DNA from: Pseudomonas hamedanensis
GTDB lineage: Bacteria > Pseudomonadota > Gammaproteobacteria > Pseudomonadales > Pseudomonadaceae
Reading direction: 5' to 3'
Length of the DNA: 64,000 bases
NCBI RefSeq assembly: GCF_014268595.2
Contig: NZ_CP077091.1
Span: forward strand, 1,510,501-1,574,500
Numbering within the stretch: position 1 is the first letter of the stretch; every line of letters begins with the position of its first letter. The notes beneath the pieces are model-generated. The model made no database searches. It was given only the letters and a program-made list of their open reading frames with translations, and was not told the DNA's origin. Positions 1-64,000 of this stretch are shown here, piece after piece. The position numbers were made by a program, and so were the translations under genes.

Positions 1-103
1 CGCCTTGCGCACCGCCGAACTGTTCAAGCAGCAGGTTGGCCAGGCCCGGGTTGGGCTCGGCAACACGAACGGTGTATTGAAGTCGCTTGTTATGTAGAAA
101 CAT
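1..103 (-). CDS. Manganese-containing catalase, N-terminal fragment
   Basis: This is the 5' end of a gene that runs off the left edge of the window, on the minus strand. The visible 34 residues begin MFLHNKRLQYTVRVAEPNPG and continue through a leucine-rich stretch ending FGGAQG. I recognise this as the very conserved start of non-haem manganese catalases (KatN type), which dismutate hydrogen peroxide in the cytoplasm with a dimanganese centre. The metal ligands lie further in and cannot be checked here. A GAGGAG ribosome binding site lies about 8 bases before the ATG. Peroxide detoxification fits the stress genes that follow. Confidence 0.8.
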   Translation of the reverse strand, partial: MFLHNKRLQYTVRVAEPNPGLANLLLEQFGGAQG

Positions 104-334
104 GACAAATCTCCTCAGTCTTGAGTTGAGCGCGGCGCTGTCCACGGTTAAACAACGGCCTACCCTGTTGTGAAGCACGGGCGCTGAGGAAATTTCAAAA
201 AAAATCACGCTTCAAGACAAATGGTTGGAACTGCCGAACAAGCGAAACGGCCCGCTCCGCTGCGCCTGGTCACTTGCTTTGAACCACTGACGAGGCGCGC
301 GGCTCCCAGTGAAAACACCCCAGGAGCCGACACC

Positions 335-583
335 ATGAATGCCTTCAAACATCTGCTCACGGCGGCCCAGGTTACGCGCTTGCGGGCGCTCGACACCTGG
401 CACCAGACCCTGGACGATCAGGCCCTGCGCATGGAGTGCCCGGACCGCTATCACGAAGAGTTGCTGCGTCAGTGCGATGAAATGGATCGGCGCGGCATCG
501 TCACCTGGAGCGAGTGGCGCGATTTGCGCATCGAGGCGGATCAGGCCTACCTGCGCGCCATTGCCGGTAATGACTATCACTGA
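335..583 (+). CDS. Small hypothetical protein (82 aa)
   Basis: The reading frame is open further upstream, but the ATG at 335 is preferred because AGGAG lies about 9 bases before it. The product is a short, charged, probably soluble helical protein (MNAFKHLLTAAQVTRL..., ending AIAGNDYH), with no signal peptide or membrane segment. I do not recognise a family with certainty. The stop lies 38 bases before the YbdK gene on the same strand, so the two are probably co-transcribed. Confidence 0.6.
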   Translation: MNAFKHLLTAAQVTRLRALDTWHQTLDDQALRMECPDRYHEELLRQCDEMDRRGIVTWSEWRDLRIEADQAYLRAIAGNDYH

Positions 584-621
584 CCGCCATTGCCCAGCCC
601 TCCAGCCTTGCGAGCCCTCCC

Positions 622-1740
622 ATGAGCGATCCACGATTCGGTATCGAAGAAGAATATTTCATCACCGACCTGCACAGCCGCGAGATGGTCGGTCGTCCTC
701 CAGCCGAGGCGATTGAGGCGTGCAAGGCGGCCATGGGAGACGCATTCGCCAGCGAGATGTTTCAGGGCCAGATTGAAGTGGCCTCACCAGTGTTCACCGA
801 TTTCAGTCAGGCCAGCGACTATCTGCGCGGCGCACGCCAGACCCTGAGCGCAGCACTTGAGCCTTTCGGGCTCGGGCTGCTTTGCGCGGGCAGTCATCCG
901 CTGGCCGATTGGCGCGATCAGGTGCCCACCGCCGAAGCGCACTTTATCCAGCTGTTCCAGGACTACGGCCACGTTGCGCGGCGCAGCGTGCTGTCGGGCC
1001 TGCACGTGCACGTCGAAGTGCCGCCGCCGTTCGATCGCATCCAGGTAATGAACCAAGTGTTGCCGTGGACGCCGCTGCTGCTGGCGTTGAGTTGTTCCTC
1101 TGCGCTGTGGGACGGCGCCGACAGCGGTTTCATGAGTTATCGACAAGTGGCCTGCGGCGAGTGGCCGCGCATGGGCGTGCCGCCGATGTTTGTCGATCAG
1201 CGCGACTACGACGGGCACATCGCGTTTCTCAGCGAGATCGGCACGATTCATCAACCGAGCGAATGCTGGTGGGGCATCCGTCCCGCCGTGCGTTACCCGA
1301 CGCTTGAGTTACGCATGACCGACGCCTGCCCGCGGGTTGAGGATGCGCTGACGCTCGCCGGGTTGTTCCGCGTACTGGTCACCCACGCCATGGAACAAGC
1401 GCAACCCGGCGCGACTTATGACCTGCGCGCTCGGGCGATACTTGAAGAGAACCACTGGCGCGCCAAACGCTTTGGTATCCATGGCAGGTTCATCGTGCCG
1501 GGCAGCGGCACCGAGTGCACCGCTGAACAATGGCTAGGGATGGCTCAACTGCAATTTGCCGAAACGGCCAGGCAGTTGCGTATGCCTTTGCTGTTCGAAC
1601 ACGCCAGCAACATCATCGCCGAGGGCACCAGCGCCGACCGGCAACTGGCTGTGTTCAATCAGGCCCTCAAGCAGCACGGTGCCCGCTCGGCCTTGTCACG
1701 GGTGACCGCGCTGCTGCTTGAGGAAACCGCGGCGGGTTGA
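622..1740 (+). CDS. ybdK: YbdK-family carboxylate-amine ligase (glutamate-cysteine ligase 2 type)
   Basis: The 372-aa product starts MSDPRFGIEEEYFITD; FGIEEE is the signature of the GCS2/YbdK family. Further conserved blocks include the HVHVEV stretch after SGLHVHV and WGIRP..YPTLELR near residues 215-230. The family are ATP-dependent carboxylate-amine ligases related to gamma-glutamylcysteine synthetase; E. coli YbdK has weak glutamate-cysteine ligase activity and its natural substrate is uncertain. Length is usual for the family and the frame is intact. In Pseudomonas such genes sit among general-stress genes, as here. It is not the main GshA. The function call is family level only. Confidence 0.85.
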   Translation: MSDPRFGIEEEYFITDLHSREMVGRPPAEAIEACKAAMGDAFASEMFQGQIEVASPVFTDFSQASDYLRGARQTLSAALEPFGLGLLCAGSHPLADWRDQVPTAEAHFIQLFQDYGHVARRSVLSGLHVHVEVPPPFDRIQVMNQVLPWTPLLLALSCSSALWDGADSGFMSYRQVACGEWPRMGVPPMFVDQRDYDGHIAFLSEIGTIHQPSECWWGIRPAVRYPTLELRMTDACPRVEDALTLAGLFRVLVTHAMEQAQPGATYDLRARAILEENHWRAKRFGIHGRFIVPGSGTECTAEQWLGMAQLQFAETARQLRMPLLFEHASNIIAEGTSADRQLAVFNQALKQHGARSALSRVTALLLEETAAG

Positions 1741-1761
1741 GGCGCCAAAGGGCACGCCGCG

Positions 1762-1932
1762 TCAATCACCCTTGCCCGCTCGGCTACCGCCGTGGCTATG
1801 TTGCCCGCCAACGCGCGCCTTCTCCGCTCGATCCAGCTTGACGTTGGCCGTGGGGTCACCTTTTTTGCCTGCGCCTTTGATCTTTTGCGGATCATCGGCG
1901 AAAGAGTGCTCGCTTCGATGTTTCTCAGTCAT
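1762..1932 (-). CDS. Small hydrophilic glycine/lysine-rich protein (56 aa), KGG-protein-like
   Basis: This short minus-strand gene reads MTEKHRSEHSFADDPQKIKG, then GAGKKGDPTANVKLD, and ends with RVGGQHSHGGSRAGKGD. A GGGAG ribosome binding site lies about 9 bases before the ATG. The product is very hydrophilic and low-complexity. Its end (GGQHSHGG) resembles the KGGQNSHGGG tail of the two KGG-repeat proteins encoded just downstream on the other strand, suggesting a relative with a single degenerate motif. It is divergent from those genes across an AT-rich intergenic stretch that probably carries promoters. I infer a stress-linked role from context only. Confidence 0.65.
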   Translation of the reverse strand: MTEKHRSEHSFADDPQKIKGAGKKGDPTANVKLDRAEKARVGGQHSHGGSRAGKGD

Positions 1933-2281
1933 GGCTGTTGCTCCCGTTCATCTTTCATAGTTGCTTATAACGCCCGGCCATTGGGCATTGACAAAACACT
2001 AGCACTGCAACTCTGCCGCCCCCACCCGAGCGTCACCTGTGCCGACAAAAGGTTAATTAAGCGAAGCGGCGATAACACTGACAGCAGCATTTTAATATCA
2101 TAAAAAATTATACGAAGCGGCAGCGAATTCGGTGCACTGTATAAGTTTCTCTGCAACCGATACCGTTCATCGGCTCTGATAAAAAATCTTCAAACGTTTC
2201 TCACCGTCGCGTTATCGGAATAATTGTCCGCAGCAACAAACGGACAACTAGCGAAACGTCAATCGATACTGGAGAACTATC

Positions 2282-2458
2282 ATGACTACTGGTAATAAAA
2301 ATCCGGGTAACTTCGCCAACGATCGCGAGAAAGCATCCGAGGCGGGTAAAAAAGGCGGTCAGGCCTCCGGCGGCAACTTCGCCAACGACCGGGAGAAAGC
2401 ATCCGAGGCCGGTCGTAAAGGAGGCCAGAACAGCCACGGCGGTGGTCGCAAATCCTGA
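2282..2458 (+). CDS. Stress-induced KGG-repeat protein (58 aa)
   Basis: The protein is built of two tandem copies of a unit of about 20 residues, GNFANDREKASEAG followed by KKGGQ or RKGGQ, and ends NSHGGGRKS. This is the KGG (stress-induced bacterial acidophilic repeat) motif found in E. coli YciG and fungal Con-10. Such proteins are small, highly hydrophilic and disordered, and accumulate in stationary phase or desiccation; no biochemical reaction is known. GGAG lies 8 bases before the ATG. It is followed by a hairpin and then by a longer paralogue. The AT-rich DNA at about 2080-2130 and a TATAAG-like box at about 2140 could hold its promoter. Confidence 0.85.
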   Translation: MTTGNKNPGNFANDREKASEAGKKGGQASGGNFANDREKASEAGRKGGQNSHGGGRKS

Positions 2459-2781
2459 GCAAGGGAACCCGGGGCAGCCTGGCTGCCCTTTGCGGTCAAT
2501 GGCTGACAGGTCATAAGCAGAACCCGGTCATGGGGTGGTAGCGGATGCAACGCGGTGAGTTGCGCCGCCACTGGTGGCAACGTAACCAGCCCGTCGCCAA
2601 CCATGACCTTCCTGCTCAGACAAACGGCAAGACAGTTATGCAGCAATAAACAACTTGGCGACAACCGTTATAAGCAAAACAGCAACACGCAACTTCATGG
2701 CATTTGACGGACAACAAGGGCGCTATCTTTATAGCACTCAAAGTTCGACTTTTTGCCCATACAAACATGAGGTAAGTTGAA
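2459..2781. other. Intergenic region between the two KGG genes
   Basis: About 320 bases without a convincing gene. It holds the hairpin at 2472-2488. The last 150 bases become AT-richer (around 2640-2770), as expected for a promoter of the second KGG gene. No clear operator palindrome was seen. Confidence 0.4.
2472..2488 (+). terminator. Hairpin after the first KGG gene
   Basis: GGGCAGC, a 3-base loop CTG, then GCTGCCC and a short TTT run, 14 bases after the stop codon. The stem is perfect (7 bp) but the T-run is short, so it may be a weak or leaky terminator. Confidence 0.55.
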
Positions 2782-3135
2782 ATGGCACAAGATAAACAAG
2801 GCGGCATGTCGGTTAACGAAGCGGGTAAAAAAGGTGGCGAAGCCACTTCGGCTTCCCATGACAAAGAGTTCTACCAAGAGATTGGCAGCAAAGGTGGCCA
2901 AAACAGTGGTGGCAACTTCAAGAACGATCCCGAACGTGCAGCCGAAGCCGGCAGCAAGGGCGGCCAGAACAGTGGCGGCAACTTCAAAAATGATCCGCAA
3001 CGCGCAGCCGAAGCCGGCAGCAAAGGCGGCCAGAACAGCGGCGGCAACTTCGCCAATGACCGTGAAAAAGCATCCGAGGCCGGGCGCAAGGGCGGCGAAA
3101 ACAGCCATGGGGGTGGGCGCAACAGCAATAGCTGA
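2782..3135 (+). CDS. Stress-induced KGG-repeat protein with five motifs (117 aa)
   Basis: The longer paralogue of the 58-aa protein upstream. It carries five KGG motifs (GKKGGEA, three GSKGGQN, GRKGGEN), spaced by 20 residues in the middle copies and joined by GNFKNDPxRAAEAG linkers. The tail ENSHGGGRNSNS matches the tail of the shorter protein. It is entirely hydrophilic, with no signal or membrane segment. GAGGT lies 9 bases before the ATG. The central units are nearly identical, which points to expansion by tandem duplication. The family is linked to general stress (RpoS-type) responses; the molecular role is unknown. Confidence 0.85.
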   Translation: MAQDKQGGMSVNEAGKKGGEATSASHDKEFYQEIGSKGGQNSGGNFKNDPERAAEAGSKGGQNSGGNFKNDPQRAAEAGSKGGQNSGGNFANDREKASEAGRKGGENSHGGGRNSNS

Positions 3136-3145
3136 TGCGCCGGTT

Positions 3146-3174
3146 GCAGGGGAGCCTCGCTCCCCTGCCGTTTT
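3146..3174 (+). terminator. Rho-independent terminator after the KGG gene
   Basis: Perfect 10-bp stem GCAGGGGAGC / GCTCCCCTGC with the 3-base loop CTC, followed by CGTTTT. It starts 11 bases after the stop codon. Confidence 0.85.
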
Positions 3175-3210
3175 GAGTTAACCGCCGAACCCGCTTATCA
3201 GGAGGTCCTC

Positions 3211-3471
3211 ATGTCAACCGACCCGCCAAACCTTGGCTGTGCGTGTCCGGAATGCACGTGCGACTGTCCCCGCGACAGCACATTCGAGCGTGACGGCAAG
3301 CGCTTTTGCAGCCAGGCCTGCGCCGATCTGCACCCGGATGGGCAGCCCTGCCCGGCCGCCGATTGCCACTGCGAACGAAGCGTGAAGCTGGGCGAGCGTA
3401 GCGTCAGCGATTCGAAACTCGACGAAGCGGTCGAGGAAACCTTTCCCGCCAGCGATCCGATCTCACCCTGA
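3211..3471 (+). CDS. Bacterial metallothionein with an acidic C-terminal tail
   Basis: The 86-aa protein opens with a cysteine-rich domain (CACPECTCDCP, then FCSQACADLH and CPAADCHCE), the cysteine and histidine pattern of bacterial SmtA/BmtA metallothioneins, which bind zinc and cadmium in a cytoplasmic metal-thiolate cluster. Ten cysteines fall within residues 10-54. The remaining residues form a cysteine-free tail ending LDEAVEETFPASDPISP. Similar EETFPASDP tails occur on other small Pseudomonas proteins (from memory). A strong AGGAGG ribosome binding site lies 5 bases before the ATG. It follows a terminator, so it has its own promoter. Confidence 0.88.
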   Translation: MSTDPPNLGCACPECTCDCPRDSTFERDGKRFCSQACADLHPDGQPCPAADCHCERSVKLGERSVSDSKLDEAVEETFPASDPISP

Positions 3472-3573
3472 CGTTCGGTGCGCATCGTGAGGGCGCACAG
3501 CCGCGCCTCATGCCGATGGAACAACGCTGTGCGCCCGGTGTGCGGCGCCCAACCAACCGTGGAGGAATGCCCC

Positions 3574-4893
3574 ATGATCGCCCCAGCAACCGGTATGAAG
3601 CCGGGGACGTGCTACGCCATTGAAAGCGTTGAACGTGCGCCGCAGTTCCCCGGTTTTTTTCTCGATGGCAAATATTACCTCGGCCCGGAATTGCAGACGG
3701 CCGTGGGCTGGCTCGAAGGCCAGGATTTCATTTACGACCAGCTCGACCCGACCGGCGAACCGATCTACCCCGACCGACGCGTCGGCCAGATCCAGAACCT
3801 GGCACTGACGCTCGGTGACGGTCAGCGTCTTGCGCTCAATGAAATTCCCTACCCGACCACAGCCGAACCCGAGGCTGCGGCGCCGCACAGCCGCGATGAT
3901 TTGCCACCGAATCAACAGCGTAAAACGCGACTGTCCGGCAAACTCGTGGTAATCACCGGAGCCTCCAGCGGCATCGGTCGCGCCGCTGCTCAAGCGTTCG
4001 CCGACGAACAGGCCAGGCTGGTACTCGCAGCGCGCGACGAGGTCGCCCTCGCCGAGGTGGTGGACGAATGTGTCGCGCGCGGCGCGGCGGCGCTGGCGGT
4101 CCGCACCGATGTCACCGACAGCGCGCAAATGCAGGCGCTGGCAAGCCAGGCAGCTGAGTTTGGCGATGGCCGGATTGACATCTGGATCAACAACGCCGGG
4201 GTCGGCGCAGTGGGCAGCTTCGAGCAGACGCCGCTCGACGTGCATGAGCAAGTGCTGCAGACCGACTTGCTCGGTTATCTGCGCGGCGCTTATGTGGTGT
4301 GGCCGTATTTCAAGGCGCAGAAGCAAGGCGTTTTGATCAACACCTTGTCGCTGGGCAGTTGGGTGGCGCAGCCGTACGCGGCCGCGTACTCGGCGAGCAA
4401 GTACGGCTTGCGCGGTTTGACCGAAGCGCTGCGCGGTGAACTGAGCGGCTGCCCGGACATTCACGTATGCGATATTTATCCAGCGGTGATCGACACCCCG
4501 GGCTTTCGCGATGGCGCCAATTTTACCGGCCACGCGCTCAAGCCCCCGCCTCCCGTTTACGACCCGCACCGGGTCGCCCGAGCGATGGTCCACTGCGCAC
4601 TCCATCCGAAACCCAGCACCACCGTCGGCGCCGCAGCCACACTGGCGCGGGCTGCGCACTTCGTACTGCCGGGCTTCCCGCAGCTATCGGGCTGGCTCAC
4701 GCGATGGGGATTCAACCGCAGTCCGGCGACGGCAACTTCGTCCGGCAACCTGTTCAATCCACCCGGCGGCGAGCGTCGCGTCGAAGGCGGCTGGCGCTCG
4801 GCCAAAGCCCAGGCATCACCGCTGTGGGTCGCTGGCGCGGCGTTGCTCGTGGGCGGATGCCTGCTGGCACTCACCCGCTCCCGCACACGATAA
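3574..4893 (+). CDS. SDR-family oxidoreductase with extra N-terminal domain and C-terminal membrane anchor
   Basis: A longer frame begins at 3478, but the ATG at 3574 has GGAGG 8 bases upstream and gives 439 residues. Residues 1-95 are a separate domain (MKPGTCYAIE..., YYLGPEL..AVGWLEGQDFIYDQ) that I cannot name. Residues 122-330 are a classical short-chain dehydrogenase: TGASSGIG (128-135, cofactor binding), NNAG (206-209), a serine at 259 and YSASK with Y272 and K276. The last 25 residues (PLWVAGAALLVGGCLLALTRSRTR) are a probable single membrane helix. The substrate is unknown. The three-part layout is unusual compared with 250-300-aa SDRs. Confidence 0.8.
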   Translation: MIAPATGMKPGTCYAIESVERAPQFPGFFLDGKYYLGPELQTAVGWLEGQDFIYDQLDPTGEPIYPDRRVGQIQNLALTLGDGQRLALNEIPYPTTAEPEAAAPHSRDDLPPNQQRKTRLSGKLVVITGASSGIGRAAAQAFADEQARLVLAARDEVALAEVVDECVARGAAALAVRTDVTDSAQMQALASQAAEFGDGRIDIWINNAGVGAVGSFEQTPLDVHEQVLQTDLLGYLRGAYVVWPYFKAQKQGVLINTLSLGSWVAQPYAAAYSASKYGLRGLTEALRGELSGCPDIHVCDIYPAVIDTPGFRDGANFTGHALKPPPPVYDPHRVARAMVHCALHPKPSTTVGAAATLARAAHFVLPGFPQLSGWLTRWGFNRSPATATSSGNLFNPPGGERRVEGGWRSAKAQASPLWVAGAALLVGGCLLALTRSRTR

Positions 4894-4904
4894 CCGAAAC
4901 GCCT

Positions 4905-5332
4905 TCGCGAGCAGGCTCGCTCCCACATTAGAACCGGGGACAAGGCGCAGATCTAGCCGCCACCCCAAGCCCCTGTAGGAGCGAGCCTGCTCGCGAAGAG
5001 GCCATAACATTCAACATCCATGTCGCCCGGGACGCCGCTTTCGCGAGCAGGCTCACTCCTACATTAAAACCGGGGACATAACCCAGATCTGACTGACACC
5101 CGAAGGCCCCTGTAGGAGTGAGCCTGCTCGCGAAGAGGCCATAACATTCAACATCCATGTCGCCTGGGATGCCGCTTTCGCGAGCAGGCTCGCTCCTACA
5201 TTAAACCGGGGACATGACCCAGACCTGACTGACACCCGAAGGTCCCTGTGGGAGTGAGCCTGCTCGCGAAGAGGCCACATTCAACGTCCATGTCGCCTGG
5301 GATGCCGCTTTCGCGAGCAGGCTCGCTCCCAC
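4905..5332. repeat. Tandem array of seven REP palindromes (REPIN-like block)
   Basis: Seven copies of a palindromic REP alternate in orientation: TCGCGAGCAGGCTCGCTCC at 4905, 5041, 5178 and 5311, and the opposite form (TGTAGGAG.GAGCCTGCTCGCGAA) at 4974, 5111 and 5247. The whole unit of about 133-137 bases repeats a little over three times, with well-conserved DNA between the REPs (CATTCAACATCCATGTCGCC). It fills the gap between two convergent genes. REPs in Pseudomonas are spread by RAYT transposases; no RAYT gene lies in this window. Confidence 0.9.
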
Positions 5333-5357
5333 GCTAAAAAAGCCAGATTGTCCGCGC

Positions 5358-6302
5358 TCAGCGTTCGCGGGTCACGGTCAGGGCAACCACGGCGATGCGT
5401 TCGACGCGTTCGTAGCCGGGCTTGAGCAGTTCTTCGCTGAACACATCCGGGTCGAGTTCGCGATAGGTCCAGGCGTATTGTTCGCCTGACACCATCGGCT
5501 CGATCGCCTGACGAAACGGATCCTGCCCCGCGACGATCGCCACTCCGGTGTACACCAGCAAAGTGCCGCCCACTTCCAGGCGCGGCAGCGACTCGCGCAC
5601 GATACGCACCGACAGGCCTTCGCCCAGCGTGCCGCCGCCGTGGCGATAGGCGCGCTGCTGCTGATCGTTCATGTAAGGCGGGTTGGCAACGATCAGATCA
5701 AACAGCCCTTCTACGCTGGCCAGGACATCGCTGCGATAGACGCTTACGTTGCTCGCCCCGGCCAGTTCGGCATTGACCGCCGCCAGGCGCAGCGCCCGCG
5801 GATTGATGTCCACCGCGAGCACCTCGGCATCACGCCGCGAACGGCCCACCACGACCGCACCGATGCCGCTGCCGCAGCCGATGTCGACGGCGCGTCTGAC
5901 CGGTGCAAAGCGTGTTTGCAACTGCGCGTCAATCGCTTGGGCGAAGCGATAACTGTCCGGGCCGAAAAACACCGCGTCGGTGTCGCTGGTCGGCCAGGCC
6001 GAATGCACAAACAACAGCTCGCCGAGCCGCGACCAGCGCACGCTGCTGCGCCACAACGTGTCTTGGCGCTCGATTACCCCGGCGCGATCGAGCAGCGCCC
6101 GATCCTCGTCACTGAACAGCTCAGGGTCGAACGGCATCGACCAACCGAACACATCACGCCAATCCCGCGCCTGAGGCACCGGGACGCGCTGGTAGTAGCG
6201 CTCATGGGTCAAGGGTGACGGGGTGATGAACTGATAACCACTGTCGAGCAAGCGCTTGCCCAGATCGAGCAACGCCCGATCCGCCGTTTGTTGTACTGAC
6301 AT
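5358..6302 (-). CDS. Class I SAM-dependent methyltransferase (PrmB/RlmG-like)
   Basis: The start at 6302 (MSVQQTADRALLD) is chosen because AGGAGG lies just upstream; it gives 314 aa. The SAM-binding motif is VDIGCGSGIGAVVVG, followed by AVDINPRAL. The NPPY motif (VANPPYMND) is the substrate-amine-binding signature of N-methyltransferases acting on nucleobases or glutamine side chains. The N-terminal 120 residues are a family-specific domain. It starts 13 bases after the stop of the iron-binding enzyme gene, so the two form an operon. The substrate is unknown; NPPY argues for an amide or base nitrogen, but pairing with a putative oxygenase could also mean a small molecule. Confidence 0.8.
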   Translation of the reverse strand: MSVQQTADRALLDLGKRLLDSGYQFITPSPLTHERYYQRVPVPQARDWRDVFGWSMPFDPELFSDEDRALLDRAGVIERQDTLWRSSVRWSRLGELLFVHSAWPTSDTDAVFFGPDSYRFAQAIDAQLQTRFAPVRRAVDIGCGSGIGAVVVGRSRRDAEVLAVDINPRALRLAAVNAELAGASNVSVYRSDVLASVEGLFDLIVANPPYMNDQQQRAYRHGGGTLGEGLSVRIVRESLPRLEVGGTLLVYTGVAIVAGQDPFRQAIEPMVSGEQYAWTYRELDPDVFSEELLKPGYERVERIAVVALTVTRER

Positions 6303-6315
6303 GTTTCCTCCTGAA

Positions 6316-7686
6316 TCAGCGCAGTTGCCCGCGCAACTCGACAAAACGCCGGGTCGCAAACAGCCCCGCCGGCCGCCAGTGACGCCGGGCCGATAGCCAC
6401 GGCAACAAGGCTTGCATCTGTTCGCCAGGCGTCAGCGGTTCGAGCTGTTCGCGCAGCGCGAGCAGCTCTGCATCCTCAATTTCGTCCTGAGCCGCGCCCG
6501 GGGCCTGAGCCGCGACGTGCGGCCGGGTCCGCGGGGCGTATTGCGTGTCAGTGATCCAGTCACGCAGCAGTTGTTTTTCATAGCCGCTGAACACCCCGAA
6601 CATCACAGCCTCGCTGCCATCGATCAGTTGCCAGAAACGACTCTGCTCCACCGGCTCGCCGCGCTTGATCCAGCCTTTGCGCTGCAACGCCGCGAGGAAC
6701 TCGCCCATCTGCCCCGGCACCGCCAGCCACTGATTGATCGTGCGATTTTCGAGGCGGCAATAATCGGAGTGCATGTGCTGACCGAACACGCATTTGCGTT
6801 CCAGCATGGCAATCACTTCCCGCTCCAGATCAAACGCCTGGATGACATCGGTCGAGCCTTTGCCCAGATCATTGAGTCGATACCCGAGGCTGACGCGCCG
6901 ATAAAACGCCTCCCGCTCGGCGCCCAGCGGCAGCAACTGCAACAGCGCCTGCACCGCTTTGTGGGCATGACCGGTACTGGCGTTGTCGATGGTCACGTGC
7001 AAGCGGAAATACTGCGGATCGATACCCAGCTCGCGCAGCTCATAGGTGCTGATCAACAAGTGCAGCGGCAATTGTTCGTAACCCAGGTTGTAGCCGATCA
7101 CTTCCGGCAGAAACTCATCGCTGCACTGGCCCAGCGCGAGTTGCAACGCGCCCTGCAAATAGAGGTCGTCACTCAGGCCACGCAGGTCGTCGCAATCGTG
7201 CTCGGCGAGCAGCTTGCGGTAGATCAGCACATGGTTCTGCCGAGGCAGGCCATCGCCCAGTTCTTCCAGGTAAGTGTCGAGCAAATGGTCGAAACGCGGG
7301 TCCTGCCAGTGCGCGGCAATCCCGGCCAGCCAAGCGCCGTCCACTACTTTGGTCGGTGCCACATGCTGAATGAAATACAGCGCGTGGGAGCGGTTGCGGA
7401 AGTAGCGCCGCTCGCCGCCCTGCTGGCGCGTCTGCAAATATTCAGCGTATTGCGCGGCCACCGCCGCGCAACGATGCTGGGCCCATTGTTCAAGCTCTTC
7501 AGGGGTCGCAGGCAGATCGCTTGACAGCTCAGCCGCGCGGCGCAGTTGTCCTTGCAGCAGCGTCCGGGCTTGCCGACTGGCCTGTGAGTCCCGGGCCAGC
7601 AGCCGCTCATATTCCTGACGATACGAGGCCGCCTGAAAAGTACGCGTCGTGGAAGAGGTCTTGATCGCGGTTTCGATCATCGTCAT
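6316..7686 (-). CDS. Iron-containing redox enzyme family protein (haem-oxygenase-like fold)
   Basis: The 456-aa product resembles the haem-oxygenase-like diiron proteins annotated in Pseudomonas as iron-containing redox enzymes. Candidate metal ligands lie in helices with E141-E142 and H152 (EELGDGLPRQNH), E195/E204 (EVIGYNLGYEQ) and H230, D234, H240 (LHVTIDNASTGH). Family members (UndA, SznF, CADD) activate oxygen for decarboxylation, N-oxygenation or other chemistry. The product here cannot be predicted. It is the first gene of an operon with the methyltransferase, with no other gene attached. Family-level call only; no signal peptide is seen. Confidence 0.72.
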   Translation of the reverse strand: MTMIETAIKTSSTTRTFQAASYRQEYERLLARDSQASRQARTLLQGQLRRAAELSSDLPATPEELEQWAQHRCAAVAAQYAEYLQTRQQGGERRYFRNRSHALYFIQHVAPTKVVDGAWLAGIAAHWQDPRFDHLLDTYLEELGDGLPRQNHVLIYRKLLAEHDCDDLRGLSDDLYLQGALQLALGQCSDEFLPEVIGYNLGYEQLPLHLLISTYELRELGIDPQYFRLHVTIDNASTGHAHKAVQALLQLLPLGAEREAFYRRVSLGYRLNDLGKGSTDVIQAFDLEREVIAMLERKCVFGQHMHSDYCRLENRTINQWLAVPGQMGEFLAALQRKGWIKRGEPVEQSRFWQLIDGSEAVMFGVFSGYEKQLLRDWITDTQYAPRTRPHVAAQAPGAAQDEIEDAELLALREQLEPLTPGEQMQALLPWLSARRHWRPAGLFATRRFVELRGQLR

Positions 7687-7887
7687 GGCCGTTCACCTTC
7701 GCCTTGTGCGAGCAGTTTGTTCATGAACAAAAGAGTCGAACCCGGAAAAAATAATTCCTTTTTTTTGCCTTGAACATGCGCTTTGCGCCGCTTGTCGCTC
7801 ATGCGCCGATTTTTCTGAATCCTCGCCCAGCCGCTCAATCGAACCTCATGACCCCTGCCCAAAGCTGAACCGCAAAGGGATGCGCCC

Positions 7888-8418
7888 ATGAAAACGCTTG
7901 CCACCACATGCCTCGCCGCACTGCTCCTGAGCCTTCAGACCGTCACGCTGTGCTACGCGGTCACGCTTAATGCCTTCGTTGAAGAAGCCGCTGAACAGAG
8001 CCTGTTCCAGAACGACAGCGCGCGCATCGCCCTGGAAAAAAGTGCACTGCCCGACGTCAGGGACTTTGCCCGGCAAATGATCGCTGACCACGACCGCGTC
8101 TATCCGCAGCTCCAGAAACTGGGCCAAGCGTTGCGCATGGACGTGCCGGCGCAACCCTCGGTCGCCTCGAAAGCCAAGCGCCTGCGGCTTGAATCCCGCG
8201 ACGAATCGTTCGACCGCGTCTACATCGACAGCCAGGCGCAGACCCTCGAACGCAAACTGATGCTGTTCAAGAAGGAAGCGATGTCCTCGGAGAACCCGCA
8301 GCTCAAGGCCTTCGCCAGCGCCGAGCTGCCAGGCATCGAGAAGCAGGCGCAAAAGGCCAAGGATTTGCAGGAACAGCTCAAACCCTCGGCGGGCGCCCTG
8401 AAGTCAACGAGGCCGTGA
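7888..8418 (+). CDS. DUF4142 periplasmic protein
   Basis: 176 aa with a cleavable signal peptide (KTLATTCLAALLLSLQTVTLCYA) and a helical body (LNAFVEEAAEQSLFQNDSARIAL..., then FARQMIADHDRVYPQL) of the DUF4142 ferritin-like family. Family members are periplasmic and often found with stress genes; no activity is established. The gene lies alone and converges on the next small gene, with a possible hairpin between them. The ribosome binding site before the ATG is weak. Confidence 0.75.
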   Translation: MKTLATTCLAALLLSLQTVTLCYAVTLNAFVEEAAEQSLFQNDSARIALEKSALPDVRDFARQMIADHDRVYPQLQKLGQALRMDVPAQPSVASKAKRLRLESRDESFDRVYIDSQAQTLERKLMLFKKEAMSSENPQLKAFASAELPGIEKQAQKAKDLQEQLKPSAGALKSTRP

Positions 8419-8421
8419 GGC

Positions 8422-8459
8422 TGGCGCGGTCGCCGCTATCGAAGGCAACGCCCGCGCCA
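8422..8459. terminator. Possible bidirectional hairpin between convergent genes
   Basis: TGGCGCGG (8422-8429) pairs perfectly with CCGCGCCA (8452-8459) across a 22-base loop, in the 55-base gap between two convergent genes. There is no T-run, so termination is only a possibility. Confidence 0.35.
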
Positions 8460-8473
8460 CCTCGCCCGCCGTC

Positions 8474-8704
8474 TCAATCGATCGGGCCGATATTGATGGT
8501 CAGGTCAGCGCCCAGCCCCGGCACCTTGGCCAACACGTCGACCGGCGTCTCGCTGGAAAAGTGCACCACATAACCCATGCCGCTGCCGTCCTCCTCTATT
8601 GCACTGACCCACAGTTCGACTTCGTCGGCGTCCAGCCCCAGAGCGTGGCCAAACTGACGGTTGCGGTGATCGGAATCGGTTTCGTCCATGGGGTAATCGT
8701 TCAT
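8474..8704 (-). CDS. Small hypothetical acidic protein (76 aa)
   Basis: The frame extends five codons further, but the ATG at 8704 has GAGGAGG about 6 bases upstream. The protein is acidic and soluble (MNDYPMDETDSDHRNRQFG, then LDADEVELWVSAIEEDGSGMGYVVHFSSETP) and looks like a small folded domain. I do not recognise a family. It is divergent from the homospermidine synthase gene across 189 bases. Confidence 0.65.
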   Translation of the reverse strand: MNDYPMDETDSDHRNRQFGHALGLDADEVELWVSAIEEDGSGMGYVVHFSSETPVDVLAKVPGLGADLTINIGPID

Positions 8705-8893
8705 GTGCAGCCTCCTCAACCGATGAATACGTGTTCGTGGATCGTCCTAACCATGGACGCCGGCGCTACTGCCGCAGTTCGTTTTTTTTGCCACGGCTGC
8801 CCTTGGCGCAATGCAACGGCACGGTCATGCGCCGATGCGGTCGCAATAAAAAGACTTAGGTTTTTCTGCCCCGCCGCCTATCGGGAGAAGCGC

Positions 8894-10306
8894 ATGCCAG
8901 CCGTCCAACGCCAACCGTTTTGTGCACGTCTGATCATCATTGGCTATGGCAGCATCGGCCGTGGCGTGTTGCCGCTGCTGCTGCGTCACATCGAACTCGA
9001 TCCAGCGCAGGTCTGGGTGATTTGCCCGTCCGGGGCCGCCGAGCAAGCGGCCCGTGACTATGGCGTGCAGGTCGAGCAACAGGCGTTGACCGCAAATAAC
9101 TTCCACGCGTGCCTGGAGCCGAAACTGCGCGCCGGCGATTTTCTCTTGAACCTGTCCGTCGAAGTGTCCAGTCAGGCGTTGCTCGCTTTTTGCCAGACGC
9201 GCGACGTGCTGTATCTCGATACCTGCACCGAACCGTGGGCCGGCGGGTATGACAGTGCCGAACAGCCACCCCAGGCCTGCACCAATTACGCCTTGCGTCA
9301 CGGCATTCTGGCGTTGCGTGGCGCTCAGGACAGCGCCACGGCGATTCTCACCCACGGCGCCAACCCCGGCCTGGTCTCGCATTTGGTCAAGCAGGCACTG
9401 GAAAATCTGGCGGCGGACATCGGCCAGCAGCATCCGGTCTGTACTTCACGGGAGGATTGGGCGCGGCTCGCCCAAGCGTTGCAGGTCAAGGTCATTCACA
9501 TCGCTGAATACGATTCGCAATATGCCGCCCGGCGCAAGGAGCCCGGCGAGTTCGTCAACACCTGGTCGGTTGAAGGCTTTATCGCCGAAGCGTGCCAGCC
9601 GGCGGAACTCGGTTGGGGCAGTCACGAGCGCGCATTGCCGGCCGATGCCCGACGACACCCCTACGGCAGCCAGGCCGCCATTTACCTGCAACGGCCGGGC
9701 GCCGCGACGCAAGTGCGCACCTGGACCCCGGGCGTCGGGCCGACCCTCGGTTTTCTGGTCACCCACAGCGAGGCCATTTCCATCGCCGAATACCTGACCG
9801 TCGGCGAAGGCGCGCATCCCGATTACCGGCCGACCGTGCATTACGCCTACCGACCCTGTGACGATGCGCTGTTGTCGCTGCATGAACTTGCCGCTCGCCA
9901 ATGGCAACCGCAACCGCGGCAACGCTTGCTCGACGATGACATCGCAGGCGGGCGCGACGAACTCGGCGTGTTGCTGCTCGGTCATGGGAAAACCGCCTAT
10001 TGGTATGGCTCGACCTTGAGCATCGATCAGGCCCGCACGCTGTGCCCGCACAACAGCGCGACGTCACTACAGGTCACCGCGGCGGTCATGGCCGGAGTGG
10101 TCTGGACGATACGCAACCCTCGGCGCGGCATCCTCGAACCGGATGAGTTGCCGCACCGGGAAATCCTCGAACTGTGCCGTCCTTATCTCGGCCCTCTGCA
10201 AGGTTTTTACAGCGACTGGACGCCGCTTGCGCAGCGCCATGTCGGCATTGATCCGCCAAGTGATGAGGAGGATCCGTGGCAATTTCGCAACCTGCGTTTC
10301 ACGTGA
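8894..10306 (+). CDS. hss: Homospermidine synthase
   Basis: The ATG at 8894 is preceded by GGGAG and gives 470 aa, usual for bacterial homospermidine synthase. The protein begins with a Rossmann dinucleotide-binding motif (LIIIGYGSIGRG) and contains the conserved blocks YLDTCTEPW, HGANPGLVSHLVKQAL and GHGKTAYWYGS. The enzyme forms sym-homospermidine from two putrescines, or putrescine and spermidine, through NAD-dependent oxidative deamination and reduction in the cytoplasm. It is the saccharopine-dehydrogenase-like bacterial type, not the deoxyhypusine-synthase-derived plant type. It stands alone, without polyamine uptake or precursor genes nearby. Confidence 0.88.
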   Translation: MPAVQRQPFCARLIIIGYGSIGRGVLPLLLRHIELDPAQVWVICPSGAAEQAARDYGVQVEQQALTANNFHACLEPKLRAGDFLLNLSVEVSSQALLAFCQTRDVLYLDTCTEPWAGGYDSAEQPPQACTNYALRHGILALRGAQDSATAILTHGANPGLVSHLVKQALENLAADIGQQHPVCTSREDWARLAQALQVKVIHIAEYDSQYAARRKEPGEFVNTWSVEGFIAEACQPAELGWGSHERALPADARRHPYGSQAAIYLQRPGAATQVRTWTPGVGPTLGFLVTHSEAISIAEYLTVGEGAHPDYRPTVHYAYRPCDDALLSLHELAARQWQPQPRQRLLDDDIAGGRDELGVLLLGHGKTAYWYGSTLSIDQARTLCPHNSATSLQVTAAVMAGVVWTIRNPRRGILEPDELPHREILELCRPYLGPLQGFYSDWTPLAQRHVGIDPPSDEEDPWQFRNLRFT

Positions 10307-10510
10307 ACGACGCCCTATAACGGGCAATTCTTGGGACTCGCTGACCGCCTATCGGGCCAAGGCAAAACTTTCAAAACATTTTCGCGCTGACGGCTATCGG
10401 AAGTAGTGTCTGTTGCGATCAGGTCACGGTAGGCCATCTGACCCGCGGCGGACACCCATCAACAGCCACACAGGGATCGGGCGCGTGGCCCCTTCCCTTC
10501 GAGGTCCGCC

Positions 10511-10774
10511 ATGAAAGCTTCGATCGAATCCCGGCCATGCGCCCCGCAACTGGAAAAAGCCGAAGAACCGGCCCATGAAATGGAAGTGTGTTCACTACCG
10601 GCTCACGTGCTCAGCGATACCCCGCCGGACACCGCCGAAACCCCGGCACTGGCCGTTTCCGTTGCCACACCGATCACGCGGCGCTGCTGTTACGAACGCA
10701 GCCAGGGCATCGCTCAAGCAGAACGCCATTCAAGCGCAACGCACACCCGGCCGGTCTGCGAACGCGGCTCATGA
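10511..10774 (+). CDS. Possible small hypothetical protein (87 aa)
   Basis: An ATG at 10511 with GAGGT 5 bases upstream opens an 87-codon frame (MKASIESRPCAPQLEKAEEP...). Codon use is compatible with a Pseudomonas gene, but the product is low in recognisable structure (proline- and alanine-rich, five cysteines) and has no known relatives to me. Other frames are also open here. It lies in the 557-base gap between homospermidine synthase and the ClpP-like gene; if it is not real, that gap is empty apart from promoter-like DNA. Confidence 0.4.
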   Translation: MKASIESRPCAPQLEKAEEPAHEMEVCSLPAHVLSDTPPDTAETPALAVSVATPITRRCCYERSQGIAQAERHSSATHTRPVCERGS

Positions 10775-10863
10775 GCGCCGCGCCGTTGCCTGACCGGCAG
10801 CCAGCATTCGCTAAACACCACCCAGTTGCGCAAGCGCCAGCCCCTTCAATTGCGAGGTGATTT

Positions 10864-11415
10864 ATGCCAGTCCACGTCATTCATTTCACCGGCCCGATCA
10901 ATGCTTCCACCTGCGGGCACCTGATCGAAAAAGCCTCGGCCGCGGTCCAGCAAAACGCTTCGAAGCTGATCGTCAACATTGCGACGATGGGCGGCGAATG
11001 CAGTTATGGCTTCACCATGTACAACTTCCTCTTGTCGCTGCCGATTCCGGTACACACCCATAACCTGGGCACGGTGGAATCGATGGGCAACATCGTTTTT
11101 CTCGCCGGCCGTCATCGGTCGGCCTGTACCCACAGCAAATTCCTCTTCCATCCGTTCCATTGGCATCTGCAGGGCGCGGTCGACCACTCGCGCATGTCGG
11201 AATACGCCATGAGCCTGGATTACGACTTGTACCTGTATGCGCGGATCGTCGCCGAGCGCACCACCGAGGCACGGGAACGGCTGGAAACGGAAAAGTACCT
11301 GACCGCCGCCCCGCGCATCATCGATCCGTCACAAGCGCTGCTCTGTGGCCTGATCCACGCCATCGAACCGCCGATGATCAGCGCCGAATCGGTGACTTCG
11401 ATCATCCACAGCTAG
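10864..11415 (+). CDS. ClpP-like (SDH-fold) protease homologue
   Basis: 183 aa of the ClpP/crotonase fold. The serine-nucleophile position is kept (GTVESMGN, S73) and the histidine block FLFHPFHW gives H96 at the ClpP IHQP position. The third catalytic position, aspartate in ClpP (RDNFLTA), aligns with E143 in TEKYLTA. The protein is shorter at the N-terminus than housekeeping ClpP and lacks its axial-loop start. Stand-alone ClpP-like proteins of unknown partner are common in Pseudomonas. No clpX or clpA lies nearby. It could be a peptidase without an unfoldase or a non-proteolytic homologue. GAGGTG lies 6 bases before the ATG. Confidence 0.75.
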   Translation: MPVHVIHFTGPINASTCGHLIEKASAAVQQNASKLIVNIATMGGECSYGFTMYNFLLSLPIPVHTHNLGTVESMGNIVFLAGRHRSACTHSKFLFHPFHWHLQGAVDHSRMSEYAMSLDYDLYLYARIVAERTTEARERLETEKYLTAAPRIIDPSQALLCGLIHAIEPPMISAESVTSIIHS

Positions 11416-11462
11416 CCCTCGCTTCAGCGCACGCGGCAACCTCCAACACCCGATTGCATACG

Positions 11463-11515
11463 CCTCACGGCAGCGCGCGACGCTGGCTGTCGGGGGTTCG
11501 CCGTGAGGTTTTTTT
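11463..11515 (+). terminator. Terminator after the ClpP-like gene
   Basis: CCTCACGGC (11463-11471) pairs perfectly with GCCGTGAGG (11500-11508), followed by seven T's. The loop is long (28 bases) but can fold further. Confidence 0.75.
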
Positions 11516-11597
11516 GCCCGGCAATGCCGTTCATGAAATCGTTGGAATTTTTTCTTTGCGCCTTCACTCACTTGCCTATGAGCGTAAGGAGTAGCGC

Positions 11598-11852
11598 ATG
11601 GGGCACACCGATATTTTCACCATCGAATACAAGCTGCACGGCCAAGCGAAGTCGTTCGTCATCCGCAGCAAAACCATGTGCAACGCGGCGGCGTGGCACT
11701 GGGCAAGTTGTGACGCCGGTATTGCGCCCATACCCAAACCCGGGAAACCACCGCTCAAGGTCGTCTCCAAGCCCCAGGCCGAACGGTTCGGGATCACCGA
11801 GGTGAAATGGCGCGAGACGGCGGCACTGGACTGGACGGAGGCGTCATCATGA
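11598..11852 (+). CDS. Small hypothetical protein, probably DUF6555 type (84 aa)
   Basis: AAGGAG lies 6 bases before the ATG. The product (MGHTDIFTIEYKLHGQAKSFVIR..., MCNAAAWHWASCDAGIAPIPK) matches, from memory, a small Pseudomonas family with a conserved WHWASCDAG block (DUF6555). It has no signal or membrane segment. Its stop codon overlaps the next start in an ATGA arrangement, so the two are translated together. Function unknown. Confidence 0.65.
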   Translation: MGHTDIFTIEYKLHGQAKSFVIRSKTMCNAAAWHWASCDAGIAPIPKPGKPPLKVVSKPQAERFGITEVKWRETAALDWTEASS

Positions 11853-12088
11853 TTTCGACAACGTCAAACGACTCACTCGCCCACGTGGAAGAGGACGAAC
11901 CGGCGCGTATCAACGCGTTGTTCTATGAAGCGGACCGGCTCGAAGAAAGCGCCTACCGGCTGTTCAATGACAGCCGCCGCGATGCGCAGACCTGGCAACG
12001 CTTCAACGAAGCCAAAGCGATGGCCGATGCCAAGCGGACCGAGGCGTATCAAGCGTGGATGCAGTTGCGCCGGCAGCCCCGGCGCTAA
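11849..12088 (+). CDS. Small hypothetical helical protein (79 aa)
   Basis: The start at 11849 (MISTTSNDSLAHVEEDEP) overlaps the stop of the preceding gene by four bases (ATGA), typical of coupled translation. The product is strongly charged and predicted helical (LEESAYRLFNDSRRDAQTWQRFNEAKAM), with no signal. I do not recognise it. Its end overlaps the end of the convergent ZIP transporter gene by a few bases. Confidence 0.6.
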   Translation: MISTTSNDSLAHVEEDEPARINALFYEADRLEESAYRLFNDSRRDAQTWQRFNEAKAMADAKRTEAYQAWMQLRRQPRR

Positions 12089-13014
12089 CCCAGCGCCGTG
12101 TCGAGGAACATCATCACGCCAAACCCGAGCATCAGGCCCAGGGTGGCCGGGGTTTCATGGCCGTTGCGATGGGTTTCCGGAATGACCTCGTGGGACACTA
12201 CAAAAATCATCGCCCCCGCGGCCAGGCCAAGGGCAACCGGGTATCCGAGGGCGAAGCTGTTGGACAGGCCCAGGCCGATGATCGCGCCTAAAGGCTCCAT
12301 CAGCCCGGACCCCACAGCGACCAGAGCGGCGCGAATCGCCGAGATTCCCGTCACACGTAACGCCAAGGCCACCGCCAGCCCCTCGGGGATGTCCTGAATG
12401 GCGATGGCCGTGGTCAGCGGCAGGCCGACGCTCATGTCGCCCTCGGCGAAGCTCACGCCGATCGCCATGCCCTCAGGCAGGTTATGCAGAGTAATGGCCA
12501 GCACGAACAACCAGACCCGATTGATCCTCTCGGCTTGAGGGCCGCGCCGGCCGCTCTTTTCGTGTTCGTGGGGGACGAAGCGGTCGAGCCCGACCATCAA
12601 CGCGACGCCCAGCCCCAAGCCGACCACGACCACGCAGGCGGCGAGCAGCGGACTGTGGGTCAGCGTCTGCGCCGCCTCGATGCCCGGCAGGATCAGGGAA
12701 AACGAACTGGCCGCGAGCATCATGCCGGCGGCAAAACCGAGCATGGTGTCTTGTGTCCGCGCTGCCACATCGCGCAGCACCAGCGCCACCATGGCGCCCA
12801 CCGCCGTCGCGGCAAACCCGGACAGCCCGCCCAGCGCAGCAAAGTGCAGGTTATCCCGGTTGGCACTGACCAGGCCGGTGTAACCGCTGACCAGCAACAA
12901 TACCGTGACGATGACCAGCGTCAGCCAGAACGACAGCGCGCCCCAGCCGCTGCGCGACAACTGGCTCAACCAGGCGCGCAACGGTGCGGCGAAAGACGAT
13001 GCAGGTTGCGACAT
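12085..13014 (-). CDS. ZIP-family divalent metal transporter
   Basis: The start at 13014 (MSQPASSFAAPLRAW) has AGGGGGC about 5 bases upstream and gives 309 aa. There are about eight membrane helices. The ZIP signature lies in helices 4 and 5: HNLPEGMAIGVSFAEGD and DIPEGLAVALAL, the metal-binding H/E residues of ZupT-like transporters. A final HEVIPETHRNG block lies near the C-terminus. Members take up zinc, iron or manganese across the inner membrane. The Mn-catalase at the window edge and the metallothionein may be functionally linked, but this is inference. A PLDc_N gene lies 33 bases upstream on the same strand. Confidence 0.85.
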   Translation of the reverse strand: MSQPASSFAAPLRAWLSQLSRSGWGALSFWLTLVIVTVLLLVSGYTGLVSANRDNLHFAALGGLSGFAATAVGAMVALVLRDVAARTQDTMLGFAAGMMLAASSFSLILPGIEAAQTLTHSPLLAACVVVVGLGLGVALMVGLDRFVPHEHEKSGRRGPQAERINRVWLFVLAITLHNLPEGMAIGVSFAEGDMSVGLPLTTAIAIQDIPEGLAVALALRVTGISAIRAALVAVGSGLMEPLGAIIGLGLSNSFALGYPVALGLAAGAMIFVVSHEVIPETHRNGHETPATLGLMLGFGVMMFLDTALG

Positions 13015-13047
13015 GAAGCCCCCTGTTGGCAAAAAGTGAATCGATGA

Positions 13048-13275
13048 TCAGCCCTTGCTGTGTTCCGGCGACGACGGCCCTTCCTTGACCCCGCGCGGGC
13101 CGGCAATGCCCCAGACAATCAGGCCCAGCACCGGAAACACGATCAGGCCGATGGCCCAGGCCGCTTTCACACCCACGGTTTTTTCACTGCGAAACACACT
13201 GACAATGGCCCACAGATCGACCAGCAGAATAATCACAGCGATACCTATCGAAAAATAACTGACGGCTTCGTTCAT
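13048..13275 (-). CDS. Small PLDc_N-domain membrane protein (75 aa)
   Basis: The start at 13275 has GGAGG 8 bases upstream. The protein has two membrane helices (YFSIGIAVIILLVDLWAIVSVF and AAWAIGLIVFPVLGLIVWGIAGPRG), the pattern of the PLD-nuclease N-terminal (PLDc_N) family seen at the front of cardiolipin synthases but here standing alone. It probably sits in the inner membrane; no activity is known. It precedes the ZIP gene and may share its transcript. Confidence 0.75.
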   Translation of the reverse strand: MNEAVSYFSIGIAVIILLVDLWAIVSVFRSEKTVGVKAAWAIGLIVFPVLGLIVWGIAGPRGVKEGPSSPEHSKG

Positions 13276-13531
13276 GACGCAGTCCTCCACAGGTTGGTAC
13301 AGATTTGGGCCTCGTGCTTACGCCAGCGTTCAAAAAAATGCCGGGGAGACTGGACCGCCATACCTGTGCGCGCATTGAAAAGTTTCTCGTCGGCCGAACG
13401 GCGCTTGATTGAACGCAAGCTGAAACGTTGTACTAGGATAGGATCCAAACCTGCAGCGTTTCACCGGTCAAGGAGCTTCACGCCGGTGTTTCAGGCACAC
13501 GCGCCACTCATTGCCACTCATGGATGAAGAC

Positions 13532-14260
13532 ATGAATTCACACCTGTTTCCGCACATCGGCAAAGTCATCGCCAGCACCGGCAGCCGCCATTTTCCGCGG
13601 ATGTTGCATGACCTGATCCGTACGCAACTGGCGGTCGACGCCACGCATATCCGGCAGATGCGCGTCGAATCGGTGGTTGCGCGCAGCGAGCCCGACCCCG
13701 CAACAGAAGCGGCGTTATTGGCCGAAACGCTGTTCTGCGAGCACAGCGACGCGTTACCGCCCGTCCCCGCCACGACCGCCACCGACGCCTCGCAACTGCA
13801 CCTGACCCGGCGCAAGGACGGTTACCGCTACGTGATTTCGGTGTACCGCAACGATCAGTCGGAGCGGTTTTCCGCCCGCGAGCGCAGCCTGTTGCAGGAC
13901 ATTTCCCCGGTTCTGCTGCCGATGGTGGAAAAACACATTAACGCCCTGCAACCGCTGGATAATGACCCGCAAAGCCCGGCGACCACGCCAGAGAGCAGCG
14001 GGCTGGAGACTTTGCGCCTGCGCTTCAACGAACGTTTGCAGCAACTGGGGCTGAAACTGTCCAGCCGGGAAAGCGAAGTGTGCATCGGCCTGCTCGCCGG
14101 GCAGACGGCGCCGGAACTGGCCGCGCAGTTGCAGCTGAAGGTCAACACTGTGGAAAGCTACCTCAAGCGCGCGGCAATCAAACTGGGCATCAGTGGCCGG
14201 CATTCACTCATGAAGTGGATGTATTCGCCGCAGCACAGCTCGGCCACCGGCGTCGCCTGA
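13532..14260 (+). CDS. LuxR-type transcriptional regulator next to the exporter end of the lipopeptide cluster
   Basis: The frame is open from 13511, with a second ATG at 13520; 13532 (MNSHLFPHIG) is preferred because of a GGATGAAG stretch just upstream and because it aligns with the second cluster regulator ([18 protein letters not shown]). It gives 242 aa. Residues 175-230 are a LuxR-type helix-turn-helix (LSSRESEVCIGLLAGQTAPELAAQL..NTVESYLKRAAIKLG). The N-terminal half is not an obvious acyl-homoserine-lactone domain. Regulators of this type flank Pseudomonas lipopeptide clusters and activate them. It converges on macB. Confidence 0.85.
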   Translation: MNSHLFPHIGKVIASTGSRHFPRMLHDLIRTQLAVDATHIRQMRVESVVARSEPDPATEAALLAETLFCEHSDALPPVPATTATDASQLHLTRRKDGYRYVISVYRNDQSERFSARERSLLQDISPVLLPMVEKHINALQPLDNDPQSPATTPESSGLETLRLRFNERLQQLGLKLSSRESEVCIGLLAGQTAPELAAQLQLKVNTVESYLKRAAIKLGISGRHSLMKWMYSPQHSSATGVA

Positions 14261-14265
14261 TGACC

Positions 14266-14304
14266 GCGCTGGCACGAGCTTGAGCCTCAGTCCCGTGCCA
14301 GCGC
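14266..14304. terminator. Inverted repeat between convergent luxR and macB
   Basis: GCGCTGGCACG (14266-14276) pairs perfectly over 11 bp with CGTGCCAGCGC (14294-14304), loop 17 bases. The right arm lies inside the last codons of macB. There is no T-run. It could act as a bidirectional terminator or stabilise the macB 3' end. Confidence 0.5.
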
Positions 14305-16245
14305 CTCGATCGGGTCGAGCCGCGAGGCGTTGCGTGCCGGCACGAAGCCGAAAACGATGCCAATCAGCGTCGAACAGAACACCGCCGTCAGCACCGAGCC
14401 CAGCGAAAACACCATTTCCCACTCTTTGATGAACACCGAAAACAAATGGCCGATGGCATATGACAGGGAAATGCCGATCGCGCCGCCGAGCAGACAGACC
14501 ATCACCGCCTCCACCAGAAACTGCTGCCGAATGTCCGACTGCCGCGCGCCGACGGCCATGCGGATGCCGATCTCGCGGGTGCGTTCGGTCACCGACACCA
14601 GCATGATATTCATCACGCCGATGCCGCCGACCACCAGCGAAATCACCGCGATCAGCGACAGCAGCAACGCCAATGAGCGGCTGGTCTTCTGCACGGTCTG
14701 CATGATGCTGTCGAGGTTGTTGGTGAAGAAATCCTTGGTGCCATGACGCTGCAGCATCAACTTGTTGACGTTGTCTTCCACCACTTTGCTTGGCTGGCCG
14801 TCCTTGATGCGCACGCTGATGCTGTCCAGATAGCGCTGGCCCAGCAGGCGTCCGGCAGCGGTTTCGTAGGGCACCCAGACGTTGAGTGATTTGCTCGCGG
14901 CAAACAGGTTTTTGTTTTCCGCTGCCACACCGATCACGGTGCACGGCAGATTGCCGATCAGAATCACTTGTCCGAGCGGATCGACCTGCTCGCCGAACAG
15001 ACGCTGACGGGTCTTGTGATCGATGACCACCACCTGGGCCTGGCGCCGCGCATCGCTTTCACTGAAGTGAATGCCCGCCGCCATCTTGATTCCGCGTACC
15101 TGGAAATACAGGTCGCTGACGCCGTTGACCTGGGCATCGACGTCGATGTTACGGTAGCGCAACAGCAGATTGCGCCCGACCACCGGCGTCGCGCTGTCGA
15201 CGTAATACAGCTGATTGAGCGCCGCGACATCGGCGGGCACCAGGGTTTCGATGGCGGCGGAACGGCTGTCGCCGAAACTGGTGCCGGAATAGATATCGAT
15301 AGTATTGCTGCCGATCGCCTGAATATCCTTGAGTACATAACGCTTGGCCCCCTCGCCGATGGCCGAGATCGACACCACCGAGGTGATGCCGATGACGATG
15401 CCGAGCATGGTCAGCAAGGTGCGCATGCGGTGCGAAATCAGCGCGACCCAGGCCATGTTGAAGGCTTCCTTGAACAGCCCGAGGCTGGCGACCAGACGCC
15501 GCGCCGCGGTGGCTGGCCGCGCGGCCGGCTCGTCAGGGGAAGACGCTGCGCTGTCGCGCACGTTGCGCCGGTCGCTGAGGATCTCGCCATCGCTGACCTC
15601 GATGATGCGCTCGGCATTGGCCGCGACTTTCGGGTCGTGGGTCACCAGAATCACCGTGTGCCCGGCGGCGTGCAGCTCTTGCAGAATGTGCATCACCTCC
15701 TTGCCGCTGGTGGTGTCGAGGGCGCCGGTCGGCTCATCGGCGAGGATCACTTCGCCGCCGTTCATCAAGGCGCGGGCGATACTCACGCGCTGTTGTTGGC
15801 CGCCCGAGAGTTGGCTCGGTCGATGCGTCAGGTGCCGCTCCAGGCCCAGGCGCGCCAACAGCTCGCGGGCGCGCGCATGGCGCTGCGGCTCCGGGGTCCC
15901 GGCATAAATCGCCGGAATCTCGACGTTGTGCATGGCGCTCAGGTGCGGCAGCAAGTGATAACGCTGAAAGATAAATCCGAAGTAATCGCGGCGCAGTTCG
16001 GCCAGCGCCTCGCTGTCGAGGTCACGGGTTTCCCGGCCGTTGATCTTGTAGCTGCCGGCGGTGGCGTAATCGAGGCAGCCAAGAATATTCATCAGGGTTG
16101 ATTTGCCGGAGCCGGACGCACCGATGATCGCCACCATTTCCCCGGCATGGATGCTCAGGTCGATGTCTTTCAGCGCGAGAAATTCGCGGTCGCCAGCGGT
16201 AAAGCTGCGGGTGATGCCGCTCAGTTGCAGCAGGGCTTCGGCCAT
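14287..16245 (-). CDS. macB: MacB-type ABC exporter (ATPase fused to permease)
   Basis: 652 aa. The ABC domain occupies about residues 1-230: Walker A GASGSGKST (42-50), signature LSGGQQQR and Walker B ILADEPTGALD. The second half is a MacB/FtsX permease with one membrane helix near 275, a large periplasmic domain and three C-terminal helices; the final block is TERTREIGIRMAVGARQSDIRQQFL. MacB works with the periplasmic adaptor MacA and an outer membrane channel to expel substrates from the periplasm. It begins 2 bases after the macA stop. In Pseudomonas lipopeptide clusters this pair exports the lipopeptide. Confidence 0.92.
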   Translation of the reverse strand: MAEALLQLSGITRSFTAGDREFLALKDIDLSIHAGEMVAIIGASGSGKSTLMNILGCLDYATAGSYKINGRETRDLDSEALAELRRDYFGFIFQRYHLLPHLSAMHNVEIPAIYAGTPEPQRHARARELLARLGLERHLTHRPSQLSGGQQQRVSIARALMNGGEVILADEPTGALDTTSGKEVMHILQELHAAGHTVILVTHDPKVAANAERIIEVSDGEILSDRRNVRDSAASSPDEPAARPATAARRLVASLGLFKEAFNMAWVALISHRMRTLLTMLGIVIGITSVVSISAIGEGAKRYVLKDIQAIGSNTIDIYSGTSFGDSRSAAIETLVPADVAALNQLYYVDSATPVVGRNLLLRYRNIDVDAQVNGVSDLYFQVRGIKMAAGIHFSESDARRQAQVVVIDHKTRQRLFGEQVDPLGQVILIGNLPCTVIGVAAENKNLFAASKSLNVWVPYETAAGRLLGQRYLDSISVRIKDGQPSKVVEDNVNKLMLQRHGTKDFFTNNLDSIMQTVQKTSRSLALLLSLIAVISLVVGGIGVMNIMLVSVTERTREIGIRMAVGARQSDIRQQFLVEAVMVCLLGGAIGISLSYAIGHLFSVFIKEWEMVFSLGSVLTAVFCSTLIGIVFGFVPARNASRLDPIEALARD

Positions 16246-16247
16246 GA

Positions 16248-17396
16248 TCAGGACCCCGCCATGGCGGACACCGGATCACCGATCACCACCCGATCGCCTT
16301 CAGCCAGACCGTCATTGATCTGCACCTTGACGTTGTTGTTGATCCCCACCTGCACATTGCGCGGCTGGGCTTGGCCCTTGGCGTCGAGTACGCGCACCGG
16401 AAAACTGCCGTCGCTGTTGCGCGCCCCGAGCGCCGCCACCGGGATGGTCAACACTGACCGGGCCGTGTCGAGCACTACGCGCACCTGCGCGGTCATCGAG
16501 ATACGCAAGCGATGGTCCGGGTTCGGCACTTCGAACAGGGCGTTGTAAAACACCGCCGTGTTTTGCTTTGGCGTGCCGGCAGGCGGCGTTTCGAGGAAGT
16601 TCTGCGGCGCCGGTTCAGTGCCGCGCAGCTTGCCGTAATAACGCTTGTCTTCGCCCAGAATGGTGAAATACACCGCCTGCCCCGGCGCGATGTGAATCAC
16701 ATCTGCTTCCGAGACTTGCGCCTTGACGGTCATGGTGTCCAGGTCGGCGAGCTTCAGCAGAATCGGCGCCAACTGATTAGCGATCACCGTCTGGCCTTCT
16801 TGGGTGACGATGCCGACCACATCGCCATCAATCGGCGCAATAATTCGTGTATATGCGAGATTGACCTTGGCGGTGTCGATCTGGATATGCGCACTTTTGA
16901 TCTGTGCCTCCAGCGACAGCAGGTTGGCCTGCTGCACTTCGTAATTCGATTGCGCGGTTTCGAAGTCCTGACGAGAAATGGACGCGTCCTCCTGCAAATT
17001 CCGATACCGCTCGTACAACGCCTTGGTCTGCCGCAACTGGGCCTGAGTCGCGCGCTTTTGGGCTTGCAGGTTTTCTTCATCGACCTGGGCCTGGCGCAGA
17101 GTGTTCTGCAATACCAGCGGATCGATTTCCGCGAGCCACTGGCCCTTTTTCACCTTGTCGCCGACCTTGACCTTGAGCGACTTCAATTGCCCCGACACCT
17201 GCGCACCGACATCGACCTGCTTGATGCCCTCCAGCAACCCGGTGGCAAGCACCGCGTTCTCGATGTCACCGCGTTCTACCGTGGCGGTCAGGTACTGCGG
17301 CGCCTCCGCCGGCGCCTGCACCGCGTACAACAGCAAGCCGGCCACTGCCGCCAGCGCCACACCCATAGCGACTTTGCGCAACTTCGACTTTTCCAT
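16248..17396 (-). CDS. macA: MacA-type periplasmic adaptor
   Basis: 382 aa with one N-terminal membrane anchor (residues 7-25, VAMGVALAAVAGLLLYAV), then a biotinyl-lipoyl domain, a long alpha-helical hairpin (about 90-190, rich in Q, A and L heptads) and beta-barrel domains (RIIAPIDGDVVGIVTQEGQTV). This is the membrane-fusion protein that joins MacB to an outer membrane channel, here probably the NodT-type protein at the other end of the cluster. It starts 66 bases after the last NRPS gene on the same strand and overlaps no gene. Confidence 0.92.
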   Translation of the reverse strand: MEKSKLRKVAMGVALAAVAGLLLYAVQAPAEAPQYLTATVERGDIENAVLATGLLEGIKQVDVGAQVSGQLKSLKVKVGDKVKKGQWLAEIDPLVLQNTLRQAQVDEENLQAQKRATQAQLRQTKALYERYRNLQEDASISRQDFETAQSNYEVQQANLLSLEAQIKSAHIQIDTAKVNLAYTRIIAPIDGDVVGIVTQEGQTVIANQLAPILLKLADLDTMTVKAQVSEADVIHIAPGQAVYFTILGEDKRYYGKLRGTEPAPQNFLETPPAGTPKQNTAVFYNALFEVPNPDHRLRISMTAQVRVVLDTARSVLTIPVAALGARNSDGSFPVRVLDAKGQAQPRNVQVGINNNVKVQINDGLAEGDRVVIGDPVSAMAGS

Positions 17397-17462
17397 AAAT
17401 GACTACAAATCCGTTCAGGGTTGAACCCGGTCAGCGACCGGGCTGCAAGACGTACACATCAA

Positions 17463-20400
17463 TCAGGAGAGCACTTCACTGGCAGGCTCGGTGAGCCCTT
17501 CGTGCCACCACGCGGCGAAACTGAATACGTTGGGCGCCTTGAGCAGGGTGAAATGATTGCCCGGCCCGTACCACACCGTCAGATCCGTCACCTCCCTTCG
17601 CCAGCCCTCGACCATCGCCGCTTGCTCTCGCTGATTACCGGCCGCATCCAGCGTCGGGTCGTCGACCAGCGCCAGGCGCACCGGGCCGCTGTAGCGCTGG
17701 TGCGGCTGATAGACCGTGCGCAAGGCGCTGGCAAAAGTGCGAGTCGAACCGATTAGCGACTGTGGCGTAGACCGTGCCGACAGCACGCCCGCACGCACCA
17801 TGCCCGCGTGCAGCAAACCCAGTTGCGTGGCGTCATCGGCGTCGGCGAACGCCTCGGCATCGATGCCCAGCGAAGTACCGGCCGACAGTTGCAGCGCCTC
17901 GATCAGCCGTTGCAGCGCCGCGGTCGCGGTGTAGGCTCTGCCGATCACGCCGTTGCCGCCGGGCGACTCGCTGTCAATCAGGGTCAACGTTGCCACCTCA
18001 CGTCCGTCGGCCTCAAACTGCGCAGCCATGGCATGCGCTACCCAACCGCCGAACGAGTGCCCGATCAGGTGCAGCGGACCCTGCGGGTAGAGTTGCTCGA
18101 TTGCCCGCCGGTAAAAAAGCGCTGCCGCCTCGACTTGACTGTGCGGCACCGCCCCACCTTCCAGCCCGCGCGGTTGCAGGCCGTGAATCGGCCATTGAGG
18201 GCCGAGGGCCTCGGTCAAATGAATGAACCCGGTGACGCTGTCGCCGGCCCCCGGCACGCAGAAAATCGGCGCCCGTGAGCTGTCGCCCGTCTGAATGGTC
18301 ACCAGCGGTTGGTAGCCAGGCAATGCCGGCGCCTGCGCCGCTTCCAGTGCCTGGCTGATCGCCTGACCCAGCGCTTGGATATGCGGGGCCTTCATCATGC
18401 TCTGGTGGTCGCCCGGCACGTCGATGCAGCGCAGCTCGCTATCCGGCAGCTCTTCGGCCCACCCCAGGGTCGGGCTGAGCTGCGCCATCGCCGCCGAGCG
18501 TTGTTTCGCACGGAACACATGCAGCGGCAGAGGCAACGGACTGACCCGGTAATGTGCCAGCGCATGCCCATGCGCCACCTCGCGATCCAGGTAATGCCAG
18601 GCCTCTGCCGCCGAAGCTGCCGCCAACTCAGGGTGCAGCAATTGCTGGCGCTGGCAACGTTCGAGCAGCTCGGCGAACGCCAGCGATTCCAGTTCGGACT
18701 GCAACGCTGCAAGCGCGGCGAGCCTGCCCTGCCCGTCTTCGCCAAGACCGGCCCAGTGCGCGCTGCAATGCAAGAGCAATTGACGCTTGTGCACGTGCGC
18801 ATCGTTCCAGCGTGCCTTGTGCGGATCGGCCAGACGCGGCACATAGCTGTCAATCAGCCCGATAAACTCGACAATTTCGTCCAGTCCGAGCAACTGCTGA
18901 GCGACCTCATAAGCCAGTACACCACCAAACGACCAACCGGCCAGTCGGTAAGGCCCATGCGGTTGTCGGGTGCGAATGATCCCGACCATGCGCCTCGCCA
19001 GGCATTCGAGCGTGCGCAACTGTGTTTGGCCGTAGTCGATGCCCGGCAGCCCGTAGATAGGAAAAGCGCCGCCGATGTGCCGGCCCAGCGCCGGAAAATA
19101 CACGTCGCGGCCACTGAATTCGTGGACTAGAAACAATGGCGTGCCCTGATCACCCGCGCGCACCAGCGTCAGCCCCGGCTCAGGCTCCGGCGCACCCCCG
19201 CCATCACGTTCAGCGAGCAGCGCAGCGGCCGCTTCAACGCTGGGATGCTGGAACAGCTCGGCCAGGGTCATGGGGAGATCGGCCTGCTGCATCTGGTTGA
19301 CCAGACGCACCGCCAGCAACGAATGCCCGCCCAGCTCGAAAAAGTTGTCGTGGCGACCGACCTGCTCGACCTGGAGGATTTCGCCCCACAACCCGGCGAG
19401 ACGGGTTTCAAGTGCATTGCCCGGCGCCTCGTACACACGGCTGAGCAACGCCGCCTGCGTCGGTGCCGGCAAGGCCTTGCGATCGACCTTGCCATTGTTG
19501 TTCAGCGGCAACATCTCCAGACGCACCCACGCCGAGGGCACCATGTATTCCGGCAGCCGTGCCTGCAACAAGGCGCGCAGCGTGGCGCTTTGCAGGTCGG
19601 CATCGTCGGCAGTGAAATAGGCCACCAGCCGCGTCGGCTCCGTACCGTCACGCCGCGCCAGCACAATGGCCTCCTTGACGCCGGGGCAACCGAGCAGACG
19701 GTTTTCGATCTCGCCCAGCTCAATACGGAATCCGCGAATTTTCACCTGATCATCGTTGCGACCGATGCACTCAAGCTGCCCGGGGGCCAGCCAGCGCACC
19801 AGGTCACCGGTGCGATACATCAGCGCGTCGGGCTGTGTGCTGAACGGGTCGCGCAGGAACTTCTGCGCCGTCAGTTCAGGCCGGTTCAGATACCCCAGGG
19901 CCACGCCCTGCCCGCCAATGTACAACTCACCCGTGACGCCGAACGGCACCGGTTGCTGACAGGCGTCGAGCACATACACCTGCGTATTGGAAATCGGCCC
20001 GCCGATCGACACGCTGTCGGCCTCTTCGGCGACAGTCTGCACGGCAAACGTGGTGGCGTAAGTGGTGGTTTCCGTCGGGCCATAACAGTGCACCAGACGC
20101 ACGTTCGGTGCCTCGCTGCGCAACTTGCGAAACGCCGCCGGATCGCCGCGCTCACCGCCACAAAGCAGGATGCGCAAACCCTTCAAGGCGTCGGGAATCA
20201 GCTGCACATACTGGTTGAACAGCGCTGTGGTGACGAACAGGATGCTCGCGCCGCTGCGCTTGAGTTCGTCGCCGAACGCTTGCGGATCGAGCAAGGTGGC
20301 ATGGTCAATGATCGCCACACGTGCGCCATTGAGCAGTGCGCCCCAGACGTCCATGGTGCTCGCATCGAAGGCCGGGTTGGAGGCGAACGCTATACAATCC

Positions 20401-23400
20401 TGGCGGTTGAAATCGGCGTAGCCGTTGTTGATCACAAGCCGCGTGATCGCCCGGTGCGGCACCATCACGCCTTTTGGCATGCCGGTGGAGCCGGAGGTGT
20501 ACATGATGTATGCCAGCGACTGCGCCGATTGCGGCAGATCCGGGTTATGACCGGGCTGGGCGTCGAGCTGCAGCGAGTCGAGGTCGATCCGCCGCACCGC
20601 AAAAGCCACCGTGGCTGTGCTGCGGGTCAGCAGCGCAGCGGCCCGGCAATCGTCGACCATGAACGACTGGCGATCGGCCGGCGCGTGAATATCCAGCGGC
20701 ACCCAGGCCGCCGCGCATTTGCCGATCGCCAGCTGCGCGATCAGCAGGTCCAGCGAGCGCGGTAACAGGATCGCCACCGCATCGCCGGGCTTCACGCCTT
20801 CACTCAGCAGAAAATGAGCCAGTTGATTGGCCCGGCGGTTCAGCTCGGCATAGCTCAAGGTCTGTTCGCCATGTACCGCTGCGACGGCGTCGGGCTGTCG
20901 CGCGGCGTATTGTTCGAACAACCGCTGTACCGTGTCGGTGTGTGGGTATTCGCGATCGGTCGCATTGAAATCCACCAGCAAGCGCTGACGCTCCTCGTCC
21001 TGCACCAGCGGCACGTGGGCGAGCAGCGCCTGATCGTTGCTGACCATCGCTTGTAACAGCTGCTGCAGATAGCCGGCAAAACGCTGCACGGTGGCTTCAT
21101 CGAACAGCGCGGTGGCGTATTCCAGCCAGCCGCCAATGCCTTCCGGGGTCTCGCCGAGGGTCAGGGTCAGGTCGAACTTGGCAAAATGACTGGGCTCGGC
21201 CACGGCTTCCAGCGTCAGCTCGCCCAAGGCCAGCGCCGGTCCGTCGCTGTTGCGCCAGTTGAACATGCTCTGGAACAGCGGGCTGTGCGCCAGGCTGCGC
21301 ACCGGACGGGTAATTTCCACCACTTGTTCGAAGGGCAGGTCCTGATGCGCCTGCGCTTGCAGGGTAATCGCCTTGACCCGCGTCAGCAGCGCTTGGCCAT
21401 TCAACTCGCCAGCGGTGTCGATGCGCAATGCCAGGGTGTTGACGAACAGGCCGATCATCCCCTCGACTTCGGCGCGGTTACGGTTGGCGACCGGCGATCC
21501 GATGACCACATCGGTTTGCCCGGACAAGCGCCCCAACAGCAGCGCCCACGCGCCGAGCAGCGTCATGTACAACGTCACGCCGTGGCGCTGGCTCAAGGCC
21601 TTGAGTCCGGCGCCCAAACGCGCATCCAGTTGCAGCGCAATGCTGCTGCCGGCGTAATCCTGCTGCGCCGGGCGCGGGCGATCCGTCGGCAAGGTCAGCA
21701 AGGCCGGCACATCACGCAGGGTGCGCTGCCAGTATTCGCTCTGGCGCTGCAACACCTCGCCGCTCAACCAGCGCCGCTGCCACACCGCATAGTCGCTGTA
21801 TTGCAGGGTCAACGGCGGTAACGGGTCGTCTTCACCCTGACTGAACGCCTGATACAGCGCCATCAGTTCGCGGGTCAGCACGCCCATCGACCAGCCGTCA
21901 GAGATGATGTGGTGCAAGGTCAGCAGCAGCACATGGTGATCGTCGGCCAGGCGTACCAGCCGTCCGCGGATCAACGGATCGTCAAGCAGGTCGAATGGTC
22001 CTGAGGCCTCGCCCTGAATCAATGCCTGCAACGCCTCCTGCGCCTGCGGATGGTGGCGCAGATCTTCGAGACGAAGCACAAGACCACTGTCGACCGGAGC
22101 AATCAGCACCTGCGCGTCGCCATCGAGCGGCGCGAAGCGGCTGCGCAGCGTTTCGTGGCGCGCGACGATGCGGGCCAGTGCGCGTTGCAGGGCAACGTCG
22201 TCCAGGGCGCCGCGCAAGCGCAGGGCAATCGGGATGTTATAGGCGGTGTTGGCACCCTCCATCTGCGCCAGAAACCAGAAGCGCTGCTGGGAAAACGACA
22301 GCGGCAGCGCGGTGTCACGGGGCACCGGCAGAATCGGTGGTTGCGTGCAGCGCCCGGCTTCGGTCAACACCTGCGCCACTGCTGCCAGCTCGGCGTTGGC
22401 AAACAGATCGCTGAGCACCAGCTCGACGCCCAGGCGCTGCCTGACGTGCGCGACCATGCGCATGGCCAGCAGCGAATGCCCGCCCAGTTCAAAGAAATGA
22501 TCCTCGCGCCCTACCCGCTCGACCTGCAGCACGTCGGCCCAGATGTCGGCCAGCGCCGTTTCCACTTCGCCCTCCGGCGCCACATAGTCGCGGACGAACA
22601 GCGCCGAGCGCTCGGGTTTCGGCAGGGCTTTGCGGTCGAGCTTGCCGTTGGCCGTGAGCGGCAATCCGTCGAGTTTGACGAAAGCGGACGGCACCATGTA
22701 TTCCGGCAACTGGGTCAGCAGCAGCGCGCGCAGCTGCGCCACGTCCAGCGCCTGCACTTGCGCCTGCTCGGTGAAATACGCCACCAGCCGCGACTGCCCC
22801 GGCTGATCCTCGCGGGCCAGCACTACCGCTTCCTGAATCCCGGGCAACTGGTTGAGGCGCTGCTCGATTTCGCCCGGCTCGATGCGTACGCCGCGAATCT
22901 TCACCTGGTCGTCATTGCGCCCCAGATATTCGAGCGTGCCGTCGCTGCGCCAGCGCGCCAGATCGCCGGAGCGGTACATGCGCGCCTGTGCGGCGTGGCT
23001 GAACGGATCGCAGAGGAAGCGTTCGGCAGTGAGCTGCGGCTGGTTCAGATACCCACGGGCCACGCCGCTGCCGCCAATGTACAACTCGCCGGCGACGCCA
23101 ATCGGCACCGGCCGCTGTTGCGCATCGAGCAGGTACACCGTGGCATTGCTCACCGGTTTGCCAATGTGCAAGGCGTCGCCGCTGTCGATACGCCCGGAGG
23201 TGGCGACCACGGTGGTTTCGGTCGGGCCGTAATTGTTGATCACGTCGAAACGCTGGTTGCGCGAGTACTGCCGCAAGCGGTCGCCGCCGATCAGCAGCGT
23301 GCGCAAGGTCGGATGTTCCAGCTGTTGGCTGAACGCGTATTCGGCCACTGGCGTGGGCAGGAAGCTCACGTCCAGCGGTTGCGCGCGCCACCAGTCAAGC

Positions 23401-25769
23401 AAGGCGTCGATGTCTTCACTGCCGTCGTGCGCCGGCGCGATGTGCAGGGTCGCGCCCACGCACAACGCCGGCCAGACTTCCCAGGCCATGGCATCGAAGC
23501 CAAATCCGGCGAGGCTTGAGGTGTGGCGGCCAGCACACAAATCAAAGGCTGAGCAGTGCCAATCGATCAGGTTCGACAAGGTGCGGTGTTCGACCATGAC
23601 GCCCTTGGGCAACCCGGTGGAGCCAGAGGTATAGATCACGTAAGCGAGATGCGCGGCATTGAGACTCGGCAATTGCGGATTACCGGTGATGCCCACCGGC
23701 CAGGTCCGCGGGTCCAGATTGAGCACTGGCACGGCCAGCATCGGCAGGCGTTCGCGCAGCTCGGTGCTGGTCAACACGGCCACGGGTGCACTGTCGCGCA
23801 GCAGATGCAGCAGGCGTTCGGCCGGGTGCGCCGTATCGACCGGCACGTAACCGGCGCCGGCCTTGAGAATCGCCAGCAGCCCGACCAGAGCCTCCAGCCC
23901 GCGTCGGGCAACGATGGCGACGCGGTCATCCGGCTGCACGCCCAGACCGATCAACTGATGCGCCAGGGCGTTGGCCTTGTGGTTCAACTCGGCAAAGGTC
24001 AGCGCCTCGCCCCCATGAACGGCCGCCAGCGCCTCCGGACGAGCCAGCACCTGCGCTTCGAAACGCTGATGAACGGGCAGCGCCGCCGGGTAATCGACCT
24101 GGCTGGCGTTGAATTCGCGCAACACTTGCTCACGCTCTGCGGCCGGCAGCACTGACAACTGATTCAGCGGCGTATCGGGCGCCTGTTCGAGCGCCGATAA
24201 CAATTGCTCCACCGCACACAACAGGTAGTCGCAGAGACGTCCACCATCGACGGCGCTACTGGCCAGCAACGTCAGGCTGAACCGGTCGCCGAAGTCGTCG
24301 ATGCTCAGGGTCAGCGGGTAATTGGTGCGTTCTTCCGAGCGCAACACACTGATGCCTTCCCACGCGGCGAGTGCTTCGTCGCTGGCAGCGGCACTGGAGG
24401 CGCTGTGTCGATAATTGAGCAGCGTGCTGAACAACGGCGAAGAAGCGACCACACCGCTGCAGCGTTGCGCCAGCGCCAGCGGCGCATGTTCATGACGCAT
24501 CAAGGTAGTCAGCCGCGCGTGGGTGGCCTTGACCGCCTCAACGACGGCGAGCGCTGCGATGTCCACACGCAACGGCAACGTGTTGATGAAGATGCCCAGC
24601 GCGCGTTCGGTGCCTTCGGCATTCTGCATGCGCCCCATCAACACGGTGCCGAAGACCACGCTCACTTGCCCGGTCAGGGCATTGAGCACTTGCCCCCAAC
24701 CGAGGTGAAACAGGCTCGCCACGCTCACGCCCAGCCGCCGCGCCAGGGCCCGCAGGCGGCGATTGAGTTGCGGGTCGAGCGCCTGGCTGAATTCGACGAC
24801 GTCGCTGCCGTCACCGTGCACGCCTTGCAATCCGTAGGGCAAGGTCGGCTCGTCGATGTCAGCGAGCATGTCGCGGAAAAACGCTTCGTGTTCCGCCTCG
24901 CTGATGCCCAATCGGGCTTGCGCCACATAATTGCGAAACGGCACGGGCGGGCCCAACCGCGCGGCGTGTCCGCACAGGCAGGCCTGCAATTCCTCGCTGA
25001 CCACCGCCAGGGCCGAGTGGTCCATCGCCAGGTGATGGAACAACAGCATCGCGACGATGCGTTGCCCGCTCACATCCCGGGCATGCGCCAGGCGCAACAG
25101 CGGCGCACGGGTCACGTCGAGACGGAACTGCCTGGCGTCGAAACGGGCGTGCAACTGTGCCAGGGCATCACCGCCATCGGCTTCCAGAGTCACTTCTTCC
25201 AGCGGCAGGCGCGCACCGCGCATGACCACTTGCAGCGGTGTGTCGAGACCTTCCCAGACCACCGCCGTGCGCAGGATGTCGTGACGATCGATCACCGTTT
25301 GTAACGCATCGACAAATGCCTGCAAACGCTCTGCCCCGCTGAAAGCGAATTGAGCCTGCATGACATACGGATCGCCGTGTTGGGCGCTGACGTGGTGATA
25401 AAGAATGCCTTCCTGCAATGGCGTTAACGGATAGATGTCTTGCACGTTCGCAGCCCCGCCGGGGATGCCTTCGATCAGGTGATCGAGGGCGTCCTGACTC
25501 AGTTGCGTCAGGGTCAGCATCGCCGGGGTGATGTGCGTGCAACCAGGGCCGATGCCATTGGCCGGCACTTCGACCTGCCCGACACGCGCCGCCGAATACT
25601 CGCCGGCCTTGATCAACTCGATCAACGCCGCCTTGTGCTCGCGCAACGACGCCAGTAGCGCCGGATCGCTCAAGGCCTGCTTGTTGCCATTGACGCGCAA
25701 CTGCTCGTCCGTGACCGTCAACTGGATGTCTCGGGCCTTGAGTGTCGCCAACAAAGGGTTCAGGTTCAC
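17463..25769 (-). CDS. Lipopeptide NRPS C: modules 7-8 plus tandem thioesterases
   Basis: 2768 aa, order C-A-T-C-A-T-TE-TE. C7 has the dual condensation/epimerisation signature YHHVSAQHGDP and core HHLAMDH (HH at 245-246). A7 (FDAMAWEVW, D759) reads DAWFLGNVV, predicting Leu. T7 serine is 1099. C8 is different: HHIISDG (1286-1287), an LCL type joining two L residues. A8 (FDASTMDVW, D1802) reads DAMFLGCTY, predicting Ile or Val. T8 serine is 2150. TE1 has GWSFGG (S2280) and TE2 GHSFGG (S2572). Tandem TEs end most Pseudomonas cyclic lipopeptide lines and release the chain as a lactone. The start is GTG, overlapping the stop of NRPS B in GTGA. Confidence 0.93.
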   Translation of the reverse strand: MNLNPLLATLKARDIQLTVTDEQLRVNGNKQALSDPALLASLREHKAALIELIKAGEYSAARVGQVEVPANGIGPGCTHITPAMLTLTQLSQDALDHLIEGIPGGAANVQDIYPLTPLQEGILYHHVSAQHGDPYVMQAQFAFSGAERLQAFVDALQTVIDRHDILRTAVVWEGLDTPLQVVMRGARLPLEEVTLEADGGDALAQLHARFDARQFRLDVTRAPLLRLAHARDVSGQRIVAMLLFHHLAMDHSALAVVSEELQACLCGHAARLGPPVPFRNYVAQARLGISEAEHEAFFRDMLADIDEPTLPYGLQGVHGDGSDVVEFSQALDPQLNRRLRALARRLGVSVASLFHLGWGQVLNALTGQVSVVFGTVLMGRMQNAEGTERALGIFINTLPLRVDIAALAVVEAVKATHARLTTLMRHEHAPLALAQRCSGVVASSPLFSTLLNYRHSASSAAASDEALAAWEGISVLRSEERTNYPLTLSIDDFGDRFSLTLLASSAVDGGRLCDYLLCAVEQLLSALEQAPDTPLNQLSVLPAAEREQVLREFNASQVDYPAALPVHQRFEAQVLARPEALAAVHGGEALTFAELNHKANALAHQLIGLGVQPDDRVAIVARRGLEALVGLLAILKAGAGYVPVDTAHPAERLLHLLRDSAPVAVLTSTELRERLPMLAVPVLNLDPRTWPVGITGNPQLPSLNAAHLAYVIYTSGSTGLPKGVMVEHRTLSNLIDWHCSAFDLCAGRHTSSLAGFGFDAMAWEVWPALCVGATLHIAPAHDGSEDIDALLDWWRAQPLDVSFLPTPVAEYAFSQQLEHPTLRTLLIGGDRLRQYSRNQRFDVINNYGPTETTVVATSGRIDSGDALHIGKPVSNATVYLLDAQQRPVPIGVAGELYIGGSGVARGYLNQPQLTAERFLCDPFSHAAQARMYRSGDLARWRSDGTLEYLGRNDDQVKIRGVRIEPGEIEQRLNQLPGIQEAVVLAREDQPGQSRLVAYFTEQAQVQALDVAQLRALLLTQLPEYMVPSAFVKLDGLPLTANGKLDRKALPKPERSALFVRDYVAPEGEVETALADIWADVLQVERVGREDHFFELGGHSLLAMRMVAHVRQRLGVELVLSDLFANAELAAVAQVLTEAGRCTQPPILPVPRDTALPLSFSQQRFWFLAQMEGANTAYNIPIALRLRGALDDVALQRALARIVARHETLRSRFAPLDGDAQVLIAPVDSGLVLRLEDLRHHPQAQEALQALIQGEASGPFDLLDDPLIRGRLVRLADDHHVLLLTLHHIISDGWSMGVLTRELMALYQAFSQGEDDPLPPLTLQYSDYAVWQRRWLSGEVLQRQSEYWQRTLRDVPALLTLPTDRPRPAQQDYAGSSIALQLDARLGAGLKALSQRHGVTLYMTLLGAWALLLGRLSGQTDVVIGSPVANRNRAEVEGMIGLFVNTLALRIDTAGELNGQALLTRVKAITLQAQAHQDLPFEQVVEITRPVRSLAHSPLFQSMFNWRNSDGPALALGELTLEAVAEPSHFAKFDLTLTLGETPEGIGGWLEYATALFDEATVQRFAGYLQQLLQAMVSNDQALLAHVPLVQDEERQRLLVDFNATDREYPHTDTVQRLFEQYAARQPDAVAAVHGEQTLSYAELNRRANQLAHFLLSEGVKPGDAVAILLPRSLDLLIAQLAIGKCAAAWVPLDIHAPADRQSFMVDDCRAAALLTRSTATVAFAVRRIDLDSLQLDAQPGHNPDLPQSAQSLAYIMYTSGSTGMPKGVMVPHRAITRLVINNGYADFNRQDCIAFASNPAFDASTMDVWGALLNGARVAIIDHATLLDPQAFGDELKRSGASILFVTTALFNQYVQLIPDALKGLRILLCGGERGDPAAFRKLRSEAPNVRLVHCYGPTETTTYATTFAVQTVAEEADSVSIGGPISNTQVYVLDACQQPVPFGVTGELYIGGQGVALGYLNRPELTAQKFLRDPFSTQPDALMYRTGDLVRWLAPGQLECIGRNDDQVKIRGFRIELGEIENRLLGCPGVKEAIVLARRDGTEPTRLVAYFTADDADLQSATLRALLQARLPEYMVPSAWVRLEMLPLNNNGKVDRKALPAPTQAALLSRVYEAPGNALETRLAGLWGEILQVEQVGRHDNFFELGGHSLLAVRLVNQMQQADLPMTLAELFQHPSVEAAAALLAERDGGGAPEPEPGLTLVRAGDQGTPLFLVHEFSGRDVYFPALGRHIGGAFPIYGLPGIDYGQTQLRTLECLARRMVGIIRTRQPHGPYRLAGWSFGGVLAYEVAQQLLGLDEIVEFIGLIDSYVPRLADPHKARWNDAHVHKRQLLLHCSAHWAGLGEDGQGRLAALAALQSELESLAFAELLERCQRQQLLHPELAAASAAEAWHYLDREVAHGHALAHYRVSPLPLPLHVFRAKQRSAAMAQLSPTLGWAEELPDSELRCIDVPGDHQSMMKAPHIQALGQAISQALEAAQAPALPGYQPLVTIQTGDSSRAPIFCVPGAGDSVTGFIHLTEALGPQWPIHGLQPRGLEGGAVPHSQVEAAALFYRRAIEQLYPQGPLHLIGHSFGGWVAHAMAAQFEADGREVATLTLIDSESPGGNGVIGRAYTATAALQRLIEALQLSAGTSLGIDAEAFADADDATQLGLLHAGMVRAGVLSARSTPQSLIGSTRTFASALRTVYQPHQRYSGPVRLALVDDPTLDAAGNQREQAAMVEGWRREVTDLTVWYGPGNHFTLLKAPNVFSFAAWWHEGLTEPASEVLS

Positions 25770-28700
25770 AGGACGATCTCCATTCTTTCCGTGATTGCTG
25801 CATAGCCGGCCAGGGTCGGTTGTTCGAACAACGCCCGGACATCCGCCTCCAAGCCTTCCTGTTGCAGACGGCCGACCAGACTCACCGCCAGCAACGAATG
25901 CCCGCCCAATTCGAAAAAGTGGTCATGCCGCCCGACTCGTTCGACATTGAGCAATTCGCCCCACAGCCGCGCCAGCGTGATTTCCACCTCGCCGACCGGT
26001 GCCTCGTAGGGGCGCTTGTTGAGCGAATCCTGATTGGGTGCCGGCAACGCCTTGCGGTCGAGTTTGCCGTTGGGGCTGAGCGGCAGGCGCTCGAGATGGA
26101 CGAACGTTGCCGGGACCATGTAGTCCGGCAAGGCGTGCAGCAATGCGGCGCGCAGGATGTCGATGTCCAGCCGCAAACCGGTGTAGTACGCCACCAGCCG
26201 CTTGTCCCCCGGCACGTCTTCACGGGCCAGCACCGCCGCTTCGTGCACGCCATCGATCCCCGTCAGGCCGGCCTGGATTTCACCGAGTTCGATGCGCAGG
26301 CCGCGAATCTTCACCTGGTCGTCATTGCGCCCCAGATACTCGATGTGGCCGTCGGCGCGATAACGGGCGATATCGCCGGTGCGGTACAGGCGCGCTTGCG
26401 CCTGCTGGCTGAACGGGTCGCTGAGGAAGCGTTCGGCACTCAGTTCGGCGCGGTTCAGATAACCACGCGCGACCTGCACGCCACCGATGTACAACTCGCC
26501 AACCACACCTTGCGGCACCGGTTGTTGCTGCGCGTCGAGGATGTACATCCGGGTGTTGGCAATCGGTTTGCCAATCGGCGTGTTATCCGGCGTGTCCTGC
26601 AGCGGCCCGGCGCAACTCCACGCGGTGACATCCACCGCCGCTTCGGTCGGGCCGTACAGGTTGTGCAACTGGCTGGCCGGTAACTGCTGTTTGAACCGCC
26701 GTACCAGGCTGCCGGGCAACGCCTCGCCACTGCACATCACCTGGCGCAGTGCGGCGCAGCGTTCGGTCTGACCGTGAGCAAGAAACACGTCGAGCATCGA
26801 CGGCACGAAATGCACGGTGGTGATGTGTTCGCGCTCGATCAGCTCGCTCAGGTAGGCCGGCTCCTTGTGCCCGCCAGGACGGGCCAGGAGCAAACGCGCG
26901 CCGGTCATCAGCGGCCAGAAAAACTCCCAGACCGACACGTCGAAGCTGAATGGGGTTTTCTGCAATACGGTATCTACAGCGCTCAGTGCATAGGCGTCCT
27001 GCATCCACAGCAAGCGGTTGACCACCGCGCGGTGTTCGTTGGCGACACCCTTGGGCTGGCCGGTGGAGCCTGAGGTGTAGATCACGTAAGCCAGATGCGC
27101 CGAGGTCAGGCCGGGGACCTGCGGATTGTCCGCCGGCAAGTCGTGCCAACTGTCGTGTTCCAGATTGATCACTGGCACCGCCAGCGCACTCGCCCGCGCG
27201 GCCGTGCTGCCTTGCACCAGCACCGCCACCGGCGCGCTGTCGGCGAGCATGTAAGCAATGCGCTCGGCCGGGTAGTCCGGGTCCAGCGGGACATAAGCGC
27301 CGCCGGCCTTGAGGATAGCCAACAGGCCGACAACCATCGCCACACTGCGTTCGACACAGATCGCCACCCGCGCATCGGCCTGAACCCCAAGCCCGATCAG
27401 ATGATGGGCCAGGCGGTTGGCGCGCTCGTTGAGTTGCTGGAAGTCGAGGCGCTGGTCAGCCATTTGCAATGCCGGTGCGTGCGGGGTGCGCAACACCTGG
27501 GCTTCGAACAGACCGTGCAAAGTCTGCTGCAGGTTGTAATCGACCGCCGTCGCGTTGAAGTCGAACAGCAGGCGCTGACGCTCGGCGTCCGGCAGGACCG
27601 ACAACTGATTGACAGGTTGCTGCGGCGCTTGCTCCAAGGCACCGACCAGCGCTTGCAACGCGGCTTCCATATAAGTACAGATACGCAACGCACCGACCTG
27701 CGCCAAGGTCATCGCGGTGAGCCTGAAGCCTGTGCCCAGGTCATCGACGTTGAGCGTCAGCGGGTAGTTGGTGCGTTCCTCACTGCTTAAGGTCTCGATG
27801 CCTTGCCACGCCGGGTGTGCCTGGGTAGGCGTGGCGCTGCCATGCCGGTAGTTGAGCATCGCGCTGAACAGCGGCGCCGGCGCCGCAATCCGGCTGCAAC
27901 GCTGGGCCAGTGCCAACGAAGCATGCTCATGCGCCAACAGGCCGGTGAGTTGCCCATGGGTAGCCCGGAGTGCCGCACGCACCGGTTGCGCGCCAAGGTC
28001 CACACGCAACGGCAAAGTATTGATGAACATGCCCAGCCCGCGATCGGCACCCGCCCCGCCCTGCATGCGCCCCATCAGTACGGTGCCGAACACCACCCGA
28101 TCCTGTCCGGAGGTAGCGCCCAGCACTTGTGCCCAGGCCAGATGAAACACGCTCGCGACGCTGATGCCCATGTGCCGTGCCTGAGCGCGCAAACGCTGCG
28201 TCAGCGCGTCGGGCAGCGCCAGCGAGGCCTCTTCACAAGTACCGGACCCCGCGTTGACCTCACGCAAGCCGAACGGCAAGGTCGGCTCATCGACATCGCC
28301 AAGCATGTCGCGGAAAAACGCCTCGTGCTCCGCCTCACTGGCGCCAAGCCGCGCCTGTGCCACGTAGTTGCGATACGGCACTGGCACCGGCAGCGAACGC
28401 TGCTCGCCGCCCAGGCTGATCTGCATTTCTTCGCGCACGACTTCCAGCGCCGTGTGGTCAAGGGCGATGTGATGGAACAGCAACAGGCCGGCCACTTGCC
28501 CAGTGGCCGGGTCGCGGGCGTACAACAGCCGAATCAGTGGTGCCTCAGTGAGGTCCAGGTTGTCCACCGTCAACTGCTCGAAGGCAACTTCTTCTACCGG
28601 CAATTGAGCTTCGCGCCACACCACCTGCACGGGGACTGTCAGGCCCTGCCAGACAATCGCCGTGCGCAAGATATCGTGGCGCGCCATGACTTGCCGCAGC

Positions 28701-31700
28701 GCACGGGCGAACGCCTCGACACGCTCGACACTGGCGAACATCAGGCGCGAGTGCAGTACGTACGGATCGTTTTGCGCAGCCGTGATGTGGTGATAAAGAA
28801 TGCCTTCCTGCAACGGCGCCAACGGGTAAATGTCCTGCACATTGGCCGCACCGCCCGGCACCGTGGCAACGATGCGGTCGAGCGTCGCCTGGTCCAGTTC
28901 AAGCAGACTGAGCATGTCCGGCGTGATGTGATCGCAGTCCGCTGCGATGCCATTGGCCGGTACCACGATTTCCCGTCCGCTGCCGACGGCTGCTGCCAGC
29001 GCTGCCAGTGTCGGCTGGTCGAACAGCACGCGCACGTCGGTGCTCAGGTCGATCTGGCGCATGCGCTCGATGACGCTGACCGCCAGCAGCGAATGCCCGC
29101 CCAGTTCAAAGAAGTTGTCGTGCCGGCCGACCTGTTCGACCTTGAGCACTTCGCTCCAGATTTGCGCCAGCGCGGTTTCCACCGAGCCTCGCGGCGCTTC
29201 GTACTGGCGGCTCAGCCAGGCGTTTTGCTCAGGCTCCGGCAAAGCCTGGCGGTCGAGTTTGCCATTGGCGGTCAGCGGCAAACTGTCCAGCCGAACATAA
29301 GCCGCCGGCAGCAAGGCTTGCGGCAGGCGCATCTGCAGATGCTCGCGCAGGTCGTCGAGGTCCAGTGGCGCGCGGGCGGTGAACCAGGCCAGCAACTGAC
29401 CATCACGCACCTGGGCGACGGCCTCTTGCAAGGCCGGATGACTGGCGAGTGCCGCTTCGATTTCGCCCAGCTCCACACGCACGCCACGCAGTTTCACCTG
29501 ATCGTCGTTGCGCCCCAGATACTCCAGCGTGCCGTCGGTACGCCAGCGCGCAAGGTCGCCAGTGCGGTACATGCGCGCGCCCGGTTCCTGGCTGAACGGA
29601 TCGGCAAGAAACCGTTCGGCGGTCAGTTCATCGCGGTTCAGATAGCCCCTGGCCACGCCTGCACCGGCTACGTACAACTCACCTTTGACACCCACCGGCA
29701 GTGGGTTCTGTTGCGCATCGAGGACATACACCTTGGCATTGGCGATTGGCCGGCCGATGTGCAGTGGCTGCCCGCACTCGATGCGACCCGACGTCGCCAC
29801 CACCGTGGCTTCGGTCGGGCCGTAGTTGTTGATCACGTCGAAGGTCTGGTTACGCGGGAACTGCCTGAGCTTGTCGCCACCGATCAGCAGCGTGCGCAAG
29901 GTCGGGTGGCTCAGCTCACGGCTGAACGCGTATTCAGCCACTGGCGTCGGCAGAAAACTCACCTGCAACGGCTGCGCGCGCCACCATTCGAGCAATTCAT
30001 CGAGGTGTTCATTGCCGATCGCTGCCGGTGGCAAGTGCACAGTGGCGCCCACACACAACGCCGGCCAGACCTCCCAGGCCATGGCATCAAAACCGAACCC
30101 GGCAATGCTGGCGGTATGGCTGCCGGAGCGCAGGTCGAACGCGGCGGCGTGCCAGCGCACAAGATTTTCCAGCGTGCGGTGTTCGACCATCACCCCTTTC
30201 GGCTGGCCGGTGGAGCCTGAGGTGTAGATCACATAGGCGAGATTGTCCGCAGTCAAACCCTCGACCTCTGGGCTGTGTTCAGGCAGGTCATGCCACCGCT
30301 CATCGCCAAGATCAATCACCGGCACCTCCACAGTGCCCGGATCCACGCCCGACACCAGCAGCGCCAGCGGCGCACTGTCGGCCAGCAAATAGGCGATGCG
30401 CTCGGCCGGATGCGCCGGATCGATCGGCACATAGGCAGCGCCGGCCTTGAGTACCGCCAGCATCGCCAGCAACATGTGCTGGCCACGCCGGGTGGAAATC
30501 GCCACCCGCGCGTCCGGCCTGACGCCCAGTTCGAGCAGATAATGCGCGAGACGATTGGCCTGTTGATCCAGCTGCGCATAGGTCAGCTGTTGCTCGCCGG
30601 CTTGCACCGCCACAGCCTCTGGATTGAGCAAGACCTGCGCCTCGAACAATCGGTGCACGGTTTGCGCGGGCGGGAAAGCCGTAGCGCTGGCGTTGAACTG
30701 CGTCAGCACGCGTTGACGCTCGAGCGGCGGCAGGATCGCCAGGCGATTCAGCGCCTGCCCGGGGTTTTCCTCCAGCGCCGACACCAGCGCCGTCAGTGCG
30801 CACTGCATCAGTTCGCAGACCCGTTGTGCCCCCACCTCGCCAGGTGTCAGCACCGCCAGATCGAAGCCTTCGCCCAGATCGTTGATGCTCAGCGTCAGCG
30901 GATAATGGCTGCGCCCGTCGTGGGCGAGAAATTCGATCCCTTGCCAAGCCGCCTCAGCCGTCTGGCGCGCGGCGCTGTGACGATAGTTGAGCACCGAACT
31001 GAACAGTGGCGACGGCGCCGCGACAGCACTGCATCGCTGAGCAAGGGCCAGCGAGGCATGTTCATGGCCGAGCAGCGCGGCCAGGCGCTGATGCACATCG
31101 CGCAGTGCGGCGCCGACGCCGTGTTCGGCCACCTCCACACGCAACGGCAAGGTATTGATGAACATGCCCAGTGCCCGGTCAGCGCCCTCACCGCCCTGCA
31201 TCCGCCCAAGCAGCACGCTGCCGAACACCACGCGCGGCTGGCCGGCGGTAACCGCCAGCACCTGCGCCCAAGCCAAGTGGAACAGGCTGGCCGCGCTCAC
31301 CCCGAAGCTGCGCGCCTGCGCCCGCAAGCGCTGGCTCAACTCCAGCGGCAGTGTGCTGACATGGGATTCGATATCGCGCCCATCTCCCGCGACCTCACGC
31401 AAACCGAACGGCAAGGTCGGCTCGTCGATATCGCCAAGCATTTCGCGAAAGAACGTCTCGTGTTCCTGCTCGCTGGCGCCGTGGCGGGCCTGCGCCACGT
31501 AGTTGCGGTACGGTGCCGCTGCCGGCAGTGGCTCGGTATGGCCGAGCAGAGTGGCGTGCATTTCCTCCCGCACTACCTCCAGCGCAGTGTGATCGAGAGC
31601 AATGTGGTGGAACATCAGCAACGCCACGACCCGCTTGTTCACGGGATCGTCGGCATACACCAGACGCATCAGCGGTGCCTGCCCGAGGTCCAGACGCCAT

Positions 31701-34700
31701 TGGCGGGCGACGAAGCGTGCTTGCAGTTGTGCGAGTACGTCACCGTCCGCCGACGCCAGCGCAACGGCTTCCAACGCCAACGGCGCGTGCCGCCAAACTA
31801 CTTGCTGCGGGCTCGGCAGCCCCTCCCAGACCACACTGGTGCGCAAAATATCGTGTCGCGCGATTACCATTTGCAGCGCATTGGCGAACGCGTGCAGCCG
31901 ATGGATGTCGGCAAACGCCAGACTCGATTGCAGCAGATACGGGTCGCCGGCGCCTGCGCTGATGTGGTGGTAAAGAATGCCCTCCTGCAAGGGCGCCAGC
32001 GGATAGATTTCCTGCACGTTGGCCGCGCCGCCCGGCACCGTGGCGACGATGCAATCGACACTGGCCTGATCCAGTTCGCTGAGGCTCAACATGTCCGCGC
32101 TGATGTAACGGCAATCGCGAGGTATGCGATTGGCCGGCACCGCAATCTCGCGCCCGCTGCCCATCGCTGCGGCCAGTGCGGCCAGGGTCGGCTGGCTGAA
32201 CAGCACCCGCACATCAGCACTCAGGCCGAGCTGGCGCAGGCGCTCGATCAAGCTCACGGCGAGCAGTGAATGCCCGCCGAGTTCGAAGAAATTGTCATGG
32301 CGCCCGACCTGCCCGACCTTGAGCAGATCGCTCCAGATCTGCGCCAGGGCGGTTTCCAGCGGACCTTGCGGCGCAGCATATTCATGGCTGAGCCACGCGC
32401 TCTGATCCGGCTCCGGCAAGGCTTTTCGGTCGAGTTTACCGTTAGCGGTCAGCGGCATGGCGTCGACGCGGACATAGGCGGCCGGGATCAGCGCCTCGGG
32501 CAGGCGACTCTGCAAATGGTCGCGCAAGTCGGCGATATCTACCGCGCGGCGCTCGCTGAACCACGCCAGCAGCCGCCCGTCACGCACCAGCACCACGACG
32601 TCTTGCACGCCGCTGTGGGTCCTCAGTGCGGCTTCGATTTCGCCGGGCTCGATGCGCACGCCACGCAGTTTGACTTGATCGTCATTGCGCCCCAGGTACT
32701 CGAGCGTGCCGTCCGCGCGCCAACGCGCGACGTCGCCGGTGCGGTACAGACGCCCGTGCGGTTCATCGCTGAATGGGTCTTGCAGAAACATTTCGGCGGT
32801 CAATGCCGGGCGATTCAAGTAGCCCCGCGCAACCCCAGCGCCGCCGACATACAACTCCCCCGGCACACCGACCGGCACCGGTTGTTGCCGGCTGTCCAGC
32901 AGATAAACTGTGCCATTGGCAATCGGCCGGCCGATGTGCAAGACCTGCCCAGCCTCGATGCGACCCGATGTTGACACCACCGTGGCTTCGGTCGGGCCGT
33001 AGTTGTTGATCACGTCGAAGGTCGGGTTACCCGGGAACTGCCTGAGCTTGTCGCCACCGATCAGCAGCGTGCGCAAGGTCGGGTGGCCCAGTTCGCGACT
33101 GAACGCATATTCAGCCACCGGCGTCGGTAGAAAACTCACCTGCAACGGTTGCGCGCGCCACCATTCGAGCAATTCATCGAGGTGTTCATTGGCGATCGCT
33201 GCCGGTGGCAAGTGCACAGTGGCGCCTACACACAGCGCCGGCCAGACCTCCCAGGCCATGGCATCAAAACCGAACCCGGCAATGCTGGCGGTATGGCTGC
33301 CGGCGCGCAGGTCGAACGCGGCGGCGTGCCAGTGCACAAGGTTTTCCAGCGTGCGGTGTTCGACCATCACCCCTTTCGGCTGGCCGGTGGAGCCTGAGGT
33401 GTAGATTACGTAAGCCAGATGCGCCGGGGTCAGCGCCGGCAGTTGGGGGTTGCGCGCGGACAACTGCGCCCAGCGGTCGCTGTCCAGATCAATCAACGGC
33501 ACCGTGCCCAGCAGGGTGCGTGTCGACGCCTCGGCCAGCACCGCTACGGGATCGCTGTCCTGCAACAGATAGGCGATGCGCTCGCGCGGATAGGCCGGAT
33601 CGACCGGCACGTAAGCGGCGCCTGCCTTGAGAATCGCCAGCAGCGCGACGAGCATCTGCGGACTGCGGCGCAAGCACACGGCGACGCGGTCATCCGGCTG
33701 TACGCCAAGGGCGATCAGGTGGTGGGCCAGGCGATTGGCGCGCTGATTCAGTTCGGCGTAACTCAAACGCTGCTCGCCCTGCACCGCCGCCCACGCCTGG
33801 GGATTGGCCAGCGCCTGCGCTTCGACCAGACGCTGCACAGTCTGCGCCGGCGGGAACGGCTGGGCGGTGTCGTTGAAGGCAAACAACACCTTATGACGTT
33901 CGCCCGGCGAGACAATCGACAACTGTTCAACCGGCAGCGTCGGCGTGTGCTCGAGTGCGGTCACCAGACTGTGCAACGCGGTTTGCAGGTAATCGCAGAC
34001 GCGCATGCCATCCACCTGCGGCACGGCCTGTACGTTCAACAGGAAACCGTCGCCCATGTCGTCAACGCTGACCACCAGTGGGTAATTGCTGCGCTCACGC
34101 GAGCAAAGAATCTCGATGCCGTCCCATTTCACGCTGGCCGCGTCCGGCTGACTGTGGCGGTAATTGAGCAGCGTGCTGAACAGCGGCAGCGTCGCGGCGA
34201 CGCCACTGCAACGTTGGGCCAGCGACAGTGAAGCCTGCTCGTGTCCAAGCAGTTGGGCCAGGCGGTCATGGGTGGCGCGCACGCTGTCCTGCACCGATTC
34301 GGCAGCGACGCTGACGCGCAGCGGCAGGGTATTGATGAACATGCCCAACGCGCGATCCGCGCCCTCACCGCCCTGCAGGCGCCCGAGCAGCACGGTACCG
34401 AAAACCACCTCTTGCTGGCCCGACACCTGCGCCAGTACTTGTGCCCAGGCTTGATGAACCAGGCTGGCGATGCTGAGACCGAGACGCCGCGACAACGCGC
34501 GCAAACGTTGGCCGAGGCCCTCATCGACAGTCAATTCGCTGTCGACAACGGCACTGCCGTCGCCGAGCACGTCCTGCACACCGAAGGCCAGTGTGGGTTC
34601 GCTGATATCGCCGAGCATGTCGCGGAAAAACGCCGCGTGCGCCGCGTCATCGGCGCCAGCACGGGCCTGGGCCACGTAGTTGCGATACTGCACCGCTGGC

Positions 34701-37700
34701 AGCAAATCCTTTGTTTGCCCGTGCATCAGGTCGCTCATTTCCGTCACCAGCACTTCGAGTGCGGTGTGATCCAGGACGATGTGATGCATCAGCAGGATGC
34801 CGACCCAGCGTTGGTTGGCGCGGTCTTCGGTGTAGGCAAAACGCATCAGCGGGGCAGACTTGAGGTCGAGGCGATAGTGACGCGGATCGAAACGCGCCTG
34901 CATTTGCTCCAGCACATCGCCGGCGAGCCCGTCGGCATCGACCCGCTCAAGGGTCAGTGGCGCCTCACGCCAGACCACTTGCACCGGCTCCTCCAGCCCC
35001 TCCCAGACCACGCTGGTGCGCAGGATATCGTGCCGGGCGATCACGCTGTTCAAGGCGCGGACAAAGGTTTTGATCTGCGCCAGCCCGGCGAACGCAAACT
35101 GCGCCTGCAACACGTAGGGATCGCCAGCGTGGGTGGCGAGGTGGTGATAGAGAATGCCGGCCTGCAACGGCGCCAGGGCATAGATGTCCTGGACGTTGGC
35201 GACACCGCCGGGGACGCTGGCAAGCACCGTGTCGATGCCGGCCTGATCCAGATCGGCCAATGGCAGTTTATCCGGGGTGATCGACGTGCAGCCGGGTTCG
35301 ATGCGATTGGCCGGTACGACATAACTCGGTGTCGCCCCAAGGGTCGCCGCCAACGCCGCCACGCTCGGTTGCCCGAACAGCACGCGCACATCGCACTGCA
35401 AGTCATGCTGGCGCATGCGTTCGATCAGCTTGACCGCCAGCAGCGAATGTCCGCCCAGTTCGAAAAAGTTGTCATGCCGGCCTACTTGTTCGACGCCGAG
35501 CAAGCGCTGCCAAATGTCCGCAATGAGATGTTCTATCGCGCCCTGCGGCGCCTCGAACCCGCGCCGTGCGAACGCATCGCTGTCGGGCGGCGGCAATGCT
35601 TTGCGGTCGAGCTTGCCGTTGGCGGTCAGCGGCAAGGCGTCGAGCCGCACGAATGCACTCGGCACCATGTAGTCCGCCAGCGAGCCGAGCAGCGTGTCGC
35701 GCAATTGCGCCACGCTCGGTTCTTCGTCATCAGCGATCCAGTACGCCACCAGTCGCGGGTCGCCGGGGCTGTCTTCACGGGCGATCACCACAGCTTCGCG
35801 CACACCGTTACAAGCCGACAGGCGCGCCTGAATCTCGCCCAGTTCGATGCGAAAGCCACGAATCTTCACCTGATCATCGTTGCGCCCCAGATAGTCGAGG
35901 CTGCCGTCGGCCGCCCAGCGCGCCAGGTCGCCGGTCTTGTACAGGCGCGCATCGGCAGTCGTGCTGAAAGGGTTGCGAATAAACCGCTCGGCGCTCAGCT
36001 CTGGACGATTGAGATAACCGCGCGCCACGCCCGCGCCACCGACATACAACTCGCCGGTCACACCGACCGGCACCGGTTCGCATTGAGCGTCCAGCACGTA
36101 AAGCTGCAAATCGGGGATGCGCCCGCCAATCGGGCTGACGCCGACCAACTGCGCGTCAGCTGCCTGCAGCGGTCGATACGTCACGTGCACCGTGGTTTCG
36201 GTGATGCCGTACATGTTGACCAGCCGCGTACCGGCGTTGCCGACCCGGGCAAACCACGGTTTGAGCAACCCAGGCTCCAGCGCTTCGCCGCCGAAAATCA
36301 CCTCGCGCAGTGAATGTTGCAGCGCGCTGCGGCCCTGCGCGGCGACTAACTGGCGGAACGCGCTGGGCGTCTGATTGAGTACCGTGACACCGCTGCGACA
36401 GAGCAACGCATAGCATTCGTCCGGGGAACGGCTGACGGTTTGCGGAACCAGCAGCAATTGCCCACCGAAGGCCAGCGCCGCCCAGATTTCCCACACCGAA
36501 AAATCGAAAGCGAACGAGTGGAACAACGCCCCGACGTCCTGCTCATTGAACTGAAACCAGTCGGCGGTCGCCGAGAACAGCCGCGCCACGTTGCGATGTT
36601 CAACCATGACCCCCTTGGGCAAACCCGTCGAGCCAGAGGTGTAAATCACGTAAGCCAGGTGCGCCGACGTCAGCCCGGCAACGTGCGGGTTGCCTTCGGA
36701 TTCGGCGCGCAGTTGAGGGCTGTCGAGGTCGATCTGCGGCACCTCGGACGCGCCAACGCATGTGCCTGTGGCAGCTTGTATCAGCACTGCCACCGGGGCG
36801 CTGTCCTGCAACGTGAAGGCGATTCGCTCCTGCGGATACGCCGGGTCGATCGGCACATAAGCAGCGCCGGCCTTGAGCACACCGAGCAAGCCGACAATCA
36901 TTTGCGGGCCCCGCTCGACACAGATCGCCACGCGTTGATCCGGACGGATACCCAGCGCCAGCAAGTGATGGGCGAGCTGATTGGCGCGGCGATTGAGTTC
37001 GCCGTAACTGAGGGTCTGCTCATCGAAGATCAGCGCAGTGGCGTCGGGCCGCGCCTGCGCATGGGCTTCGAACTGTCGATGGATCAAAGGGGTATCGGCA
37101 AAGTGTGCGAGCGGTGCGTTGACGCCATACAGCAGATGCTCGCGCTCGCTCGCCGGCAGGATACCAATACTGTGCAGCGGCGTTGGCGCGCCCGTCTGCA
37201 GTGCTTCGACCAGACCTCGCAGGGTGGTCTGCAAATAATCGGCGATCCGTTGCGCACCAAGACGGATGTCCGCCAGAGCGGTGATACGCAGATCTTCGCC
37301 CAGATCATCAATGTTGACGGTCAGCGGATAGTTAGTGCGTTCGCGAGCGCCCAATACCTGCACGCCCGGGGCGATATCAATAATCTCGGCGACTTCATCG
37401 ACGCTGCTGTGACGGTAATTGAGGATTGCGCTGAACAGCGGCGTCGGTACAGCCACGGCGCTGCAGCGTTGGGCCAGCGCCAGCGAGGCTTGTTCATGGC
37501 CGAGCAACGCGGTCAGGCGGCGATGGGTCAGCAGCACGCCGGCGCGCACATCGTCCGCGCCGACATCCACCCGTAGCGGCAAGGTGTTGATGAACATCCC
37601 CAACGCATCCTCACCGCCCTCGCCGGCCGCCATCCGCCCGAGCAGAACCGTGCCGAACACCACCGCCGTACGCCCGGATAACTGGCCGAGCACCCGCGCC

Positions 37701-38728
37701 AACGCCAGGTGCATGACACTCGCCACGCTTACGCCCAATTGCCGCGCCTGCTCGCGCAGTGCCTGGCTCAGGGCGCCGTCGAGCATCAATGAGGCTTCTT
37801 CGATCGAGTGCCCGTCGCCCTGCACGTCCCGTAACCCGCAAGGCAGTGTCGGCTCGTCGATATCGGCAAGCATTTCGCGAAAGAACGCCTCGTGGGCCGG
37901 CTCGTTCGCCCCCAGCCGCGCCCGCGCCAGGTGATCGCGATACGGCACCGCTGGAGCCACCTGCACGGTCTGCCCGAGCAAAAACGCCTGCGTCTCGCGG
38001 CGCACCACGTCCAGGGCGAGGTGATCCATGATCAGGTGATGAAACAGCAACAACGCGACCACACGGCCGTTGTCTGGATCGTTGGCGAACACCAGACGCA
38101 ACAGCGGCGCTTGCTGGACATCGAGACGGAAATGTTGCGGATCATGGCGGTGCAACAGTTGCTCGAGCACGTCACCCGTGCCGCTCGGATCGAGTTCTTC
38201 GCAGTGCAACGAAGCCTTGCGCTGGACCACTTGCAGCGGCTCGTCCAGGCGCTTCCAGATAAACGAAGTGCGCAGAATGTCGTGGCGGCCAATCATCCAT
38301 TGCAACGCGTCGGCGAAGGCTTGCAGACGCTCGCGGCTGTCAAAGGCGAAGCGTGCTTGCGACACGTACGGATCGCCCGCTGGTGCCGACAAATGCAGGT
38401 AGAGCATGCCCTCCTGCAGCGGCGCCAAGGGGTAGATGTCCTGCAGGTTCGCCGCACCGCCCGGCACGCCGGCGACGATGCGGTCGAGGGTGGGTTGATC
38501 CAGCGTCACCAGCGGCAGCATGTCCGGGGTGATGCGAAAGGCCGGACTCAGCCAGTCACCGTTGTGCCGGGCGACCAGCTCAAGCAGTTGCGCCTTGTGG
38601 GTGGCGAGGCTGTCCCACAACGCATCGTCCAGCGCGTCGTCACTGCCCAGAATGACCAGGTCTTCATCTTCCTGTTGAAGGCGGATCGCATGGGTGGAAA
38701 TAACTGCCATCAGTTCGCTGAAATGCAT
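25766..38728 (-). CDS. Lipopeptide NRPS B: modules 3-6
   Basis: 4320 aa from the ATG at 38728 (MHFSELMAVISTH); the frame also offers a GTG 12 codons earlier. Four C-A-T modules, with phosphopantetheine serines at 1095, 2154, 3213 and 4278 (all FELGGHSLLAV). Pocket residues: A3 (FDFSVWEIW) DFWNIGMVH, a textbook Thr code; A4 and A5 (FDAMAWEVW) DAWFLGNVV, Leu; A6 (FDVSVWEFF) DVWHMSLVD, Ser. All four C domains resemble dual C/E domains with HHxxxDH cores. C4 and C5 carry the upstream HH-x-x-x-x-x-GD motif; in C3 the first His is Leu, and in C6 GD is ND. No stand-alone E domain and no TE. It ends on a T domain, so chain transfer to NRPS C is in trans. Confidence 0.93.
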   Translation of the reverse strand: MHFSELMAVISTHAIRLQQEDEDLVILGSDDALDDALWDSLATHKAQLLELVARHNGDWLSPAFRITPDMLPLVTLDQPTLDRIVAGVPGGAANLQDIYPLAPLQEGMLYLHLSAPAGDPYVSQARFAFDSRERLQAFADALQWMIGRHDILRTSFIWKRLDEPLQVVQRKASLHCEELDPSGTGDVLEQLLHRHDPQHFRLDVQQAPLLRLVFANDPDNGRVVALLLFHHLIMDHLALDVVRRETQAFLLGQTVQVAPAVPYRDHLARARLGANEPAHEAFFREMLADIDEPTLPCGLRDVQGDGHSIEEASLMLDGALSQALREQARQLGVSVASVMHLALARVLGQLSGRTAVVFGTVLLGRMAAGEGGEDALGMFINTLPLRVDVGADDVRAGVLLTHRRLTALLGHEQASLALAQRCSAVAVPTPLFSAILNYRHSSVDEVAEIIDIAPGVQVLGARERTNYPLTVNIDDLGEDLRITALADIRLGAQRIADYLQTTLRGLVEALQTGAPTPLHSIGILPASEREHLLYGVNAPLAHFADTPLIHRQFEAHAQARPDATALIFDEQTLSYGELNRRANQLAHHLLALGIRPDQRVAICVERGPQMIVGLLGVLKAGAAYVPIDPAYPQERIAFTLQDSAPVAVLIQAATGTCVGASEVPQIDLDSPQLRAESEGNPHVAGLTSAHLAYVIYTSGSTGLPKGVMVEHRNVARLFSATADWFQFNEQDVGALFHSFAFDFSVWEIWAALAFGGQLLLVPQTVSRSPDECYALLCRSGVTVLNQTPSAFRQLVAAQGRSALQHSLREVIFGGEALEPGLLKPWFARVGNAGTRLVNMYGITETTVHVTYRPLQAADAQLVGVSPIGGRIPDLQLYVLDAQCEPVPVGVTGELYVGGAGVARGYLNRPELSAERFIRNPFSTTADARLYKTGDLARWAADGSLDYLGRNDDQVKIRGFRIELGEIQARLSACNGVREAVVIAREDSPGDPRLVAYWIADDEEPSVAQLRDTLLGSLADYMVPSAFVRLDALPLTANGKLDRKALPPPDSDAFARRGFEAPQGAIEHLIADIWQRLLGVEQVGRHDNFFELGGHSLLAVKLIERMRQHDLQCDVRVLFGQPSVAALAATLGATPSYVVPANRIEPGCTSITPDKLPLADLDQAGIDTVLASVPGGVANVQDIYALAPLQAGILYHHLATHAGDPYVLQAQFAFAGLAQIKTFVRALNSVIARHDILRTSVVWEGLEEPVQVVWREAPLTLERVDADGLAGDVLEQMQARFDPRHYRLDLKSAPLMRFAYTEDRANQRWVGILLMHHIVLDHTALEVLVTEMSDLMHGQTKDLLPAVQYRNYVAQARAGADDAAHAAFFRDMLGDISEPTLAFGVQDVLGDGSAVVDSELTVDEGLGQRLRALSRRLGLSIASLVHQAWAQVLAQVSGQQEVVFGTVLLGRLQGGEGADRALGMFINTLPLRVSVAAESVQDSVRATHDRLAQLLGHEQASLSLAQRCSGVAATLPLFSTLLNYRHSQPDAASVKWDGIEILCSRERSNYPLVVSVDDMGDGFLLNVQAVPQVDGMRVCDYLQTALHSLVTALEHTPTLPVEQLSIVSPGERHKVLFAFNDTAQPFPPAQTVQRLVEAQALANPQAWAAVQGEQRLSYAELNQRANRLAHHLIALGVQPDDRVAVCLRRSPQMLVALLAILKAGAAYVPVDPAYPRERIAYLLQDSDPVAVLAEASTRTLLGTVPLIDLDSDRWAQLSARNPQLPALTPAHLAYVIYTSGSTGQPKGVMVEHRTLENLVHWHAAAFDLRAGSHTASIAGFGFDAMAWEVWPALCVGATVHLPPAAIANEHLDELLEWWRAQPLQVSFLPTPVAEYAFSRELGHPTLRTLLIGGDKLRQFPGNPTFDVINNYGPTEATVVSTSGRIEAGQVLHIGRPIANGTVYLLDSRQQPVPVGVPGELYVGGAGVARGYLNRPALTAEMFLQDPFSDEPHGRLYRTGDVARWRADGTLEYLGRNDDQVKLRGVRIEPGEIEAALRTHSGVQDVVVLVRDGRLLAWFSERRAVDIADLRDHLQSRLPEALIPAAYVRVDAMPLTANGKLDRKALPEPDQSAWLSHEYAAPQGPLETALAQIWSDLLKVGQVGRHDNFFELGGHSLLAVSLIERLRQLGLSADVRVLFSQPTLAALAAAMGSGREIAVPANRIPRDCRYISADMLSLSELDQASVDCIVATVPGGAANVQEIYPLAPLQEGILYHHISAGAGDPYLLQSSLAFADIHRLHAFANALQMVIARHDILRTSVVWEGLPSPQQVVWRHAPLALEAVALASADGDVLAQLQARFVARQWRLDLGQAPLMRLVYADDPVNKRVVALLMFHHIALDHTALEVVREEMHATLLGHTEPLPAAAPYRNYVAQARHGASEQEHETFFREMLGDIDEPTLPFGLREVAGDGRDIESHVSTLPLELSQRLRAQARSFGVSAASLFHLAWAQVLAVTAGQPRVVFGSVLLGRMQGGEGADRALGMFINTLPLRVEVAEHGVGAALRDVHQRLAALLGHEHASLALAQRCSAVAAPSPLFSSVLNYRHSAARQTAEAAWQGIEFLAHDGRSHYPLTLSINDLGEGFDLAVLTPGEVGAQRVCELMQCALTALVSALEENPGQALNRLAILPPLERQRVLTQFNASATAFPPAQTVHRLFEAQVLLNPEAVAVQAGEQQLTYAQLDQQANRLAHYLLELGVRPDARVAISTRRGQHMLLAMLAVLKAGAAYVPIDPAHPAERIAYLLADSAPLALLVSGVDPGTVEVPVIDLGDERWHDLPEHSPEVEGLTADNLAYVIYTSGSTGQPKGVMVEHRTLENLVRWHAAAFDLRSGSHTASIAGFGFDAMAWEVWPALCVGATVHLPPAAIGNEHLDELLEWWRAQPLQVSFLPTPVAEYAFSRELSHPTLRTLLIGGDKLRQFPRNQTFDVINNYGPTEATVVATSGRIECGQPLHIGRPIANAKVYVLDAQQNPLPVGVKGELYVAGAGVARGYLNRDELTAERFLADPFSQEPGARMYRTGDLARWRTDGTLEYLGRNDDQVKLRGVRVELGEIEAALASHPALQEAVAQVRDGQLLAWFTARAPLDLDDLREHLQMRLPQALLPAAYVRLDSLPLTANGKLDRQALPEPEQNAWLSRQYEAPRGSVETALAQIWSEVLKVEQVGRHDNFFELGGHSLLAVSVIERMRQIDLSTDVRVLFDQPTLAALAAAVGSGREIVVPANGIAADCDHITPDMLSLLELDQATLDRIVATVPGGAANVQDIYPLAPLQEGILYHHITAAQNDPYVLHSRLMFASVERVEAFARALRQVMARHDILRTAIVWQGLTVPVQVVWREAQLPVEEVAFEQLTVDNLDLTEAPLIRLLYARDPATGQVAGLLLFHHIALDHTALEVVREEMQISLGGEQRSLPVPVPYRNYVAQARLGASEAEHEAFFRDMLGDVDEPTLPFGLREVNAGSGTCEEASLALPDALTQRLRAQARHMGISVASVFHLAWAQVLGATSGQDRVVFGTVLMGRMQGGAGADRGLGMFINTLPLRVDLGAQPVRAALRATHGQLTGLLAHEHASLALAQRCSRIAAPAPLFSAMLNYRHGSATPTQAHPAWQGIETLSSEERTNYPLTLNVDDLGTGFRLTAMTLAQVGALRICTYMEAALQALVGALEQAPQQPVNQLSVLPDAERQRLLFDFNATAVDYNLQQTLHGLFEAQVLRTPHAPALQMADQRLDFQQLNERANRLAHHLIGLGVQADARVAICVERSVAMVVGLLAILKAGGAYVPLDPDYPAERIAYMLADSAPVAVLVQGSTAARASALAVPVINLEHDSWHDLPADNPQVPGLTSAHLAYVIYTSGSTGQPKGVANEHRAVVNRLLWMQDAYALSAVDTVLQKTPFSFDVSVWEFFWPLMTGARLLLARPGGHKEPAYLSELIEREHITTVHFVPSMLDVFLAHGQTERCAALRQVMCSGEALPGSLVRRFKQQLPASQLHNLYGPTEAAVDVTAWSCAGPLQDTPDNTPIGKPIANTRMYILDAQQQPVPQGVVGELYIGGVQVARGYLNRAELSAERFLSDPFSQQAQARLYRTGDIARYRADGHIEYLGRNDDQVKIRGLRIELGEIQAGLTGIDGVHEAAVLAREDVPGDKRLVAYYTGLRLDIDILRAALLHALPDYMVPATFVHLERLPLSPNGKLDRKALPAPNQDSLNKRPYEAPVGEVEITLARLWGELLNVERVGRHDHFFELGGHSLLAVSLVGRLQQEGLEADVRALFEQPTLAGYAAITERMEIVL

Positions 38729-38920
38729 GGGGTAACCTGCTGTAAAGACGAGAAAAAGGCACACGCTGCAGCGAGTCCGTGCACGCGGCGCGCAGCCCGG
38801 AAAAGCTAAAACATCGGCGCGGTGCTGGCTGACATGGGAAGCCGGGACAAGCCCTGCTCTGGACAGCAGCGCAGACGCTTCTGCGGGCGCGCACCGGCCC
38901 CCGCAGATGCGTTTGGAGGG
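38729..38920 (-). other. Gap between NRPS A and NRPS B
   Basis: 192 bases, GC-rich after the NRPS A stop and more mixed near NRPS B, with CAGGTTA before the ATG at 38728. No T-run terminator was seen, so read-through from NRPS A is likely; an internal promoter cannot be excluded. The gap contrasts with the 4-base overlap between NRPS B and C. Confidence 0.4.
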
Positions 38921-41900
38921 TCAGAGCCGACGCTTGCGGTTGAGCTGCGGAATCGTGGTCGGCGCGATGTCGACCGTGTGCGTTTGCCGCGAGGTCTGCG
39001 CCGCCAGTGCCGCCAGCGTCGGCTGACTGAACAGCGTGCGCGCATCGACATGCAGGCCGGCCTGACGCATGCGCGCCACCAGGCTCACGGCGAGCAACGA
39101 ATGCCCGCCCAACTCGAAGAAGTTGTCGTTGCGCCCGACCTGATCAATGCCCAGCGTCTCGGCCCAGACCCGCGCCACGGCCTGTTCGATGTCGCCCTCG
39201 GGCGGCACGTAAGCGCGGCTGAGCAAGTGCTCGGCGCCGGGCGCCGGCAACGCCTTGCGGTCGATTTTGTCGTTGGGCGTCAGTGGCATCGCTGCAAGCC
39301 GCACGAATGCGGCCGGGACCATGTACTCCGGCAATTGCTGCAAGACCTGCTCACGCAGGTCTTCGATGCGCGGCGCAGCGTGACCGTCGCGCACGGTGAA
39401 GTACGCCACCAGGCGCTCGTCGCGCACCAGCACCAGCGCTTCGCGCACGGCGCCATGTTCAATCAGCCGGGCTTCGATTTCCCCCGGTTCCAGGCGCAGG
39501 CCGCGCAGCTTCAACTGGAAATCGCTGCGACCGAGAAATTCGAGATTGCCGTCCGCCTGGTAGCGCACCCGATCACCGCTGCGATACAAGCGATCACCAG
39601 CCACGAACGGGCTGTCAATGAAGCGTTCAGCCTGTATCTGCGGCAATCGGTGATAGCCACGCGCGACGCCTGCGCCGCCGATGTGCAGCTCGCCGCTGAC
39701 ACCCAACGGCACTGGCTGATCGTTGCCGTCAAGGATATACAGCCGCGTATTGCCCAGTGCCTTGCCGATCGGTACGACGCGTTCGGGCACCGGCTCATGA
39801 GGCTCCAACGTCCAGGCACTGCTGTCGACCGTGGTTTCGGTCGGGCCGTAAACGTTGTGCAGGCGCACCCACGGTAAGCGTTCGCGCACCGCACGGGCCA
39901 GCGCGACGGTCAGGTCGCCACCACCACAGAACACGTCGGTGAGGCTGATGCAGGCACTGACATCGTCCTGCTCGAGGAATTGCTGCAATAGCGCCGGGAC
40001 GAACTTGACCACGCTGATGCGCTGTTCGCGTATCACTTGCGTGACGTAAGCCGAATCGCGGTTGCCATCAGGACGCGCCAGCACCAGCCGCAAGCCAGCG
40101 CTCAACGGCCAGAAAATCTCCCACACCGAGCTGTCGAAGCTGAACGGCGCCTTTTGCAACAGCGCGCCGTCTGCGGTCGGCGGTCGAATCTGCGAGCCCC
40201 AGTGCATGAGGTTGCAAACACTGCGGTGTTCAATCATCACGCCCTTGGGCGTCCCCGTGGAGCCTGACGTGTAGATCATGTAAGCCAGGTTCGACGCATT
40301 CAGGCCCGGCACTTGCAGGTTGCCGCTCGGCGCGTCGTCCCAGGTGCTGCGGTTGAAGTCGACCACGGTAGCATCCGTGTCACCTAGCAAATTGCGAGTC
40401 GCCGCGTGCAGCAGCACCGCCACCGGAGCGCTGTCGCGCAACATGAATTGCAGACGCGCCAGCGGATAGTCCGGGTCCAGCGGCACATAGGCGCCACCGG
40501 CCTTGAGAATCGCCAGCAAGCCGATTACCAGCTCAAGACTGCGCTCGACACAGATCGCCACCCGGTCATCCGGTTGCACGCCTTGTTCGCGCAGGTGATG
40601 GGCCAGGCGGTTCGCCTGTTCATTGAGTTGTCGCCAGGTCAGTTGCGCGTCGCCGGCCTGCAACGCAATCGCATCCGGCTGACGTTGCACCTGCCGTTCG
40701 AACAACACGTGGAGCGGCTGCTCGAGCGGACATTCGACTTCGGTTGCGTTGAAGTGGGTCAGCAACTGCTCTCGTTCTGTCGGCGACAGAATCGGTAGTC
40801 GGTTCACCGGCAGATCCGAGTCCTGTTCCAGGGCGTCAACCAGCCCGCTCACGGCCATCTGCATGTACCCGCCAATCCGTTGCGCGCCGATGTGGGGCAG
40901 CGCCCTGGCAGTCAGTTGCAAGCCATCACCGAAATCGTCGACGCTCAAGGTCAGCGGGTAATTGGTGCGTTCTTCGTTGGCCAGGGTTTCGATGCCTTGC
41001 CAGTCCGGCCCTTCGGCATTGCCGTTTTGACGGTCGCTGTGCCGATAGTTGAGCAGCACGCTGAACAGCGGAGTCGGCGCCGCCACGTCACTACAGCGCT
41101 GGGCCAGAGCCAGCGAGGCGTGTTCGTGCCCGAGCAATCCGGTCAGGCGCTGGTGGGTGGCCTGCACGGCGATTAGCGCAGTCGCAGCGACATCGACCCG
41201 CAAGGGCAAGGAGTTGATGAACACGCCCAGTGCGCGGTCGGCGCCCTCGCCGCCCTGCATGCGCCCCATTAACACCGTGCCAAACACCACCCGCTCACGC
41301 CCCGACGTGGCCGCCAGCACCCGCGCCCAGGCCAGGTGAATCAGGCTCGCCACGCTGACGCCGAGCCGACGCGCCTGCTGGCGCAGACGACCGTCCAGTT
41401 CGGCAGCCAGTGGTTGCTGCGACTCCTCGATACCGCGGCCATCGCCTTGTACATCGTGCAGACCGAACGGCAGCGTCGGCTCATCGATATCGCCGAGCAT
41501 CTCGCGAAAAAAGCCTTCATGCTCCGTCTCGCTGACGCCAAGCCGCGCTTGCGCCACATAGTTGCGGTACGGCACCGCTGGCGGCAACGGCTCGCACTGC
41601 CCGGCAAGGCTGGCGGACAGTTCGGCGCGCAGTACTTCAAGCGCAATGTGATCCATCGCCAAGTGATGGAACAGCAACACACCGACCATCCGCCCCTTGC
41701 CCGGATCGCGGGCAAACAGCAAGCGCAGCAGCGGTGCCTGGCTGACGTCGAGGCGATAGCGGCGCGCGTCAAACCGTCGATGCAATTGATCGAGAACGTC
41801 ACCCTGGGCGGGGTCAATCCTGACCTCCTGTACCGGCAGTTCGACTTGGCGCAGAACCACCTGCACCGGCGTGACCAGCCCCTCCCAGACCACGGCAGTG

Positions 41901-44900
41901 CGCAGGATATCGTGTCGGGCCATGGCCTGACGCAATGCATCGGCAAAGGCTTCGACACGCTCCAGACTGTCGAAGGCGAGGTGCGATTGCAGCAAGTACG
42001 GATCGCCCTGCGTGGCGGTGATGTGGTGGTACAGAATGCCGTCCTGCAACGGTGCCAGCGGATAGATATCCTGCACGTTGGCGGCACCACCGGGCACGCT
42101 GGCAACCACGCGGTCGAGAGTGGCCTGATCCAGCTCGACCAGCGACAGCATGTCGGGGCTGATCGCGGTGCAACCGTCCGGAATGCGATTGGCCGGCACG
42201 TCGACTTCGCGCCCGCTGCCAACGGCCGCCGCCAGTGCGGCCAGGGTCGGCTGGCCGAACAACACCCGCACGTCACAACTCATGCCGAGCTGGCGCATAC
42301 GCTCGATCAAATTGACCGCCAGCAGCGAGTGCCCACCGAGTTCAAAGAAATGGTCGTGGCGGCCGATCCGCGTTACCTGCAACACCTCGGCCCAGATCTG
42401 TGCCAACGCCGTTTCGACGTCGCCCTGCGGCGGCGCATAGTCACGGCGAATCAAGGCGTCCGGGCCCGGCGCCGGCAAGGCCTTGCGGTCGAGTTTGCCG
42501 TTGGCAGTCAGCGGCAGCGTCGTCAACCGCACGTAGGCCTGCGGCAACATGGCACTGGCCAGGCGTACTTGCAGATAAGCGTGCAACTCGACGATGTCCA
42601 CGGGCCGGCGTTCGCTGAACCACGCCAACAACTGCCCATCACGCGCCAGCACCACCGCCTCCCGGACGGCGTCGTGGCTGCTCAGTACAGCCTCGACTTC
42701 GCCCGGCTCGACACGCACGCCACGGATTTTTACTTGATCATCACTGCGCCCCAGATATTCCAGCGTGCCGTCGTGCTGCCAGCGTACCCGATCACCAGTG
42801 CGATACAGACGCGCCTCGGGCACCTCGCTGAACGGGTCGCGCAGGAAGCGTTCGGCGCTGAGGTCTGCGCGGTTCAGGTAACCGCGGGCGATACCGGCGC
42901 CGCCAATGTACAGCTCACCGGCGATACCGATGGGCAGCGGTCGCTGCTGTTCGTCGAGGACGTGCACCGTTGCGTTGCTCACCGGTTTGCCGATATGCAG
43001 CGTACGGCCGACCTCTAATTTGCCGGAGGTCGCGACCACGCTGGCCTCGGTCGGACCGTAGTTGTTGATCACCTCGAACGATTGCGCGCGGTTGAACTGG
43101 CGCAGGCGATCGCCGCCGATCAACAGCGTGCGCAGGGTCGGATGGTCGAGCTGGCGGCTGAACGCATATTCGGCGATGGGTGTCGGCAGAAAACTCACGT
43201 CCAGCGGTTGCGCCCGCCACCACGCCAGCAGTGCGTCGATGTCTTCGCCGCCGTCCTGGGCCGGGGCCAGGTGCAGGGTCGCGCCCGCGCACAGGGCCGG
43301 CCAGACCTCCCAGGCCATCGCGTCAAAGCCGAATCCGGCCAGGCTTGAGGTGTGCTGGCCTGGGCCGACGCTGAAGGCCTGACAATGCCAGTCGAGCAGA
43401 TTACCCAACGCTCGGTGTTCGACCATCACGCCTTTGGGCACGCCCGTGGAACCGGACGTGTAAATCACATAGGCGAGGTTCGCCACGGTCAACCCCGCCA
43501 CCACAGGATCGGCGTCGGTGTCGGTCGGCCAGTCGCGACGATCCAGCTCAATCACCGGTACTTGCAGCAACGGCAAGCGGGCGCGCAAATCGCTTTGCGT
43601 CAGCACAGCCAGCGGTGCGCAGTCTGTGAGGAGATAGCTCAAGCGCTCGCTCGGGTGAGCCGGGTCGACCGGCACATAAGCCGCGCCAGCCTTGAGTACC
43701 GCGAGCAGTCCGGTCAGGGTATCGAGGCCACGCCGGGCGACGACGGCAACGCGATCATCGGGCTGAACTCCGAGCGCAATCAGATGCCGGGCGAGAAAAT
43801 TGGCTTGGCTGTTGAGTTGGCCATAGGTCAGTTGCTGCCCTTGATAAAGGGCAGCAATGGCGTCGGGCCGCTGCGCTGCTTGCGCGGTAAAGCGCTGGGC
43901 AATCGTCTGGTCTTGCGGGAAGTCCGCCTGCGTGGCGTTCCACTGCTGTAACTGACTCGATTCATCCGCGGTGTTCAGGCAGAACTCCGCCGTCGTCAGC
44001 GCGGGCTGCTCCAGCCCCTGCTCGAGAATCGGCAGCAAGCGGGCGCCCAGCGCTTCGACTTCGGCGGCGTCAAAGTATGCTTGATCGTAAACTAGATGCA
44101 GCCAGGCCTGATCGTTGAAGCGATTGCTGCGAAGGTGAACCGCCAGCGGTGTCGCTTCATGACCATTGGAGACTTTGACGGTGTGTGCCGAGGCCGCGCC
44201 ATAACGGTAATCGTGGTCGTCCTGCTCGTAGGACACCGAGACTTCGAACAGTTGGGCGCGGTCTTCGCGCAGCAGACCCAGCGCACGATTCATCTCACTC
44301 AGGGAAAAACGCTGATGGCGCAGATCCTGTTTCAGCTCAGCCGCGATGGACCGCACAAGGTCTGCAAACGGCAACTCGCGAGCGAAGCACAAGCGCACGG
44401 CGCTGACTTGAGCGAACAAGCCGAGGGTGGTTTTAAAGCGCGCACCCGAGCGATTGAGCAACGGCAAGCCCACCACCCATTCGTCACGCTGCGCGGTGCG
44501 GCTGAAATACACATGCAACGCCGCCAGCAACACGTGGAACGCCGAAGCGCCAAACTGTCGCGCCGACTGTCGCATGCGCTGGTGCAGCAATGCAGGCAAC
44601 GCTTGCACATAAGCCTGTGACGGTCGCGCCCCTTGACTGGAACGCTCACGATGACGCGGTAACAACAGCGGCTCCGGCTGCGAACGGTACTTGTCGAGCC
44701 AGTAGGCGCGATCACGGGTGTATCGCTCCGAGGCCTGATAACGCGCATCGTCGTGAATGAATTCGACGTAGGATGGCGGCGAAATCAGCGGTGATTGCCC
44801 CTGACTCAGCGCGCTGTAGATGTCGCCCAGGGACTTGAGCATTTGCCCGAAACCCCAGCCGTCCAGAATCAAATGATGGGCCTGAGTCGCCAGCCAATGG

Positions 44901-45340
44901 CGGTGGCTGTCCAGACGAATCAGACAGAAGCGGAACAGCGGCTGGCCTTCCAGCGGATAAGCCTGCGCCATCTGCTGTTGCACCAGCGCTTGCGCGGCTG
45001 TTCGCGCATCGGCGTGCACGGAAAAATCAAACAGCGGCATCGCCACCGGCATTGTCGGGGCGAATCGCTGGCGGGGCATGCCTTGCGTATCAGCCCCCGG
45101 CAGCAGGACAGTGCGTAACGCGTCGTGGTTGGCAACCAGACACTCGAGCGCCGCGTGCATCACGGTCTTATCCAGCGGGCCGCACAGTTCGACATAACCG
45201 CCAATGTTGTACAGCGGCGAGTCGCCACGGCTCAACTGGTCCAGCCAGATGTCCCGTTGGGCGGCGGTCAGCGGAAAAGTTTCGCAAGGCACGGACAGAT
45301 CGTCCGCCGCGTAAGCAGAAGTTGACTGCATAAGATCCAT
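38921..45340 (-). CDS. Lipopeptide NRPS A: starter C domain and modules 1-2
   Basis: 2139 aa, order C-A-T-C-A-T. The first C domain (HHLILDG, 155-161) is a starter type that attaches a fatty acyl chain to residue 1. A1 (FDAMAWEVW) reads DAWFLGNVV, Leu. T1 serine is 1005. C2 (YHHITATQGDP, core HHLAMDH) is a dual C/E domain. A2 (FDSSVWEIF) reads DSWKFGVVD, probably Glu, less surely Gln or Asp. T2 serine is 2081; the protein ends soon after it. A second ATG three codons downstream (MQSTSAYAA) has GAG/GGA closer to a normal ribosome-binding distance and may be the true start. NRPS B begins 192 bases further on. Confidence 0.92.
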   Translation of the reverse strand: MDLMQSTSAYAADDLSVPCETFPLTAAQRDIWLDQLSRGDSPLYNIGGYVELCGPLDKTVMHAALECLVANHDALRTVLLPGADTQGMPRQRFAPTMPVAMPLFDFSVHADARTAAQALVQQQMAQAYPLEGQPLFRFCLIRLDSHRHWLATQAHHLILDGWGFGQMLKSLGDIYSALSQGQSPLISPPSYVEFIHDDARYQASERYTRDRAYWLDKYRSQPEPLLLPRHRERSSQGARPSQAYVQALPALLHQRMRQSARQFGASAFHVLLAALHVYFSRTAQRDEWVVGLPLLNRSGARFKTTLGLFAQVSAVRLCFARELPFADLVRSIAAELKQDLRHQRFSLSEMNRALGLLREDRAQLFEVSVSYEQDDHDYRYGAASAHTVKVSNGHEATPLAVHLRSNRFNDQAWLHLVYDQAYFDAAEVEALGARLLPILEQGLEQPALTTAEFCLNTADESSQLQQWNATQADFPQDQTIAQRFTAQAAQRPDAIAALYQGQQLTYGQLNSQANFLARHLIALGVQPDDRVAVVARRGLDTLTGLLAVLKAGAAYVPVDPAHPSERLSYLLTDCAPLAVLTQSDLRARLPLLQVPVIELDRRDWPTDTDADPVVAGLTVANLAYVIYTSGSTGVPKGVMVEHRALGNLLDWHCQAFSVGPGQHTSSLAGFGFDAMAWEVWPALCAGATLHLAPAQDGGEDIDALLAWWRAQPLDVSFLPTPIAEYAFSRQLDHPTLRTLLIGGDRLRQFNRAQSFEVINNYGPTEASVVATSGKLEVGRTLHIGKPVSNATVHVLDEQQRPLPIGIAGELYIGGAGIARGYLNRADLSAERFLRDPFSEVPEARLYRTGDRVRWQHDGTLEYLGRSDDQVKIRGVRVEPGEVEAVLSSHDAVREAVVLARDGQLLAWFSERRPVDIVELHAYLQVRLASAMLPQAYVRLTTLPLTANGKLDRKALPAPGPDALIRRDYAPPQGDVETALAQIWAEVLQVTRIGRHDHFFELGGHSLLAVNLIERMRQLGMSCDVRVLFGQPTLAALAAAVGSGREVDVPANRIPDGCTAISPDMLSLVELDQATLDRVVASVPGGAANVQDIYPLAPLQDGILYHHITATQGDPYLLQSHLAFDSLERVEAFADALRQAMARHDILRTAVVWEGLVTPVQVVLRQVELPVQEVRIDPAQGDVLDQLHRRFDARRYRLDVSQAPLLRLLFARDPGKGRMVGVLLFHHLAMDHIALEVLRAELSASLAGQCEPLPPAVPYRNYVAQARLGVSETEHEGFFREMLGDIDEPTLPFGLHDVQGDGRGIEESQQPLAAELDGRLRQQARRLGVSVASLIHLAWARVLAATSGRERVVFGTVLMGRMQGGEGADRALGVFINSLPLRVDVAATALIAVQATHQRLTGLLGHEHASLALAQRCSDVAAPTPLFSVLLNYRHSDRQNGNAEGPDWQGIETLANEERTNYPLTLSVDDFGDGLQLTARALPHIGAQRIGGYMQMAVSGLVDALEQDSDLPVNRLPILSPTEREQLLTHFNATEVECPLEQPLHVLFERQVQRQPDAIALQAGDAQLTWRQLNEQANRLAHHLREQGVQPDDRVAICVERSLELVIGLLAILKAGGAYVPLDPDYPLARLQFMLRDSAPVAVLLHAATRNLLGDTDATVVDFNRSTWDDAPSGNLQVPGLNASNLAYMIYTSGSTGTPKGVMIEHRSVCNLMHWGSQIRPPTADGALLQKAPFSFDSSVWEIFWPLSAGLRLVLARPDGNRDSAYVTQVIREQRISVVKFVPALLQQFLEQDDVSACISLTDVFCGGGDLTVALARAVRERLPWVRLHNVYGPTETTVDSSAWTLEPHEPVPERVVPIGKALGNTRLYILDGNDQPVPLGVSGELHIGGAGVARGYHRLPQIQAERFIDSPFVAGDRLYRSGDRVRYQADGNLEFLGRSDFQLKLRGLRLEPGEIEARLIEHGAVREALVLVRDERLVAYFTVRDGHAAPRIEDLREQVLQQLPEYMVPAAFVRLAAMPLTPNDKIDRKALPAPGAEHLLSRAYVPPEGDIEQAVARVWAETLGIDQVGRNDNFFELGGHSLLAVSLVARMRQAGLHVDARTLFSQPTLAALAAQTSRQTHTVDIAPTTIPQLNRKRRL

Positions 45341-45811
45341 CTCATGTGATTTGCCGCGTATTCAAGCATCGGCCCTGATGAGCGCATGACACCTGAAACC
45401 CGGACAAGCGCAACCGACCCCGCATGGCTCTGGACAGCCCCTCCACAGCCAGCGACCTAGCGTTTTCTGCCGGAGCATTGCTGAAAAATCTGTAGGAAAA
45501 ACACCATGCGCCGATGCTGCCTTTCGCCCAGCTCTGACCGCTGGAAAATCCTTCCGGACCTATCTACCGGGCTCCCGCCGTGACCGGACAGTCACAGAGT
45601 TCGTTTGAGCGCCAGTGAGAACCGTCAGGATCCCAGCGCCAACATTCCAAAATAGTGGCACTTTGTGTCCCTGTTTTCCCCTACAGACGCAGGACAAATG
45701 CATAGGCTTAAATCCGCTCCAGATCAGTTCAAGGAGAAGTGATCACGCGGTGGCTTTTGGCAGAAACGGCAGACGAAGCAGTAATGGCTCTGAACCAGGG
45801 ATGAGAAGGAT
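45341..45811. promoter_or_regulatory. Divergent promoter region of NRPS A and the second luxR
   Basis: About 470 bases with no gene, between two divergent genes. It must contain the promoter of the 28-kb NRPS/exporter unit and that of the regulator at 45812. A small inverted repeat GTGAC-N6-GTCAC lies at about 45580-45595 and is the only compact palindrome I noticed; its role as an operator is a guess. The DNA is AT-richer towards 45640-45720 (TTTGTGTCCCTGTTTTCCCC, GGCTTAAAT). Confidence 0.55.
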
Positions 45812-46606
45812 ATGAATCTGACCGGCAGTATTCGCAACATGGAAAACCCGCATTTTTATTGGCAACTTGGAGAGCTGATAGCCAGCACCGGCGACGATCA
45901 CTTCGCCAGCAACATGTTCCAGTTGGTCGACACTTTGGTGCCGGTCAACCGCCTCGATCTCAGCGAGTGGACGCTGGATGAGCGCCAGGCGAGCGTAGTG
46001 GAGATCAAACCGCTGGGCAGCGCAGGTCTGCCGCAAGCCGGCGCCAGCCATGCCACGCTGGAGCGGCCCGACGATCATCCGCTGTTGCAGAAGATGATCG
46101 AGATGAACGATTCATTGCTGATTCAATTGAAAGCTTCACTGTTGCCGCGTCATCCGCAGCACTGCGTGCATCAATGCAATCTGGTGTCGCGCACCTCCAA
46201 TCGCCGCTGCGTCATCTCGGTTTATCGCCCGCATACGCAGCGGGTGTTCTCCCTGCCGGAGCTGGCGTTTCTGAAAAGCTTGTCCGACACCCTGCTGCCG
46301 CTGATCGAGCGCCATGCGCAGATGACCCGGCAAAACCTCGCCCGCCAGCCACGCCCGCCGCTGGCCGAGCGGGATCAGGCACCGCTGGCGCAAGTCTTCG
46401 ATGAACGCCTGGCATTGAGTAACATCGTCCTCTCGGCCCGCGAGAAGGAAGTCTGCCTGGGCCTGCTGACCGGCGGCACCGTGCCGCAGATGGCGGAAAA
46501 GCTGCGGGTCAAGAACAGCTCCATCGAAACCTATCTCAAGCGTGCCGCCGCCAAGCTGGGCGTCAGTGGGCGGCATGGCTTGGCGAAATGGATGGCCGGG
46601 GCTTGA
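45812..46606 (+). CDS. LuxR-type transcriptional regulator upstream of the NRPS genes
   Basis: 264 aa; GAGAAGGAT stands before the ATG. The C-terminal 60 residues form a LuxR helix-turn-helix ([46 protein letters not shown]), close to that of the other cluster regulator, including a shared SGRHxLxKWM end. The N-terminal domain ([18 protein letters not shown]) also matches the other, so the two are paralogues. Such proteins activate lipopeptide synthesis in several Pseudomonas. It is divergent from NRPS A and overlaps the outer membrane channel gene by 19 bases. Confidence 0.87.
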
Positions 46607-48033
46607 ACTCATCTCAGTCTTTCCAGCGTCTGAGGCGCAAACGCGCCTTACGGCTTCCCCTGTTCTGCACGATCCTGCTGATGACGGGTTGCTCGTTGAT
46701 CCCGGAATACCAGCGACCGCCATCGCCCAGTGCCGCGCAGTACCCCATGGCAACGCGGCCGGCTACAACCGGCGATGACTGGCGAACCTTGTTCAACGAT
46801 CCGGCACTCAAGCAACTGATCGAAAGCGCTTTGGTCAACAACCGCGACCTGCGCGTGGCCGCGCTGAATGTTCAGGCGTTCCAGGCGCAATACCGCATTC
46901 AACGCGCTGACCTGCTGCCGGCGGTCTCGGCCAATGCCAACGAACTGCGCCAGCGCCTGCCATCCAGCGTCACCGGTGGCCAGGCGCAGATCACCTCGGC
47001 CTATGCGGTCAATCTGGGTATCAGCGCCTATGAACTGGATTTCTTCGGTCGGGTGCGCAGCCTCAGCGAGCAAGCCCTGCAGACATGGCTCGCCACCGAG
47101 CAGGCCCGGCGCAGTGCCGAACTGAGCCTGGTAAGCAATGTTGCCAATGCCTACCTGACCTGGCGCGCCGATCAGCAACTGCTCGAACTCAGCCGTGACA
47201 CCCTCGCCGCCGATGAGCAAAGCCTGCACCTGACCACACGCAACCGCGAAGCCGGCAAATCTTCGGCGCTGGAACAGGCACAGGCGCGGACCAGCGTCGA
47301 CAGCTCGCGGGTCAATCTGGCGCGCTATCAGCGTCTGGTCGCGCAGGACCTCAACAGCCTGACGCTGCTGGTGGGTGCGCCGGTGCCGGCGCAACTGCCG
47401 GCGCTGCCGTTGGCTGGCGAGCTGGTTTCTCCGCTGCCGGCCGGGCTGCCGTCGGACCTGCTGCAACGGCGTCCGGATATTCTCCAGGCCGAATACCGAC
47501 TTAAAGCCGCCAACGCCAATATCGGCGCGGCACGTGCAGCCTTTTTCCCCAGCGTGAGCCTGACTGCCAATGGCGGCACGGCCAGCCGTGAACTCTCCGG
47601 TTTGTTCAGCGCAGGCTCCGGCGCGTGGACTTTCCAGCCGCAAATCAGCCTGCCGCTTTTCAACGCCGGCAGCCTGCGCGCCAGCCTGGATTACGCCAGG
47701 TTGCAAAAAGACGTGGCCGTCGCCGAATACGAAAAATCGATTCAGACAGCGTTTCAGGAAGTCGCCGACGGACTGGCGGCGCGCAGCACCTACGGGCAGC
47801 AATTGCAGGCCCAGCGCGATTTGGTCCAGGCCACCCAGGATTACTACAACCTGGCGCAGCACCGCTATCGCAACGGTGTCGACAGCAGCCTGACGTTTCT
47901 CGACGCGCAGCGCTCGCTATTTGCGTCGCAACAAGGGTTGATCACCGACCGCCTGGCGCAACTGGTAGCCGAGGTCAATCTATACGCCGCGTTGGGTGGT
48001 GGCTGGCGGAATGATGATCGGCCCGCGCGGTAA
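46588..48033 (+). CDS. NodT/OprM-family outer membrane efflux lipoprotein
   Basis: 481 aa. A hydrophobic segment ends in the lipobox LLMTGCS, giving an acylated cysteine, followed by PEYQRPPSP typical of NodT lipoproteins. Two outer membrane efflux repeats follow ([37 protein letters not shown] and [34 protein letters not shown]). The ATG at 46588 lies inside the luxR end, so translation is probably coupled; a TTG five codons later is an alternative start. It is the likely third part of a tripartite exporter with MacA and MacB, whose genes lie 29 kb away at the far end of the cluster. Confidence 0.9.
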
Positions 48034-48189
48034 ACGCCGGTCATTTCTTCTTACACCTTTTGTCGCCCGATCCTGCGCGGACCGGCGATCCGCGGCCGGC
48101 GGTCGCGCTCAGTTTGCTATCATGCGCCGCTTTTACGGTTAACCCCCCGCCAGTCCTGTCGACTGACGGGCTGCAAAAGGCGGTATCAA

Positions 48190-48795
48190 ATGACGGCTTT
48201 GTTGACTCGCCGCAAGGTGCTTGCGGGAATGGGCGTACTCGGGCTTGGCCTGCTCGCCGGCTGCGACACCCGTGGCCAACTGTCGTACAAGTACGGCAAG
48301 GATCTGAGCGACAAGATCCTCGGACGCACCTTCAAGCTGAAGAACACCGAGGGCGAAACCATGTCGCTGTCGAGCTTTCGCGGAATGATGCCGATGATTT
48401 TCTTCGGCTTCACCCAATGCCCGGCAGTCTGCCCTACCACCCTCGCCCGCGCGGCGAAGATCAAGAAACTGATGGGCCGCGATGGCGATCGCCTGCAGGT
48501 GATCTTCATCACCCTGGACCCGGAGCGCGACACGCCGCAAATCCTCGACGCCTACGTTAAAGCCTTCGATCCCAGCTTCGTCGCGCTGTACGGCACGGTT
48601 GAGGAAACCAAGGCCACGGCCAAGGAATTCGACGTGTTCTACGAGAAAGTCCCGGCTGGCGACACTTACACCATTTCCCACACGGCCACCAGCTACGTCT
48701 ACGACTCGCGTGGCGAATTGCGCCTGGGTCTGTCTACATCGCTTTCGGCAGAAGAATGCACGGAAGATTTGCTCACTGTTATGGAGGTCTGCTGA
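48190..48795 (+). CDS. SCO1/SenC-family copper chaperone lipoprotein
   Basis: 201 aa. The N-terminus has RR and a lipobox-like LLAGC (C25), so the protein is probably anchored on the periplasmic side. The thioredoxin-like domain carries the copper-binding CPAVC (C77, C81) and H164 (ISHTATSYV), the three SCO ligands. SCO proteins deliver copper to the CuA site of cytochrome c oxidase. Its last base is shared with the start of the PCu(A)C gene (TGATG), so they form a coupled pair. No oxidase subunit genes lie nearby. Confidence 0.9.
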   Translation: MTALLTRRKVLAGMGVLGLGLLAGCDTRGQLSYKYGKDLSDKILGRTFKLKNTEGETMSLSSFRGMMPMIFFGFTQCPAVCPTTLARAAKIKKLMGRDGDRLQVIFITLDPERDTPQILDAYVKAFDPSFVALYGTVEETKATAKEFDVFYEKVPAGDTYTISHTATSYVYDSRGELRLGLSTSLSAEECTEDLLTVMEVC

Positions 48796-49274
48796 TGCGT
48801 CCTGTTCTGAATCATCTCAAACGCACCGTGTGTGCACTGTCCCTGCTCGGCCTGGCATTCCAAGTGTCGGCGCAGACCCGAGTCGACGACGCCTGGGTGC
48901 GGGCCACCGTGCCGACGCAGTCTGCCAGTGGTGCGTTCATGACCCTCACCGCCGACAGCGACAGCAAGTTGCTCAGCGTCGCCTCGCCAGCGGCCAAAGA
49001 CGTGCAGATCCACGAAATGAGCATGAAAAACGACGTCATGAGCATGGGCCCGGTGAAGTCGGTTGACCTGCCTGCCGGCAAAGCCGTGAGCTTCGACCCG
49101 AACGGCTACCACGTCATGCTGATGGGCCTGACCGGCCAGTTGAAAGAAGGCGACAGCGTGCCGCTGACCCTGACCGTGGAAAACGCCAAGGGCGAGAAAG
49201 AAACCATCGAAGTGAAAGCAGCGGTTCGTGCGCTGACCAACATGGGCGGCCACGATCACAGCAAAATGCATTGA
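48795..49274 (+). CDS. PCu(A)C-type periplasmic copper chaperone
   Basis: The true start is 48795 (MRPVLNHLKRTVCALSLLGLAFQVSA), overlapping the SCO stop by one base; 159 aa. A cleavable signal peptide is followed by the PCu(A)C domain with the H(M)X10-MX21-HXM-type ligands: IHEMSMKNDVMSM and YHVMLMG. A short HDHSKMH tail may add copper sites. PCu(A)C hands copper(I) to SCO or directly to CuA oxidases. The signal peptide sets its place in the periplasm. Confidence 0.9.
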   Translation: MRPVLNHLKRTVCALSLLGLAFQVSAQTRVDDAWVRATVPTQSASGAFMTLTADSDSKLLSVASPAAKDVQIHEMSMKNDVMSMGPVKSVDLPAGKAVSFDPNGYHVMLMGLTGQLKEGDSVPLTLTVENAKGEKETIEVKAAVRALTNMGGHDHSKMH

Positions 49275-49308
49275 TCGCTGACTGAAATACTGTTCGCCCG
49301 AAAAAAAG

Positions 49309-49346
49309 CGGGGCGGCTCGATCGATGATCGGACCGCCCCGTTTTT
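49309..49346 (+). terminator. Terminator after the copper chaperone pair
   Basis: CGGGGCGG (49309-49316) pairs with CCGCCCCG (49334-49341) and is followed by five T's; the 17-base loop has further pairing (GATC). Confidence 0.88.
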
Positions 49347-49459
49347 GTTGCGTTCAGGTAAATTTGGCGCTGGTCGTGGCATTAAAAGACAGCGTCAATA
49401 ACCTGATCAGGTCGGTGAATGGGCAGAATTGACCTGGCGTGGAATAGCGCTAAAGCCGC

Positions 49460-49678
49460 GGGAGTGAGCCTGCTCGCGGAAGCGGAGTGTCAGTCATCAA
49501 GTACTGAATGATCTGACGCTTTCGCGAGCAAGCTCGCTCCCACAGTGGTTCTGGATGATGCTCTATTTCACGCTTGCCACAGATCCCTTTGTAGGAGTGA
49601 GCCTGCTCGCGAAAGCGGTGTGTCAGTCACCAAAGTGCTGAATGATCTGACGCTATCGCGAGCAGGCTCACTCCTACA
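49460..49678. repeat. Four REP palindromes in two inverted pairs
   Basis: GGAGTGAGCCTGCTCGCG at 49460 and its inverse at 49522, then the same arrangement at 49590 and 49656. The pairs share the spacer text GTGTCAGTCA...TGAATGATCTGACGCT, so one pair is a copy of the other. They fill the convergent gap between the copper genes and the substrate-binding protein gene. Confidence 0.9.
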
Positions 49679-49740
49679 GTAATTCCGGGTGACGCCGTTT
49701 TTCGGGTTCGGCACAAAACCTTTGGGAGCTGACGGAACCC

Positions 49741-50757
49741 TCAACTCCCCTCACCACCATGCGCCTCTTCAAAAAAGTAATCCTTCCAACTCGCCGCCTT
49801 GTTTTTCAGCACACCCAATTCCTGCAATTTCTGCGCATAGATAAAGGTGCGCTGCGGCACCACGGTGAAGTCGATCTCCGGGTCCTGGACGATTTGTTCG
49901 ACCAGGGTCAGCGGCAACTTCGATTGCTCTACGCGAATATAGGCCTGCGCGGCGGCAGGTCTGTCGGCCTTGATGATTTTCTCGGCCTCGGCGAGCGCGT
50001 CGTAGAACGCCTTGTAGGTTTTCGGGTTTTGGTCGTGGAATTTTTCCGTCGTGTACAACACATTGAATGTCCCCGGACCGCCAAGAACGTCGTAGGAGCT
50101 CAGCACTTTGTGCACGTTGGGATTTTGCAGGGCCTGGTACTGGAACGGCGGACTGGAAAAGTGCGAATTGATTTCCGAGCCGCCGGCAATCAGCGCGGCG
50201 GTCGCGTCCGGGTGCGGCAGGCTGACCGAGATATTGTCGAATTTCTTGAACTGGTCATCACCAAACTGTTTGGCGGTTTCGATCTGCAAGGTGCGCGACT
50301 GAAAACCTACGCCGGCAGCCGGCACGGCGATGCGATCCTTGTCACTGAAGTCCTTGAGGGTCTTGATGTTCGGGTTGTTGGTCAGCAGGTAGTTGGGCAT
50401 CGAGCCCAACGCGGCGATGGCCTTGACGTTCTGCTTGCCTCGGGTGCGATCCCAGACGGTGAGCATTGGCGGTACGCCGGCAGACACCACGTCCAGAGCG
50501 CCGGTCAGCAGTGCTTCGTTCATCGCCGTCGCACCGGAAATGCTGTTCCAGTCGACCTTTATATCCAGGCCCTGCGCCTTGCCGTGCTTCTCGATCAGTT
50601 GCTGATCCCGTACCACGTCAAGAATCAGGTAGCCAATGCCGAACTGCTGGGCAATGCTGATTTTGCCTTCAGCCTGGGCCGCGCTGCTGAACAGCGCGCC
50701 CGCCGTCAGGGTCGCGGCCAATAGAGCCAGCGCGGAACGTTTGAACGATGGGGCCAT
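49741..50757 (-). CDS. ABC transporter substrate-binding protein (NMT1/TauA-SsuA type), orphan
   Basis: 338 aa with a signal peptide (RSALALLAATLTAGALFSSAAQA). The mature part opens KISIAQQFGIGYLILDVVRD and has the NMT1/THI5-like fold of sulfonate, nitrate or pyrimidine-precursor binding proteins (SGATAMNEALLTGALDVVSAGVPP, VPAAGVGFQSRTLQIE). The ligand cannot be read from the sequence; an aliphatic sulfonate is the commonest in this group. No permease or ATPase gene adjoins it, so it must use a system encoded elsewhere or act alone. GAGGTTGTC precedes the ATG. Confidence 0.82.
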   Translation of the reverse strand: MAPSFKRSALALLAATLTAGALFSSAAQAEGKISIAQQFGIGYLILDVVRDQQLIEKHGKAQGLDIKVDWNSISGATAMNEALLTGALDVVSAGVPPMLTVWDRTRGKQNVKAIAALGSMPNYLLTNNPNIKTLKDFSDKDRIAVPAAGVGFQSRTLQIETAKQFGDDQFKKFDNISVSLPHPDATAALIAGGSEINSHFSSPPFQYQALQNPNVHKVLSSYDVLGGPGTFNVLYTTEKFHDQNPKTYKAFYDALAEAEKIIKADRPAAAQAYIRVEQSKLPLTLVEQIVQDPEIDFTVVPQRTFIYAQKLQELGVLKNKAASWKDYFFEEAHGGEGS

Positions 50758-51085
50758 GACAACCTCGCAGCTAAGGGAGTGAGCTGAAAGGCCTGACTTT
50801 ATCGATATAAAAAGTATAAATTAAATACCTTTATTGCATAACGATAGCACTGAGTCATTTTGCTATCCATTGCACCGCTATCGCGAGCAGGCGATGGCCA
50901 ACAACAGCCTGAAACAAAAAACTCAACTCAGCGAACAGCGGCTCTTCGTCCAGAACGCCCGCAAACACTGAGCGTCCGGCGATTTGCGAATCGTAGCCCA
51001 GCCATTTAAAAAGCCGATCAGCGCGCCTGCCCTTGGTATCATCACCCACACTTTTTTGACCCTTTCATGACATGCAGGCTTTTTT
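50758..51085. promoter_or_regulatory. Divergent intergenic region
   Basis: About 330 bases between divergent genes. The first 100 bases are notably AT-rich (TATCGATATAAAAAGTATAA and beyond, about 50798-50840) and probably hold the promoter of the substrate-binding protein gene. The rest is GC-richer, with no gene found; a 25-codon frame at about 50894 looks accidental. Confidence 0.5.
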
Positions 51086-53296
51086 GTGAGCGCTCTTTTT
51101 AACCGGCTGCGGCGGCCGAATGTCCGCCTTCTTTCCCTCATCGTCCTGGTGCTGATCGTACCGGTTTGCCTGCGCACGGCGCTGGGCTGGTCGACGCCGC
51201 TGGGCTATTTGTCAGATCTGGCCGTTGGCAGTCTGCTGGTAGTAGCGCTGCATCGTTGTGCGTGGTGGCTGGCCTTGCCGGTGCTGTTGTTCTGGGCGCT
51301 GCTGGCGATCGCCACGGCGGAACTGGTCAGCGCAGTCGGCCGGCTGCCGACGCCTTCCGATGTTCATTATCTGATCGACCCGCAGTTCGTTGAAAACTCC
51401 ACGGGCGGCGGACTTGCGCACCCTGCCCTGGCCATCGCTTTGTTGGTGGCACTGGTTTTCTGGCTGCTGACTCAATTTGTCGGGCGCGGCCTGGCTCGTC
51501 CGGGTTTGCCGCGTTCTGTCTGGGCTGCGCCAATCGTCTTGTTCGCCGCCCATTGGGGCGCACAAAACCTGTGGCCTGACGACGGCGATGCCTGGCGCCT
51601 GTACAACCTGCCGCATCAGTTGCTTGCCAGCGAAGTCGCCGATTGGCAGATTCAGGCCGAGGAATGGCTGGACGGCGACGTCGAAGAACCGGCGCCGGCC
51701 ATGGCCGGCCTCACCGATGTCGATCTCAACGGACAGAAACTGCTGGCCGCGCCGGGTCAGGCGCGCAACGTGCTGATCATCGCCCTGGAAGGCATTCCCG
51801 GCGCCTACATTCGCGCCAACCGCGAGGCCATCGGCAGTCATTATCAGGAAGACCTGATGCCCAACCTCAGCCGCTGGGCCGAGCGCGGCATGAATACCCC
51901 GGATTACGTGCTGCACACCCATCAGACCATTCGCGGCCTGTACGCCATGCTCTGCGGTGATTACGACAAGCTCAACAACGGCACGCCCAAGGGCGTTGAA
52001 ATGCTCACCCTGACCGAGCGCAATCAGGCCTGCCTGCCGGCGCAACTGCGCGAACACGGTTTCAGTACGCACTACTTGCAGGGCGCCGGCCTGCGCTTCA
52101 TGGCCAAAGACAAGATCATGCCGCACATTGGTTTCGATGCGACCCATGGCCTGGAATGGTTCAGCAACAGCAATTATCTGGAATTCCCGTGGGGCAAGGA
52201 CGACAAGGCCTTTTTCGAGGGCGCGCTGGATTACGTCGGGCAACTGAAAAAGCACAAGCAGCCTTGGATGCTGACGCTGCTGACCGTGGGCACCCACCAG
52301 CCCTACTCCGCGCCGGAGGATTATCTCGAGCGCTATGAAACGCCGAAGCAGGCCGCTGTCGGTTATCTCGACGACGCGCTGGACCAGTTTCTGTTGGGAC
52401 TGGAGCGTCAAGGCATTCTCAAGGACACTCTGGTGGTGGTTACCTCAGACGAATCCCACGGCATCGATGGGGTCCGGCTGGCCTCTTCGTGGGGCTTCAA
52501 CCTGACCCTGGCACCGGAACAGGCGCAACTGCCGCGCCTGAACGTCGGCGTTTATGGCCATGTCGACCTGAGCACCTCGATTCTCGACTACTTCGACCTA
52601 CCGGTGCCGAGTGCGCTGAGCGGCCGTTCGCTGTTCCGTGACTACGAGTCCGGGCGCGAAATCATGTCGTTCACCAACGGCAAGCTGCGTTACCACAACG
52701 GCCAGGGGATCTTCTCCGAATGCGACCTGCCGCGCCGCTGCCGCTATTACGAAAGCGCCGGGTTCATCGCCGACAGCGCCACCTACAAAGGCATCTATAG
52801 CGGTCACCTGGCCAGGCAGATTGCCGCGCGCGCAAACGCGCTGGATTTGTCCTTGCTGCGCACGTCGCTTAACCATCGCTACCAGTTCGGCAGCAACAAC
52901 GTTATCCCGCTGCAAGCGCAGATCAAGGATGACTGGGCCGACAACCTGATCGGCGCGCAATACCTGGAAATGCCCAAAGGCTCACACACCCACGTACGTC
53001 TGACCGTGCGCTCGGTCGACCCGCAGCAGGCGGCGTATATCCAGCTCAAGGCCAAGGAGTTCGAACAGGACGTGCAACTGGGCCTGCCGGCGGAAATGAT
53101 CGCCACGGCGGATCAGCCGCTGGAGATGGACTTCAGCTTTGAAAACCCGCAGCCGCGCAAGGCCTTCTCGTTTCATTTGTTGGGCTATGGCAATGGCGCG
53201 GTCGAGGTGACGGACTTCAGTGTAATTACTGAACTGCCGGGGCAGGAGGATATACTTGACGAAGTGCCTGAAGACGACACTGCACAGTCAAGTTGA
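51086..53296 (+). CDS. LTA synthase-like sulfatase-family membrane protein
   Basis: 736 aa from a GTG start with GCAGG upstream. About four or five membrane helices fill residues 12-155. The catalytic domain follows: LIIALEGIPG (metal-binding E), HQTIRGLYAMLCGDY (nucleophile Thr at the LtaS position) and VVVTSDESHGIDG (D and H metal ligands). The family transfers phosphoglycerol or phosphoethanolamine groups in the periplasm; Gram-negative members include OpgB-like enzymes acting on periplasmic glucans. A C-terminal region of about 200 residues continues beyond the sulfatase core. The substrate is unknown. It has no operon partner. Confidence 0.82.
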   Translation: MSALFNRLRRPNVRLLSLIVLVLIVPVCLRTALGWSTPLGYLSDLAVGSLLVVALHRCAWWLALPVLLFWALLAIATAELVSAVGRLPTPSDVHYLIDPQFVENSTGGGLAHPALAIALLVALVFWLLTQFVGRGLARPGLPRSVWAAPIVLFAAHWGAQNLWPDDGDAWRLYNLPHQLLASEVADWQIQAEEWLDGDVEEPAPAMAGLTDVDLNGQKLLAAPGQARNVLIIALEGIPGAYIRANREAIGSHYQEDLMPNLSRWAERGMNTPDYVLHTHQTIRGLYAMLCGDYDKLNNGTPKGVEMLTLTERNQACLPAQLREHGFSTHYLQGAGLRFMAKDKIMPHIGFDATHGLEWFSNSNYLEFPWGKDDKAFFEGALDYVGQLKKHKQPWMLTLLTVGTHQPYSAPEDYLERYETPKQAAVGYLDDALDQFLLGLERQGILKDTLVVVTSDESHGIDGVRLASSWGFNLTLAPEQAQLPRLNVGVYGHVDLSTSILDYFDLPVPSALSGRSLFRDYESGREIMSFTNGKLRYHNGQGIFSECDLPRRCRYYESAGFIADSATYKGIYSGHLARQIAARANALDLSLLRTSLNHRYQFGSNNVIPLQAQIKDDWADNLIGAQYLEMPKGSHTHVRLTVRSVDPQQAAYIQLKAKEFEQDVQLGLPAEMIATADQPLEMDFSFENPQPRKAFSFHLLGYGNGAVEVTDFSVITELPGQEDILDEVPEDDTAQSS

Positions 53297-53359
53297 CGCT
53301 ACCCCCCATTCAGCAAAGCGCTTCCCGGTTGTTAAACAACTGGGAGCCCGAACGTACTG

Positions 53360-53743
53360 TTACGCTGGACCGGGATTTTGCAGATTAAAGGTCCCGGTCA
53401 CTTTCCTCTCATCTTTGAGATTGAAACTGATCTCCCCTACTGCACGTCTGTAGTCGTAATCAAAGGTAATGCCTGCAGAGCCGGATTTAACCAGATGACT
53501 TCCGGGTTCGTTTTTGAATTGGACGTGCCACTCAAGCGCGCCTGTATAGGGGTAGATTATGTGTTTTATACCTTCTACCAGCTTCGCAGGAACACTGAAA
53601 TTCACTGCATTTCCTTCTCCGTCCTCCGCAGTCAGCAGATAATTCTCACCGGCGTTATGGAGTCTGCGATAAATACTACGAAGAAATGGGACGCCATCAA
53701 CCTCTGCGTCAAAAGTTCCGATTGAACTGTCTGGTCGTGACAT
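53360..53743 (-). CDS. Hypothetical protein (127 aa)
   Basis: AGGAG lies 7 bases before the ATG. The product (MSRPDSSIGTFDAEVDGVPFLRS...) is soluble and rich in beta-type residues (GITFDYDYRRAVGEISFNLKDERKVTGTFNL), which suggests a small beta-sandwich, with no signal peptide. The gene is visibly less GC-rich than its neighbours, which fits recent acquisition. It stands alone between the LTA synthase-like gene and katG. I do not recognise the family. Confidence 0.65.
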   Translation of the reverse strand: MSRPDSSIGTFDAEVDGVPFLRSIYRRLHNAGENYLLTAEDGEGNAVNFSVPAKLVEGIKHIIYPYTGALEWHVQFKNEPGSHLVKSGSAGITFDYDYRRAVGEISFNLKDERKVTGTFNLQNPGPA

Positions 53744-56324
<2,581 letters not shown>

Positions 56325-56342
56325 CTGACGAAACGCAACCTC

Positions 56343-56498
56343 TGTAGGAGTGAGCCTGCTCGCGATCGCGGTGTGTCAGACACTGAAATATGACTGATAC
56401 AACGCCATCGCGAGCAAGCTCACTCCCACATTGGATCGGTGTGTTAACACGATTCTGAGTACACCGCTAAAAACTGTGGGAGTGGGCTTGCTCCCACA
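56343..56498. repeat. Three REP palindromes after katG
   Basis: TGTAGGAGTGAGCCTGCTCGCGA at 56343, the inverse form at 56408, and a variant TGTGGGAGTGGGCTTGCTCCCACA at 56475, which is itself a near-perfect palindrome. The DNA to 56600 carries decayed pieces of the same text (CGATTC.GAGTACACCGCT twice). The block sits between the convergent katG and pepN genes. Confidence 0.85.
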
Positions 56499-56602
56499 AT
56501 AGGTTTTGCGTGTTGTCGCGATTCCGAGTACACCGCTCCCACCATAGGATTTGTGGGCTGTCGCGAATCTGAATACCACCAGCCCACATATTGGCCTAGG
56601 CG

Positions 56603-59260
56603 TTACGCCAGGCTTTTGCTCACTACTTCATAGACGTCACTCGACAGCTGACCCGATGCCAGAATCCGCTCCAGCTCGGCTTTCATCAATGCCTGACGGG
56701 CGCTGTCGTATTTGCGCCAGCGGGTCAGCGGGGCCAGTTGGCGCGAGGCGATCTGCGGGTTGAAGCCGTTCAGCTCGATGACCAGATCCGCCAGGAAGCG
56801 ATAGCCAGAGCCGTCCGCCGCATGGAAGTTGATCAGGTTCTGCCCGGCAAACGCGCCGATCAGTGCACGCACCTTGTTCGGGTTCTTGATGTTGAACGCC
56901 GGGTGCTGCATCAACGCCTTCACCCGCTCCAGACCGCCCGGCAAGGTGCTGCCGGCCTGCACGCTGAACCATTGGTCCATGACCAGCGGGTTGTCCTTGA
57001 AGTGCTCGGCGAAACTCGCCAGCGCCAAAGCTTTCTGTTCTTCGAACGGCGAGTTGACCAGCACCGCCAGCGCAGTCAGGCGCTCGGTCATGTTGTCGGC
57101 GTTTTCGAACTGTTCCAGCGCAGCCGCAAGGACTTCCGGCTTGCCGCTGAGCATCAGGTACGACAGGGTGATGTTCTGCAACGCACGTCGGGCGAAGTGC
57201 TCGGCCTCGGCGACGTATGGGGTTTTCTTCGACAGGTCGCGGTTGGCCTGATAACGCAGCCACAACGCCTCGAACAGACCTTCAGCCAATTGCTTGCGCG
57301 CAAATTCGCGAGCGATATGGATCGCCTCGACGTCGGCCACTTCGCTGATTTCGGTGAGATACGCCTCACCCGGCAGCGAGAGCATTTCCGCGACCATCGC
57401 CTGATCCAGCGACTCGTCGGACAGCACCGTGCGCAGTGCCGAGACCAGACGCGGGTCAAGCGTCAGGGTCTCGCCCTTCTGCTGTTGGCCGATCAGCTCT
57501 TGTAGCACCTGCACCGCCAGTTGCTGGCCGGCATCCCAGCGATTGAAGCCATCGCTGTCGTGCTGCATGAGGAACATCAACTGATCGCGGTTGTACGGGA
57601 AGCTCAGTTTCACCGGCGCCGAGAACCCGCGCAGCAGCGATGGCAGCGGTTGCTCGTTGATGTCGACGAAGGTGAAAGTCTGGTTAGCTTCGGTCACGGA
57701 GATAACCCGACTGGTGCCTTGGGCGGCGGCTTCACCGCTCAGACGCAGGGCCATCTCGTTGCCCTGGCTGTCCAGCAGACCGAGCTCCACCGGAATCACA
57801 AACGGCAGCTTCTCGACTTTGTCCGGGGTTGCCGGGCAGCTCTGGCGGAAGGTCAGGCTATAAGTCTTGGCAGCGGCGTCATAGGACTCGCTCACCGCCA
57901 GACGTGGCGTACCGGCCTGGCTGTACCAGCGCTTGAACTGGGTCAGGTCGACACCGTTGGCATCTTCCATGGCCTTGACGAAGTCATCGCAGGTCACGGC
58001 CTGACCGTCGTGGCGTTCAAAGTACAGATCGCTGCCTTTGCGGAAGCCTTCGGCGCCGAGCAAGGTGTGGATCATGCCAACCACTTCCGAGCCTTTTTCG
58101 TACACGGTCAGGGTGTAGAAGTTGGAAATCTCGATGAAGCTGTCCGGGCGCACGGCGTGGGCCATGGGGCCGGCATCTTCGGCGAACTGGTGGGTGCGCA
58201 GGTACGCCACGTCTTGAATGCGCTTGACCGTGGCCGAGTTCATGTCCGAGGAGAAACCGGCGTCGCGGAACACCGTGAAGCCTTCCTTGAGCGACAGCTG
58301 GAACCAGTCGCGGCAGGTCACGCGATTGCCCGACCAGTTGTGGAAGTATTCGTGAGCGACGATCGCTTCGACCCGCTGGTGCGCGGCGTCGGTGGCGGTT
58401 TCGGCGCGAGCCAGCACGGCGCTGGAGTTAAAGATATTGAGGCCCTTGTTCTCCATTGCGCCCATGTTGAAATCGTTCACGGCCACGATCATGAAAATGT
58501 CCAGATCGTACTCGCGGCCATAAACCTCTTCGTCCCAGCGCATGGATTTCTTCAGGCTGTTCATCGCGTGCTGGCACTTGTCGATGTTTTCCGGCTCGAC
58601 GTAAATACGCAGCGCGACGTTGCGCTGACTCATGGTGGTGAAGGTATCTTCGACACACCACAAATCACCGGCAACCAGCGCGAACAGGTACGCCGGTTTC
58701 TTGAACGGGTCTTCCCAGGTCGCCCAGTGCCGGCCGTCTTCACCGGGGCCGGAAGCGATCGGGTTGCCGTTGGAAAGCAGCACCGGGTAGCTGTGCTGTT
58801 CGGCGACCACCGTGGTGGTGAACTTGCTCATCACGTCCGGACGGTCGAGGTAATAGGTGATCTTGCGGAAACCTTCGGCCTCGCATTGGGTGCAGAACAT
58901 CGTGCCGGACTTGTACAGGCCTTCCAGCGCAGTATTGGTTTCCGGGTGGATGCGCACGCTGGTGTCAAGCGTGAAGGTTTCGCTGGTCGGCTGCAAAGTC
59001 AGGTGGCTGTCGGACACCTGGTAGTCAGCGGCGCTCAGCTCCTGGTCTGCGAGCGTTACCGAGAGCAGCTCCAGTTGCTGGCCGTCGAGCACCAGCGGCG
59101 GCAGGCCCGCACCGCGCTCGGGGTTGCGGCGCATCACCAGTTGCGCGTGGACCAGGCTGTGGTCCTCGAACAACTCGAAGGTCAGGTGCGTTTCGTCGAT
59201 CAGGTACTCGGGCGCCTGATAGTCCTTGAGGTAAATCATCTTCGGTTGGTCGGTGCGCAT
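56603..59260 (-). CDS. pepN: Aminopeptidase N
   Basis: 885 aa, the length of E. coli PepN. M1-family signatures are present: GAMEN (267-271) for substrate recognition, and HEYFH (303-307) with E326 for zinc binding. The protein removes N-terminal residues from peptides in the cytoplasm. AAGGAC lies about 6 bases before the ATG. It is followed, in transcript order, by no gene on this strand in the window; its 5' neighbour (DUF2797) ends 10 bases before it, so they share a transcript. Confidence 0.95.
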   Translation of the reverse strand: MRTDQPKMIYLKDYQAPEYLIDETHLTFELFEDHSLVHAQLVMRRNPERGAGLPPLVLDGQQLELLSVTLADQELSAADYQVSDSHLTLQPTSETFTLDTSVRIHPETNTALEGLYKSGTMFCTQCEAEGFRKITYYLDRPDVMSKFTTTVVAEQHSYPVLLSNGNPIASGPGEDGRHWATWEDPFKKPAYLFALVAGDLWCVEDTFTTMSQRNVALRIYVEPENIDKCQHAMNSLKKSMRWDEEVYGREYDLDIFMIVAVNDFNMGAMENKGLNIFNSSAVLARAETATDAAHQRVEAIVAHEYFHNWSGNRVTCRDWFQLSLKEGFTVFRDAGFSSDMNSATVKRIQDVAYLRTHQFAEDAGPMAHAVRPDSFIEISNFYTLTVYEKGSEVVGMIHTLLGAEGFRKGSDLYFERHDGQAVTCDDFVKAMEDANGVDLTQFKRWYSQAGTPRLAVSESYDAAAKTYSLTFRQSCPATPDKVEKLPFVIPVELGLLDSQGNEMALRLSGEAAAQGTSRVISVTEANQTFTFVDINEQPLPSLLRGFSAPVKLSFPYNRDQLMFLMQHDSDGFNRWDAGQQLAVQVLQELIGQQQKGETLTLDPRLVSALRTVLSDESLDQAMVAEMLSLPGEAYLTEISEVADVEAIHIAREFARKQLAEGLFEALWLRYQANRDLSKKTPYVAEAEHFARRALQNITLSYLMLSGKPEVLAAALEQFENADNMTERLTALAVLVNSPFEEQKALALASFAEHFKDNPLVMDQWFSVQAGSTLPGGLERVKALMQHPAFNIKNPNKVRALIGAFAGQNLINFHAADGSGYRFLADLVIELNGFNPQIASRQLAPLTRWRKYDSARQALMKAELERILASGQLSSDVYEVVSKSLA

Positions 59261-59270
59261 GCTGGAGTCC

Positions 59271-60101
59271 TTATTGATGCACGGCGAGCTGGTAAGCCGT
59301 GTATTTACGAATGTTGATCACGCCGGTGTCAAAGATCAGGTACTGGCCCTTGATCCCCAGCAGCGTGCCTTCGGCAATCGGGTTCTTGTCCAGGTTGAAG
59401 CTGACGATTTTCGCCGGGTATTGCTCGACGGGATAGCGGATTTCCAGCGGTTCGACATCGGCAATCGTCTGAATCGCCTGAAGGCCGAATCGCTCCTGCA
59501 AACCTTGCAGGCCTTCGGCGCAGCTTTCGAACAACTGATCGCGCACCTGCGCCAGATCCACCGCCGCTGCATCGCCCTTGAGCAAGGCGCGCCAGTTGGT
59601 CTTGTCCGCCACCTGACTGCGGAACAGGTCTTCTACAAAACCCGATTGCTGCCGTGTCGACACGCGCATGATCGGCAAGGCCTGACTCGCCCCTTGATCG
59701 AGCCAGCGCGTCGGCAACTGCGTTGCACGGGTGATGCCAACCTTGATCCCCGACGAGTTGGCCAGATAGACCACGTGATCGGTCATGCAGAACTGCTCGC
59801 CCCACGCCGGATCGCGACAGGTGCCAGCGTCAAAGTGGCAGCGCTCCGGGCTCATGATGCACAGGTCGCACTGCGCCAGTTTGGTCATGCACGGGTAGCA
59901 ATAGCCCTGACTGAAGCTGGTTTTGGTCTTGCGCCCGCAATGGGTGCAATGGATTGCCCCCAGATACTCCAGACGCAGCGTGCTGCCGATCAACGGATTG
60001 ACCGGCACCTCGACGTCGTCCAGACGAAACGCGTACTGCACGTTCGGCCCATCCAGGCGCGCCGACATTTTGCTGATTGCACCGCGGCCAATCTCGATCA
60101 A
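59271..60101 (-). CDS. DUF2797 cysteine-rich protein
   Basis: The start is probably the TTG at 60101 (first residues MIEIGRGAISKMSARLDG), which overlaps the stop of the upstream gene in TTGA; 276 aa. A longer open frame has no better start. The protein carries a zinc-ribbon-like CTHCGRKTKTSFSQGYCYPCMTKLAQCDLC and further cysteines near CDLCIMSPERCHFD and CRDP, followed by a GIY-YIG-like region (VYLANSSGIKVGITRATQLPTRWLDQGA). It is the DUF2797 family, found beside pepN in Pseudomonas. The function is unknown. Confidence 0.8.
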   Translation of the reverse strand: MIEIGRGAISKMSARLDGPNVQYAFRLDDVEVPVNPLIGSTLRLEYLGAIHCTHCGRKTKTSFSQGYCYPCMTKLAQCDLCIMSPERCHFDAGTCRDPAWGEQFCMTDHVVYLANSSGIKVGITRATQLPTRWLDQGASQALPIMRVSTRQQSGFVEDLFRSQVADKTNWRALLKGDAAAVDLAQVRDQLFESCAEGLQGLQERFGLQAIQTIADVEPLEIRYPVEQYPAKIVSFNLDKNPIAEGTLLGIKGQYLIFDTGVINIRKYTAYQLAVHQ

Positions 60102-60358
60102 TGGATGGCATCCGACTTGAACAGAATGTTCGGCACTTCGATCGACTTCGACGCACATTCCTGCGGGCCCATGTAACCGGTGCGCTGATCTTCAGGCAGG
60201 TTCTGGATTTCCCAGGCGATCATCGCCTGCAACGACAGCTCGCGCTGCTCGGCGGTGAGTTTGTTGCCGTCGGACCATTTGCCGATTTCCACGGCCAGTT
60301 TCAGGCTTTCGTAGATGTCCGGGGTGATGTTGTTGATCATGTCGTTGAAAGAGGACAT
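60098..60358 (-). CDS. YeaC-family protein (DUF1315)
   Basis: 86 aa (MSSFNDMINNITPDIYESLKLAVEIGKWSDGNKLT...QRELSLQAMIAWE), the DUF1315/YeaC family of small cytoplasmic proteins. GGAG lies 9 bases before the ATG. It ends in an overlap with the DUF2797 gene. No activity is known. Confidence 0.85.
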   Translation of the reverse strand: MSSFNDMINNITPDIYESLKLAVEIGKWSDGNKLTAEQRELSLQAMIAWEIQNLPEDQRTGYMGPQECASKSIEVPNILFKSDAIH

Positions 60359-60393
60359 CAGGGGTCTCCGTGCTCTTTACTGAAACAAAAAAT

Positions 60394-61263
60394 TTAGACG
60401 GCCAGTTTACGGCGGTTATACAAACCGCCCAACAAACCGGTGAAGCATCCGATGAGTAACCCGCTCAGGTGTGCGGCGTTGGCAATCTGGCCGAAACCGA
60501 TCAGCGAGATCAGCCCGGACATGCACACCAGCAGCCACACCAGCATCATCACCAGCACGCCGCGCGGCAGGCGATAGGCCGGGTTCGGCGCCAGCAGCTG
60601 GAAAATCCAGCAATGCCCGAGCAAGCCGTAGAGCACGCCGGACAGACCGCCAAACAGGGTCGGGCCGCTCCAGACGAACTGCGCATAGTTGGACACCAGG
60701 CTGAACAGCAACGTCAGGCCGATCAGGTTGATGCTGCCCTGGCGCGACTCGATACGCCGCCCCAGTTCCCAGTACCACATGCCGTTCATGGCCAGATGGA
60801 GGATGCCGAAATGGATCAGCATCGGCGTGATCAGCCGCCACCACTGCCCCGCCGCCAGACTGTCAGCCAATGGGGTGAACTGGATGTACTCACCGATCAC
60901 GCGAAAGTCGAGGAAGGTCAACCAGCGCAGCGTTTCGAGGTTCTCGCCAAGAAAGGTCAGACCGCCGACAATCAGGCTCAATAGCAGAATGAAACCGGTG
61001 GCCCGGGCGTGTTTCAGTTGTTCGGCGAAGCCCGGACGCTTGAAGGTCTGGCCCAGCGGAATGTCCAGTTGCTGATCGGGATCGCCGGCCGGGAAGCGTT
61101 CGTACAGCGAACGCACGTCTTCGCTGATTTCAGCCGGCGCCCACAGCACCTGCTCGCCCGCCTCCTCGCTGACCCGATGCGGGACCTGCATACGCTGCAG
61201 GAGTTTGACGAAGCCGCTCAGGTCCACCGCCAGGGGCAGGCGCAATACCGCTACCGCACTCAT
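60394..61263 (-). CDS. Rhomboid-family intramembrane serine protease
   Basis: 289 aa. Residues 1-85 are a cytoplasmic domain; six helices follow. The active site has the nucleophile in GLSGV (S208) and the base in NAAHLSG (H265). HFGILHLAMN (151-160) matches the conserved H/N loop of GlpG, giving the oxyanion asparagine. Rhomboids cut membrane proteins within or near a helix. The 5' end overlaps the end of the metallophosphoesterase gene by four bases (ATGA), so they are translated together. Confidence 0.88.
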   Translation of the reverse strand: MSAVAVLRLPLAVDLSGFVKLLQRMQVPHRVSEEAGEQVLWAPAEISEDVRSLYERFPAGDPDQQLDIPLGQTFKRPGFAEQLKHARATGFILLLSLIVGGLTFLGENLETLRWLTFLDFRVIGEYIQFTPLADSLAAGQWWRLITPMLIHFGILHLAMNGMWYWELGRRIESRQGSINLIGLTLLFSLVSNYAQFVWSGPTLFGGLSGVLYGLLGHCWIFQLLAPNPAYRLPRGVLVMMLVWLLVCMSGLISLIGFGQIANAAHLSGLLIGCFTGLLGGLYNRRKLAV

Positions 61264-62231
61264 TGCAGCACCTCCGGCCGCTCGACATCGACCCAGACAA
61301 ATTTATCTGGATCGAGGCGAGTTTCCTGATCCAGACGATAAGCGACCAGTTTGCCGTAGAGCACCGCGCTGTAATCCAGGCAGGCGAGGTTCGGACGGAT
61401 CGGCGCCGGTTGACCGCTGCGCCAGTAGTGGCCGACGAACAGCAATGGCTCGTCGACGCCATAACGCAGCAGGGCATTCTTTTCCGTTGAGGACAGCGGC
61501 GTCTGTGCCACCGGTTCCGGCAGGGCATCAGGCTGAAAGACGATGTCGCCGTAGGTTTTCGGGTCGTCCTCCCAGAACTTGGTGCGGAAGAACGCGCGCA
61601 CCAGACCGTCGCCACTGGTCATGGTCAGGCCGCCCGGCAGGCGCATGTCGGTGCCGCGCAGCAGACGGTCGAACACGGTGCAGGCAAAGCTGCCGGGAAC
61701 CGCCGAGGCCTGCAGGAAATGCTCATCGACGCAGCCGTCGGGAAACAACGCCCGCAATGGTTCGATCAGACCGGCATCCCAGCACGCATGCACGACCCGG
61801 AAACGTCCGGCATCGATGAACAATGGCAGCTCATAGAACCATTGTTGGAAGTCATGCCAGTCACCCGGATGGTTTTCGAATTGACTCAGCGTTTCGTGTA
61901 GCAGGCGGGCATGGCGCGGCGTGTGTTCACGGACGAATTGCTTGCCACTGCCCGGTGGCGCCGGGGTGCTCCAGCCCAGGGCGTTGAATTCGTGGTTGCC
62001 CATGATGCACAAGGCCTGACCGGCCTGGACCATGTCATGAACGATGTGCAGCGCCTCGCGGATTCGCGGGCCACGGTCGATGATGTCGCCAACGAACACG
62101 GCCATGCGCGATGGATGCCGCCAGACCCCGCCCTGCTTGTGATAACCGAGACGGTCAAGCAAGTGTTCCAGGGTCAGGGCGCATCCGTGCACATCACCGA
62201 TCAGGTCGTAACTGCGCGCGGGATCGAGCAT
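61260..62231 (-). CDS. Metallophosphoesterase (calcineurin-like)
   Basis: The ATG at 62231 has GGAGG 6 bases upstream; 323 aa (MLDPARSYDLIGDVHGC...). Dimetal motifs are GDVHG, GDIIDRG, GNHE and a later GHYW block, as in PP1/PrpE-type phosphatases. The substrate (protein phosphate or a nucleotide) is not known. It overlaps the NAD kinase stop by one base (TGATG) and the rhomboid start by four. Confidence 0.85.
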   Translation of the reverse strand: MLDPARSYDLIGDVHGCALTLEHLLDRLGYHKQGGVWRHPSRMAVFVGDIIDRGPRIREALHIVHDMVQAGQALCIMGNHEFNALGWSTPAPPGSGKQFVREHTPRHARLLHETLSQFENHPGDWHDFQQWFYELPLFIDAGRFRVVHACWDAGLIEPLRALFPDGCVDEHFLQASAVPGSFACTVFDRLLRGTDMRLPGGLTMTSGDGLVRAFFRTKFWEDDPKTYGDIVFQPDALPEPVAQTPLSSTEKNALLRYGVDEPLLFVGHYWRSGQPAPIRPNLACLDYSAVLYGKLVAYRLDQETRLDPDKFVWVDVERPEVLQ

Positions 62232-63121
62232 CAGTCGCCTCCGCCCCCCAACTTGCTGCCCCAGCCGAGCTTGGTCCGGCACACCTCGTAGTAATTGTGA
62301 TCGAGCGGATGAATCAGGCGCAGCTTCTGCGCTTTTTTGCTGACGGTGATGGTGTCGCCCGGCGCACAGGTGAAATGGTTCTGCCCGTCGCAGGAGACTT
62401 GCGGGTAAATCTGCATGTTTTTCGACACGACGATTTTCAGCTCACTGTTGCCATCGACCACAATCGGCCTGCTCGACAACATATGGGGGTACATCGGCAC
62501 AATCACAATGGCGTCGAGCTTGGGGTGCATGATCGGGCCACCCGCCGACAGCGCGTAAGCGGTGGAGCCGGTTGGCGTGGCGACGATCAGGCCGTCGGCC
62601 TTCTGGCTGCAGACGAACTGACCGTCGATGTACAGCTCGAATTCGATCATCCGCGTCGATTTGCCGGGATGCAGCACGACATCGTTCAGCGCATCGCCCT
62701 GGCCGATGGCCTCGGCGTGGCGACGGACTTCGGCTTGCAACAGAAAGCGGTTTTCCACCAGATAATGACCGTCGAGCACCTTGGCGACTTCGACTTCCAG
62801 CTCGTCCGGGCGAATGTCGGTGAGAAAACCGAGGCTGCCACGGTTGATCCCCAGCACCGGAATATTATGCTTGGCCAGGGCGCGGGCGGCGCCAAGCAGG
62901 CTGCCGTCACCGCCGACAACGATGACCATGTCGCAGACCTCGCCGAGCATCTTGCGTGACGACGTTTGCAGGCCATGGCCCGGCAGGACTTCAGCGATGG
63001 TGTCTTCGAGAATCACGTGCAGATGCCGGTCGAGCAGAAACCGTTTCAGTCGGCGGACGGTATCCAGCACCTGGGAACTGCCCAGGCGACCGATGATGCC
63101 GATATTACGAAATTGCTCCAT
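62231..63121 (-). CDS. nadK: NAD kinase
   Basis: 296 aa from the ATG at 63121 (MEQFRNIGIIGRLG), with AGAGG upstream. The ATP/NAD-binding GGDGS lies at 70-74, followed by GINRGSLGFLTDI and the substrate loop TPTGSTAY. It phosphorylates NAD to NADP in the cytoplasm. It is the first gene of the nadK-metallophosphoesterase-rhomboid run, all with overlapping ends. Confidence 0.95.
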   Translation of the reverse strand: MEQFRNIGIIGRLGSSQVLDTVRRLKRFLLDRHLHVILEDTIAEVLPGHGLQTSSRKMLGEVCDMVIVVGGDGSLLGAARALAKHNIPVLGINRGSLGFLTDIRPDELEVEVAKVLDGHYLVENRFLLQAEVRRHAEAIGQGDALNDVVLHPGKSTRMIEFELYIDGQFVCSQKADGLIVATPTGSTAYALSAGGPIMHPKLDAIVIVPMYPHMLSSRPIVVDGNSELKIVVSKNMQIYPQVSCDGQNHFTCAPGDTITVSKKAQKLRLIHPLDHNYYEVCRTKLGWGSKLGGGGD

Positions 63122-63236
63122 GGGACCTCTGCGGACAATCGAAAACGCGAAAAGCACGATTATGGGCGAAAGCGCCAGATAGACAAAATCCTTTCAGCCT
63201 CAAGGGTGTGCTCAGGTTTAAGGCTATGCTCGCAAG

Positions 63237-64000
63237 ATGATCCTGTTTCCCGATTTGCTTCAGCTCCCTCATCAACTGCGCCATCCGGAGGTGCGCGACC
63301 TGGCGTGGGTGATCCTCGCCCCGCCGATGCTCGCCGCTACGCCCTGGCCGCAGCGCCACCCGCTGGCCGGCAGTGACTGGGTGCAGGACCCGCCACGCCT
63401 GGAACACTGGCTGCGCCAACTCGACCGTGACAGTTACGGCTTGCTGCACTGGTTGTCGCAGGCCCGGACAAGGCGCTTGGGCCTGTATTACGAACGCTTG
63501 TGGCAGTTTGCCGTGGGGCATGCGCCCGGCATCGAGCTGATCGCCGCCAACCTGCCGATTCGGCGCGCCGGCCACACCCTCGGCGAGCTGGACATGCTGC
63601 TGCGTGACCGCGACGGCGTGCATCATCTGGAACTGGCGATCAAGCTCTACCTCGGCCCGCAAAACGGCGACGGCCGTGATCCGGCGCAATGGCTGGGGCC
63701 GGGCTGCCATGACCGGCTGGATCGCAAACTGGCGCATCTGGCCGCGCACCAACTGCCGATTTCGGCGCGTCCGGAAAGCCGCGAGGTGCTGGCGACACTG
63801 GATATCGAGACGTTCAGCGCGCATTTGTGGCTCGGCGGTTATCTGCTGTATCCATGGCCGGGACAGTCTGCGCCCCCGCACGGTGCGCACCCGCAGCATC
63901 TGCGTGGCAACTGGTTGCATCAGAAGGATTGGCCGGCGTTTGTCGCGCAGCGTCCGGCCGGGCGCTGGCAACCGCTGCCGCGTCATGCCTGGCTGGCGCC
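63237..64000 (+). CDS. DUF1853-family protein, 5' part
   Basis: An open frame from the ATG at 63237 runs off the right edge; 254 codons are visible. It starts [20 protein letters not shown] and carries the DUF1853 blocks [22 protein letters not shown] and [10 protein letters not shown]. The ELDMLL...LE..IK spacing resembles the D...E-x-K core of restriction-like nucleases, but no function is established. It is divergent from nadK across 115 bases. Confidence 0.78.

Follow-up and report, generated by a model that had tools for sequence, protein, structure and literature searches.

The locus examined here raises the question of which lipopeptide is made by three adjacent NRPS genes of Pseudomonas hamedanensis, and whether that compound has already been described. 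In the window, i.e., the whole stretch of 64,000 nucleotides that was analysed, these genes, together with neighbouring genes for regulation and export, would in all likelihood constitute the assembly line of MDN-0066, a small, soap-like cyclic lipopeptide known from soil Pseudomonas. Judging from its sequence, the cluster is very probably orthologous to a lipopeptide synthetase that has been characterised.

The three genes are located on the reverse strand and are termed NRPS A (38921..45340), NRPS B (25766..38764), and NRPS C (17463..25769), with reading frames open over 2139, 4332, and 2768 codons, respectively. Pfam analysis directly gave two condensation (C), two adenylation (A), and two T domains in NRPS A, four of each in NRPS B, and two of each in NRPS C together with two thioesterase (TE) stretches. 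Scored over whole proteins, the A and C families had E-values of 6e-113 to 0, and chance is excluded as the source of these matches. On the basis of Pfam and the pocket codes, and also the C-domain types for NRPS A, the order was read as starter C-A(Leu1)-T and dual C/E-A(Glu2)-T in NRPS A; four dual C/E-A-T modules (Thr3, Leu4, Leu5, and Ser6) in NRPS B; and a TubC-type docking domain, dual C/E-A(Leu7)-T, and LCL-A(Ile8)-T-TE-TE in NRPS C. The eight A-T pairs over three genes (2+4+2) reported in the first-pass annotation were confirmed by Pfam, which found eight each of the C, A, and T domains, and the tandem TEs that it had described were borne out by the two thioesterase stretches and by the motifs GWSFG (TE1; 18924..18938, reverse strand, residue 2278 of NRPS C) and GHSFG (TE2; 18048..18062, reverse strand, residue 2570 of NRPS C). 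At the junction of the last two genes, the start of NRPS C overlaps the stop of NRPS B. Because the 99%-identical relatives of the first and second proteins measure 2136 and 4320 aa, respectively, the starts are probably near 45331 for NRPS A and 38728 for NRPS B, rather than 45340 and 38764. The genome as a whole has 24 condensation domains, of which 8 belong to this cluster, 12 lie at 1.94-1.97 Mb, and 4 at 4.67-4.68 Mb; the latter 16 are presumably those of siderophore synthetases.

A lipo-starter C domain, a tandem TE, and eight modules spread over three genes (2+4+2) characterise the bananamide family (8:6) and are all present here. The module count and the family (Bananamide, 8 residues) proposed in the first-pass annotation, which had placed the locus in an eight-residue bananamide/MDN-0066/prosekin-like group, both held. 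The neighbouring genes fit the same family, as the cluster is contiguous between LuxR/NodT genes and MacA/MacB/LuxR genes, an arrangement expected of its members. Upstream of NRPS A, a divergent LuxR-type regulator gene (45812..46606, forward strand; GerE Pfam match) is followed by that of a NodT/PleC-type outer-membrane channel (46588..48033, forward strand; two OEP Pfam stretches). On the other side are genes for a MacA/PleA-type periplasmic adaptor of the exporter (16248..17396, reverse strand; HlyD_3 and HlyD_D23 Pfam matches), a MacB/PleB-type exporter ATPase-permease (14287..16245, reverse strand; MacB_PCD, ABC_tran, and FtsX), and, downstream of the cluster, a second LuxR-type regulator (13511..14260, forward strand; GerE Pfam match). 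According to PMC6891508, BW11P2 and COW3 have bananamide clusters with the same gene order as seen here. The best relatives of PleB, 94% identical, were found in Pseudomonas among 298 genomes sampled, 104 of which had a match at an E-value of 1e-250 or better. A pattern scan of 45200-46000 gave no promoter-like site and one terminator-like site, which is within chance. In the window, an Rfam search at gathering scores gave zero matches and a tRNA scan found none. NRPS A showed short NRPS matches in seven plasmid records, none covering 80%, and a plasmid kinship was dropped.

Two other features of the window were observed outside the cluster. The region 10864-11415 encodes a small ClpP-like protein (Pfam CLP_protease) whose matches to phage head-maturation proteases were weak and below the cut-off; Pfam does not identify its neighbours at 8561-10306 and 12085-13032 as phage genes. 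At 5358-7686, a methyltransferase-like ORF overlaps a same-strand ORF for a haem-oxygenase-like iron enzyme (Haem_oxygenas_2) by 44 bases, and the pair is possibly a small operon.

The types of the C domains were examined with a maximum likelihood tree of 57 rows, which held C domains of 380-640 residues and in which the row numbers of some references start from the first domain caught. The first C domain of the window grouped with six other first-module C domains, in agreement with the starter C domain claimed in the first-pass annotation; the last was placed beside seven further LCL-type domains, and the remaining six all fell within one branch of 42 rows. The branch names starter, LCL, and dual C/E are our assignments, based on where the domains sit in named systems and on known motifs. 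The window would accordingly be read as one lipo-starter C, six dual C/E, and one LCL domain. This row matches that published for P. azadiae SWRI103, an MDN-0066 producer (PMC9431178). The N-terminal dual motif was present in modules 2, 4, 5, 6 (as NDPY), and 7, and module 3 had LH for HH. The LH form was also found in 8 of the 19 other B proteins examined (B1M1-15, N40, H1h, BW11P2, P0272, P0273, P0271, and the near-identical P0257), a survey in which B20 and paraglycinae yielded no pattern match. LH in module 3 and NDPY in module 6 were rejected as marks of idle epimerisation, since the LH carriers differ in their products and since the idle epimerisation domain published for SWRI103 is that of module 5, where Leu4 is in the L form despite a C/E domain (PMC9431178). 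The module-5 C domain of the window has an ordinary HHxxxxGDPY-like motif.

Homology was compared next to the pocket codes. Among the best 120 of 1420 matches, the first protein was 99% identical to P0001, 88% to that of Pseudomonas sp. MPB26 (P0018), 87% to P0025 (P. granadensis label, 2136 aa), 86% to that of P. moraviensis (P0028), 74-75% to those of bananamide strains, and 66% to that of P. prosekii. NRPS B was 99% identical to P0257, the 4320-aa protein of Pseudomonas sp. SWRI81, 98% to the SWRI99 protein, 90% to that of RIT-PI-o, and 88% to P0272 (P. granadensis label); NRPS C was 99% identical to P0124 (SWRI81) and 90% to P0139 (RIT-PI-o). At this level of identity, the host probably shares a species with SWRI81 and SWRI99. 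These two strains have been grouped with SWRI65 as one new species of the Koreensis subgroup (PMC7463772); the type strain of P. hamedanensis is SWRI65 (PMC8401041). None of the 120 matches listed for NRPS C is a C protein labelled P. granadensis, and the comparison of modules 7-8 therefore rests on other strains.

The nine pocket positions were taken from MAFFT alignments and placed by motif; the A domains used did not include those at the start of four C genes, which were truncated, or module 5 of COW3, which was lost at a contig break. The codes read directly for modules 1-4 were DAWSLGNVV, DSWKFGVVD, DFWNIGMVH, and DAWSLGNVV, and those for modules 5-8 were DAWSLGNVV, DVWHMSLVD, DAWSLGNVV, and DAMFLGCTY. 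They follow the family pattern Leu-Asp/Glu-Thr-Leu-Leu-Ser/Gln-Leu/Ile-Ile/Val. The codes of modules 1-6 were identical to those of P0025 and P0272, both labelled P. granadensis, and the codes of modules 3-8 to those of Pseudomonas sp. RIT-PI-o (P0271 and P0139). P0273, labelled only Pseudomonas, also carries codes matching the window.

The assignment of residue 2 is less direct. The module-2 A domain (A2; 39650..40702, reverse strand, Pfam residues 1547-1897) is Asp/Glu-ambiguous and was read as Glu, and its code, DSWKFGVVD, is intermediate between Asp and Glu codes. In COW3, BW11P2, and HKI0770 (anikasin), which incorporate Asp, the A2 code is DSWKLGVVD. DGWKFGVVD or DGWKLGVVD is found in FD6 (orfamide type), P. 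lactis, and P. poae, taken here to be Glu-incorporating on the basis of their family. P. prosekii, whose peptide prosekin has Glu2 (PMC8788793), carries DGWKVGVVD. With 47 of the 120 matches listed set aside for other lengths, 73 A-type proteins of 2040-2150 aa were compared; DSWKFGVVD was found in four, namely P0001, P0018, P0025, and P0028, all 86-99% identical to the first protein of the window, and the Asp-type DSWKLGVVD was found in 42. No close copy of A2 was present among 194 genomes sampled, in which the best match besides the window's own was 79% identical. Because Ser236 in the window pocket is the letter of the Asp-activating relatives, the code alone cannot settle Glu2. The sequence Leu-Glu-Thr-Leu-Leu-Ser-Leu-Ile predicted in the first-pass annotation stood, but its Glu2 was not derivable from pocket residues alone.

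An Asp2 product of the bananamide D-F type, also known, is quite improbable. In addition to the shared Ser236, it is favoured by the closest A2 domains outside the clade, which are Asp-type at 78-80% identity, and by the Asp-type A2 code of N40(2020), whereas the residue called 299 is Phe in the window and Leu in those Asp domains. Moreover, the same code occurs in P0025, labelled P. granadensis, and the MDN-0066 of this species was reported to contain Glu by NMR and MS/MS (PMC4445906). The Marfey amino-acid analysis in that original paper nonetheless lists D-Asp (PMC4445906), which is probably a slip. For the SWRI103 cluster of P. azadiae, Asp2 was likewise predicted and Glu2 was found by NMR (PMC9431178). 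Glu2 thus appears to be the better call, through kinship with the characterised clade and not through the code alone. These codes may suggest a rule for A2 in which Ser236 with Leu299 would specify Asp, and Gly236, or Ser236 with Phe299, would specify Glu; DSWKFGVVD is a possible, testable explanation for the published Asp prediction where NMR gave Glu, with the A2 code of SWRI103 itself lying outside the comparison. If A domains were relaxed, a mixture might be formed (Asp/Glu at 2, Ile/Val at 8) in which MDN-0066 would be one congener. This is compatible with the MDN-0066 reading and is considered unlikely: both kinds of relaxed choice are described in related families, A2 of the related stechlisin system accepts both Asp and Glu (PMC9948697), and bananamide G has Val8 (PMC8788793, PMC6891508), but only one lipopeptide-containing fraction was obtained from the P. 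azadiae producer (PMC9431178).

Prosekin (Leu-Glu-Thr-Leu-Leu-Ser-Ile-Ile) is equal in size and shares Glu2 and Ser6 (PMC8788793), but the code of module 7 here, DAWSLGNVV, is a Leu code and differs from the Ile code found in module 8, and the A protein of P. prosekii shares just 66% identity and differs in its A2 code. Prosekin was rejected as an extremely improbable product by the module-7 Leu code and the low identity, in a code comparison that did not include the P. prosekii module-7 domain. A viscosin-, poaeamide-, or orfamide-type product was rejected on module number, since viscosin family peptides have nine residues (PMC8788793), corresponding to nine modules, and the window has eight A domains; it is also countered by the first protein, which shares 61-63% identity with its counterparts in P. 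lactis, P. poae, and P. protegens. A reading considered distinctly unlikely has the locus as a divergent offshoot of the MDN-0066 clade, belonging to a species that the literature searched does not connect with this lipopeptide, and potentially yielding a new congener such as an Asp2/Glu2 mixture, a peptide with another fatty acid, or one with altered epimerisation at Leu4 or Leu5. The literature search, with supplementary tables outside its reach, found no paper joining P. hamedanensis with MDN-0066.

MDN-0066 is the preferred product. Its structure is 3R-OH C10:0-D-Leu-D-Glu-D-aThr-L-Leu-D-Leu-D-Ser-L-Leu-L-Ile, and the SWRI103 peptide matched to it has a mass of 1053.67 Da (PMC9431178). By analogy with the relatives, the starter C domain would acylate Leu1, the eight modules would work in order across the three proteins, the dual C/E domains would set the D residues, and the last LCL domain would keep Leu7 in the L form. 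Thr3 as the putative lactone residue agrees with the published 6-residue macrocycle of the family (PMC8788793, PMC6891508). TE1 probably cyclises the peptide and TE2 probably supports the line, as assigned for COW3 (PMC6891508); the fatty acid would be that of the relatives, export would proceed via PleA, PleB, and the NodT channel, and control would be exerted by the two LuxR regulators. The predicted sequence is already described as MDN-0066 (PMC8788793 Table 2), a point left undecided in the first-pass annotation, and Asp2 with the same fatty acid would give bananamide F (PMC8788793); the compound is thus known whichever residue, Glu or Asp, is at position 2. The finding is sound but ordinary. 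The pocket residues, read blind, led to a real compound, and a candidate MDN-0066 producer lineage is added.

Comparison with known systems places the cluster as follows. The prosekin synthetase of P. prosekii likewise corresponds to eight residues with Glu2 and Ser6, but its product has Ile7 and the identities are 66% (A) and 69% (B). The BW11P2 synthetase (P. bananamidigenes, bananamide A-C) likewise has eight modules in the same gene order, but differs in its Asp2 and Gln6 codes, with 75.5% identity over three proteins. COW3 (P. botevensis, bananamide D-G) shares the eight modules, Ser6, and gene order, and differs in the Asp2 code DSWKLGVVD; the identities are 74.4, 78.4 (over 2980 of 4332 residues), and 79.8%. 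For LMG 27940 against COW3, the published range is 74-79% (PMC6891508). Among the seven clusters compared, that of N40(2020) is the closest named one outside the clade. It also has eight modules and Ser6 and is 80.8% identical over three proteins, but has the Asp-type A2 code DSWKLGVVD; it has been termed a divergent COW3-type cluster (PMC9948697). At 87% (A) and 88% (B) identity to the proteins labelled P. granadensis, the window probably represents another species. The MDN-0066 synthetase of P. granadensis and P. azadiae SWRI103 has identical predicted residues, with identical codes for modules 1-6 in the P. granadensis-labelled proteins and the same C-domain row in SWRI103.
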